Assembly (NCBI GenBank): GCA_921293015.1
Contig: OV121088.1
Location: 32,773,645 to 32,837,644 of the forward strand
Source of the DNA: Phorcus lineatus
Lineage: Eukaryota; Mollusca; Gastropoda; Trochida; Trochidae
DNA: 64,000 nt
Direction of reading: 5' to 3'
Part shown: in pieces, positions 1 to 64,000 of the stretch
Position numbering within the stretch: position 1 is the stretch's first letter
Layout: each line of letters begins with the position of its first letter
Position numbers and translations under genes: made by a program
Notes under the pieces: generated by a model
Databases searched by the model: none
Seen by the model: the letters and a program-made list of their open reading frames with translations, nothing else
What the model was told of the DNA's origin: nothing

Positions 1-269
1 TTTTGATGATATCATCTTGATATCAAGTACTGTTATCTAGAGAATACAAAGGTAGTGGTGTTAAAAAATGGTGGAAAACTAGCAAAAAATGAAAGATGGT
101 TCTATAATAATTGCAAACTTAAAACTACAGATCTTTTTAAATATCTTTGTGTACATTTCACAAGTCATCTACATGTATCATGGTTATTACATGCAAAATT
201 TGCAGCTGTACAAGCAAAAAAGTATTCCTAGGAATTCTAAGACCACTACACATCCAAGGGGATCTCAAT

Positions 270-650
270 ATGAACTCATTTGTCAAAATATTTTATGTAC
301 AGATAAATCCCATTCTTTTATACGTGGCAGAAATATGGGAATTAAATGCATTTGTAAACCTTAGAAACGGTACATTTGTATGGCTGTGACAAATGTTTGG
401 GTGTTAAACAGAACACTCCGAGTGTCATGATTTATGGCGAAAGTGGCAGGTTTCTTATATATATTTATTCCTATTGTTAAGTTATTCGGTACTGGATACA
501 ACTATTACACATGCCATAATATCGCCTACCAAAGATATGCTAACATATGTTATTTTTATGTGATCAAAATGGACATAAACATTTGGTGTCAGATATAAAG
601 AAATTATTGTTCTCAACTGGTTTTGGAAATATTTTGCACAACCAGGAAAT
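270..650 (+). mobile_element. LINE reverse-transcriptase C-terminal relic, copy 1
   Basis: Broken reading frames give pieces such as PILLYVAEIW, CLGVKQNTPSVMIYGESGR and, further on, VIRYWIQLL, interrupted by stops at several points. This is the order (YGAEIWG, then KxxLGVxxxTPNxxVYGELGRxPL, then YW) found after the polymerase domain in many invertebrate non-LTR retrotransposons. A diverged second copy lies near 2400. The element is dead: stops and frame changes are frequent and no full domain remains. The family name within the LINEs is not certain. Confidence 0.6.
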
Positions 651-964
651 TGACCCTATCTACCTATGGATATATATATGGAAGATACGTTAATATAGAA
701 TGGTTCATTGTAAAGAGGTTCAAACAACATAGGTTTTAATATGGAATTGCTCCATATTAAAAGGCTGGTAAATAGGACACGTGAAAATAGCCATTGTTGA
801 CAAATATAGGTATAAATTATTAAACTTGACAAATGAAGGAGAGCGCACCACATGCACTTTAATATATACATCATTGATTTTGGTTTAGTTGGTTCATTAA
901 CTCTGTTATAGTAACCATTCAAAAACCAAATTTGTCTGTCATTTTTCATGATACTTAGAAGCAT

Positions 965-2399
965 CCTTACCCATCAAATTATACAAGCGAATATTTATTT
1001 CTTTAGCTTTGCATCCCTCCTTGGTAAGGAACTTGATCACAGCGCGTTTTTCATGTTTGAGAGCTTCCGTGATTGAGGAGACCCCAAGGTCAGTGCAGCT
1101 ATTGTATCTAAATAATTGTTGTGTCTAGAAATTGTTTTGACGTGTCAATATTACATTTTGATGAAAGTAAGACATAATATAAGCAAACACTATTTATGTA
1201 AACATAAACGGCCTAAGAGTAATTGAGGGGTCCGAATGACGGGGTATCTAAAACGTCTATAAAATTCTACCCAGTCCTTGAAAATAGTTCAGATGAAGAT
1301 ATTCTGAAAGCTGAAATAATTTACTGTAACATACTGTATTATTAGGAATCCTGGAATTCGGTTGCAAAGTGAAAAATCATCATGAAATCGAGTAATTTTC
1401 GAGTTTGGTTGCAGTCCCTTATTGGCAACTGCAACCAAATTATTTTTTGTCAAATATTCATCATTTTTCATGTCTTGGCTAATAATACTTTGGTTGCAGG
1501 TAATAAAATTATTTTTTGAAAAGGTTATCAGATCAATTTGGTTGCAGGAGGCTTCAAATTTACCTAAATTGACGAGAAAACGACCAAATCAACAGTTTCA
1601 GTTTGACATGTTCCCTCTGACACAACGTGTGACGTAATACCATGCGCTAAGTAACACGTCTTTCAATTGGCTAATTCAGTATTAAACATTTTCAATAAAA
1701 AATTTACGTTCGTTTTTACTTATTCATGATTGATTTTGATCAGTTTTTAGGTAGAAACTAGTCATTAAACTTAGTTGATGATGTTTATTTTCTATCAAAA
1801 TTAGTTTGCTATCAGAGGCATCTGTTACAGCCAATGAGAATAGTGTTGAGATTTGACAACAATTCGAATTCGTCTTGGGGCCACTTTGTAAAAACAAATG
1901 GCAATTTAGGAATAATTTGGTCAAGGAATGTCATAAATACTTGCCAAGACATGATAAACTATAGAGAATGTTAGATTTAACAAGGTTAGTAGAAATTTTC
2001 CATCCACTTTGTCAGAAACGACAGCGAAGCGGGACACGACATGATCGAAAACCGGACTCGGTAGCTTTGAGCAAGTTGCCGATGTTTCATTGAAATGTAA
2101 ATAAACAGCCAGGTGAAGTTGCCTATAGGGGACTGCAACCAAACTTGAAAATTAGACGTTTTCAAGGTGATAAATCGGTCTGCAACCATACTCAAAAGGT
2201 TTCATTGTATAGAAAATTATCTCAGCTATAAGAAAAATCCCATTTGGGCTTTTTTGAAGGACTAGGTTGCATTTTACAGTTGTTTTAGAGACCCCGTCAC
2301 CTGGACCCCTCAAAGACCAGCTTACAAAGCGCATAGAACCCCCTCGTATCCGCAAATCATCAGCAATCGTAAAGATAAAATATTATAATATCTTCCGAC
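965..2399. other. No gene seen
   Basis: AT-rich sequence with short chance reading frames on both strands. The phrase 'ttggttgcag' or close variants recurs at about 1404, 1424, 1489 and 1540, which suggests a degenerate local repeat. No splice-bounded coding exon or recognisable domain was found. Confidence 0.4.
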
Positions 2400-2612
2400 T
2401 TAGAAACGGTACGTTTGTATGGCAGTAACAAATTTTTGGGTGTTAAACAGAACACTCATGATTTATGGCGAAAGTAGCAGATTACTTACATATATCTATT
2501 CCTATTGTTAAGTTATACGGTACTGGATACAACTATTACACATGCAGTAATATCGTCTACCAAAGATATGCTATCATATGTTGCTTTTGTGTGATCAAAA
2601 TGTAGATATGTC
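2399..2612 (+). mobile_element. LINE C-terminal relic, copy 2
   Basis: This is about 210 bases closely similar to 361-575. The shared run begins with 'ttagaaacggtac' and continues through 'ggtactggatacaactatta' to 'accaaagatatgct'. Translation gives the same GVKQNT and MIYGES motifs with different stops. The two copies therefore come from one LINE family and have decayed separately, or they are parts of one duplicated segment. Confidence 0.6.
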
Positions 2613-2624
2613 ATTATAAAAAAC

Positions 2625-2720
2625 TTCACTCTTAGTTTCAGACATTTCCTTGAAGACAATGGCAAACAGCAAAGGACTAAGAGTACATCCCTGTCTTACT
2701 CCTTTAGACCAGTTGAAATA
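2625..2720 (-). mobile_element. LINE reverse-transcriptase motif fragment
   Basis: The minus strand reads GVRQGCTLSPLLFAIVFKEM, the conserved 'GVRQGxxLSPLLF' block of LINE reverse transcriptases (finger/palm region just before the FADD box). No FADD box follows in frame, so this is a short truncated piece. It lies on the opposite strand to the neighbouring C-terminal relic, so the two are not one continuous element. Confidence 0.7.
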
Positions 2721-3500
2721 ATCAGATTTTTTGTACCTTTAAATACGACTGTAGAACTTTAAAGATTTTTCCATGATCATTGATTCTCTTGTTAATAATT
2801 GTTGTAATTATTGTAATAAATTAAGGTTTCTAATTGTATTAAGTAATGAAATGCCCCTGTAACTGCTAAGTCCATTTAATTATGTATATATTTTACTTAT
2901 ATATTTTATTTATTGGTATTATAAATGCAGAATCCTAAGGTTTTTGAAGTTTACCTTTAGAAATATATGTAAGAATAATAAAGAAAGATATGGTAAAATG
3001 GTATTCCCTCATTACAATGAGTTTTACTACGTTTATAGCTAGTTTACAGATTATATAGCTGCCTTAATCTCACCAATGGATATGTCGTACTGTAAAACAA
3101 TACAATCATCGCAAACGTGATCAGCAACGTACTTCACAACCAAACCACTAAATTCACCAAAATTACCAGCAGCGTAATGTTTTGGATTTAAATGATTGTT
3201 TTGCCGAAAGATCACATTAAAAAAAAAAATCTTCTTGACTATTTTTTAAGACTCCAAAATCCTTCATTAACTTTTGAATTTGATGCTTTGGTTCCTTTAA
3301 AAGACTTTCTCTACACACCCTTTGTTTAACTTGTTTCACGTTTTTTCTGGTCTGGTTAAATAAAGTGTTATTATTTTTAGTTTGATATTTCCTGAAATGT
3401 TCTAATACCCTATACTTAATCTTTTTTCTGTACATATTCTAGATGAAACCATTCTTAAACATTATCTGATTCATTTTTTTTCATTTATTAAAAATATATA

Positions 3501-4464
3501 CAGCTGCATACCAAAAGTTTGTTCACATACTTGCGTATGTTCACTGATTTTTACCATAATCTTTTATTATGTACCATACTTAACCATAACAGTTTTGGCA
3601 GGTCATTTAAGTGACCAGAGATAAAAATTTCAAAACAACAAAAATGCTTTATAAGTGAACGACCCCTTACAAACAAGTCATGTTTGTTCCTATGCATTTA
3701 GTCATTGTGATTTTGCTGATTTTTTCTCAGAGAGTCGATTTGGAATCTTTTAATCTCACGCCAGAGACCCGGGTTCGAATCCCGGTGGAGACACCAAAAA
3801 TTTGTGACTGGGGTTTCATCCTGTGTTGTGTCCCTGGGCAAGACACTTCATCCACATTGCACTCAGTTCACCCAGCTGTACAAATGGGTACCTGAACAAG
3901 GGGGAAGTATGGACCTATACGGTCGCGCGGAGCGCTTGTTAATCGGCAGCACCGAAAGTACTATCCCTCCAGGGTAATAATACTCATGGCGCTTTGAGCA
4001 TGCTTTGTCATGGATATATGCGCGGTATAAGAATGCTATTATTATTTTAATCAATCAGAATTTCGCAAATATGACCCCTTCTGTTTATTTCATCATGCCA
4101 TAATGCCATTTCTTGAACGAGAGAAACAAAATCCTAAAAAAAGTCAGAGAAAGTCAACAAGCATGACTAATTTCTAAAGCAGTTAATAACTTATAAAGGA
4201 TTTTATAGGAAAAAAAAATAAAAATTAGTGTTTTCGAAATATTAGACCCCTGTCCACTTAAATTACTGGTCCTAACTGATACGGCTAATAGTGTGGTATG
4301 ATGAATATTTGCCTCAAAGAAGAATGGATCTGCACATCTGTATTGAAATTTCAATAATATATGTTTCTTTTACGAATTGCTAGGATACTCCAAAGGAATC
4401 CCAAATTACATGTTATTTGCACTAGTATACCCAGATATGTGAACAAACTTTTGATATGCAGCTG
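3501..4464. mobile_element. Non-autonomous DNA transposon with terminal inverted repeats
   Basis: The left end reads 'cagctgcataccaaaagttt' followed by 'gttcacata'. The right end (about 4434-4464) is its reverse complement with one or two mismatches, ending 'gatatgcagctg'. Both ends are flanked by TA (3499-3500 and 4465-4466), the target duplication used by Tc1/mariner-type transposases. The 964-bp interior holds no transposase frame, only a tRNA-derived SINE. A further copy of one end lies at 9830. What is seen is the inverted repeats and TA flanks; the superfamily is inferred from them. Confidence 0.65.
3755..4045 (+). mobile_element. tRNA-derived SINE nested in the inverted-repeat element
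   Basis: The head holds an RNA polymerase III B box, 'gggttcgaatcccggtgg'. A central part follows ('gtccctgggcaagacacttc', then 'cacccagctgtacaaatggg', then 'tacctg') that resembles the deeply conserved SINE central domains shared across invertebrates (Nin-DC type, from memory). The tail ends in 'attattattttaat'. The A-box side of the head looks incomplete, so the copy is probably 5' truncated. Confidence 0.6.
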
Positions 4465-4519
4465 TAGACATAAAAATGTAATGTACATTATCCGAAAATA
4501 ATATCAGTTGAGATAACAA

Positions 4520-5800
4520 GTCTTAATGTTTGTGCAACCTGTCAGCTTCTTCCCAGATGTTATAGCGGATGTTGGAGTAGAGTTGGCGAACAGTAAAGAA
4601 ACGGATCTCATCTTCTTTAGTATTTAGTTTACAGTAGAGACATACAAGGTTTTGAACTGGAAAAGCGGGTCTGAAGGACCTGCCTATTTCGATTTCCTGA
4701 TGAAGAGAGCCCCCCTACCTGAGTTTGGCAAAGATGCCTCTGTGCTGATGACAGGTTTTTTGAAACAACCTACACGTTCTAAGTTTGATGCCCCGTGCCA
4801 ACTTAGCTTATTCCTCCAGTCAGCATTGTCAGCAGATATTATGATGTCTCGATGATGAAGAAATAGTGGTCGACGATTTTGTGAAGGTCTGTGATAGGAA
4901 CTTGAAAATGGATGTGTTTTAGCATTGAATTGTACTATGTGCCATGCGAAATTGTACTGCGTTCCATGCGACCATTAGTTGACGTTGTCGATCGTTTGTT
5001 ATTCGAGAAAGTTTCTTCAAATTGCGAATCACTTCGTTACGTTGAATAACTGATGTTGAAAGCCAGCCCCTCCTACCTCGTACTGCTGCATTTGCTTTTT
5101 TACCTCTTACACCTAAGACATACCTACAGGCCCGGTGCTTTACCCTGTTGATGCATCTGAATATCCTCGACTGCAAGATTGCGCGGCCGTATGAGAGAAT
5201 AGTCTGTATAAGGTTTTAAAGCGTGTTGTAGACATCATAATCTATTCCTCCGACTGACTCGAACTTGATTACTCCAAAGAGCTCTGTTAACAGACTAGGC
5301 AAGTTCTCTAGCTGTGAGGTTAAGCCCGAAGTGTTCTTTTCGAAACATAACCAGATATATTTATAAGCATGTCAATTCTCCAGAGGTTTGTTAACGTTAT
5401 AATGCTCTAGCTGTTGAAGTCGGTCTGAAGTGAATGACCTTGGTCTTTTTAACATTAACTAGAATACTCTATTTTGAACCCCAATCTCTCACGACACCAA
5501 GCATACGCTGTAGACATGCTCATGTGCTACATCATCAGTGTAGAGAAGGATGCCAAGGAGTTAATTCCATACTTTAACACCACAATCGAGTTTGGTTTTG
5601 GGCAAGGTCATCGATGAAGACAGAACAGTGTAGGTGAGAGGATACATCGTTGTCTGACTCCGCTGCTTACGCTTGATATATTCTCATACATGGATTTCAC
5701 TGAGCTGAACAACTTTCCCTAAACTCCAAGATACTTAAATTTGTGCCACAAACAATCTCGATGTAATATATCAAATGCCTTCTTAGCGTCAATGAAACAG
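4520..5800 (-). mobile_element. LINE relic: reverse transcriptase to zinc-knuckle region
   Basis: On the minus strand the pieces come in the expected LINE order. Near 5640 there is VRQRCILSPTLF (polymerase block). At 4919-5176 there is a frame with NRVKHRACRYVLGVRGKKAN, the usual 'NRACRYFLGVGKxTPNAAV' region. Near 4600 there is CLYCKLNTKEDEIRFFTVRQ, matching the C-terminal 'CxxCxxxxEDExHFL' segment. Frames shift between the pieces and stops occur, so it is inactive. It differs in sequence from the LINE relics at 0.3 and 2.4 kb. Confidence 0.6.
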
Positions 5801-5829
5801 ACAAATGTTGTTTGATGTTGATGCACCGA

Positions 5830-7100
5830 CAGTTAAGAAACAATTTTATTGGGCTCAATCTCTGTTTCTATTATCAAAGAAACATAGGTATGGTGACAAA
5901 ACGAATAAAAAATGATTCATTAATCCTTTTATTACTTATGAAATCGATAATAGGTTTTACACATAATGACTACAATAAGTTAAAAGTAATATCCATTTGT
6001 AGATACAGAGAGTACAATCCCTGAAATTAATAAAATGTATTAATTATATTCTTAATCAAATTATGTGAATTATAGAAATCTTTTGCAAATTCATATTGAC
6101 AGAATGTATTGATATGAGACAAATGCTGCTGCTGCCCAGTAGGTTTTCACATTTTTAATAAAATATATAATATATATATATATATGTCTCCCTTGATTCG
6201 GTTTGAAAAGAAATTTCAGTTTGTAATTTGATTAAGAGTAAAGTCAATACGTGTCCCATGATTTACCAAATATCATTTGTATCTAGGTAAAAATCAGAAA
6301 ATAAATCATAATTAAAAAAGTTTAAAAATCATTCAACTCAGTTTATATAACACTTAATCAAACACTGACTTCACCATTATTCTTACATCGAAAATACATC
6401 GAAACACGCTTTACATGTCTTCTGTTTGAGACAAATTTTGTGGTTCAATTTTAACTTTGTATTTAATTGATTGTTGTCTTTTAATGGGGCTACAGTTATC
6501 AACTAATAATAAACATCTATAACAATGATCTCATTTGTTCCTTTTGGACATACTAATGTTCAAAAGGTTGGGATTTTAATTTGTGATAACCTCCAACCAT
6601 TCTAGTTAAAGTTCGTAGACTACTTATTTCATACAAATTGAATTTTAGTTTAGTTTGTCTTATATCTTCAAAATAATATTAAAGGTTTTCTTGCACTGGA
6701 CAAAAATACTGTAAATGAAAAGTAATGTCGCCTACCTTTAAGACGTCCCTATATTGAATTGTTAGAATCACGATTTGACCAGGCAACATTGTTTGCCATT
6801 CTATTTGATTGTTTTGCATGTCGTGGAATATTTACACCAAAACATTTCAAATAAAAAATGATGATAATCATAATTATTGAAAATCCACATTTTCCCGACG
6901 AAATAATGTAAACATTAACCATAAAAAAGTCTTGTCATATGGTTCTGAAGAGCTATACACTCACAGCATATGAATGATTTCTCGTGAGACTGAATAATAA
7001 AAAAGATAATGGCATTCATTTACTATCATCTACGTGACACTATCTACAATAATATTCAGATTAAAATTATTACATATCATATTCATCGAATTTTTTTCAA
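5830..7100. other. Intergenic, no gene seen
   Basis: Very AT-rich sequence with a short TA run near 6165-6185. No coding exon, RNA gene or clear repeat was recognised. It lies downstream of the minus-strand gene that stops at 7108 and should hold its 3' untranslated region, but no convincing polyadenylation signal was picked out. Confidence 0.35.
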
Positions 7101-7107
7101 TGTTACC

Positions 7108-10100
7108 TTAAACATGAGACCATCTTGACTGGGATTTATTCGGGTTACAAGTCAAGTTGGGGTTGTCAGGACTAACCTCACCGTCGGTGTGACAATGATT
7201 GTCAATATGACAACTATTACCCTGGAAATGAATAAACTATTGTTTAGACCTAAAGATCAACAGTGAAATTTCTATCTTTACTTACTCATAATAATATCTG
7301 ATATTTAGAAAGACTATTAACATTTTAGTTTGTTAACATTGAATAATACTTTATCATACCACATTTTACTAACCTTCTCATCTTAAAAACACCCAATACA
7401 TATTACTTATAAATATATATTTAAATGTTAAAAGACAAATTTCGATTATACGCACGAAAATCATTACAATTACGTACCTTAATCGTACACGCGGCATCAT
7501 CAACCAGTTTGGAACTAGAACATATTCTGCATTTATCATCGTAAATGACATAGTCCACATCGTTTGAATACCATCCACCTCTAAAGAGGAAAAACCTGTA
7601 TCCATACACACTTCTGTCTGTGAACAAAACGAATCACACAAAGTTTTGGCATTAAATTAAACACTGTAATGTTTCTTCAAGCAACGATTGCTTTCATCTT
7701 ATCCTTGTTAACATAAGTTAGATATAAAATCTTTCATTGATTTTCTTTGAATTTGAATTTGTCTTTTGTATAACATATTAATCATATGTTTAAAAAAACA
7801 TGCAATACATTCTTTAAGAAGTGAAAACCTGAGTCAGTAGTCAGATTGTCACAGGTGTCATTAATCTTACCATATAGAGACAACTTAGGGTAGAAAGCAT
7901 AGCATAAGTGTCCCTAGCAGTGGCAGGTGTGTTTTTAGCAGAAACGGATTAACTTTGCCATAATAATATTTTGATAAATGATATTAACCATAACTAGAAA
8001 CACATGATACGTTTCAAATCTATTTCGGTAAGAGCCTCTCAGAAAGAACAGTACTAATTTTTGGTAGACAAGTACATTTTAAGTGCTGATGGAAAACGAA
8101 AAATAAATTTAGGTTGTTACACGACAAGACAAGATTTAAAGTTAAAGTTAAAGTCATTTGATATTCTCCTCAATGGAAAACCTTAAAAATATGATTAATG
8201 TTTGTGGAGATCATTTTTTAATCAAGTGTCACTGTTCATATTTTGCCTTTTAGAACGAACTGGGAAACTTTCATTCATTCAAAAAATTTAACACCACATG
8301 ACGAATACTCAATATTTGGAGCATTAATATTCGAGAGTAGTTTAAACTAATTTTATTTAACAAATTGAAATATGGACTGATAAACAAACAACAAGAATTT
8401 TTAAACCACCGCAATTTAAACAGGAAGGAAGACACAACAATCCAAATCATCACGCATCTTTGAAATCGAATCATTGAGTGCAAATTGAAATTGCATGTTT
8501 TTAGTGTTGCCTAAAATCAGCTTCATGTCGAATGATGTTACATGTACTTGGAAGTATATTAAGAATTTAGTGAATATTTTTTCAACTAATACGGCTATTT
8601 CTAGCTAAAATGGTGTAAAGAGTTACGGGTATTGCTTATAAACTGAACTACAAAAGAAAATACACACCCCAGGAATTTGATTATTACAGAAATCAAGAAA
8701 TCTTTCGAGCATCTAAAAAGCGTTCTGTTCAACCCCTCACTTCTCTATATCTGTCTGTGTTCATTGTGGGTATATTTTGAAATATACATGGCTCGATTAT
8801 AAGTATGTTTTTCTAAATAGTTGAGTTGTGACCCCAGTACCCTCAATGTAAGCAAAAATACGTTTTCTCATGGAAAAGATTTTGCAGCAGTCGTCTGTGG
8901 GCAACGTCTAAATCCCCAAAATCCCCAAATGGTCCCATTGATGCTCGATCGGTGATAAGTCAGGGGAGCGTGATGTTTTGTCGGTTAAGGTAGTCCTTCG
9001 GGATCTTGGCGGGATGTGGTCTTGCATTGTCCTATTGAAAAATCATCCCTTGCCGCTGCGTCTGTATAAACGGGACCACCACAGTTTGTAACACTGGATA
9101 TGACGAATTGTCACCAAATCTGTATTCTTGTCGCCGCAGATCCCGTCTTAGACCATGACGCTGCCACCGCCATAGGGTATAAATGAAAACATGAAGGAGT
9201 TGGCCGAACGCCCGTCTTTCATGTGCCATCAAACGTCCTGGCAATGTGGGTGTTCAAAACACCCACTTGTGACATTCCGATGACGCTTTCTTGCTCTCTT
9301 TTTCTTCTACTATTCCGTAACACGAGTAGCGAATGATCGAATTCACTGCTTTTAATACTCTTTGCGTGCCCGATTCATTTCAAATTAAAAACATTCCTGA
9401 AAAATAATCACTTTTCCGTCAATTGATTTGCCTGAGTTGCGTTTGGGCGATATATTTTGATTGTTTCCAATCATTACATGAAGATAATACGAACATTAAA
9501 TTCTTCAAAAATTATATCAGATATACCAACATCTTTTTGTATGTACTTTCTTTTGTACTTTTTTAAATTGTCAAGGATTGATTGCCCTACAAAACTACCC
9601 TAATATCGTATTCTGGTATAAAAAATACATATTTATCTTAATTCATGGTATTTTATCAAGGATGAAGAACATGTTCGTTATAGTTGCCTCGTGAAAACCT
9701 GAATGTTTTAGATATGTGTCGTTTGTTTATATCTGAATTTGGCTCACTTCATCCGGTCTTGACGATTAAATGAATAATTGGCAAAACCGAGTCCCGAGAT
9801 ACATGTATAGATAAAAGTAACTTGACATACAGCTGCATGCCAAAAGTTTGTTCACATACCTGTATATACTAGTGCAAAAATCATGTTATTTGAGATGCCT
9901 TTGAGGTATCGTAGCGTTGCGAAAAACAAACGGACAATATTGAATGATGAGCTGCGTTTTTTGTGCACGATGTCTTAGTGCAAGAAACACATGGTTTGCT
10001 CCCAACGTCGGAAATCTATCTTTTGGGATAAAACAATTGTCAGGCTATAATTTAAGTGTGTTGTCTTTGGAAATATAATAATATTCATCCGAGTAGGTTC

Positions 10101-13100
10101 TCATCAATATTAGGCAGTATTTGTTGATGAAGTCAGCTTAGACATGCATAGACGTGATAACTTGTGACTGTGACCACTACATATGCTATTACTGTAATTT
10201 ATTACCTACGAGGGCAATCACACAGGGGGTCATAGTTTTCATACGATTCCCTAGGGCAAATATCTCCTTTTTTTAAAGCAATGCTTTGACGTCACAGATT
10301 GCCTATGACGTTGGGTTCAAAGTACGCCTATGCTTGGGCGTTGATTTTGATTTGTTTTATTTATTTATCGACTTCAGTAATAAACAGAACATCATATTCA
10401 TGCCCATGGCATACTAATAGTATGTTTACGACACGAGTGCTTGATATTAGTATTTCCCGAGCGAGCGACATACTGATAGGCACGAGTGTCGAAAACATAG
10501 TATGTCATTCTCACTTACATGATAACCTCTATGCTTAATACAAATGGGATTACTTAACTGCATTTGTTCCGACTATATACAGATCTTTCATAAGATGAAC
10601 GAAAAGTTTACCTTCAACCCTTTGGCTAGTGAGGTCTAAGGATGTCGCATAATCATAAACAAGCTGGACGGGAAACATTCTGCTTTTTTGAATCAGGGCT
10701 GTAACTGTTTTGTTGAACTGAAAAAGACAGTGTAAGGTTTCGATTTTTTAGAAGATCAATTTTGGAAGCGATTTCATGTGAATGGGTATCATCATTGTTT
10801 TGTTGAATTGAAATAAACCAGTGTTTTTATTTTATTAAGAAGATCAATTGTGGCAGCAACTTGAGGCGACTGGGTGTCATCATTTTGAAAGCTCAATTAT
10901 TTTTGCGAGTTGCAATATCATCATATCATGACTGAAGACAGATGCCGAGGTGATTATATAAAACTAATTTTTGCTTCATTTTAGAGAGCCAAAGTTAAAC
11001 AGTAAAAATCATTTTAATAACTCAATTTCCCGGTAATAATGTTCGGTAGGGGCGGTGGAATGTTATTATTTCTTCAAACGTTCTTCAACAATCATTATTT
11101 TCCCCCAAAAAATTATGCTCTTAAGAGCGTCAAACATGTCATTACTTAACATTTGTCTTAATAATATTACCTTGTCATATTGTGATATACAATTTTTATG
11201 CAGATATATGTCACATACAACAACCATAAGACACCAAGGTTAGGACATTTACTATAAAAGCATAAAAGACAATTAAAAGAATCTATCAAAAAAACCCATT
11301 TAATTTCAAATGAAAAAATGTTTCCGTTTTTATGACATGACTTTATTTACCTAACAATAATGCTACTGTCCCTTTAAGGATTTTTATATCCACTGGTAAT
11401 TATGTTGTTGCGAAAAAAGGACTCGAATGCTCATAAAACCGTTTTGATGCTTGTGTTATCAATTGCCGATTTTTAAATTGCTAAATTTTCTCGAATACCT
11501 ACAATGATTGGAATGACGTTAACATAGAGATCTGTCTGGTTCAACAGTAGGCTGCTATTCACCAAAAGTGTCGGATGCAGACATCTACCAGTGGAAAGGG
11601 CACACGTTTCACCCCTGTAGGATCATATATCCCATCTTTACTTTTAAAGAGAGATGATCGTTTTTTAGTCTATGAAATATCATGGTAATAACTATAAGGC
11701 ATGCTACAAATTACATTATGACCAATGATTGAGTCAGAAATTGTTTTCGCTACCATATGCCCTTAAACAACCCTCGCTTTTGTGAAGTTTCTTTAAATTC
11801 ATGTCGTAAGGCTACTTTAAGGAGACCTTGTTTCAATAACAAATATCTAAGAAAACGTCAAATAATACAAATTATTCAAATAAAAACCACACAAATTTGA
11901 ATTTTTCTTTTATTATTCGAATAACTTGTGTAAAAGGCTATTATTCAGATTTGATAGAAACGAATTACCAAAATTAATTGAAAAGCATCAAGGTTATTTT
12001 TGGACGCATCAATCAATTAACATATATCAAAATTAGGTGTTCCTGTATTGACTGTTCGTTTACAATTTGTTTACATGAAATGTGTTCTCCTTACAAAGCT
12101 GAAAATGTACTGCCTGCAAGCTATCAGTTTTACATTCCCAACTTTACAAATGCATTAACAATTTCCTTTCAAATCGGCTTTTAGAAATATCATCAAGGTT
12201 TTATTGGGTATAGCAGTGTATTGAACATTAAGATATAATAAATCTACATTTTTTCAACTTAACACTTAACACTGCTCACCCAATTATTCTAACAACAGAT
12301 GTCTCTGTTCCGTCTGTGACAGAACAATCTTCAGCGGTATAACCAACATTGCAATGACATATGCCTTTGCTGCAGATTCCATTTAAACTGCAGAAGTTTG
12401 GGCAAATGTCAGTCGTAATCTCGCTTGTAGAAACGTTGAAACTCTGTGACTGGTTAGTGTTTATAAATGCCTTAGTTTGACAAAACCATGTAAAGGCCTG
12501 AACAATCCCAAGGTGTCCTTCCGTCGAATCCGTTTTCTGAAATAATATGTGTAATAATTTTGGTTCATGGCAAATAAACCAGTTGTGATAATTTCAATAT
12601 AGGCAACTTGCCGAAAGCATGGACTATCTTTTCAGATCGCTCAGAATTGTCTTTCATGATAAAATTCATATACGATCTTATGGAGCAAGAAAATGGCTGC
12701 TTCTGCTAATGACTAGCTGTCGAAAGGTTTCAAACCTTTATCAAAAGATATCTATAAACAAACTGTATTGCACCAGAGGCTCACGAGATACTACCCTTAC
12801 TATTTTCCTACCCTCACATTTAAACATGAAAAAAAAAATTCACAACTATGACACTCGTGCTTGTTCTTAATAATAATTACATTCTTTTGAATATTTAATG
12901 TCAACCTACAACAGTATTTTCGAGACAGGCTTTGTTAAACAGGTGCAAATAGGTAATCAATCCATAAAAACACATCTTTGGAGGGCCATTGGTGATTGCA
13001 AATTGACAAGCAGTAAGGCTTGAGTTTTGCAACCGTCCAGATTTTGTTGGCCATGTCCAATGCCTCAAATCATATTCTGAAAAAAAAGTAGACAGAAAAT

Positions 13101-16100
13101 CAAATTCATATATATATAAATTATATGGTAAAAAAAGGTCGTGTATTTTGATGCATAAAAATTCCCGCAAAAAATTCTTTCATAGTTCACAATTTTGAAG
13201 AAACATGAAAAAAGTCACAAATATAAAGAAATATTGCAAAGTGGTTTTGAGTTTATCTTAATGTGTGTTTTTCGCACACTATACAGTTTTACTTACTTTC
13301 CGAAATTTCCGAATTAAGTGTTGAACCGATGTTTGTAGCCTTGATAATGTTACATTTCTGAAAACACAATTTTGTACTGCACAACAATTGTTTACAGCGA
13401 TGTTAACGATATATCACGAAAATTTCAAAGTATTCTTTTCATGGATCCAACACTATTGAATGTCATTGAACTCGAGACATTCGTATTTGCAATGGCCATA
13501 ACAAAGTCACAACTGACAATCGCAATATCATTTCAATAGATTCATAAAATTATCATGTTGTTTATGTAACAAGGTCAGCATGATATAACAAACAATACAC
13601 AGGCATAACGTTCAATACACATGTTTTGACATAAATCTCATTAAATATCGTCCATAAAGATAAACTCAATTGCAAAAGCTTAATCTTGAAATTTAATATA
13701 AAACAATTTACATCAATGCTTTTTTTAAAAAAAAACCAAGTAACTCTGCTCCTGGTACGGTGCAAGTTCTATCAGTTTGTTCAATTTTCATTGTCACATT
13801 ACCAATAGTTAAATGTCATACAAAATAAGCCTTTTTTTTGTTATTAAGACAATTTAGAAATCGAAAATATAACAATGTTGACCTTCTTTGACAAGAAGTT
13901 CAGAACTTCAGAATCCTGTCTGCATGTACTTGACACGGAGTTACAACTACAGTTGGCTGAAGCAGGGATATGTTTCTGCACCTTTGCTGTTCTGCCTCTA
14001 TCACGAAAAAAGCTCGTGCTGCGATCAAGTCTACATTGAAACAGATGTTAAATGTTAACATGTGCAAACCCTATTGTTAGAGATTAAATAAAAACTCAGA
14101 ATAAGATTGTAAACATATTGTAAATATAAGTATACAAAAAATTGGGGACATGAGTAAATAACGGAAACTTACAACTTATAAGTCGATTGATTTTCATATC
14201 TATCATTAAAATTATGATTGCACATTAAATAGATACTCTATATTCTATAAATGTACGTTTTTTAGGTTTACATTCTCGGTCTAGAATCAAGCTTGCAAGA
14301 GGTCCGGGGTTCGAATCCCGGTAGGGCCACGGCAACTTTGCCTGCTGCGGAGAAATGTTCTACATGCAATATGGTTTTTGTGCAATGCTACACTGAATTT
14401 CAACTCAGTACAACACATGGTTTCATCCAATGCTCGCAGGTTTCACCGCAATGCACAAAAGTGTTGCGGGATTTCCATCGGCAATAATACCCGGCAGCCG
14501 TGATTTAAGTGAAATACTCTTTAAAACGGCGTTGAAATCAAATCACCTCACCTTCCGTATTGTTATATTCGTAGAGAACCATGAACCATTATAATGCTCG
14601 ATATTGTTTTATGCTTAGTTGTTACCCAAACCTGAAAAGTAGCAAGTCCTGTTTTGAGGGAGAAGATGTTGCTGCCTCAAATGAACACAAGTCAGTATTC
14701 ATTGACGACTTTTGCAGGGGTCCGTAGAGGAGAATGGATAACTTCGATTTGTACACCTGGACATGTACCCTCGCTCCATTGCTTGCTGTCATCTATTTCG
14801 AAAAAAGAAAATGAAAGTGTTAATGATTGATTAACATGTTGATAGAAATGTTGATGAGAAGTGCCAACGTCACTCCGAGGTGGTACATAAAATTTTTATC
14901 ATTGTAAAACGAGATGAAGAGAAAGTGTAAAATGTTCGTGATCAAGTGTTGAAAGTATTTATAAAGGTATCAAATTAAGATTAGGAAAAATATATGTTTA
15001 TATCATATATACATGTACACAAGAAATGCCGTTTCTTATTTATGGCTAGCAATGCTTTCAAACCATGTATGTCGGTAATTAAATATCTAAGAATTTAGTG
15101 CAACTATTTGAATGCATTTGTATCAAATGACATGAATCCAAACATTTATATTTAACTAATGTACACACCAAATACAGATTACCGCCGCATTCAGACACAG
15201 ACAGTCGTTCTTCTTTTGAGTTCCGAGTGATGACTGGCACAGTCTTGTAAGTACAGATGTCCAGAAACACGATCTCGTCTCCATACCTCATCGCAACTCC
15301 ACACGTTGAGGGTGTTTCTCCATCAAGTATCATCTGTCTCACGTGTATCTGTGAATCATACTTTCAGTATTCTGTCTCATGCTCTTTAACCTTTTTGTTT
15401 AAAAAAATATACTGACAAGCATTAATTTTTATCGGAGAGAAAACATATAGCTGTCTTCAAGGGAAACTTTTATGTAACTGTCGTGATAAGTTTCTGCATA
15501 ACGGTTTCAAATAATCAAACATTTTACAACGAAATTGATTAGAGCATGAATTACTCTTATCTACTAAAATTGCTACGCTTTTGTTTAGAAATAAACAATG
15601 AATGTTGTAGAAATGAATAAACATTCATCAGTGAAATATAGCAGATAGGTGCAAACCAAAACGAAGGAAGAATTATTTTGAAAGAACTTAGACGTTATGC
15701 TCCAAAAATTACCTCAAGTTGGTTACCTATGTCCATGGATGAGTTGTAGAGTAAAAAGTCCCCCGGGTATTCAATGGTAGATACTCTAATAATAACAAAG
15801 ATATTAATCCCAACAACAAACATTATAACCAAAATGTATGCTGTATTTTGTTGAAAATATCTGAGAAATTCTTTCAACGAAGAAAACGAAAGAAAGAAAG
15901 AGAAAAGTGACTTGATGGTTTTTGAACGTAAAAACTGATTCTTCTGATCGACATAAATAAAACATTGTAGTTATATAATATTTAAAATTCAGATGTTTTG
16001 TTGATCTTCATAAAAATGATAAGTACATATAAAATACAACCTTGTTTTGTCGAAGCCAAAGACATGGCAATCGGGAAACACTGTGCAGGCGATGTTCTTT

Positions 16101-19100
16101 GTATTTTTTGTTGTAATCTGCGAAATGTTATACATATGACATATGAATACCTGTACAGACAAGTTGTAGTTGAAAGATTGCATTTCAATTGTTTGATTCT
16201 TATGATACTTAAAATACAAAACTCATCAAGAAAAGTGAACGTTTGATAGAAATTCAAGATTAATAGATTAAGTTTGATTTGCTAAAACACAAGCACTCAC
16301 ACAAACGTTGAACCAATGTGTGAAATTCAATATTGTGAATAATGTGTTTAATAATTGTTACTAATATAGCTGAAAAAAACCAAAGCAATCTTGTGACTTA
16401 ATCGATTTAACAATGTAGTATAATCATTGTTATTGAATTAGAAGGCCGTTTTTGCTTTTTCTGACTTTTTGCAAAATTTGAATATTTCCTATATCGTTGT
16501 TCACGCGAATTCAAAGCAACTTTGCATTTATACTCCGGGTCCTTTAGAATCAAATATATAACCTGAATACGTATTTGTTAAATAACTTACGAGGTTGAGT
16601 GCGGAGTGAAAGTAATATCGAGAGGTATTCACTAAGTATAAATGCCTTTAAGGAAGGAGAAAGCAGAACATGTTTTTATCCATAAACGTTACCATTTGCT
16701 ATTGATGATAACCATTTCGGGTTTGCTTTGCAAGAAATCATAGACAAAATACATTATTTACCTTAAAATCTACTCTTTGATCTTGCCAGAAGCTATTCAA
16801 GTTGTAGTTAGGTTGTATCTGCAAGCTAAGCTTATGCAGTTTATCCAGATGCAGTAGATTATTATATCGTATTCTGAGTGTTTGTGTTGATGTCACACTT
16901 TTTGGCCAGCTTATTAAAGTGATGGCACACTTGTCTGTAGTGAAATCCACGTCTGTAAAATACATGCAAATAAAATAGAATTTTGAGTAATATTAAAACA
17001 CGATACCATATTTGTGTTGTTGCAATTACATTGCACAAAACGTTTGTTTTGATACCATGACATTATCGGCAGAAACAGCACAAAAACATGACATGAAGTG
17101 TTTTAGTAAACTTTCGCTCACATAATTTAATGAAAATTGTATAAGTTAATTCACTCGACACAAAATGGCTTTAACAGTAAATGTCATTGGAAACTGACAA
17201 AAGAAGCAAAATATTTATACAAGAAATGCATTTGCACTTCATCTTGCTCTATGAACTCCTATATGATTTGAACGATCACTGTGATCTTCTGTGAACTAAA
17301 GAGCATGTACACTGTTACTACAACAATTTAATAACCTAAATCAAGACAATAAACCTTTATGATGTGATAATATTAAAAATATCATAAAAATCATAAGTTC
17401 ATAATAAATATCGTCATGGCTACGCGTTTGGTTTCAATTTAAAATTAATTGTAACATGACTTCGTTGTATTCTCGATTCTGATTGGTTGATTAGAAAAAA
17501 ATTACCCTATGTTGAATGACAATGAATAACGGCAAATTAGCTAAGGCGAATCACCGCGAATTGATACATGTTCACTAGTGCCAGCCCGACTCAAGTTTTA
17601 ATTTTCCAGTTTCTTAGAAAATTCTACTCCGATTGGACAGTTGTTTTTGTCATTTTTAGACTGTGTCTACTGGTAGATATTACAAATAAATTCTAATATG
17701 ATTTATTTTTGAAGAACGAAAAAAATTTCAACTGGCTTACTTAGACCAAGTTTGCCGCAAAGTTTCATGCGGCCGCCTTCTTTCGAAAGCCGTTCCCACA
17801 AAGGCCAACCGTTTTGACGTCACAATGTTTGCGTCGCTGTCACAATGGTCTTGGGCTAGTTTAAGATTTTTGTTTTTTCGGGTTTTATGACATTTTTTTT
17901 AATGAGCTTTATAATTGTTGATTTCGGTCTCAAATTAAACAACTACGTTGTAAGGTCTCGTTATTAGAAATGCCACCGTTTGGCATTATCAGTACGATGT
18001 TTGTAATGTAAATTATGCCGGGAATTTACATTAGTTAGACCAAAATACACCTCTCACAGAAATAGAACGGTAACAAAGTCCTTTCTACATCGAAATAAGT
18101 ACGCGAAATAAGAGTTCGCTCTTAAACTTCTAATAACCAACAGTCATGTTACAATATCGATAAATAGTTGCGTTTGTAAAATTTCCGGGAGTCAATGTTA
18201 TTCAACGCCCGCAAATTTAAGCGTTCAAAACCTCCGGTTGACGCAATCGGTTTTAAACTAAATTTGCGGTTGTTGAATAACAAAGAATCCCGGATATTTT
18301 ACAAACGCAACTATTTACCTTCTAAAGAAACCGGAACTTACTTTGGTTATTATTGTCTATGCTGAGGACGAGTGAACAGTACGAAAACCAATAATTGTTG
18401 CAAAGAATTGGAAGAGTAGAAGAGATCGTCACTTCAGTTTCATGACCCTCTGTGAGAGCGTTAGGTTGCGGTTCAATCTATCAAAATAAGGACAATTAGT
18501 GCTCTGTGTGTGCCAAACGTTTCGACACATGTTAAAGTCATAGTCTCATTTTTGCAAGGCAAATTGTAATGCATGCCGGACAAATAGTTCACCACTCACA
18601 GAAATCTTACCCCTGACGTTTGCAACAATTTTCAGAACTCTGCAGGCATTCTAGCCCTTAATAATGAAGTTCAAACTACCCTACCCTACCCGAATATTAT
18701 GTGTTTGGCGAGCGTTAGTCCTTACCATGTCATTTCGCTAAGGCCGTGACGAAGAACACATAAAATTTCCCAGCTGAATATCCGATGAAAATAGAAAATA
18801 ACTTACGCTTTTTCAAATACAGAAATAACGAAAAGGTGGTAAACTCAATGAAAATGCGTATGTCATAAGTATCGACGCTGCAATTGCAAGATTTCCGGTG
18901 TTTCGCACTCGCGATGGGATAGCACTTGCTTCAGTACCTCATCGGTCTGAAACAGCATACGCTAATAAACGGCTTCATCCAAAACTGTAAAACGGGCATA
19001 AAAATGAAAATCTTTGCAAACGGTACAGGAAATATTTGTGTTAGTGATCAGATTTTGTTCGTTAAAATAATTGGTTCAGTTTAGTTGGCTTACAAAAATG

Positions 19101-21273
19101 AGACCATGACTTTAATGATTTGATAAATTGGTCAATGACATCTTGAATATGAATATGTAACCAATGGCAATGGTGCTCATGGGTACCTCATAGAGATTGT
19201 ATTGAAAGTCATCGTCCAGCTCCAGAGACCAATTTGGTTTAAACGGTAGTAGTATCAAGTATTTTGATAATGATTTATATTGATGTTTTGAGGCTGAATA
19301 CAACACTTAGTTTAATAATTGTTTTATAACTTGTTCAATTTATGTTTACATATTATTGCATTGTATTGAATAATTCATGATGAAGAGTAAAATAATCGTT
19401 GTCAATAGCAAACTTCTGATCAATAATTGTCATTTGAAACTGAAGATGAAAGAGAGTTGACATAACGGCTAAACTTTATCTGAATATACGTTTAAAGTAT
19501 GAATAAATGTAAAAAAATACTTATGAAGTTAACTTAAGTACCTTTATACCACCAAAATACTCATCACTGTGTTTTTCAATTCCTTGTTGTAAGCTTCCAT
19601 GGTGATATGAAAGAACTGAGCAGGATAACTGTATCACGGCAATAGAAAGTAGTGACATCAAAAATAAAATTTTATTTGGAGAATGTGTAACTACAATGTT
19701 TTCTTTTTATGTCTATTAGATAAGATATTCAATAAGATATCAACGAATCGAGATACCATGCTTACATAGCTGTGTAACTATAAATGATCAGGATTTACGA
19801 AGTTTTACACTAAATGATAATAAATTAAAATAGAAAATACCTCTGACATGAAGAAACGAGTTTGGCAGTTCACTTTGACCCTTAAGTGATAACTTTGACT
19901 ATAAAGAGTTTATGAAGACAATAAAAATTTATTTGAATTAAATGAAGACTGAGAAAATTGCAACTTATTAAACTTACACTTTCTCCAAAATGGTTCATCC
20001 ATAAACGCTGGTTTGATGTGACAGATTTGATATGACTTTTTGCAGATACTACTTCACTTGAAACTGGTGTTTTATTGAACAGCCATTTGACTTCAAAGTC
20101 TATCCAAGCAGGTTCATTGATTTGTTCATAATCAAAAATACATTGAAAGTGGAAATCATATTCTGATCGTAGAGGACCGATGAGTCGTGTGCTTGTGATT
20201 TTCGGTATTGTATCTGCATAGAAAAGTCATAAGGGAATAACATTCACTGGTCTAAAAACATTAACTTATCATAAAGTGTAGATTGTTTCCTTGAAAAGCG
20301 TTATTTTTGTGATATAAATGTGTCACAGGTCTGACATTTCTTTACTATATAGACAGAAGAAAAACAATTCTGCTTGTGAAATCTTATATCAAAATAAAAA
20401 TTAAGACTCTGTGTAAGTCAAATCATATCCAAATAGTAGTCAAAACGTCACATACAATAGGATTAATGTGGTATGTGACGTGTTTTTTGATGAACAACAT
20501 CTTGTAGTAGGAAAATGAACTTAGTTTGATAGTGAAATCAGGCCTAGCAGCCTAAATGATTAGGAGTGTCAGCTATTATTCTTATTTAAATAAATGTTAG
20601 ATGAAACCTAAGAATTTTGCAACGTTGTTACCTGTACAGTATCCAATTGGACAGGGCACGACACTTCCAGAAAGATAGTTTGAAAGGAATTGATAAGTCA
20701 TAAACTCCCCACAGTTTAAAACTCTGACGGTAAATTTGTATTCACAACATGATGAAGCTGGCAGGCCAAAGAAAGAAACTTTGGCACAGAAATTCTTCGT
20801 TTGAATCCCCTCACTGACTTTAGGAAAGGTGTCGTTCATCCATATGGTGTTTTCATTACAATGATTATCAGGTACACAAGTCGTTGCGATTTCTCCTTCT
20901 TCAAATCTGTACCAGCCGTCCAGGTCCTTGTCGCAGAGAGTCGGGTTGTTGTTCACATGGGACACAGATCTCTCTGGTGACTTCTTCAAGACCTTATGAT
21001 ATTTACACGGATGAGTGTCTTCCAGCAGAAACGAACTAGCTGCAAAACAAACCAGTAAATGATAAATGCTAAATAAATCATCAATTTATTACTAATAAAT
21101 ATAAGATATATGAAAGTTTCAATTAAGATTTCATAACAAGAACATCATAAGAAAAAAAGGTTTACATAAATGAATGAAATCGCAATGAATGATATCAAAA
21201 TATAAGTTATTGGATGAACACCTGGCATGAGGAGTGCTAGTGCTGATAGGAATACCAAATGAAAGATCGCCAT
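7108..21273 (-). CDS. VWDE-like secreted protein A (D8C, VWD, EGF), 18 exons
   Basis: Hand-spliced exons, in order of translation: 21273-21222, 21039-20632, 20213-19978, 19628-19542, 18477-18342, 16952-16762, 16117-16041, 15785-15713, 15348-15169, 14792-14632, 14030-13883, 13357-13297, 13076-12910, 12536-12280, 11614-11503, 10717-10612, 7617-7478, 7221-7108. They total 2706 bp, 901 codons plus stop, and all phases join. Residues 1-17 are a signal peptide (MAIFHLVFLSALALLMP). The D8C domain is about 53-153, a degenerate VWD domain about 380-530, and one EGF module about 705-731. A cysteine-rich tail ends in SRWSHV. There is no transmembrane segment, so it is probably a secreted glycoprotein; the function is unknown. 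It is the divergent twin of gene B at 24.2-39.7 kb. The donors of exons 7 (GTTGTA), 9 (GTGTGT) and 11 (GTCAAC) are weak and were chosen by comparison with B. Confidence 0.85.
8885..9250 (-). pseudogene. Tc1/mariner-type transposase relic in intron 16 of gene A
   Basis: The minus strand shows TLWRWQRHGLRRDLRRQEYR, then TVVVPFIQTQRQGMIFQ, a stop, DNARPHPAKIPKDYLNRQNI, and in a shifted frame PDLSPIEHQWDHLGI. The DNARPH and PDLSPIEHxW blocks carry the second and third catalytic acidic residues of Tc1-type DDE transposases. One in-frame stop and at least one frameshift make it inactive. Its TRYR-like N-terminal part and its inverted repeats were not found nearby. Confidence 0.75.
9830..9925 (+). 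repeat. Second copy of the 3501-4464 transposon end
   Basis: After a TA dinucleotide, 'cagctgcatgccaaaagttt' and 'gttcacatac' repeat the terminal sequence of the element at 3501-4464. The next 60 bases ('tatactagtgcaaaaatcat' onwards) match the inside of that element's right end in reverse complement. No matching opposite end was found downstream, so the copy looks truncated. It lies in intron 16 of gene A, about 600 bp from the transposase relic. Confidence 0.6.
12280..12536 (-). other. EGF-like module exon of gene A
   Basis: This exon, flanked by 'ttttcag' and 'GTGAGC', encodes an upstream linker and then ICPNFCSLNGICSKGICHC followed by NVGYTAEDC. That is one EGF-like module with the C-x3-C-x5-C-x4-C-x-C-x8-C spacing of the short tenascin/VWDE type. 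It is the only EGF module found in the gene; vertebrate VWDE proteins have many. Confidence 0.85.
14268..14560 (+). mobile_element. SINE in intron 10 of gene A
   Basis: It has a B box, 'ggggttcgaatcccggtagg', then 'gccacggcaactttgcctgc' and a long body that matches the SINE at 33493-33782 in opposite orientation: 'aatgctcgcaggtttcaccg' is shared with the complement there. The tail is 'taaaacggcgttgaaatcaa' followed by 'atcacctcacctt', the 'cggcgttaaa' plus short tandem tail seen in several molluscan SINEs. It is diverged from its sister copy and shows no obvious target duplication. Confidence 0.65.
15169..16117 (-). other. Degenerate VWD domain of gene A (three exons)
   Basis: Three consecutive exons give ACTVFPDCHVFGFDKTR, then PGDFLLYNSS, then HVRQMILDG, STCGVAMRYGDEIVFLDICT. 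They align with the VWD start 'C...DPHxxTFDG', the strand 'GxFxLYxxxxxxFEVQxR' and the VWDE-type stretch 'CxCGVAxxxGxDVxxxDMC'. The calcium-site motif DPH has become DCH, while the following FD is kept. Confidence 0.75.
17450..17900. repeat. Probable dispersed repeat in intron 5 of gene A
   Basis: A stretch of higher GC than its surroundings contains 'ccgttttgacgtcacaatg' at about 17809. The same core phrase occurs near 46101, 59375 and 59396, and a 'gtgacgtca' variant near 27408. This suggests a family of non-coding mobile elements. Boundaries cannot be set by eye. Confidence 0.35.
18161..18317. repeat. Near-perfect foldback palindrome
   Basis: The left arm (18161-18220) begins 'taaatagttgcgtttgtaaa'. 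The right arm (18258-18317) is its reverse complement and ends 'ttttacaaacgcaactattta'-type sequence. The centre also pairs ('aaaacctccggttg' with 'caatcggtttt'), leaving a loop of only a few bases. The arms differ by small mismatches and one or two short indels. It begins about 25 bases downstream of the exon 5 donor of gene A. It looks like a foldback or MITE-type insertion. Confidence 0.8.
20632..20935 (-). other. D8C (eight-cysteine) domain of gene A
   Basis: The domain opens with CDKDLDGWYRFEEGE and continues with CVP, IWMNDTFP, FCAKV, CCEYKFTVRVLNCGEF and CPIGYC. This is the family pattern 'C..LxxGWYRF..., CxxxxCG..xPxWLN..HP, VCF, CC, IxVxxCxxF, CxxxYC' of uromodulin, GP2 and OIT3. It is encoded by a single exon that also carries the linker after the signal peptide. 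The usual glycine after the second cysteine pair is replaced (NHCNEN). Confidence 0.88.
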
Positions 21274-24166
21274 TTCTTCAAATAACTTCTATTGTTAACA
21301 AACACTACGATTGATAAGAACGTTTAAACCTACATTGACCTCCTTTGATAAGTACGATTGTCATACACAAATTTAATAGCATTGTTTTTGTAGAGATCTA
21401 GAGTTGCAACATATTTTTTTTTATATTACTTTTAAGTTTTAGACATTTGAAAGGTTCTTCTAGCCATTTCAAAACGCGTCAAATTAGATTAGTATATTCA
21501 TTTAAAGTAAATATTTAATGGAACCGGCTGCTTTCCGCAAATAATGACATTTTAGACTGTTTTTTTTCAACTTTAATTAATTGCACTTTCCGTGAAAATA
21601 AAAATTAGTATAATAGAAAATTTTATTGAAAATGGAGTTTTTTTAATTCAAAATGAAACATACACATATGATCATCATTAAAAACCCCAAAAATCTTAGA
21701 TCAAAGACGGTAAAGTGAAAAACACGCTTTTAAGTCGAAATGCTCGTGCACAGAAGCGTATAAAGTAACCGATGAGACACATTCAGTACACACGAAAAAT
21801 TGCCGAGATTATCTACCATACAGAGAGAACGAGCTATTTGAATGGTGCAACATGGAGCAAGTAGCGCTGCCATTGCTGCAACCTTTATTTGCATCTGTTT
21901 TTCTCTCTACAAACTAATGGAACATTTCAGGCAAACAGCGGAAGACCCCGAGAAACCACGCCCATCGAAGACCGTCGTATTTTCGTCACAGCCCCATATA
22001 CGGCTGCAAAATCGTGGTTGTCATAAATTCATATTTTTAGGTTTTGTGAAAATATTCAAGTTTACTCAAAACAACATTTAGGAGGATTCATTTTGTTTAA
22101 ATTTTCCTGTAAACCCATATATCATAATATATTATGGACCATATTTATAGCAAACTTCAACATAACCAATCCTCTTTCACAAAATAAATGCATTATGACA
22201 TTCTATGATGAAAATGGTATCACAACCGTATATTTTGGATTATAAACAATGCATTAAGAATGAAAAGAATACTCTATATTAAGCTTATTAAACAGAAAGG
22301 GATTATTCCTTATGCAAGTTATTCAACTATTTCAGGATTATGTGTGCAAAGACAAGATATTGAAAAATTGATGTTTGGATCTTTAGTGTTCATTTGAGAA
22401 AAAAGAGCTGATTTGTGAAAAGAACATTTAACTTTTGTTAAAACTTGTTTAATACTTTTTGGTCATAAATGGTCCAAGTTTAAAAAAACCATAAGGTAAA
22501 GGAATAGCCTGACCGCTTTCACTGGCCGTCTCATTAAGTAATTTGAAGTAACTTAAAGACAGCTTGCTCTCCTGGTATATGACCCCACGCGATGTGACCT
22601 CTGATCCCGCAAATCAAACAGTTTTATCGCGATGGTTCACAATAAAATTTCAGCCAACTACAGAGCGCCCCCTATACTACAGATGGCATTCACTCTTCCG
22701 CAACATGCATGATCGTCATAGTGACGTCCTTACATGAAAGAGATAAAATCAAATCCAATCCGCATTTAATCAGAGTAAAAGTGGTAAATTATTGAAAACA
22801 CTGTTTAGAGAACCTGAAGGAGTGATCCACCAAAAAAGAACATGAATTCACTTTAGTCGTTATGTCATCATCGTTCCATCGGTCAACATTATTTCTTTCA
22901 CATGACACTAAATAATAGGTATTTACTCTCTTTCTTTCGATTTACCATCTTTAACTGTGAAGAGGAAACCTTATACTGCGAAACGTACAGTTTTTCACAA
23001 TAAAAAATGTGTTATCCTGAAAAAGAACAGCCTATATCAAGTAAGCCCTATCATAAAGCCCTCCAAAGACATATTCTGTATTTATTGCTTTTACAAAAAA
23101 TTTATTTCAGCAAATTAACAGAGTATTTCGAAACCTAGTATTGGTTTATGTCTTTTGCGCAATTTAGCAACCAAGATTTAGAGCATATTAATGGGAAATC
23201 GTGCATTTTTCATGTTATTATTTTTTCGTTGTCCGCAATTCAGTAGATGAATGTTATAACTGAATTTTTGATACAACATATACTCATATGTAGGCAAAAT
23301 GTTTAGTATATTCAGGTTTCCTGGTTTCGAATGGTTTATATATTATTGACGTGTATATTTCCAAATTGCTTAAAACAAAAAAGGAATATAAGAAACCTGA
23401 ACACAAAACTGGAAAGAAGAAAAATAGCGCAATTATCCAAATTCTAGTTTAAAAAGCGACGATTTGAGAAACAACAGACTATTATGTCATGGATGAATAT
23501 AAAATTAAGATAACATCATGGGACTTTTGCCAAAAAATCATTCAGATGTCATGTGGCACTTAATTTACCACATATTTATCGTAAAACGGAAGTGTGATTG
23601 CAATCAGCATACTAATAAGCCTGCCTTGTACCTATATAAGTTAAACTCTAAAAGGAAAGTAGCACGTTTTTTTAAAGAAATAAAGTGACAACGAAATACA
23701 TTTTTCAAAATGCAAATCAATGTCTAGTTATCAGGAGAAGCAGACTTAAAACGAAACCTTTTCCTTACCTTTATATGTTGACTCACATGATCAAAACATA
23801 TCCGCCGGTAGTTGATACTTAATTACTTCCTTCACAAATACACATTGAGTAATGATATGGTTTTAATACAAAACACTTGCCATAAACTATATAGGGAAAG
23901 TTAACGAAATAAATTTTTAAAAGGCCTGATTTTTGGACTAACAAGGATAATATATGAGCCTTTTTTAGTTGAAAAGAATTAGTTCCTTAACATGATGAAT
24001 TCAACTTCACTCTATGCATAGAAATGGTGGCACTTGTTATATATCCAAACATATGGACAATGCGTTTGCTGATACATTGCAACTATCATGTCCTTTATTC
24101 TGTTGTGTTCCAAGAGATAAGAGATTTTGTACGAACATTGCTCTCTGATTGTAAACGGTCAGAATC
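21274..24166. promoter_or_regulatory. Spacer between divergent genes A and B
   Basis: The start codons of A and B lie 2.9 kb apart, facing away from each other, so this spacer must hold both promoters and 5' untranslated regions unless non-coding first exons lie elsewhere. No core promoter element could be assigned. A denser stretch at about 22500-22740 ('gagcgccccctatactacag') looks like an old repeat. No coding exon was seen; the 79-codon frame at 21842 has no supporting features. Confidence 0.4.
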
Positions 24167-27100
24167 ATGTTGATCAGTGTTTTAAGTGTGTCACTATTTC
24201 TATGTCGTTTTGGTAAGTAACGTTCTATTTTGAATTGACTCGTGGTTAATTTTTTGACTTGTGAGTTAAAGGACGCGACATAACTGTATAATTGTTTATG
24301 TCAGTCATATTCTTTTGCCGTTTTATAACATGAATTTCGTTTAAATAGTTCTTAAACCATCGTAAAAATTAACTTAAAAATACTAGTAACGTTAATAATT
24401 TGTTTCATTAATGTTTAACCTTTAAATATGTATTTTGAATAAAATGTAAAAAACTTGATTTGTCAAATATATATCAGATGCGACATACACTTAACTACAA
24501 CGAATATATCCCTCCATTTTAGTCATAGTGGAAAACTGCTAGGACAAGTTCATGCCTTAATACTAATTCTTTAAATAGGATATTATATGGTCATATATTT
24601 AAAAGAATCTACATTTAATTCCTCGGGTTAGACACGCTAGGGAAAATTTGTCAATATCAGTTCTATGATTCCAGAGTTATACGTCTGGTTTGGTCTTGTT
24701 TATCACATAAAAATATCAATTATAACGTCATTTTATATTTTGTGTGGACACTTTTAGCTGACACGACGTCTCAATCGTGGGTCGTGGGAGGTCTAACAAC
24801 AGCTGTTGAAATGTTTTCCCATTCGTGTTGTAAAGCTTGTTATGTCTTATTGTTACTCCTCTTTAATCGCCTCCCTAAACGGACCCAATAGTGTTCAACG
24901 GGCAGGAGATCAGGAGAACGAACAAGACATTGACGATGTTGTTTTTTCAAAACCAGAGATACTGTTGTCTTGGAGTGTGCAGGGTCTTTATGGTATTGAA
25001 GCAAATGTTTATCTGTAAAGCAGCACTAGTAATTATATCATTTCATTTGAATTGCTAGTATACAATAAAGGGGAAGATTTTGTATGTGTATAAGATGTGT
25101 ATGTGTCTGAATTTATTGTGTTATACTCAATAACAGTATGAAAATGTTTTTTTCTAATGGTAGTAACTTCCGGTATCATGGTAGAAAGCCGATTTGTCGT
25201 GTTATTGGGTGAATAAGATATTTTTAAAAGATAAATTAAATATAAGTTACGTTTTTACGAATAATTCCAGACACTTGGCCATGGGAGACAGAGTCAGTAA
25301 TTTGATATGTTTTGATTTATGAAGTAAGAGAATTTTTTTATGCATACCGCTAAACTGTTATTAGCAATATCACATCAGACTCACAGCCTTTTAATTCAAA
25401 ATTAATTTCGTCGACAATCTTAATTTTGCGTGTTTGATTTTGTATAAATAATAAAACACATCATATAACTTAACACTCTTTGATACCATTTTGCCATATA
25501 GATTGCAAAATTAGAAAAATTAATTATGAATATTAAATGTATATAATAATCGAAAATATAGTGAGTAGATACTTTTAACTATGCACCGATGAACATTTAT
25601 CCATCACACGGACATGGTGCCGATATGAAAAGGTCTCTATCTTATTTCCATTTCTTTTCATTTTCCAAAGAATAGCAAGGTATTCGATTAAAATCTGGCA
25701 CTACAGTTATATATTGTGTTTTGTAAGTGATTTCACAAGAAAATTTTGCTTTAGGTTAACGATTCCTTTTGATTGAAATGATCCTAATGTATAATTGTGT
25801 TTTAACCCTTACAGTTGCAGATGTGATTCGAAGTTAATACGTTTTCAATTCTATCCCAAATATAATGACCACATGAATGCAAACCACTATCTATTAATAT
25901 ATACCTTTTATCTATGAATATGTTAATATTATTCATTCCAGTGCCTATCCTTTGCTCACCATGCACGGACTACAAGACATTAGGCAACACGACCAAGAGG
26001 CTCTTAACCAGTGACGTGCCGCCTTCCACCGATTCTTCAGAGCTTCTCTGTGACGACTTGGACGGGTGGTATAGACTGGAGACAGGGCAAGTAGCTTCAT
26101 CGTGTGTTAAGCAATACCGCTGCGGTACTCAAGCTCCGATATGGTTGAATGACTCAGTACCTCCTGTGCACAGGCAGGAGAATAAAACTTTCTGTGTGGA
26201 CCATTCAGGCGCGAATCAGAAGACCAAGTGTTGTACCTTTACACGCCAGATGTCTGTGATGAATTGTGGAGAGTTTCTTGTCATAAAACTTACTTCCAGC
26301 AAGATATTGTGCCCAAGTGCTCTCTGTATTGGTAAGTCATGTTACAAGTGCGGGTTAATAACGCAAATGAGCTATCGAAAGTTATACATCGATTTGAATT
26401 GACTTCTATCAACCATGTATGTATTTCGCATTTGGTCATGAAATTTTCATTTTCCGTAATCTCCTTATAAACATAGGTTTATATCGCATTGTATACCTAA
26501 TTAGAGCACCAACTTAATCGTTAAACGTAGGGTCGTATGTCAAAATACAAACATTCTACAGATTAGTTCAATGATTGGTATTACTTTATATAGAGTGATA
26601 GTACTGAAATAAGCCATTAAGACCATATTAAGTATTCTTATTTATGTTACTACAAATATGAATGTTTGTGGCCAGATCCCAATGACCATGTCCCAGGGGT
26701 CAGTCTGAGTGGTCCTTACCTTTATAAAGGAGACTTCTTCTTCAAGTGCGAATTCAACCACGACCTCGGAGACCCTCGGAAAACTGCTAATGTTACCTGG
26801 TTTTTCGACGGGGCTCCTGTTAAAACCGAGATCATGAATTATACCTCAAAGGTCGCTATCTTTGAAAGCGCCGACTGGGCCGGACACATGGGCAGTTCTG
26901 TAAGTATCAGTGAAAATAAATGGATGTTAAAGTGTGAAAATCAATATCCGTTTTGGTGTTACTTATCTTTTTTAAACTACGTCCTGGAGTAACATTTTTC
27001 CGTTTAAACGATAAAATGAATCACTGCGCTAAAATCACTCTACGTAAAAGATATTAGCATTAATCGTTGTTTCGTCCTGTGAGCTTGATATAGCGTTCTG

Positions 27101-30100
27101 AGATAATTCGATTCAACAATGCCAAAGAGTATACTATTGGATTTATTGTCAAATATATAGAGGATACTAAACGACCTTCCATTTAATACTATTTTTATTA
27201 AACGAGTTAATGATTAAGTATAAAACGAGCGAAAGCGAGTTTGATACCAAATCATTAACGAGTTTAATAAAAATAGTATAAAATGGAAGGAAGTTTAGTA
27301 TTCTGTTTATTACTTGACCTCAGTTATCAAGCATTATTACCGAAAGTGTACTGAACGAAGCATTTTCGCGACTAAGTCGCCATTGAGACGTCGGTGCCAA
27401 GATTGTGACGTCATATGGGTAGCGGTATTGCACTAGTTTAATATCGCCGTATAAATATTACACTGCGGTATCTTACACGGGCGAGTAATAATATTTTTGT
27501 TTCGTCATTTGTCGTTCTTGTATGTTGTGTAAGAATTAGGCTCACACGGACCAATATCAAACTTTATACAGCACTAGCAATCTCTCACAATATGGATAAG
27601 TTATTATTTCTTATGTAAAGATGTGTATATGATTTTTATGATTTAACTTGTTGATTGTTAATTCATTTCTACTAAGCAAAGAATTCTTATATTTGATAGT
27701 TATTGAAGAATGAATGTGTAAAATTTATACACAAAAACATTCTTAACCTAATTCCCTTTGGTGGAACGGTATTATATTCCTATCGTGAAAATATTTACTA
27801 AGACAACATTGTTATATTACAGCTCTCATGCAAAGTAAACTTCAACCATACTGAGTATGAAAGCACAGCGTATTGGGGAGGAATCAAGGTAATAAACTAT
27901 CTTAATCTTAATCTAACTTGTTATATTATCATTTTGGATCATATCATGTATTCATAACATAATCAATTTCAAATGTAACATTGTTAAACTCGGGATCAAA
28001 CTACTCGTATCTGCCAAAGTAGAAGCAGCTAACCACGGACGAGTTGGGTAGCTACTAAATGCTGTTGGTATTGTCTGACTCTGAGGGTGTGGGTTCGAAT
28101 CCCGCATGCATGGGACTTGATCCGAAAAAGTTTAAGAATCTGTACTATTGCAAATAGTGATCCCAAATATAACAATGTTTCAACTGTTCAAGATCTAAAT
28201 GTCATATATCTGAACTCTGTCGATATGTTGAATAAATGTTGATTTCTGCTTAATATTCCCTATCTATCATTTTCATACAGTTGACCATTTCCCATAGTGG
28301 CGTTCCAAGCTATCTACCCTCGATGTCACGCTCACTGTAAAGGAAACGAAAGTAGAGATAAATCAGCAGTAGAAAGTCAGTTTAAGTTAACATCATACTC
28401 AGGATACTGCAGTCATAAAATCAATCAATATTGAATAATGTTTAAAGTTATGTCTAGTAAGCAATCATTTAAACAGCGGGCAGTAATACTTAGGATTTTG
28501 ATCATAATTTTGTCCTTTTGTTTCGTTAAAATATCTCTCGAATAATATTTTTGGCACCTCGAAATTAATTTGTGCTTATTCCAAATATTTTATTAGAAGA
28601 CAGCTGAACACATTTACACACCTAAATAGAATAGACCTGCTGCCTTCTTCAGTGTCTACGATTTTCCACTGATATTATCATAAATAATAACAGCAATTAT
28701 AAAATCATATAGCTGGCGTTATGGTACATGGTTTGAACTATCAAGAGTAACCTCAAAGAGATATTCACGTATGGAGTCAGAGTCAAATATGTTGTTACGT
28801 TTTCTGAAAGTTACTTGACATTTTATTAAAGTAAATTTAGTAAAGCAATAAAGTTAACGTCGTGCAAATGATTTAAAACCTTGAAATAATACATCGGCCC
28901 GTGAGACAATTGAAATTAAGGAAACTTATCAAAAAGCAGACAAAAATATAAATTTGGGGTTGTAGTGTTCAATCGGTCATTTAACTAGCTACCATGTAAA
29001 TGGGTTCTGAAACGCTTGATAAGTTACGTGGATATGACCGTTGCTAAATTGGCCTTAGGATCGATTGTAGGAATTTTATGGAACGGGAACATGTTATTAC
29101 AACTTATTTAGGCAAGGTTACATGTTGTGCAGTTTTAGTTTGATAAGAAGTTTTCAGATAGAGGCGAGTCCGAACAGGATAAGAGAGGGTGAGGAAACAC
29201 GACTCACCATACAGTCCACTCTCCCCATCACCTGTGGGCCAGGGGTCTCTGATAAGGATTGTCACCTTGATGTGGACTTAATCATTGATGGCGAACAAAG
29301 CTATTCAGGTAGTTGAAGAAAGATACAAAAGTTACAAATAACTTTATCATCCAAAACTGTGTTCCACAGAATATTAGTTGTTGGAAGATCAAGTGATATG
29401 TCCTAGGAGATTGCCTTTTCATCATCAAAACATGACATCACGATGCTATGACGTTACAAACGTGATCATTCCCAATACTTTCATATCACCTCAATTGGGG
29501 ACTGAGGGTAGTGCATTAATCAGAAATGTACATTTTATCATAGAACGTAAGGTAAAATTATTTTGTATGACAAATATAATCTCACCGTTGTGTCTTCTGA
29601 ATTCAAATATATCAACACTTGTCGATAAAAGTAAATATATCCTTCGCAAGCCTTGGATATTTGCATATTTTAGCAACCCATGTTGATATATTTGATATTC
29701 TCTATGTTCCTACATGCTACTTAACTACTTTTTCTTATGTAATACATGGTTCTGTTCTAATAATCATTTTCTAAACTCTTTACGGTACCGTAGAGGATGT
29801 ATAAATATATAAATATATTGCCAATTGCTTGAGAACAATATAAGCTTTGTCAAAAGGTACGTATCAAAGAATAAATATCGTTCTCAATGTTTAAAATTTT
29901 TTGATTCCATGTTTTGATTTCTAAGACAAGATGTCGGTAATGACATAACTACATTTCTAATCATGTAACGTACCTTAAATTGCTGACGACGACAATTGTA
30001 ATAAGGATATAGAAGAACCTGAAATTGGCGTAGTCATTTGTATTCCGGAAATTGTGCGATGAATAGAAATAGTCTGTCTGTTACGAGGTGTCTTTGTATG

Positions 30101-33100
30101 CACTGTATTAATTCAGGAAAACAGCTAGGCGACAGCAAATACATGTATATTGATATGACATTGTTTGAAACAAATTTATTTTAGTGAAATGCATATTTTA
30201 CAATAATACTCATCATTTTGAATGGTTTTAGGAATATTTGGTGTTGGTGCCTGCAATGCAACATTAAAACGCTCTGACTGGAACAACGATACCTTGATAG
30301 TTGAGACCACGATGACGATAGTGCCAAGCATTGACCCTGTTGTCAAACCCAACATTACAAGAATATTGGCTGTTGAAGCAGTAAAGGGGCAAAACATTCC
30401 TGATCTCTGGAAGACGCTAAATAGCAATACTACGGTAAGGTATTGACTCAAACATGTAACAGTAACTTGCCCTTTGTTTATCTTGTATTTTCTTCTTGTT
30501 GTTTTAGACATAGGTCAATTTAATTTTATTCTTGTTGGAGTTTAAACAATATTTAGTTATTTTTTGGTTATATATAAAGTACTGTGAGAGTAACGTAATG
30601 AAGGAATAAAATATTTTTTGACACTAATTTTTTTGTAGATTTAAGGCAAACATCGTTTAAATAGTTATAAACACATCGTCTTAACGTATTTCTAGACAAA
30701 CGTGAAAGATAAGAATTTCTGAATAACAAGTTCTCACTTGTTCAGTTCACGACCTTTCAGAGTATGTCCATTCAATGATGAAAGGAATATCTAAATGTCC
30801 TTATTTTATGAAATATATAACGTATGGTTGTATACAAAATGCTGTTTTATCATTTAAGTATATCATGATTATGTTCTCATTCTATCTTGATGATGATAAA
30901 ACATAACAAATTTTGCCATCCACGCTTGACAACGAATCTAGAATCAATATCGAAACATCGCAAATCTAAGAATAAAGAAGTTGTCATCCATGAATATTTG
31001 TACTTCATTTTTGCAATCATATAAAGAAACTTCTACGGTTTTGCTATCCTTTGTTGTGTTTATCCAATGAAATAATCAAATAATTATTACTATTTTGTAA
31101 TATTTCAGATTATGCAAACTGACGTCGAACACACAAACTGTTTTCTGTTTGGACAGAATCATATTCGCGGAACTAAAAGCCAGTAAGTTAGAAACAAGCA
31201 ACACAGCAATTATCAAGAGAAGTCATAATTTTGGAAGATTGATATATCTATAAAAAAAACATTGTGGTTTGAGAAATAAAGAACATTCCATATTTTCATT
31301 TATTGACGTATCTAATTGTTCACGACATGATTAACATCTACTACTTACAATGATACTTAATCCATCGGGTTATTCTAATTTTTGTCTTGGGCAGAATGCT
31401 TTATAGTATCAAGGGAAAACACGCAGAAGGGATTAAAAGTTTAAACAGCCATTGGGAAGGATGAAAGGAAAAACGTGTAAACTGATAACTGAAAATATAT
31501 AATCTATGTTTTATCAGATTATTTGCGCTGAATTCGACTGGAGACTTTTTGATGTTTAAGTCTGAAGACGGAAATTTTCAGGTAATCATTGCAAAACTTA
31601 CATATATCTAACGACAAACCATTTTCATCAAATAGTCTTATAAATGGATATGCCCAATGGAATGAATATGTATGTCCATGATTCTGTGTTCATCGATTAT
31701 GCGGAAATAAGAAATGAAGGCAAAGACACACGATTTAAAAGACAATGGTTACCCTTCTTAACAATTCGGAGCTTTTCATCGCATCTTGACATGGCATCAA
31801 TGATGTTTGTTACCTAGAAATAAATCTTACATATCCCTAACGACAAACCGTTTTCATCAAATAGTCTTATAAATGCGAATGACATGAAATATGTAAATAC
31901 ATGGTTCTGTGTTCATCTATTCTAAGGAATTAACGAGTGAAAGCAAAGACACGATTTAAAAGACAATGATTACCCTTCTTATAAATTCTGAGCTTGTCAT
32001 CGTATCTTGACATGGTATCAATGATATTTGTTATCTAGAAATAGGAAGCTTCAGCTGTCTCATCATAGTTAGTGGCATGATATTTCATTCGTCCCTACAT
32101 AGTCCATAGTTCTAGAGTGAAGGAGATTTACCATGACAGACAGACGGATAAACAAGTTTATTCAGTAAAAAGGCAATAGGCCCATGACATACAATGACAT
32201 CATGTTTTTCATAATGTCAGAATATGGCTATGATAACACCTGAAAATGTATGATAGTGTTAGACGATATTTGGACAAAAAGTGATGTCATAAAAGAAATA
32301 TATTCAGTAGTGCGATTTATATACTAGTGTATTCTTATAAATGTTATCCTTACTAGTGTATCAATCTGTTTCATTACAATTAAAAATAACGCCACGACTT
32401 GACTCTTCCAGGAAAGACTGATTTTCCCTCTTGTTGTGCATTTCGATCATATTTGAAATGAATAATGAACGATAGTGTGTCAGTTACCAAACTCGTACTT
32501 TTTGTGTATGGCAATACAACCATTCACCCTTGTTTCATATCAATGAACATTCAAAGAAAAACTATCTTTTGATTTCTGACAATTCAGATTCAAACACGAC
32601 ACATGATGGTCGGAGACAGTTATCCCTCCACGTGTGCAGTGGCGGTGGAGTTTTCCGAGCATGTCATCACTGTGGACATGTGCAGAGCACATGGTGATGA
32701 CAACACAGAAACTGTCATCACACAACGGGGTGACCTCAACAGCGGCATGTACACCTCCCACTGTGGGATGGCCGATTTGGAGGTACGTTTCATCCTGGTA
32801 CATCAGCTTATATATGTCGGCGAAGTTCCATCTGTACGCCTAATCTCATATTTATAACCAGCCAATGAATTTACTTTAACTCGAGCAATACTAAATGTTT
32901 CCGGATGAGAGGATGTTTGACCTTGACACCCCAGTCTGGCTGAAAACAGTTTATTCTTTACGTAGCCCTGAATAACTTCGCATATGCTGTATTGAAAAGT
33001 CTGGCATTATCTAAAATTTCAGAATCTTAAAAAAGCGTAAACCTCGGTTAGATCAAATCAGTCAATACAAGAAACAGCTATCCTTGAGAACAATGGTGTG

Positions 33101-36100
33101 AGGTGAAGGTGTAGAAGCCCAGTGATGTCACTTTTTTAGTTAAAGTTCCTATGAGGTTCAACCAATATCACTATCACTCTCACTTATGATGTACATATAA
33201 GCCATAAATATCTAATCAATAGATACCATATTAATATATACCATTCAAGGATTTGGTGTTTAGTTAATAAAATACGTTTTATTGTGTTAAAGTCAATTAG
33301 GTGTCTACGCCTCGAAGCTTAGCGTAGCAATGAAGAGGTCGTAACTCACTTCTAACGCTTCTTACTTACCACTGCGAAAGGGCACAAACTATAATATGCA
33401 AAAACCTATTAATTCACTTTGACCAGGAGGCGTTGTCATATGGTATATAATATTTCTAAAAAATTGCATCAAAACCCGTTGATGTATCGAGAGGTGAGGT
33501 GAGGTGAGTTGGTGTTTAACGCCGCTTTCAAGATTATTTCACTTATATCGCGGCTGCTAGTATTATTGCAGGGAGAAAGCCCGCAACACCATTGTGGCTA
33601 TGCATTGCGGTGAAACCTGCGAGCATCGGCTGGAACTAGCGAACCATGGGTGGTACTGCGCTGAATTTCAGTGCAGCATTGCACCCAAACCTGACTGCAT
33701 GTAGAACAGTTCTCTACTGCAGACAAAGTTGCCGAGCCCCTGGCGGGATTCGAACCACGGACCCCCTGCGCTATCCCGCCCCGATGTATCGAGAAAATCC
33801 ACTAATGAATACTCGGAACGTATAGCCTCAGTAATTAAGGATGTTCACATTAACCAATGTGGTTCAAGTTTATCATTATCTGTGTCAGCTTTTCGCAGAA
33901 AAGTATACAGAGACAACTATTTCATCAATAAGACTTTTGATTTTACAGCTGAGCACAGACACGGATATTCGAGTCGAGGTCAAAGTTCAGAAGCATAACC
34001 TTGACATAAACGTTCATCTCCCACCATCTCTAAAAACCGGACAACAGGGGGGTTTCTGCACAAATTCTAAACCAGTTTGGTATGAACAATAATTTTATTG
34101 TTTCTTGTTTGTTTTTGTGATATACGGGTATGCCACTAAGTCAACAGGTATTTTCGTTGCATAGTACGATTTCAAATTTGTGTCTCAAAATGACATAGAA
34201 TATCGATCATAAAATATAATTTGGCTTTGAAACGTGCCAACCTACCATATGTTTGTTTCAAATCTACTCACTGAACGTATATACTCACCCTAAAATTTGA
34301 AAAAGGACATTTTCATGTGTTCAATGATATTTAGCAAAAACCTGTCAATATGTTCAGAATCCGTAATTATACATCCCTATACCAGCTACGTATACTCTGG
34401 TAACATGACTTATTCATTTCGTTTTGTTTGCTTAAGAAAGAAAGCATTAACAGACCACCATATGCTAATTCATTTACAATGAGTATTTCAAAATCCCTGA
34501 TGATTTAAAGATTCAGGAAAGAAACTCTTGGCTATCCACTCTAGGGTCGATATTTCCTTTGCAACCTATGAACGGGATATGGAGCTCCTGTAAACCTTGA
34601 AATGTTATACTTCGGAACCCTTGAATTCTGTAGCTTCTAACATTCGAGATACTCTGATGAGTAGCATTTTACGGTGAATAATCGTCTCAAAAGTTCGATA
34701 AGCTGTTGATTTGACTTGAGTCTTCATTTAGTCAATTTAACTTGTAATTACCCGCACATATTGCACCTACCCTTAGCATTTCTGCGTGAACTTCATGCCA
34801 TTTTCCGCGATTCAGCAGATTTATTGGATGAGTTTATTCAGATGAGTTATATAAGATATACTTAACATTATTTAAAAAACAAAATGTCTTCATGATATCA
34901 AACTGCATGTTATAGAAAAATAAAATTCTTGTAGGTGTGTTGTGTTTCTTTTCCGAGGAGTCTGTTTGTTTTTTGCAGGGCAGGTGACCTGTTCAAAGCC
35001 AAAGATTCTGATATCTGGAGGTCGGCAAATAATCCATCAAAGTTTTGTGACTGTGTTTCTGATACGAGCAAATGTAAAACCAGTTTATCAAGGCACGTCA
35101 CAGCACCGATAGCAGATCCAATTGAAAACATGGTGAATAAAATCTGCTTTTCCTATTGCTTTCTCAAAATTAGAATTAATGAGTTATCTTGACATGATAT
35201 TTAAACTGTTTTACCTGAAGAGTAGAAAGCCATTAAATGTTTGGATAGAAGGCAGTTCCATACCAAAATTGTTAACATTTCAATGTACAGCTACTGAAAA
35301 AATAAGTTTTTTTTAGAATTGTCTTTGTAAATTAACAATTTTGAAAAATTACAAATTGTAAGAAAGTTTTACCAGAACAGTTTGCGAACTAATATTTAAG
35401 CTCAATATGTTTGAGATTTATTTCTTCACTCGATATACAAGGTACATAGTTATGGTATGCCGCAGCTAGTTCTGGCATTACTCAAAAGAGGTATGGGGTA
35501 AAACTCAAAGAGTCTGGATATGTGCGAAAACAATAGTTAAGACCCTCCAACATTATTATTGTTGTGTCAATTTATGGTAGTGATTAAAATTTATCTTTAT
35601 CAAAGGTGACTAGGGGTCATAACTAACGATATCTTTGAAAATATAATGCATGTCAGTGCAATTGAAGGTTTAGTGAAGACTTAATTTTGATTATGAAGTC
35701 ACTGTATGCTGATTTTTCCCCAGATGTATTTCTGCAAAAATATAAAACTTCACAAGGATGTACCAAGAAAAGATGAGGTCATGGGCGGTAAGTTGATGCT
35801 ATCTTTGAAAAACTAATCCTTTCAAAGCTAAAATAGACTTCGGCCAATATGTAGATACTAGTATTCACATTTTATATCCTTACCGATGTGCTGATGATCT
35901 GATGTCAATCAATTTACCTCTCCATAAGATATGGTACCAATTAGTCTGTGAATATTGACAGACAGACAGACAGTATTTATTCAGTATTCAAGGCCATGGC
36001 CCAAATTACAATAACTATTACAAATCCATATGCTGCTGGTAAACTTGTTACAAGATACGAGGTACAGGAATTGGACAAGCAACCGTAAAATACCTGGAAG

Positions 36101-39100
36101 ATTTCAACAATTATCATAAATACTATACAATGTAAAAAATAAATCATGTAAAGAGTTAACCGAATTGTGCATCCCTGTTGAAGACATCAAACCACCTGTA
36201 CATGAATGGACTGATCCTGGACGGAATGAGTCAGAAGCTACTATGGAGTGTCAGCGTGCTCTGGAGACTCTTGTTCCAGCTTACTGTCGCCAGTCTGTAG
36301 CAGGGGTTGTTCCGGGGTCTTCCAGCTTCAAGCACACCTGCATGGATGACATAAAGGTGCGCTTCTAGCTTTGTTCCATTTTGTTATTTCTAAAATTTTG
36401 CTAACGTCCAATTCCTTTGTTTCAAGAAGTAATAGACGGCATTACATGGGTTTTTAGGCAATTTCTACAGATTTATTAACAATGGTGTGTTCTTTCAAAT
36501 CCCTTTTAAATCAGTACATTTAATTAGTAATCGAAGAAAATCCATAGATTGTGCACTAACATAACAATATGAAAACGTTAAGAGATATCGATACAATTGG
36601 AAAGAGCATTGAAAATAGGCAGTGGCTGTAAAACTCTCAGTTGACTCCGCGAAACGATCACATCTCAAAATGCTCTGCTGGGAAGGTACTCAGTCATTGT
36701 TTTTCATTTGTTGTGAAATTTTTGCATGTATACAGTTTAACAATCTTAAGTTGATAGAGCATTTGAAACCGAAATTTGATGTCTCACTTAAGAATGCCAA
36801 TGTTTAATTGTCCCTTGTATACTGCAACATGATGCGCTGTATATATAACACAATAATGCTGGTAATTTCAACGTTACATATCTTTCTAATCCCAATGGAC
36901 TTACATAGTATATTAACGCTTTATTAAAATGCGTTATAGAACTCTGGCAGTTTGGACTATGTAAAGAGTTCTCTTCAAGGATTTCTTTGGGAGTGTCAAA
37001 TAAACATACTGAAGAACCCAGACAATTACCTGCGCAATCACGACCAATACATACCTCCGGCGGAAGTGACGTCAGATATGTGTCCAGACTTCTGCAATAT
37101 GCACGGGGAATGCAAACGTGAAACCTGTCATTGTGAGAATGGAACTATGGGAGAAGATTGCGGAGTTCTGGTCGGAGATCCGCCAATTATTGTTGATATA
37201 CTCGGGTAGATGTTGAAGATATTTATTGAATATTTAGTCTTAGCTAAAATTCCGTCCTTAAACTTGAACATTTGCTTGTGATAAGGTAATTCAATTGTTA
37301 TGTATTAATTATGTAAATTGAAGGAAAGAATTCAGTGCCTTGTGAAGAATAGTAAGTACTAGTAATAGTAAGAGACGACTGAAGACTACGAAGTATCAAA
37401 GCCTTGATAAAATCCGATTTGTGATCAGTTCAAATGCTTTTGGCACAATAACTTTCCTTGATTTAAAGTCATTACTCTCACAAGACAACACTAAGGCGAA
37501 GATTATGTTTAGCTTAAAAATCATATTGATGTGTCATTTGTTTAATTTCGCATTTATATTATTTTTTCTGGATTAATAGTGAATATTCTCACAGTTTGAC
37601 AAATTTTGGAAAGAGTATATTATGCTTAAAACTCATATTAATATGTTATTTTATTGTATAGTGGCACCTCCTGCAAGAGTAATGTCGAGGATTGTTCAAG
37701 ACCCGTGTTGTTTATCAGAGACGCTCTCCGAACCGTTACAGCAAAACTAAAGCCAATTAGGGTACGAAGACGTGAGTTATAGCAAATAGTTGAGGAAAAT
37801 CTATCAAATAACTGTGAAAAACGACTTGTTCGGTTTTGATTTATCTGGTTCTTAGGTTTTCTCACATAAAACCCTCTTCCAAAACGCACACAGTATTGTT
37901 GTAACACTCGATAACAAGAGTTATCAGAAAATAACACATTATAATCAGTCCCACGTGCAGAATAACATCTTTATGATCATGAGATGAAAAATCTAAAAGC
38001 AAAGACTTAACTTCTCTATGAAAAATGAAGTCTTTTTCAGAACTTCAGGTGGGTGATATCCATGCAAACTTTCGGAATGATATCATGCTTGGACTTTTTA
38101 CGACGATTCAATGTCCTATCATTTCACGGTTCTTTTTATATGAAATATGGCCTAAGCTAATTGAAAAGTACAAATTAACGGAGAAAAGCAGTTCCGAATG
38201 CCAGTTTATATTATTCATTTTTCTTCCAGATTTCATGATAAGAGGAAATTTAATGGCTTTTGTCTACTCTAAATGGGTCATATATTGTTTTATGATAACT
38301 TAGCTCACTACATGTATGAAATAACAAAAGTTAGTTTTAAAAAACTGGAAGTATAAAAGGATAAATTTTAGTTTACATCGAATTGTAAAATCATGTTTAC
38401 ATTAACAGATTGATAAAAAGATTGTTGATACTCTAAAATGCATTAGACATTTGGCATGTACGTTGAACATAGTTAAATCTACAACAATGATCCTCATTCA
38501 CATTTTTAAAATCTGCTCTTTTCCATGTAACTCATTTATATACTTGCTATTGCTGTCATATCAGCTCAGACAGTGCTGTTTTAGATTAAAGGAGGCAAGG
38601 CCATTACAGTGATTAATGAAATCGTCATGAATGTCACTTTAACAAGCCGTCACGGATCCAGAATTGACATTACTCCGATCATGGCCCATTTTGATGGTAG
38701 GAAGACAATAAAGAAAATTTCGTAGAGCCATTATCAAACACATATTTCTTAAAACATTTATAATAATGAGATTAACATGTTTGTCGAATTAATGAAATGC
38801 ACTTAAAGCCATTTATCTCTTTACACCCGTGTCTGAAAACTACGACACAGCGCCTGCATTTTGTTTGCAAATATTGTGAATGGTAATAAAAGTGGAACAT
38901 TAATTGTTATTTTACTTGTTCTCTTGAGTAATTATATCAATAAATAAAATAAAAAATTAGTCAATACAAATATAATTCTCTTTATCTCACTTTTTAAGGC
39001 TATAAAAAATGTATGGAGATGCTATTCCTTATTAAAGAAAACAGAGAAGCACAATTATTTTCTACCTGGATTTGCAGATTCAACTGCCTACGGTGTGAAT

Positions 39101-39741
39101 TTCACCCTCTCAAATGATGGAGTGAAGTATGGAAACAGTTTTCAGTACTACGTATATGACGAAATCTGCCACAAGTGCCTTATGGAAGAAAATCAATGGA
39201 TGTGTTTCGAAATGGTATTTCATATGACGTTGAATGTTCATGTTGGAACTTCCATTAGTTTTTCCCTTCAAAGATATAATCAACTTTGTCGTTGGATAAA
39301 TTTTCCAGTAGAGAATCAACTATTGATATGTTGTCCCAAATTATTTAAAGTTTTTACATTGTATTTTAGCTTTCAATCCATCAAAGAGACTCGTAGTTGC
39401 AATACTACTCCACTATATTATCCGTAGAAGTAAAGGTCTATGGCCAAATTATGTGTTATTTAAATAATGAAAACACTAACCGGTGAAAAGCGATAAGGTA
39501 TAATGTACTTTAAATGAGTTTTTTTTCTATGTATCGGATTTGTTCGATGACGTGAGAGCTTATTTGAATACATTTTCTTGAACTATACAAATAGTATAGC
39601 TAAATCATTTACTTTCAGGATACCGGATGTCGTATAAACGGCAAATGCTACAAGAACGGGACACTTAACCCACAGAATGCATCATTGAAGTGTAAACCGG
39701 AGTGTGCTGTAATGAAATGGTCTCCTGATGGACCGTGTTAG
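24167..39741 (+). CDS. VWDE-like secreted protein B (D8C, VWD, EGF), 18 exons
   Basis: Hand-spliced exons: 24167-24212, 25942-26331, 26676-26899, 27823-27888, 29158-29308, 30232-30434, 31109-31182, 31518-31581, 32588-32782, 33949-34079, 34979-35132, 35724-35787, 36154-36356, 36940-37205, 37662-37761, 38585-38696, 39078-39214, 39619-39741. They total 2703 bp, 900 codons plus stop, in one frame. A signal peptide (MLISVLSVSLFLCRF) is followed by D8C (about 52-145), degenerate VWD (about 365-515), one EGF module (about 703-729) and a cysteine-bearing tail ending SPDGPC. No membrane anchor was seen. The exon order and all intron phases equal those of gene A. The acceptor of exon 13 has a poor pyrimidine tract. 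A possible AATAAA signal lies at 40140. It is probably an extracellular glycoprotein with several N-glycosylation sequons; the function is not known. Confidence 0.87.
24755..25005 (-). pseudogene. Tc1-type transposase relic in intron 1 of gene B
   Basis: The minus strand reads DPAHSKTTVSLVLKKQHRQC, then RSPDLLPVEHYWVRLGRRLK, then RSNN, a stop, and QALQHEWENISTAVV. This matches the C-terminal third of Tc1-type transposases (DNARPH..., SPDLSPIEHVWDxLGRR..., LxxEWxxIP). It has stops and is inactive. It differs from the relic at 8.9-9.25 kb, so it is another family or subfamily. Confidence 0.65.
26049..26331 (+). other. D8C domain of gene B
   Basis: The domain opens with CDDLDGWYRLETGQ and continues through SSCVKQYRCGTQAPIWLND, SVPPV, FCVDH, CCTFTRQMSVMNCGEF and CPSALC. 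It is closer to the family consensus than the copy in gene A because it keeps 'CGTxxPxWLN'. It fills the 3' part of exon 2. Confidence 0.9.
27153..27310. repeat. Foldback (MITE-like) element in intron 3 of gene B
   Basis: The left arm (about 27164-27226) contains 'tactatttttattaaacgag' and 'ttaatgatt'. The right arm (about 27239-27301) is its reverse complement, with 'gagcgaaagcg' at the turn. The left edge, 'tatatagaggatactaaacg', also occurs in complement at 59594-59614, which marks a shared terminal sequence. Confidence 0.7.
27380..27510 (+). repeat. Dispersed repeat with gacgtca and gggcgagtaataa motifs
   Basis: The stretch from 'gtgacgtcatatgggtagcg' to 'cacgggcgagtaataatatt' is similar in spacing and wording to 46110-46200 and, in complement, to 58205-58260. 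It may be the remaining part of the foldback element just upstream. No coding content. Confidence 0.5.
28015..28130 (+). repeat. tRNA-like SINE head or tRNA pseudogene
   Basis: It carries a plausible A-box region ('gagttgggtagctactaaat') and a clear B box ('tgggttcgaatcccgc') about 40 bases later. A complete cloverleaf with a paired acceptor stem could not be drawn, so this is more likely the head of a SINE than a working tRNA gene. Confidence 0.4.
31597..32043 (+). repeat. Tandem pair of about 225-bp repeats in intron 8 of gene B
   Basis: Unit 1 (about 31597-31822) and unit 2 (about 31826-32043) share 'aacgacaaacc', 'ttttcatcaaatagtcttat', 'cgatttaaaagacaatg' and 'atcttgacatgg', and close with 'tagaaata'. 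They differ by scattered substitutions and short indels. No coding content. Confidence 0.75.
32125..32215 (+). repeat. Dispersed repeat, copy 1 ('tttattcagta...ggccc')
   Basis: The run 'gacagacagacgg', 'aagtttattcagtaaaaagg', 'caataggcccatgacataca' resembles 35955-36015 ('gacagacagacagtatttat', 'tcagtattcaaggccatggc'). It probably represents the 3' end of a retroelement. Identification is by eye only. Confidence 0.45.
33493..33782 (-). mobile_element. SINE with intact target-site duplication, intron 9 of gene B
   Basis: In minus orientation it begins with a tRNA-like head containing 'gtggttcgaatcccgcc', runs through the same body as the SINE at 14268-14560, and ends in 'cggcgttaaacaccaactca' and a 'cctca' tandem tail. 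It is flanked by a perfect 12-bp direct repeat, 'gatgtatcgaga', at 33481-33492 and 33783-33794, which is the target-site duplication of the insertion. It is therefore a young copy. Confidence 0.85.
35950..36065 (+). repeat. Dispersed repeat, copy 2
   Basis: It starts with a short GACA run and 'tatttattcagtattcaagg', then 'ccatggcccaaattacaata', similar to 32125-32215. It lies about 90 bp before exon 13 of gene B, whose acceptor is weak. Confidence 0.4.
36940..37205 (+). other. EGF-like module exon of gene B
   Basis: The linker is followed by MCPDFCNMHGECKRETCHC and ENGTMGEDC, the same short EGF type and the same position as in gene A. The exon ends in phase 2, as does its partner in A (12280-12536). 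Confidence 0.87.
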
Positions 39742-40770
39742 ACCTTTCAGACTTAAGACAAACTTTTGTTTACATATGCCATCAACTGTGTGGTTTAATT
39801 TCCTTAATTCCACTCACAAAATCTTGCTTTTAGTGATACAGTGATTATCTTAAAGGGCCAGAAGATGTTATTGATTTACAATGTTCTGGATTAGGGTGTG
39901 TCCGCTTGTGATGTCAAACATAACTGAAAGTTCTTAACATCAGTCTTTTCACAATATTTGTAAAGTTTCTGATAAAAAAACATACAGTCTATTCTCGATG
40001 TAAGTAAATTCATTAAATAATATATTAAGAAATTAGATTTAAGTGTTATCATTCTTATTCTGAATCGAAAATAACATAATTTGAGTAACATTTTTTATTC
40101 TTCAAAAGCATCAAAGAAAAAATATAGCATTTTTTAAATAATAAAAGAATTACTACGAGCAAAAAAGTTTTTAAAAAAACAATTCAACAATATGTAAAGA
40201 CTGAAATGGATATATAATTTAAGAAAATTATATTAATGTTATACTTGCTGACTTTATGGTTGCAAAGTTTTCACAAAGTTGGAATAAATATGTCAAAATC
40301 AGACGTGTGCTATTAAGCATTTTGGTGCATTGAAATCAAATATGCATCAAAGTGTTCGAAATAATAGTTGGAATAGTTAAGTATTTTTTAAACAAACAGA
40401 TAAATATATACAAACACACATTTATATATACAATACCATGAAGTATAACTTCATTAAAGAAGATTGATCCAGTCAGTACCATCCGATGTTTACTCTTTCT
40501 TATATACAACCTTCCTTCACGTGAGCAATCAATGTTTCTTTATGTACAACCTTCCTTCACGTGAGAAGTCGATTCTCCTTTATAAATATATTTATATATA
40601 GATATACAATTAAGATTTAATGGTACATGTATAAAATAATCTTAAAAATAAAAGACTGAAGATGAATTGCAAAGATATATACCAAAAGTACATAAGAAGC
40701 AAGGGTTTTGGCAACCCCAATAAGGTACATACTGATAAGATAAGAATTACTTTGACATTAATTCTATTTG

Positions 40771-40826
<56 letters not shown>

Positions 40827-41221
40827 AGGTTGACCTTTGGTCAATCACGCCCATGGGGATGTCGAAGGGTGACAATAAACTGTCGTTAGAAATGACTTAT
40901 TTGCAGCGCCAATGCTACTCCTGACAGAGAAAAATGGTAACGAAATGTTGAATAAATCAGGCCCGGTAAGGTCAGGAAATCAGGCCAGGCCATACAATCT
41001 GTTCAATGTTTTCACTATGGTTATAAAAGGGTTGAGAATGCAGTATCAGGAGAGATTACAATCGTAGGAATGTTGTTACACAGTCCGTGTTGTCCTAGTC
41101 GATCACAATGACGATGTTTGCAGGAACAGGTAGGTTAAGGGCCTACCATGACTTCAGCCCTAATCATTTGATTCGGTCACACAGGTGTCTGGGGTTGTCA
41201 ATTGTTGACGTACACGCTGTT
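39742..41221. other. Tail-to-tail intergenic region between gene B and the phosphatase gene
   Basis: It holds the 3' untranslated regions of both genes. AATAAA occurs at 40140 on the plus strand. A short tandem repeat ('tacaaccttccttcacgtga') occurs twice, near 40505 and 40543, and a TA microsatellite lies at 40774-40823. No coding exon was found. Confidence 0.45.
40774..40823. repeat. (TA)n microsatellite
   Basis: About 25 uninterrupted AT/TA dinucleotides in the spacer between the ends of gene B and the phosphatase gene. Confidence 0.95.
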
Positions 41222-44200
41222 TTAAGAGACAACTTCCTTCGCAATGTCGTAACATAACTTGTACTGGTTCTGGTAAAAGACGTAAAGAATATATTATTTA
41301 TGATAACTTAGAAATAGTTAGGAATCACATCAGTGAATTTACACTTAACATTTCTTATGGAGTTGAATTTCTTACTACTTGTACTTTTGTCTAATGAATT
41401 TATTTTAACCGTCTGGTATTGAAAGATGGAAAGGAAGACTTCTGTGAAAAAATGTTACTGTTCATTTGAATATCACTCATGCGAATGACAGCTAAATTCG
41501 TTCTGTTGCTGAGGATGAGTTTCCATAAAATGTTCTTTCCAGGTACGAGAGGATAGAACTTCAAATCATAATTCAATTTTTAGATATTTTTTTTTATTTC
41601 CGCTGAATTTGATAAAGTTAGAGCATAATTATTTACTGAGAAAAGTGAATACATAATAATGTTTAAAACAATAAATGAAAATTAAAAACATATGAAAACC
41701 AAATATATATAAAAGATGAATCGGGGAACAGAACAAATGTAAAATGAAGAAATTATTTGAAAATCTGTTTATTATTTTAAGCAACTCGGATGTTTCATAA
41801 AAAGTTTTCTACACTATATTAAGGTAATGCTTCAAACTAATCATAGCATTTACTATTGTCGACGTCAAAAGTCAAATAGTGTTTAATATACATGAACTTA
41901 AAGCCTCTGGCCCATATACAATATGGTATACACTTCTGCAGTTTGATTACTAATTTCGCGCTGCGCCGTCAACGAATTTGATCATAATTAAACTGCACAC
42001 TGCAAGTACCAGTTATTGTTTATATTACCCTTGCAATTTTGACTACTCTCAAGGAATGAAATCAATTGATCTTAGTAAGTTTTATCGTAACTTTCGATAA
42101 AACCATTTTTAGGAGTCAATCGTTGTTCTTCCTATGACCTGACATGAGACAACTCACACATTTAGTTGTTGTACAATTATAAGGCCTCTTTCTTGTTTAT
42201 GGTACAGTTTAAGTTTTTAGATCTGATTATTTTTCGAAACCAATGTTCACTATTTGAAGATTTAAGAAAAAAACCTAACAAATAGATTCTCAAAACTGTA
42301 ATGGTGAATACTGAATTATGACCCTAAATTATGTGTCAAAGTTGTCTCTTACAAGTGATATTACAAATACATACATTTGATTGCACAAACTGTGGTCTGT
42401 GGGACTGGAGTTCTCTGATGGTCAAGAATATGTCCACTCTGTTGTCCAGTTTGAGTCTACTGACCACGTTCATCACACCACAGAATACACCGCTGATACT
42501 ACACCCGTCTCTGGAAAACAACAGCGTATCTGATATGATGAACATGCCCACAATAGAACATGACGGAAACTGAGTTTATACAGTTAATAGATGTTCGAAT
42601 CAGTGTTGTAGATAAAATGAACCCGTCACTGCAAAAATATATTGTTGACAAAAATAGTGAGTGATAATGTTCTTTTGAAATCATATTGACTCTCTGATAA
42701 TATATCGGTAGTCCCCCATAACCCATACAGCTTATCAAAACAAGTTTATGGTCCACTGCACTGCTAATCTCTAGCTTGTTACCTCTTGCAACACAGTGGA
42801 CTCACCCAGACTGATTCTTTATTACCTTTATCTGTACAGATAATATGTACATAATGAAAACGTTATTGGTAAAGGTTGTGGATGTTGAACATGGTGACAA
42901 TAAAATAAGAATTTCTTCAAAGGCATTTAGAATTTGGTGTAGTCATAGATAATATTGTCTTTATCAATAAAATAAGAGTAATAAGGAGGATGTACAATTA
43001 CAATTTTATCATAAATTATTTATCAAATTATTTATCAATAAAGTAGCCTGTTATAAATATTTTCCCAAGTTACACAATATCGTTACAATTCATTATTACA
43101 ACTAAAAAGGGATATAAACTTTATTACTGATGGACATTTGTAATAATAAGGTTTGATATATAAGATTCCATAGTTGATATACGATGGACACTTTAATACG
43201 AAATGGATTTCGTCTTCAATATAATCTTTACACAACAGACATTTACGATTAGCAATATTTATTTTATTATATCTACCAGTTTCTGTAGCTAACTGGTGGT
43301 AACTAAGCCTAAATTTAGACAAATAATTGCTATACAGACGTGGAATAGATTTACGTAAATAATATTGAAGTGAACATTGATCAATTATATTATAATATAT
43401 CACACATTTAGAAGAACTAGACAACTGACTAGATATATACTGGACCGTATCATTAATTCTTTGCATTATTACTGATAGATAATCTGTTGATAATTCCTGC
43501 TTCAACCATATCTTATTGAAACCAATGTGCGACAATACACTTTTCACCTGATACGTCCAATTCTTGACACCACGGGTTTCCACTTCCTCATAAACATATT
43601 CATAACAACCTCTTAAAATATATCAGACACAAGAAGCTTATTACTATTTAGAGTACGACTAATCAATGAACGGAGGACAAATATAGCATCAACTGAGCTA
43701 AGATTAGGACGAAACCCAAAACATACATACAAAAATTTGTCAAAGCATATTTCATATTTTATGTTTAAATACAATTATTTCAAATCTAAATTAATTCCTT
43801 TATTTTCATTTGGTCATTCTATCATATTCCATGTTGTCAATCAAAATGTCACAAACATGTCTCCCTGAGAAAGCCGCTCCACACTACCACTTGATCGAGA
43901 TTCGAACTCTATCTGTCTAGGCTATCCTCTCCCCATTGAGTTCGAGTCTCGATAGAGTCAATTTTTACTCCTCAGAACACGGTCGATTTTAATCTGACTG
44001 ACTTCTACTGTACACTTAAGCACCTGTTAGGGTGAGTCCATTAATCCAGATAGGTAACTGTCTGTATTGTTTTAACAAGCTGTAGGGGAACTGGGGTGTA
44101 GGGGTAATGGGCTGTAGGGGTTTTGGGGTATAACCAATATATCAATAATAAAAATTCGAATACCCTAAACCTATAAGTGACTGAGAGTGACTGAACGTGC

Positions 44201-47200
44201 CTAAAATAAACATTTGGAATGAAACGAAATTTATTCATACAAAAAAGCTCGCTAAAATATATGTTCACATGCAGTAGATATTTGTCTCTACTTATGTTAA
44301 TCTTCTTTTCTATCTTGCCGGATTTTGGTGCCGTTTCGTTGCAGCAGATGTGAAAACTTATAGATTTACTTTTTTTTTAAAAGACACTTTTAGCGAGTTT
44401 TTAAGTTTTTGTGAAAACCTTTCAGAAAACTCATTATCTCTTCTAACCTTTAGATGTTCTATTTCTTTACTATTTAGCTTGTCTATTCGGATGTAAGAAT
44501 AATAGAATTGAAAAGGATATTTAAAATTGTCATCATGCAAGCGTAATTGCTAGCCTTCCATATGTACAATAATCTATTTATTCTCAGGGAAGAATTTAAT
44601 AAAATGATGAGGGTTGGGAGTTTTTTCTTTTGCAAAACATCGATGAATCAAAATGCTCTACATTTTTAAAATGAAATGAAGGAACCTTTTTGATGACTTG
44701 TATAATGATTTGTAGGCATTAGAACTTCATGAATGTTATCCAAACATTTATTATGATTTTTAATATTTGCGAAAATATGAACTTCATGAATGATATCCAA
44801 ACTCAAAATATGAAATTTTGAATCGAAAAAACTCATATGACATAAAATAACATGGTCAAATAAGTGGGATGCTCACAGGCAATGGATCAGTATTTTCTCC
44901 TCATCACCAAGGTTACGGGAGAGAAGAACCTCAATGAATTGAAGTAATTTTCTTGTTTTGGTTACACCCGATTCCATTCTCTTCACAGGAAACTTGAATA
45001 CTTCAAGGTCTCTTGTGTCCCTTGGCTGTTAGGTAAGAACAATAGTATGTGAAGCGTCCATAAAATCACGAGTATATGCAGTGAATCTTATGAATATTAG
45101 ATTTGATAGGTTAGTGCACATAATTTACTAGTTTTTAGCAGGCAAATGGAATTAAAAGCATAGATAAAAGATTAAAGATATTTAAGCATTTAAACTTGAG
45201 AACATGGTTCAAATAAACGAACTAACATAAAACATTCAATGCACACAGAACATTATGGTACACATACACTATTATTGCATAATGATACCGTCTTAATGTA
45301 AAGCAGTCTACACACATATATACTAATTCTGATAATTGAAAGTATATATTTTACACTTTGATTAGTTCTTGAATAACATGTTATTTCAAAGAGTGTGTAC
45401 CTTTTTAGAATTCTTGAGTTTAACTTTGAGATAGGTCCAGTTCCCCGATTGGTCAGAAGTTACTGTGTTCACCCTGAAAGGTACGACCTGCAACGATTTG
45501 TTCATCTCCGGGTAGAGACCGCTTGCATCCTGAAAACAAAAATCTCAATCATTGTGAAAAGTGAACTGAATATGTATATGACTCTGAATGTTTTCAGTGA
45601 ACAAACAATCCTGTGTATACAAATAAACTTACGACGTACAACGACTTAAAAAAAAAAGAAAATTATTGTTTCGGAGCGACATTGCAAATTTAGGATAAGC
45701 TTCCTCTTTTGCTTCCAAATTTTCAGGACTATTCTTGCCTTCCTACATGTGTTTACTACATTGTAAATGTAGAGTTAGGTCTCTATCAATTAACATTATC
45801 TTTACACAGAAAGTAAACGTTTTTCACTGAACAAACTGACATTGTAATTCATAGAGAATATTTAACAAATCTCCATTCTAGTATTATATTTATTTAGTTC
45901 ATGATGTCATACACATATAAAACGAGAATTTTCAAATACTACTATATAAAACGTTTACGAGTCAAATAGAAACAAATTGTAATAAAAGAAATTAAGCATT
46001 AATTTTATCACTCGCAAACCCTTTCTTTAGCTTAAGATTTCCGCAAGTCCGGCTGCGCTATCACAGCAGTGCCAATTAACATTATAACATTACAACGGCA
46101 AACGTTTTGACGTCAAATGTGCATGCATCTCTACATTTTTTTGAAACTGCAATGTAATTATAACACTGTAGCATAACGCACGGGTGACTAATAATCAACA
46201 GTATTAACCAACCTGGCTGTCATCCAAACACACAATGATACGACATTCATGGTCAAACACGAGTCTCCAGAAGTCGACGGTGGTGTCTGGTAGAGGGGTC
46301 TGTGTCACCACGTAGTGCTTGGGTCGCTTCACAGACTGAAAGGTAACATGAATATCTTATACTGTCTGTATTCTTATAGTGATAAAAAGTGTGCATTGAT
46401 TAAATTTATACGTGCACTTTTAAGAAATCGACATTGTTTGTTTCATTAAAGTCACCCATTTCACGCTTTTCTTGCCATAACATGTGGAATGTGTCTCCGT
46501 ATTAACTGTTATTTTCAATTATTGCGTTTACTTTTGAAAAACACAAAAACAACAAATATACATTTTCTTTGCTTGTCAGCTCATATTGTATTTGATAGAA
46601 TGCATGATAAATGCACTAGTGCTTTTCGAGAACGCAATATTGTAACATGAGAACTACTCTTTATGCTAATGGCTTCTTGAAAACTAAAAATAATGAGTTA
46701 GTATATTAGTATAATATAGAACTATAGTTCATATTTTCTGCAAAGTAAAACACAACCGTAGATAGTCGAGTTATATCCAATGATTGAGGCCCATTAGAGC
46801 AAAATTGATCCACCGGAACTAACATACCGGAAGGATAATGGCGTTAACATAGTTGTTCCGGCCTGCTAAATAGGGTCGACTCTTATTGTCTGAAAAAGCA
46901 GAATGATTCAACGGTATTTGTGGAATTATGTTCAAATTAATTACAATGATAATGCATAACAAATGATAATGATAATTTAGGAAATAAATTATCAATGACA
47001 TTGCAAAAAGAGATGATGAAAGTTATAGTGTATGTAACGTGTTAATGATTATGCATGTTAAGGCTCTAATTCGAAAAATAACGATTAAGATAATGCATGT
47101 ACTAAATTTAATGTGATACTGATTACACACATGAATTGCTTCTTACATCTAGAACAACTTTGGATACTGAAATATATTCTGCACTTTGCTCAAGATACAA

Positions 47201-49411
47201 ACGACGGCAAACTACTCACTCACTCAATAACTCAAGATACAAATACTGTTTATTTCAAACTAAATACACTGTGAGAGAGCTTTAAAATCTTAACTTGTAT
47301 TAATCTCCTACACTGGTAAGTAAGATTAACATTAGTGATTATTGGCTGAACTGTTGCCCAAGCGGCGCTGAATAAAACCTCACTCACTCACAAGATTAAC
47401 ACTATTTGTGATCGAGTTGTGGTTATAAGTCGTATGCCAAAAAACTAAAATTGTATATGTCTAGTTATGGTTATTGAAGGAAATCAGAACTGGACATATT
47501 TTTCAAAAAGGAAATGGAATTGTGTGTTTAGTTATTACCTGCTAAGATCTCTGGATTTCTGTTTTTGGAGACATTTTCTGGCAGTGAACCATCAGAAATC
47601 ACTTCTTTTTTCGTCATTGAAAGATCTGTCAAAGACTGAATAGACAGGATTGTATATTTTTTTTGTATAAATAAAAGACTTTCATAGAGTGAGGTACAAT
47701 ATCATCGTATATGTTCAAACTTCTTTAGGCCTACTGTTAATCTTATACACGAACAATTTAGATAAAGCCGAACATGACACATGACACATTTTTAGAATGT
47801 ATGAATGTTAAATATTTGTAAGGAATTAACCTTTCATCAAGTAACTTTCAAACCATGAAATATGAGCCACCTCAACAGCGCAATGCAGCTGCCAACGTTT
47901 TCAGAAGAAACATTTTTAATTGCATATTTAATTATAATTAAAGCCTCCGCGTGATTGATTCAAAATCTGTAACACTTAATTGTATAACATGGACGGTCAT
48001 TTAGTATCCGCTATACGTACATCATTTCAAATATCAAATACTTGATCCCACCTGAAGCTGCTGTTGAAGCTCCTGCTCCTGTCTGTCCGTGTATCCCTTG
48101 TCCTTTCCGTACGTCTCCTTAAACTGGGCTCCAGTATACAGCGTGTTACTACTCTTCAGCGCCTCCAGCAAAGCATAGTAAAGAAACTCATATTGGTCCT
48201 GCATTGAATGCAAAAAAAATACACAATGCATCTTGGGACGAAAAGTGTTTGATCATGCTGTGATATTTGGAATTTGTGACACCAACCACTAAAATTCTGT
48301 AACCAAAACCTCCGTGTAAATCTTCCCTCATACACTTAACATTCTATTACCTCCCTTGTATTGTTGTACTGTGTGTTGTCAAAGTACTGTGACTTTACCT
48401 CAGCAATATTGACCTTTTTTATGATGACCATATGAAACAAGTATCTTGAGTAAACTATTAAAATCAACGATAACCTTAATGCATCTATATAAGAAAGCCA
48501 AAGTTAAAAGAATCATTGAACAAGACCTTTTTATTGATGATTGTGGGTCATATTCAAAGAACAATAAATTCCTTATTATATATATAGAAAACTAAAGTAG
48601 GCGCAAACGTCCATGTGTGCCTAGAACAATTTGCGCCATAGTGCCTTAGTATTTATAGTAAATTTGTCAGGAGTGTTTAGAGACTACTATCCATGCTGAT
48701 ATCCTGTTATATCAATTCTTTTAACTTAATGTCACCGTTTGCCCATCATGCGCTATGAGTAAAGAGGATTAATTAGTCTTCATAATAAGAAAGTGCCAAG
48801 AGCATCGACGATCGTTTACATGCTAAAGAAAGTAACTAGAAACAAGCTTGAAGCCAATACGAGGCAACGGTATCAAAGCAATCAGGGAATTATGGGAACT
48901 TTGCTTTGAGATGCCTACCCTAACATCACAGGAGGAGGACTAAATGAGATTATATCTTGAACATTAACAATCAAAATGATGAATTACGCTACTCTAGGTG
49001 GATACGGTCCGTCTATCTTAATCTTGCATATTAGGCAAAATGAATGTAAAATTATGCTCTAAAGATATTTCTGAAATAATCTGCGTTGTGATATTTTCAT
49101 CGTCGAACAATGGCACGCATATGAATTGTTTGAGTTGCTTTCTAGAAGTTTTTAGAACAAAAAAACTAAGGGTATTTTGTGGATGAAGAAGAAGAATTGT
49201 TATTCCACATGGTGCGAATTGATTATAAAAAACCTTAAACATTATCTTTTCATGAATGATACTATTTCAACTTACCACTGTCTGCACCATAGTCACCCTT
49301 GACTCTCTCATCTTGAACACGCACATGAAGACATTGACTTTCTTCTCCCTCTCCGCCTGTCTTGCAAGAGAATCTAGCGCTATGAAGGTACCAGACCTGC
49401 CAACCCCAGCG
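41222..49411 (-). CDS. Receptor-type protein tyrosine phosphatase, 3' part (end of D1 plus complete D2)
   Basis: Exons in order of translation: 49411-49276, 48198-48052, 47635-47539, 46889-46828, 46335-46213, 45529-45401, 45025-44877, 42510-42375, 41269-41222. Their phases join into about 341 residues and a TAA. Exon 1 carries [20 protein letters not shown], the D1 P-loop, and ends RVTMVQT. Exon 2 starts [14 protein letters not shown], the end of D1. Then comes D2: [43 protein letters not shown], then the P-loop HCLDGCSISG, RPQFVQ and [19 protein letters not shown]. D1 should hydrolyse phosphotyrosine. D2 lacks the P-loop arginine and should be a non-catalytic regulatory domain. Exons for the first two thirds of D1, the membrane span and the ectodomain were not found upstream, so the gene is incomplete or truncated here. 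Confidence 0.88.
42375..42510 (-). other. D2 pseudo-P-loop exon of the phosphatase
   Basis: Joined to the previous exon (44877-45025, ending in the codons for IHC), it gives [12 protein letters not shown]. Compared with HCSAGxGRSGTF, the arginine position holds isoleucine. The exon goes on to RPQFVQSN before a GTATGT donor. Confidence 0.88.
43083..43583 (-). mobile_element. LINE C-terminal fragment in the last large intron of the phosphatase
   Basis: A frame of 166 codons is open. It includes [35 protein letters not shown], and [19 protein letters not shown]. That is the usual C-terminal region of invertebrate non-LTR reverse transcriptases with a CxxC...H...C knuckle. It is open throughout, so it is younger than the LINE relics at 0.3-5.8 kb, but it lacks the polymerase domain and is 5' truncated. 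It is not part of the phosphatase. Confidence 0.75.
43855..43965. repeat. Inverted tRNA-like B-box pair
   Basis: 'gatcgagattcgaactctat' at about 43893 and 'gagttcgagtctcgatagag' at about 43940 are near reverse complements of each other, each resembling a polymerase III B box. This may be two opposed SINE heads or a small palindrome. Confidence 0.4.
46040..46200 (+). repeat. Dispersed repeat copy in a phosphatase intron
   Basis: It contains 'cgttttgacgtcaaatgt' and 'taacactgtagcataacgca' followed by 'cgggtgactaataat'. These parallel 27411-27500 ('ttacactgcggtatcttaca', 'cgggcgagtaataat'). It ends about 10 bp from the exon at 46213-46335. Confidence 0.45.
47335..47400 (+). repeat. SINE 3' tail fragment
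   Basis: 'tgttgcccaagcggcgctga' and 'ataaaacctcactcactcac' match the tail style of the SINEs at 14268 and 33493. A second ACTC run lies at about 47213-47224. No SINE head was seen. Confidence 0.5.
49276..49411 (-). other. D1 P-loop exon of the phosphatase
   Basis: This 136-bp exon lies between acceptor 'ttttgcag' and donor GTAAGT. It encodes the conserved [10 protein letters not shown] loop with its arginine; the catalytic cysteine codon lies in the exon before it, which was not found. The D2 counterpart at 42375-42510 is also exactly 136 bp with the same phases. Confidence 0.9.
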
Positions 49412-49582
49412 CTGCAAAATAAAATCTACTGGTTGTAGAACTTGGGGTTGTGTTACTTATCGAATGCGTTTCATGTGATCAAGGCATAATTCAAAGAACC
49501 TATACCGAGATTGTTCACTCACCTGTTTGTTATGTTTGCTGAAAATATCATGAAACGATACATAAGGATGCGGCTGCTCCTT

Positions 49583-50023
49583 TCATGATGTCTGAACTTG
49601 AGATTCATTTCTACGTTGTGATTCCCTGTCTTGATGGATGCCCTCTCTACCTGTGCTAGAAAATACTTCATTTTTCTTCATATCTGTTTCCCTGGCTGCA
49701 AGTCTCTCATCATCCTCATATTGTTTGAAGACATTTGCTTTGGCTTCAGTGGCTGCTTCTTCTGTTTTCAATTCTACCTCTTCCCTTAGATATTTCAGCC
49801 GACTTTCTACTTCCTCTAATTTCTGTTTTTTTTCAAGACTGAAGAACGGCCAGTAACTCTGCTTTCCTATCATCAGTCTGTATATTGTATGTGTGAGTTG
49901 ACTGTATAGACCTTTTAATTGGCGTGACATAAATTTCGTCGACATTGGCGTAGAAACATTACTTCTTGAAAGTATACAAATTATGGCAAATACAGAATAT
50001 TCTATCTTCAATTGTTCATTCAA
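49583..50023 (-). mobile_element. Gag-like coiled-coil frame, probable retroelement fragment
   Basis: A 146-codon frame has a strongly charged helical middle (KKQKLEEVESRLKYLREEVE, then LKTEEAATEAKANVFKQYED). It resembles the N-terminal gag-like segment of BEL/Pao-type or related elements common in invertebrate genomes, where such coiled coils precede 'AxAEAxVxEQxED'. It lies just upstream of the phosphatase P-loop exon, where the rest of D1 would be expected. No protease or polymerase region was seen nearby. It could also be a real exon of unknown type, but no splice sites mark it clearly. Confidence 0.35.
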
Positions 50024-53013
50024 ATTTCAAACTTCAGTAATTTTGACTTTTGGTTTAAAGCGGAGAATGTGATTCTTTCATCAACGTCTACTGTTTTCGT
50101 GATACCCGCGTCGGAGAGTTCTAAGTAACAGGACTGTCGTGTCGGTTTTCAACTTAGAAAGATTCAACTTTTCGTCAGAATTAATATAAATGTGTGTGTG
50201 TGGGCTGGCAAGGTTCTTTGGTCAAAACCTTCCGTTCGTGAAAACCGTTCCCGGTCGCATCTTACGAGCCGACACACACATTTAATCTCGAGAAAAGATG
50301 AATCATACAAAAAGACTGTATAGATATGAAAAATTGCTTAATATCGTTTTGCTGATTTATATGTTATACAAAGAATATTTTTTTCAAGAAACGTTTAAAC
50401 AAAACACCGAAGGAAATAAACATACGTTTACTATTTAATAATAATTGTGTTATTTGGGCAAGCTCAAAACATCTAAAGGTAAAGTGAACTCTGCTCAAAG
50501 TGCTATTCGCCAAAGATCCATAAGTTGTTACTGGACCAATCAACCAGCTTAACGTCAATTTAAATTAAACCTATGAAAATACCAACCAACACCAACATTA
50601 AGACAAAATAAAATCATTTAAACGTACTGGGAAGATGCCGTTGAAGATAGAATGAAAAAAACCCCACTGAGGTGAAACGGATGAAATTAAATTTTTATTC
50701 ATATATATAATCATGATCGATTTTCATGTAATTACAAATCTCAATACCAATTTTGATTAAAATGTTATGATAAGAACACATCTTGTAACAGTATTTAAAG
50801 AGAGTTACCTTAGTTTTAAAGAACAACAACATATTTTACAAACTATTTTCCAAAGTATTAATCAAGACATATTGTCATCTAATTAATATGTAATCTATAG
50901 GCACTAACTCACACCAATATTTCGTAATTTACAAATAATGCACTGATAATGCATACAGTGCATGGTTCAGTTACAAGATTGTCTTAAAATGAAACTTCGT
51001 CCGTAATTCTCATTTCAGAAATAATAACTAAATTCGACGTTTTCAACAGTCATTAATTTATCCTTTTTGTGCACAGATGACAATAAGTGATTTCTATTGC
51101 TTTAATCCGACTTCGGCCGTCGTTGTGTTTTCCTTTCTGCTTGCAGGGCAATTGTAACGAAAAAACATATTTCATTGCATCGTTAGAGAGTTAAAGAGTG
51201 TCTTTGTCCCAATTTGGCTTAAAAGCTGATTTGATCGCCCAAATGCATATGATATTGCCTTTAATATCAAATTTGCCAAATATCTTTGAGCATTTAAAAA
51301 TTGCTTAAATGTGAATGTTGCCATTTTTTTCAAAACAAAATTTTATTATAGACAATTGATTAGTTTACAGCTTATGAGCCGATGATTTGTTAACAGTTTT
51401 CATTTATCACTTTTTTCAAAAATTGTCGGAATGACTTTAAAAATTATGAATCCAATCAAATCAAAATAAGTTTCTGCATTGCCATATCAATGTCAATTGA
51501 AATTGTTGATTAGTTACAGAGTTATGAGCTAGACGCGATGAATATTATATGTATATTGCTTGTTTAGTCCAATCAGAAAGCACCAATATTAACACCACAA
51601 TATGGCAGTTCTACTTTGACAACAGCAGTTCAGGATTTATCTGAATTGCTAGCGGTCACCTGACCTTGTTATATCTATTCGAAAGTTGGCATATTGCTTT
51701 AATCTTGAAGTCTGAATTTGAATTTGAATAAAGAAATTTTCAAGCTGATAATGTAACAATTCACAACGTTGAGATCATTTTATGACTTAACACCAATACG
51801 ATGATAAACATGTATGAGTAGTGACATATTTTTCACGGTGCCCACCCTCAGGTTCAAAAGCATCTCGAGTTCCCATATCTTTTTTCTGTTACGTCAGGGG
51901 AATCCATGTTTGTACATCCCTAAAGCAGGTCAACGTTAAGTTAATAGAACATCATTTGAATATTATAATGTGGTTTAATTCAATTGATATCAAAACATTC
52001 TTGAATGTGCCAAATCATTTCTATAATATGTATATAGTGGTGAAAACATTCGCTCTGATTTGGACAACACAAAAGACCACTCTCGTTTCTTTGACAAGTT
52101 AGTAGAAAAACACTTCTAAGGATGATAATCTCTATGAAATATGAATAATGACATATTTTTCGTATGTGCGCACATGGCAGCTATCATTTTTTCACAGCAA
52201 TGGTCGGATAATAATCTCTATCTAGCAAATTTAGGTATATAAAACATTCGAGTTGCAACTCTTGATCTGTCATCTGGTCACTTCTTGAGCTCAAGATTGT
52301 ATTTAAAGAAATGTTTGGTGTTGCAAAGAAGGAACAAATTATCTTTCCTAGTTTAAAGGTACTGGAGCAGGCTTTTTGGAAATTGTATTAATTCAAAGTT
52401 TCCCTAAATAGATATTAGTTTAGGAAAAATGTATCATCTTGAAAGGATTAAATATCTCAAATCTTAACCCGATAAACCTAAATTGTAGAAGAGCAAAACA
52501 TTCATGTCGCCATTTAAGTGTGAACACCTTTAAATCGCTTGTGTCAAAGAAATAGACTCGCGTAGATTACCGAACTCGGGACATCGTTTAATGCCTTTTC
52601 GCAAGTTCACTTTTCTTCATTAATAGCACATGTTCCAGTGTTTACAGCAACAGTGATAAATAAACTAAAAAACTGCCTCAAAGGTAATGTTACAGAATCC
52701 TTCTTTTTAATGTTGTGAATTTTAGCGCTTTTTAGCATTTTACCCACGTTTAATGATGTTAATCAATCGATAGGTAGGTATCATTTATAAATGACAAACA
52801 AAGAACAACAAAGTATTATTAAAAGGGTTTTGAAACGGACAAGTCTATTCATTAGTCTATTCAACTTGTCTCCTTAATACCCATAATTCAAATAAAAGTT
52901 TACCTTTTACTTTTTGTATTTGTATTTTTCATCACATAACGTTAGATTTGTCAATAAATAAAATGAATAAAGATAACTTTCTATTTTCGGAAAATATTAT
53001 TTTGAGTTAACTT
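50024..53013. other. No coding exon recognised
   Basis: The minus strand here was searched by eye for the missing D1 motifs (KNRY, YINA, DFWxM, YWP, WPDHG, HCSAG) and for ectodomain exons, without success. A GT microsatellite lies at about 50192-50202. The rest is AT-rich with short chance frames. Confidence 0.4.
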
Positions 53014-53073
53014 ACCGGAAGTGCCAAAAGTCAGACAGACGTAAAACATCAGAACGGTGTTCATGATGGTCAT
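53014..53073 (-). CDS. Orphan signal-peptide exon
   Basis: After an acceptor-like 'tcttcagcc', an ATG opens MTIMNTVLMFYVCLTFGTS and the frame meets a strong donor, G|GTAAGT, at 53013. The hydrophobic core and the small residues before the splice are those of a secretory signal. By strand and position it could be the first coding exon of the phosphatase gene whose 3' part ends at 41222, but no connecting exons were found. It could also belong to another gene, or be chance, since it is only 20 codons. Confidence 0.5.
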
Positions 53074-54998
53074 GGCTGAAGAGAAAGAAGGCGACGGAAC
53101 AACTTGAGGTATGTAGTTGACATGAATCAAACGCCTGTGTTAGCTGACGAAGAAATATTCACTTAAAAAATGCTTTCAAATGTTGTGTCAGTTAATTTCT
53201 ATAGATTTCCCTGAAAATAAATTTGTTGACTTCGATCATTTTGTTTTCAACCTATGAATTATTCAAAAAAAGAAACAACCTATACACTACCCCAGAGAAT
53301 TACAACTTCATTAATAAGCACAACTGACAGAAGTCCCAAAATTTGTTTTCTTCCCATCAATCGTCTGTAAGCAAGAAATATCCAAAATAATTTCAAATTA
53401 ATATCATGTTTTGTCAGTTGCCAAGCTTTTTAATGCATTTATCATTTGATGTCGCCTAATATCACAAAGAGAATTCTATATACATTGTCGACAGAATAAA
53501 GGTTACAGAAAAATAGGTGTTTACTGAAATACTATATAAAGAACTTGGCGTGAATGTTTGCATCTAAATAAGCTCTTATTTTAAAACTTACGTAAATTTA
53601 TGATATTTGGTTTAATGAATATTTGGTAAAGTCCTATGCCGTCCTGTTTTATTATCAAACATTCCATAGAATTTGCTATTTACATCGTTTTCTGCAGAGA
53701 AGTAATTACCTTGTCGCACACAAAACGCGTGCTTAAACTTGAATTTGAATATATATGACATTGGGTTTTTTTGTAAACGTTATCGTTTTTAATTGTAATT
53801 GGTCTTCGTGGAAACGGTTTTATCAAATCTCATGATGACTTTTTTGTCGTAACAATATTGATGGAGGTGTCCAATATGTTTATACATGATTTTTTGGCTA
53901 CAGCGAATTTGCTTGTGTCTGACAAAACGCTAATTGTCAAACTGTATGTTGATAAGACAAAACGCATAAAAACGTTTAGGGACTATAATTAGTAATCATT
54001 CATGTGGTCTCCTACGAAAATGATTAGTTAAGAATCAAGTATTGAAAAATGAACAAAAAATCATTTCGTTAGAAGTTCTATTTAATAGTTCAATAAACTT
54101 ACTCCAAGAATTGTCTTTTGTGCTCTGAATAAAAATAGATTCAATATTTAAAGAAACATATCTACAGGTAATCTTGCCCCTGGCAAACTCAACATAATGC
54201 AAGCACTTTACTGAAATATTATTCGATGAAAGTGGACATAGAATTTCAACCTAGTGACATATATAATGTCGTTTGTGGCTTTATATTGATAACAAGTAAA
54301 TTTCATGATTTATGCATTTAAGTGAAGAAAATATAAATATTTCGACATGATTTGAACTTTACGAAAGACACGTGTCATGTATGTTGTACTTCAGCAACAT
54401 ACAAACTTTTGAAACATTTTCTGTGTCACTTTAGGTAACTCAAGATCTCTATACTTGAAAATACTAGCCTCTTTATGAACCTTAACTAAACCATTGTGAT
54501 AACCTGTATCCTTTTCTGTCATCCTGAGCAGCACAATTCGCTTTTAGGTTAAGCTTTGTTTATTTGAAAACGTTAAGAAAACATCAATAGGTTACAAGCC
54601 TGAGGTGCTGATAATTAAATGTTGATAAACGCATTATCATCCATATTCAACATGGTTAAAATATCGTTTTTTATGTCCTACCAGTTTACATGATTAAACA
54701 AGGATAATAAAAGCAAGTTGTTTTTCTAGTATGAACTGTTAAATCCACATTGTTCATTTCACAAATGTATAGTAAAAGACGTCATAGGCATGATTTGTAT
54801 ACGACATATCATAACGAAATAATTATCAGAATAATTGAAGTGAACCTCTGTTGTATATTATGGATCACAACATCACATTAAATTTAGCTGAGTACATAAA
54901 CAACTTAACCAATACTCTGCTTTGATATTAAGAATTTAACAGTGAGACGTATGTTTATAAATGCCGGTATGTACAATATGCCTCTAAACGAACACGTC
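53074..54998. other. Intergenic, no gene seen
   Basis: AT-rich spacer between the signal-peptide exon and the acetyltransferase pseudogene. No domain, RNA gene or clear repeat was recognised. Confidence 0.4.
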
Positions 54999-55921
54999 TC
55001 AGAATGGTGTGAATTCTAGATTCGTTATTCCAAAAACTCTTTTCACAGGAACATCAATTGGATCTTGTGTATGCATAAGCGTTGCTGACAGAGCAGGTTC
55101 AAATCCAACTTCTCTGAGTAAAGCATTTATAAAAGAGTTATCATTAAATGTATTGACAGTAATCAAATCTCCCTCTGGAACAATGTCAAGGAGTGCTGTG
55201 AAGAGTTTGAATTCAACTTCAGCTGAATCCCCATTTATGGGAGCAAAGCGCCATCCTTGGTTTGCCTTTCGCAGTACTGTATAGCCAACAACTTCACTGC
55301 AAGCATTCACTGCAACAAGAGCGATCGTTCCATGTCCAGTGAAAAATGCACTCAACACGCTCTTTATTGGACTGAAAGTGCCATCATATTTGGCAACCTA
55401 ATCGAATGAAATATCATTAAAAGGAACTATCCTTATGTTAGCACTTAATCCAGACTGATAAATTGCCTTTGAATTCTGCAGTGAAAATCCTTTAGGTTTC
55501 CTTAAAGACCACATGGATATATCGTGTGAAGGATGATGAAGATTTTTAAGTTCTCAAGGTTGGACTGATATGCAAAGAATGATGATATCTTCTAATTGAG
55601 AATATATCTCGTTCATGAGGCTCCTTCCAATGGAAGCGTTTCGGTAACCCTTGCCCACTAGGAGTAAACCAACCATGGCTTTCCTTTGGTCTTCATACAG
55701 GTAGAATGCACACGAACCTAGAATAACATATACAAAATAATTGATTTCACTACCTTATTTGAACATTCAAATATTAAATTTAAATAGTCTATCTTACCTT
55801 AACTAACTTCACTCAAAAGAAAAGGTTTACAATCGATTATCAACAGATGGACAAGCTGATTGCATGATCCAATTTCCGTTCTTAGAACAGGCCAGCAATT
55901 TCCTATTCAATAGCAGAGAAA

Positions 55922-56129
55922 GATTATACAGTAAGTTAGGTGGTGACATTTGCAATATTTTGGCCATCAGAAGATAAAACACAATAGTTGCTTAGAAGAT
56001 TAGTAAAAGTAATCATACCGTTAACAATCAATTTCTTACCAATTATTTTCCCATTCACTGCGGCACCATACCAATTCATACCCGAAAGACTGTGACAAGT
56101 TTGAAGGTAACTGGCATCGTTATTCCATC
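55922..56129. repeat. Direct duplication, copy 1 (covers the 3' part of GNAT exon 2)
   Basis: The segment from 'gattatacagtaagttagg' to 'atcgttattccatc' is repeated at 56321-56527 with only about four differences by eye. It includes the end of exon 2 and its GTAAGA donor. Confidence 0.92.
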
Positions 56130-56320
56130 CTTCTGCATTTGTTAGCCTTTCAATTGTTAAAACTTCATGTGTCTTAATGGGTCGGACTTCTATACCGTTG
56201 TTAAAGGCTCGACAACTCTGCAAAGACAAATTACGACCAATTCCATGATTTTCACTCATATTTGAAAATAAGCTTTTATATTTAGAGGTAAGTATGTTTT
56301 TGAATCCTCTAAATTTGAAA

Positions 56321-56527
56321 GATTATACAGTTTGTTAGGTGGTGACATTGGCAATATTTTGGCCATCAGAAGATAAAACACAATAGTTGCTTAGAAGATA
56401 GTAAAAGTAATCATACCGTTAACAATCAATTTCTTACCAATTATTTTCCCATTCACTGCGGCACCATACCAATTCATACCCGAAAGACTGTGACAAGTTT
56501 GAAGGTAACTGGCATCGTTATTCCATC
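56321..56527. repeat. Direct duplication, copy 2 (inside GNAT intron 1)
   Basis: This nearly identical copy of 55922-56129 lies in the intron between exons 1 and 2 of the acetyltransferase. It carries a duplicate of the last 90 bases of exon 2 with its donor but no acceptor, so it is a partial pseudo-exon. Confidence 0.92.
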
Positions 56528-56639
56528 GACTTGCAATTTGTAAGTAAGATTAAATATTTATGAGCAGAAGAAAGCCTTACCTTGAACAAATGTGCAGGAT
56601 TGACTGCAGATAATTTCTTGAGTGACATTCTTGCAGTCT

Positions 56640-58200
56640 GAAATGAAAGCATGGTCAGTAACCTTTTTAAAGCTCGGCAATAACTTTGGTTCGTTTTTAC
56701 TAATGTATAGAGGTTATACACTGGCGATATTAAGTTCTACATAGAACACCATCTGTTATGATAATGATAACAGCTGTTACCTTGTATAATTGTAACCAGA
56801 TACGTTTCAGGTTATCATGTAGACATATACATTACTGAAAGTATTTCATATACGCTGTTAAACTAATGCCAATATTAGATATCAGCCCCAGCTGCCAAAC
56901 AAAAGTTTATTTATACTACTGCAGGAACATTCTTGTAGGCATTTCTGCAAATAAAATTGTTGATTATCTTATGATTGTCATATCGAAATATTTGATAAAA
57001 AAACGCAAAAAATATCATTTTGTCTACTGGACCAGATATTTGCCTACAATGCATATATAAGCGCATACACATGATATTTTGTTGCTGTAATAAGAAAATC
57101 TCGATTTTAAAATTTTCAAAACATTGATGTTTTTATGACTGTCGTTATTCATTAATTAAATGAAATATACTATACGCGACAGAATACGTTATGGTATTTA
57201 AATCTTAAAATTTGTATTTCATCAGTATGTCAGTTTAACATTATAAAGTAATTATGTCTGTTTTTCAGATGATATAAAGCTTATATGCACGAAATATTCA
57301 GAGCAACGATTGCGTAATTAAGGACAAAAACCTCTTCTTATTGAAAGAATCTATCTACCGACTCTCTCTACTTTGCGGTTTTTGTGGTTATTTCGCGTTT
57401 TTACGGTTATGTTGCGGTTTTTGCGATGTTTTTTCCCGGTCATTTGCGATCAGCGCGATCTGAGTGCAATCTGAATGCATTCGACCGCAATCAGATTGCA
57501 ATCTGAATGCATTCACTGCAGGTAAAGATATATGCACTCCACTGTAGTTACAAAATAGGAACAAATAGTCAATAGTGACAAAATTATCTCATATTGCTTT
57601 CAAAACTGCAAGCATGTATCACTTTCCTCCTTGATTTGCTAAACAAAGGGTAGTTCTTTAAGTTCACCTTTCTGCGGCTTTTGTAAAGTGAAATACAACT
57701 ATTCTATGTATATTATACGAAAAGACATCGAATGTTTACAGAATGAAATGTCGAAAGAAATGAGACTTTTTGTTTATTTTTACTTCCTTTGTATTCAATT
57801 CAGAAAAAAATAAAATTGTACATAATTCAAAATGGTATAACGTTCTCAGGCACGAGAAATGTATTTGGGTAAGCTGTTACCATGATACAAATCAATGAGT
57901 AATGTCAAATGTACAGAAGGTTGGTAATCATGGATACACTGATAAATCAACCATTCAGTCATGTTGACCCATTGACCATGCACTGTTTAGTGATATAAAG
58001 GTCACGAACTTCCACTGATAAATATTGCAAATACCGTAATTACTAAGAAAAACTACCGCGTTCATTATTTAGAACATCTCGTGAAATATTATTGAATTGC
58101 ATAGCTAAATGGATTAAGTTCTCAACGGGTACTCATACACGGGCTATGCATGAGTATAAATATAAAACTGTTTTATGAAGTGTTCTTTAAACAAAAGATT
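56640..58200. other. No gene seen
   Basis: Upstream flank of the acetyltransferase. At about 57405-57520 there is a GC-richer stretch with the phrase 'gcaatctgaatgcattc' twice (about 57466 and 57499) and overlapping palindromes such as 'gatcagcgcgatc'. The rest is AT-rich. Confidence 0.4.
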
Positions 58201-58400
58201 TTTAACTATTTCATTAAATAACTTTATTACTCGCCCGTTGAAGATACTGCCGTTTTATAATCTTTCTAAGATGCCTAGCGGTTAGAACAATCGAAAAAAA
58301 AGTACTTTATCAGACAATAAAGGTATAGTTTTTTCATGACGTAACAATCGAATGACGTTATATCCGCTCTTCCTCGCTGTCCCCTCGTGATCACGCGTCC
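58200..58400 (-). repeat. Dispersed repeat copy (complement orientation)
   Basis: 'ttattactcgcccgttgaag' and 'atactgccgttttataatc' are the complement of the 'cgggcgagtaataa' end seen at 27465-27495. 'tgacgtaacaatcgaatgac' follows. It marks another copy of the gacgtca/gggcgag family. Confidence 0.45.
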
Positions 58401-59216
58401 ATGGTAACCTTACATCTCGGTTCTTTCGATCAACATGGCTTGTCCCTATCAATGTTTATCGTATTGGCGATTTTGCCGATAATGTTTCTTATAAATGGGA
58501 CTAGTTTCGAATCATTTAGTTCTATCTACCGGAAAAAAAGAATGGAAAGCAAACGCTTGTCGACTGTCGAGTGACCGCGTTGTTTTACGTCAGGTCACGG
58601 CGCCCCGTGGGACTGTGACGTTGGTTCACGTCAACCGTCTCTACAAGGTTCAATGTGATACGGTGAATCAAATAATTTTATAATTCTGGGTGTACAGCCG
58701 CAATAGTCTGCTTAAATAAAAGATTAAAGCATCACCTTCAACGTTTATGACAGCAGCAGCAAAAAAAAAAAAAAACGTGTCAGGATTCAGTCCGCCATCA
58801 CGCTTCCAAAACAAACAATACCCATAATTCTTTGTCGAATGTTAACCACGTGACAAGCCTTATATGGGCAATGTGGCCCGCACTGCATAATCGCACGACA
58901 AGAGTTTGTAAAAGTAAAGGTTTTTAAAAACCAAGAGGTGTTAATTTGTTCGTTTAAGACTTTAAAGAAAAAAATAAGAAGAAAATATAATCCAAAATTT
59001 TAATAAATGAAAAAGTTTAAGTGCAAAACTGCAGTAATCAGAGCTTTTACCAACTAAATGTCGTTTATAACCAGGGGTTGGGTTCTTTACTTGGAATAGC
59101 CAACAGTAAGCCCTGTTCATGGATTATTAATGTGAGCGATGTAAACACTATATTTTATTTCTAGATTATTAAAATCAGAGTGGTCTCTGTATAGATCATT
59201 TAGCATCTTAGAAAAG

Positions 59217-59322
59217 AAATAAAGTTCGCTCTACCCCAATGTGTTTTGTAATAAAGTATAGTTTGGCCCTGAACTATTATAACGTTAAAGCACTCGGACT
59301 GGGGTAGAGTTAACTTTATTTC
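59217..59322. repeat. Foldback element
   Basis: The left arm, 'aaataaagttcgctctaccc', pairs with the right arm, 'ggggtagagttaactttatt', with a spacer of about 45 bases. It sits directly beside the gacgtca-rich repeat that follows. Confidence 0.7.
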
Positions 59323-59620
59323 TTAAACAATGTTATTACATTTGTGTAATAACATCGCGTGTTGATTGACGTCACATGACGTCACAATCGATAAGCATGA
59401 CGTCACAATGGTAACTTCGGCGATTTTCATGCTTTTCCTTTGATATAATTCAGCGAGTAATAAGTAAAATACTAAACTCAGTCCCGTATAATTACATTTT
59501 TATGAAACTCGTGAATGGTATTGGTATCTACCTCACTTTGGCTCGTTAAATACCAAACCACACACTCGTTTCTTAAATATGTTATTAAACGAGTCGTTTA
59601 GTGTTCTCTATATATATTAG
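59323..59620. repeat. gacgtca-rich repeat ending in the shared terminal sequence
   Basis: 'gacgtcacatgacgtcacaa' and 'catgacgtcacaatggtaac' lie near 59370-59415. The right edge, 'tcgtttagtgttctctatat' (59594), is the complement of the left edge of the foldback at 27153. The two loci therefore share a terminal motif, and perhaps a family. Confidence 0.55.
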
Positions 59621-60044
59621 TAGCTAGGAGACTGAATAAATAGTCTTCAAAAACGTTCTGTAATACAATGAAAAAAGTAACCTGGTCTTTCCATTTATAG
59701 TTAACTTGACGAAGAGTATTTATTTTAAGAGGAACAATACAATATGTAAATACTGCCACAAGCACCCATAATTTGAATAAAATAATTTCAGTAAGGATTA
59801 ACGAATCTACGTTGTTTCTTTAGTCACTTCTGGAATTATACATGAATGCCAACATTACAATGGTAAATGCTTTCACTTGTTGTATAGTTGTATAGTGTTT
59901 TTGACAAAAAATGTTTTCTTTGTTTCAAGAATGTCTTATCTGACTTCTCGTAAACCTCACAAGGGATTATAACAGAATTCTCATTGCTTGTGATCCCCAC
60001 ACTCGTGTCTGTACCACTGGAGTAACGAGCGTTCATTCCAAAAG

Positions 60045-60200
60045 CTTAAAGGCGTCCTTTCCAAGAGGAAAGAGGCACCCTTCCACACCTTTCCATAAAG
60101 GAAAGAGGCACCCTTCCACACCTTTCCAAAGGCTTAAAGAACGCCCTTTCCAAAGCCTCTTTGGAAAGAACGCACGGCAAGGTGACCTTTCCACAGCCTT
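60045..60200. repeat. Short minisatellite with inverted sub-repeats
   Basis: A 30-bp unit starting 'aggaaagaggcacccttcca' occurs at 60066-60095 and 60099-60128 (period 33). The flanks carry several 'cctttcca' and 'ggaaag' words that can pair with each other. Confidence 0.8.
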
Positions 60201-60209
60201 TAAAACTAA

Positions 60210-63200
60210 TTAGCACCTTACCTGTCTGACCAAGAGTTATGTCCCTTTATTCTGTTTGTCAAATTCGTCATGTTATTGAATACCTTAAGAAGTTTTTGAT
60301 TAAGTTAACCTATAGTTATTTTTACATTTTGAACATCTTTATTTTGTTTGAAAGATTGATTCTTAAAAGACATCAAATTTAATTTACCTTTGAAAAAAAA
60401 TTAAAACGTTTTTTATCGCAATTTTTTAACAAAAGAAGACTTTGTTTTTAAAATGATGAATCAAAACCTGCATATTAGTTTAATGCAGAAATTAAATAAA
60501 TCATTTTACTATTTAAGGATTGACTTAAACACATGAAATGAATAAGAGATATAGAGTTTGAAAATTGCATCATTTAAAATTAAAAGATATTTAGAAAATT
60601 GTATGAATTTAATAATGGAAAATGATAATATACAATTTTTGGCAATGATTATCATTTGTTCGCAATAATTTGTTTGATTTCAAAGGTAAATGGTGACCTT
60701 TTTGAAAGTGAAGTTTGAAAGATTATCAATGACAAAGTACATACCCGTTTCAATCGTCAGAAAAAGTATTCCATGAATTGTTTGCAACTTGATCGACTTC
60801 CTGAATAATCCTATTAAATTTGGGTACCTTTCCAAATGATCTACTTTTTTCAAGTGACTGATAGCATTGCAGAAGATTTTCTTCTCATTGGTTGAACGTA
60901 TATTCTACAAGTTCATTGGTTTATAATGTTTGTCGTTAAGATGTACTAATTAGCTGTGTAATGCCAAGAGTTATGTCAGTATGAACGGATGTTGACATAA
61001 GCCGCCATTGACCAAAGGGTCCAAAGCACAGGTGTGGGCCTGCTATTTGAGACAAATAATTTAACAATGAAATTTGACAGGAAATAGATTACATAATAGG
61101 CACCTGTTAATTATGACAACATTAGGACCCAGCTATGGACAGTATGCATTGAATCTGAGCAGTGTCTTGTGATGTGCAATTGCGTCGCCACATTCTAAAC
61201 TCAGCATGAAGTACATAATTGACAAAACCAGTTTCATAAATAAATATCAAAACTAAAAAAGTGTTTTTATTTGTTTTTTTTTAAATTCCAAGCTTCATAG
61301 GTTCAAAATTTAATTGGATTAGGTAAAAACTATTATGCATACAAGCATGTATGAATGAGTTTTTAAAAAGAATATAGAATGTTGATGTAATAAGAGCATT
61401 GTGAAGATGACAATATCCCTTGTCAATCGTTAAATTTTATATAAAACAACTAAATACAGGATCATATAACGAATATTTGTACTTAAATGTATGACTACAT
61501 TAATCATGCATTTTTATGATTGTTCGATATGTATTTCGAAAAGATATATATGTCTCATAAATTATCATTACAGGAAAGTAAATTCTAAGGCAACAGCTAG
61601 TTCGCCGATCCGTTCGCTGTCCAAATTATGGAAACATTTAGATATGTGTATGTAAATTGCAACTTACAATGTCATGTATAATCATGGTAAAACTTATGAT
61701 ATCAACAACAAAGCGTTGATCTAAAATTAATTCATTGTTCATTAGCTTAACATAATAAAGATTATTTTAGAAATAGAATTTAGAAACATACAATCTAATA
61801 AGCAAAACAGAAAAATCTTATAAAACAGATCCACAAAAATATTTTATTGAATCTTACATATCCCCTATTTCAAATGACACCTTAGGCTTTCTGTGAGAAG
61901 AATCGCTCATTATAAACAATATACATCTTGTTAATTTGTCTAGCCGACAATCAAGGTTGCCTCTTTGATCTCATAGTGGTAATTAACTGGATGCGTTTAG
62001 TGTAGAGGCTGGACCAGAAGGGGGGGGGGGGGGGGGGGGGGGGGGGGCGTGAGGGGTGGGGCGTCTGGAAGTGACACTCGCTTGGAAAGAGCGTCTGACA
62101 GGATTGCTTTCATTGCTATTTGGTGGTCTATGGTATAGTATTCCCGCTATGCCATTGCCGAGACCTGGACTAAGGGATTATGAATTGAGTTTCACTTGAA
62201 TGTCATATCTAAAATATAGATTTAGCCAATGATCAAGTTTACAATTTATGATGAAAATATTAGGCTTTTCATTATTACATTAACAGGGCTTATTTCGGCG
62301 GTCACGTTTTAATATATCAAACCCAGTAACCAAATACTTGAACCAAACCTCAAATGTCCACAAAAGATTTTATAGAAAGCTCAATCGGCTCATACATACA
62401 TGTAGCTTAAAATATAGTTTTATGAACAATTCATTTCTGTTGATAGGTTTGCTCATACATGAAACGGTATAAGATTGTTTTCTGACAATTCCCATGTTGT
62501 ATCAATTCTTTTGAAATTTAAGGAAATAAGGAAATAATTTAAATTTCTGTGTCAAGGTTAGAAACACCATGTAAAGTAAAATTATCAATAATATCAAGTC
62601 TATATTTGTAAAAGAACACAGAAACGGATGTATGAAAACATATTAATGGATATTTATAATCAACTGACGATAGTTTATACATATTGATACTACAATATGT
62701 GCACATATCCATTAAAAGTGGTAAATATTGTAAATAAAGACTTCACCTTGCGTATTAACCTCTGTCTGATAAGTAAAATTTGGACTTGCTTCCATGGTGT
62801 GCTAACATTAAAATAAATGGATGGTTAAGACGAGCAACAACGGGTTTCATATCATGTTATAAGATGTCTTACATTTCTCCAACTCCAGATCTTGCTTCAT
62901 ATGTCTTTCTGTGAATTGTTGCCGTTCAACAAACGGTTTCATACCATGTGATAATGTCGCATACATTTCACATTCAAGCTCTTGATTTTGTCAAATAATT
63001 GAGTGCGCCGCAAGCTCGATTGTAGTGAATGCAAAAAATTTAATAGACAAATATCGGACATGTCCAGATGTTTTTGCGGAAATTGACAAACTATGTTACA
63101 TTTTCTCTTAATTTGTCAAAAATTTTAAGAGCAAATATATTTCTATATTCATGAATATGAGTTCTAAACGGTAGTGGCAATTTGAGCTACTTAACGAATA

Positions 63201-64000
63201 GAAACATCCTTAATTCAACACGTTTTATACACATAAGTAAACGATTTTCGTGATTTCGTTCAATTACTAAGATTATTTTAAAATTAATTCACGTTTATAA
63301 TCACGTGCTTCAGTTGAGCAACAATTTTGATAATTTTCGCTATGCTTTGTTATTTATAGCACAAGTTCTCACAAGTTTTTAAATTATCTAATTCGTTGTT
63401 ATGTTCTGTATCCATGTATTGTTTAATTTTGTATTGGTACGGCGTTGAAATAGGCCAAATGACTTGTTCGCCAGTCCAAATTTTGTACGAAATAAAAATA
63501 TGGTTATTAAACAATCTCATACAATTTGATAATACGGCTTACCTTGCTAAGTAACTACACAGGTCTCTCTGTCAACTCAGAGAGGAGAGGATGTTGCACA
63601 ATTTTATTACATGGTAATTAACCGTTCGTTACCTAGTCTAGCCGACAATCAAGGATGTCTCTCTGACCTTAACATGACAATAAACTTGATGGGCGTGTGT
63701 GAGTGGCAGGGAGAGAGTCAGCAAAAGAAGTGACGTTGTTTGACAACAAAGATTAACGAGATCAAAATAAGAAATTAATTAATTAATAGGGCATATCCTG
63801 CCCCAAAGTATAAAGTATGCCAATGGTTTCATAAATATATAATGATATATTAACTGTTGTTAGAATTAAAAAAATATGAAATCATAAAATTATTCTCGAA
63901 TATTGAAAAGGTTGGTTATTTCAATGAATGTCTTTATTCAACTAGAAATTCATGCTCTTGGTCATCCACATGACTACATGTATGTCATGTGAACATTATG
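60210..64000. other. Intergenic, no gene seen
   Basis: AT-rich sequence with no coding exon recognised. It contains a G run at 62020-62047 and two copies of 'gtctagccgacaatcaagg' (about 61938 and 63637), each followed by a similar stretch. It also contains a tandem pair near 62838-62985 ('caacgggtttcatatcatgt' and 'aaacggtttcataccatgtg'). These are short repeats of unknown origin. Confidence 0.4.
62020..62047 (+). repeat. Homopolymer run of 28 G
   Basis: An uninterrupted G run is followed by a G-rich stretch ('gtgaggggtggggcgtctgg'). It could form a G-quadruplex or be partly a sequencing or assembly effect; the true length is uncertain. Confidence 0.9.

Follow-up and report, generated by a model that had tools for sequence, protein, structure and literature searches.

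The window analysed here, a stretch of 64,000 nucleotides from Phorcus lineatus (contig OV121088.1), contains two predicted genes, A and B, arranged head to head (Table 1). An earlier first-pass annotation had paired their exons one to one, placed a short cysteine-bearing exon at the end of both genes and reported low protein identity and a 2.9-kb spacer, and the rebuilt models bear this out, with 18 exons each, a cysteine-bearing exon 18 in both, 28% identity (243 of 854 aligned residues) and 2,893 bp between the start codons. Regarding protein length, the total of 901 residues first given for A stands, while B has 890 in the best model and reaches the 900 first reported only with the acceptor at 36154, which is weak (splice score of -8.4, against -0.2 for the acceptor at 36184) and was presumably the one used. 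No convincing phase 2-2 candidate for an exon missed between exons 10 and 11 was present in the intron of either gene, and a Pfam search of the transposase-like frames in intron 16 of A returned zero matches.

Table 1. Predicted features of genes A and B, with positions counted from the first nucleotide of the window.
Feature	Position	Strand	Description	Remark
Gene A	7108..21273	-	18 exons, 901 aa, predicted	tandem copy A2 has counterparts of exons 2-17
A exon 1	21222..21273	-	hydrophobic N-terminus	
A exon 2	20632..21039	-	D10C domain, ten cysteines	
A exon 3	19978..20213	-		
A exon 4	19542..19628	-		
A exon 5	18342..18477	-		
A exon 6	16762..16952	-		
A exon 7	16041..16117	-	degenerate VWD begins	
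A exon 8	15713..15785	-	VWD-like	
A exon 9	15169..15348	-	VWD-like	
A exon 10	14632..14792	-	VWD-like	
A exon 11	13883..14030	-		
A exon 12	13297..13357	-		
A exon 13	12910..13076	-		
A exon 14	12280..12536	-	EGF	
A exon 15	11503..11614	-		
A exon 16	10612..10717	-		matches least well (A2 31%, B 11%)
A exon 17	7478..7617	-		
A exon 18	7108..7221	-	cysteine tail and stop	
Spacer between A and B start codons	21274..24166	.	2,893 bp	without notable mirrored homology
Gene B	24167..39741	+	18 exons, 890 aa, predicted	900 aa with acceptor 36154
B exon 1	24167..24212	+	hydrophobic N-terminus	
B exon 2	25942..26331	+	D10C domain, ten shared cysteines and one more	
B exon 3	26676..26899	+		
B exon 4	27823..27888	+		
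B exon 5	29158..29308	+		
B exon 6	30232..30434	+		
B exon 7	31109..31182	+	degenerate VWD begins	
B exon 8	31518..31581	+	VWD-like	
B exon 9	32588..32782	+	VWD-like	
B exon 10	33949..34079	+	VWD-like	
B exon 11	34979..35132	+		
B exon 12	35724..35787	+		
B exon 13	36184..36356	+		alternative acceptor 36154
B exon 14	36940..37205	+	EGF	alternative start 36951, near tie
B exon 15	37662..37761	+		alternative end 37771
B exon 16	38585..38696	+		alternative start 38592
B exon 17	39078..39214	+		
B exon 18	39619..39741	+	cysteine tail and stop	

The best models of A and B have the same series of intron phases (1,1,0,0,1,0,2,0,0,2,0,1,0,2,0,1,0), in line with the earlier claim that all 17 agree, except that at intron 15 of B the exon pair 37662-37771 / 38592-38696 (phase 1) ties with the model (phase 0), so that this phase may be either. 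A and B align end to end in BLASTP (295 bits). In the protein alignment, 12 of the 17 introns fall in the identical column and the remaining five lie at most six columns apart. The initial exon pairing imposed equal phases, with exons 1, 10-12 and 18 placed by eye, and is to that extent circular. A free-phase exon-chain alignment scored 618 for A and B and 87-106 for four control pairings; its phases were equal in only 10 of 17 exon pairs, the chain having taken phase 1 at intron 15 of B and run off track around exons 10-12 because of a repeat present in both genes. Targeted free-phase fits, for which the search intervals were fixed from adjacent exons or anchors, agreed with the expected phases at 14 of the 16 internal exons in B (exon 14 being a near tie, 87.8 vs 87.7); in two further copies described below, A2 and the C5 copy, the agreement was 16 of 16 and 15 of 16. 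The intronic repeat common to A and B was rejected as a proof of shared ancestry, since its position differs between the genes (intron 10 in A, intron 9 in B). The evidence supports an old paralogy of A and B in which the exon layout was conserved.

Regarding domain content, the D8C-VWD-EGF label of the first-pass annotation holds for the D10C/D8C domain and the EGF, while Pfam gave zero VWD matches in the two proteins with the threshold relaxed to E<=1. The D10C domain encoded by exon 2 of both genes looks complete and is supported by PDB sequence matches and by fold matches (fold predicted for exon 2 of A alone, pLDDT 66), with Pfam D8C scores under the cut-off (22.6 and 20 bits in A and B vs 27). 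A VWD profile built from 23 relatives scored 23.9 bits in B and 17.3 in A, against 5.7 for the best of 1000 shuffles; the DPH motif and the end of the domain are missing in both, and the VWD reads as degenerate. The family EGF profile scored 35.0 bits in A and 22.6 in B, with the Pfam teneurin EGF over its cut-off in A only. Family profiles of the stretch preceding the VWD matched neither protein, and that of the stretch following it matched B, not A. Conserved cysteine columns are kept at 34 of 38 positions in A and A2 and 33 of 38 in B, and other conserved columns at 37, 36 and 39 of 94 in A, A2 and B, respectively. Neither an R-X-[KR]-R site nor a strong C-terminal hydrophobic segment is present in A, A2, B or the C5 copy; among the relatives, 22 of 23 have the former and 18 of 23 the latter.

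One sequon is common to A, A2, B and the C5 copy, and on the alignment (counted by hand) it corresponds to N232 of uromodulin (UMOD). High-mannose glycan sites that bind FimH are given as UMOD N275 and GP2 N65 (PMC8930769); at the UMOD N275 position the residue is Q in A and K in B, and the GP2 N65 site is missing in both. A FimH decoy acting through conserved glycan sites was thus rejected, the shared sequon being at N232 and not at N275.

Further copies lie both next to the window and elsewhere in the genome. Just outside its left end is A2, which repeats A in tandem with 18 exons, identical phases and 66% identity and is the closest relative of A among those found; dN of 0.21 and dS of 0.54 between the two (dN/dS about 0.4-0.5) indicate purifying selection. 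Just right of the window lies a 3' fragment of B, a partial copy with one internal stop. A genome search with B located 18 places with a D10C exon, and a Pfam search added one on contig C7. Among the family copies, contig C32 has eight such places and C19 two, and others lie on C13 at 4.39 and 31.92 Mb. Ranked by the D10C exon of B, 11 of 17 places come above A2 (rank 12) and A (rank 13), as single exons scored against B alone. A copy on contig C5 has the same layout, with 17 of 18 exons found; it scored 377 bits against A, compared with 295 for B against A, and with B as full-length query the scores were 325 bits for the C5 copy, 316 for A2 (the first two being close) and 285 for A. Because the 18-exon layout recurs in the C5 copy and in A2, it is a trait of the subfamily. 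Of the duplicated pair first described, old paralogy and a retained layout are supported, and a special relationship between A and B is not, A2 being closer to A.

A local inverted duplication could have placed A and B head to head, a tandem copy of A arising afterwards and further copies dispersing to other chromosomes. The two genes are indeed adjacent, divergent and of equal exon layout, and trees without the C5 copy joined them at 100/100. This clade was lost once the C5 copy was included: the C5 copy grouped with A and A2, not with B, at 94/87 in a first tree and 94/82 in a second, and the clade of A, A2 and B appeared in 1% of bootstraps of the first tree, yet was not rejected there (p-AU 0.0855) or in the second (p-AU 0.134). 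When either A or B was omitted, the remaining gene stood alone outside the relatives. Branches are long, and sampling differed: four of the 27 proteins found (<850 aa) were left out of the trees without the C5 copy, the leave-one-out trees and the first C5-copy tree, which also omitted P0027, and the second omitted the C7 place and three of 23 relatives in which too little of the domain was present. Within the spacer, no mirrored alignment fell below E 0.02. A private inverted duplication of A and B is thus disfavoured, given A2, the C5 copy, in which the layout recurs, the 11 places nearer to the D10C exon of B and the tree position of the C5 copy, and we regard it as an unlikely alternative, if one to be taken seriously.

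Could a bidirectional promoter co-regulate A and B and hold them head to head? The start codons are divergent, but the start sites of a bidirectional gene pair are usually required to lie within about 1 kb, and the 2,893 bp here, measured between start codons rather than transcription starts, exceeds this; mirrored blocks are absent, and since both A2 and the C5 copy are located away from the spacer, the family can do without it. There is no sign of a shared promoter, and this explanation is quite improbable. Decay of one or both genes, with the layout as a relic, would fit the low identity, the degenerate VWD and the internal stop in the partial B copy nearby, but it is scarcely credible with 18 open-frame exons in A, A2 and B, the dN/dS between A and A2 and the retained cysteines. 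The refutation proposed in the first-pass annotation, that A and B belong to distant families converged on one architecture, draws on the 28% identity and has a negligible chance beside the end-to-end alignment, the matching intron positions and the chain score.

We therefore favour, at a probability of about 0.7, the reading that A and B are members of a large VWDE-like family that grew by tandem and dispersed duplication, inherited its 18-exon layout and encodes soluble products; as A and B appear to belong to a larger family found across the genome, this is mostly ordinary gene-family expansion. The gene models, the adjacent and dispersed copies, the tree and the missing motifs are shown here; the order of duplications, secretion and function, which we infer, would be as follows. 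A and B sit in a local cluster between A2 and the 3' fragment of B, the family having spread both in tandem and to dispersed places, and the layout would come from the subfamily ancestor rather than be marked out by the local inversion. Each product is most likely a soluble, disulfide-rich extracellular glycoprotein, predicted to comprise a hydrophobic N-terminus, the D10C domain, a stretch aligning with the post-D10C region of bivalve relatives, the degenerate VWD, one EGF and the cysteine tail. Extracellular adhesion or recognition is its likely job, with the cysteine scaffold probably held while the surface was free to change.

Equal exon phases in neighbouring genes thus need not signal a special pair, since the tandem copy and the copy on another contig show the same layout. 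A wider and rather doubtful reading is that of a lineage-expanded family of soluble D10C proteins (18 D10C places with one query) that would have a decayed VWD, no longer carry furin-type sites or a membrane anchor and retain the cysteine scaffold and exon phases, with a surface diversified into a set of recognition or decoy molecules in the haemolymph, in kind an invertebrate counterpart of soluble binders of the uromodulin type; if true, it would offer a soluble, expanded family for testing the role of D10C outside vertebrates. An immune link for A and B is plausible: in a parasite-tolerance study, VWDE-named transcripts rank with those most upregulated when oyster families were compared (PMC9892467), and a gene list from infected flat oysters includes nine VWDE genes (PMC9679248). 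The literature searched contained no paper on the A-B cluster, which does not prove absence.

Among known systems, vertebrate VWDE is alike in its set of D10C, VWD and EGF by domain name. The D10C decoy module of uromodulin and GP2 resembles exon 2 of A and B in sequence, fold and ten cysteines; the FimH-binding glycan sites are absent from A and B, and a Pfam search did not find a ZP module in them. The protein P0027, encoded on a JGI contig, combines D10C, VWD and EGF with a cysteine tail like that of A and B and has no strong C-terminal hydrophobic segment, but it is distant, on a long branch, and carries one R-X-[KR]-R site. The bivalve VWDE-like proteins (P0001-P0026) have about 20% identity to A and B, which, unlike most of them, have neither furin-type sites nor a membrane anchor, lack the VWD motif and the VWD end, and possess the cysteine tail; they share with A and B the domain order D10C, VWD (degenerate in A and B), EGF, and a profile match spans them end to end (hhalign E 2.9e-40, 796 columns), with BLASTP scores of at most 112 bits.

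Gene models of A and B, two VWDE-like genes lying head to head, were seeded by matches between the minus strand at 6-22 kb and the plus strand at 23.5-41 kb of the window and lengthened by exon-pair alignment with equal phases imposed; exons 1, 10-12 and 18 were decided by reading the sequence directly. Spliced, both are free of internal stops and have AG/GT at exon borders, and the product of B reaches 900 aa only with the weak acceptor 36154. All 17 intron phases are equal between the models, equal phases having been imposed in the initial pairing. Because of this, free-phase tests of the exon layout were run, with search intervals of the fits fixed by anchors or adjacent exons. The free-phase chain of A-B exon pairs scored 618, and four control pairings scored 87, 91, 93 and 106; phases were equal in only 10 of its 17 pairs, some unequal pairs arising because they were drawn to a repeat carried by A and B alike. 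Fitted to the peptides of A and its tandem copy A2, B had 14 of its 16 internal exons in the expected phase, with a near tie at exon 14; the expected phases were recovered in 16/16 internal exons of A2 and in 15/16 for a family member on contig C5 (D). The 18-exon pair with matching phases described in the first-pass annotation is thus borne out by the models, except that intron 15 of B is a tie, an alternative site pair (phase 1) scoring level with the modelled one (phase 0).

Regarding the surroundings of the pair, A2 starts ~10 kb past the stop of A (its exons 1 and 18 were chosen by eye) and is identical to A at 596 of 898 residues, with dN 0.21 and dS 0.54 (NG86), which indicates purifying selection. 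Between A and B, 32 of 87 fourfold sites are equal, and synonymous sites look saturated. Apart from A2, no further copies were found within 220 kb left or 20 kb right of the window, which spans G000:C13:32773645-32837644. The spacer of 2,893 bp between the start codons of A and B has a GC content of 32%; a search of it for mirrored matches gave nothing below E 0.02. The ~270-bp repeats of A and B sit in different introns and are separate insertions.

Features in and around the A-B cluster and elsewhere in the genome (window positions unless a contig is named)
Feature	Position	Strand	Description
Gene A	21273-7108	minus	18 exons, 901 aa
Gene B	24167-39741	plus	18 exons, 890 aa
A2	C13:32770580-32748014	minus	18 exons, 902 aa
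3' fragment of B, exons 16-18	C13:32860129-32861321		61-80% identical, one internal stop
~270-bp repeat, intron 10 of A	14295-14553		78% identical to next
~270-bp repeat, intron 9 of B	33497-33769		
Transposase-like frames, intron 16 of A	8846-9253		possible DNA-transposon remnant; no Pfam confirmation
221-bp tandem repeat, intron 8 of B	31593-32043		two copies
Open frame	43083-43622		weak sub-cut-off match to zinc-binding region of reverse transcriptases
GNAT acetyltransferase exon near 212-bp tandem duplication	54999-55397 and 55918-56527		Pfam PF18014, E 2.7e-9; duplication 98% identical
D10C exons of two family copies, pointing apart	G000:C32:10951640; G000:C32:11023684	minus; plus	~72 kb apart
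VWD-rich cluster	G000:C41:14241047-14299910		eight VWD matches in ~60 kb, some with internal stops

A search of the genome (957.8 Mb, 74 contigs) with B as query revealed at least 51 matches, including at least 18 D10C-exon places, which among the matches listed lie on contigs C32 (eight), C13 (five: A, A2, B and two others), C19 (two), C17 (two) and C5 (one); a Pfam D8C search added one place, on C7. The pair on C32 is a further divergent arrangement within the family, and the C41 stretch is another VWD-rich cluster. Among the matches listed, A2 and A rank 12 and 13 of 17 others for the D10C exon of B, and 6 and 11 of 16 for its EGF exon. The C5 copy was read across 17 kb, in which exons 2-18 were modelled and exon 1 was not found. 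It scores 377 bits with A, vs 295 for B; with B as query the scores are 325 (D), 316 (A2) and 285 (A). Trees without D place A (with A2) and B in a clade at 100/100; with D included, D groups with A/A2 at 94/87 and the A-A2-B clade appears in 1% of bootstraps (p-AU 0.0855, not rejected). The D10C tree is concordant (94/82; A-A2-B clade 5%, p-AU 0.134). Since the branches are long, a duplication private to A and B is only disfavoured. The exon layout was inherited within a subfamily that has further copies at other places in the genome, and A and B are parts of a cluster; the first-pass observation was right and careful, but its interpretation as a duplicated pair was too narrow.

Exon 2 of A and B encodes a D10C domain with all ten cysteines, matching uromodulin and GP2 in the PDB (best E 3.7e-10 for A, 8.8e-7 for B); a modest structural model of A exon 2 (pLDDT 66) matches the GP2 fold (E 4.7e-7, TM-score 0.64). 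The remainder aligns to VWDE-like proteins of bivalves (hhalign E 2.9e-40, 796 columns), the group from which most of the public relatives found come. Pfam detected no VWD in A or B; a VWD profile from 23 relatives gave 23.9 bits for B and 17.3 bits for A, the latter over the first part only (best of 1000 shuffles, 5.7). The profile of the stretch before VWD matched neither gene, and that of the stretch after it matched B, not A. In both, the DPH motif is missing, as is part of the VWD end. Cysteine columns conserved in relatives are kept at 34/38 in A and A2 and 33/38 in B, other conserved columns at 37/94 (A), 36/94 (A2) and 39/94 (B).

Our best guess from these sequences is that A and B may be secreted, disulfide-rich proteins for recognition or adhesion. 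VWDE-named genes are listed in oyster disease contexts (PMC9892467, PMC9679248) and vertebrate vwde is linked to blastema growth (PMC9117669). The FimH-binding glycan sites described in PMC8930769 are absent from A and B in the uromodulin/GP2 alignments. A, A2, B and D lack two features that occur in most of the 23 relatives placed in the tree: an R-X-[KR]-R site, present in 22, and a strong hydrophobic segment at the C-terminus, present in 18. One relative, P0027, has a cysteine tail of the same kind as A and B.
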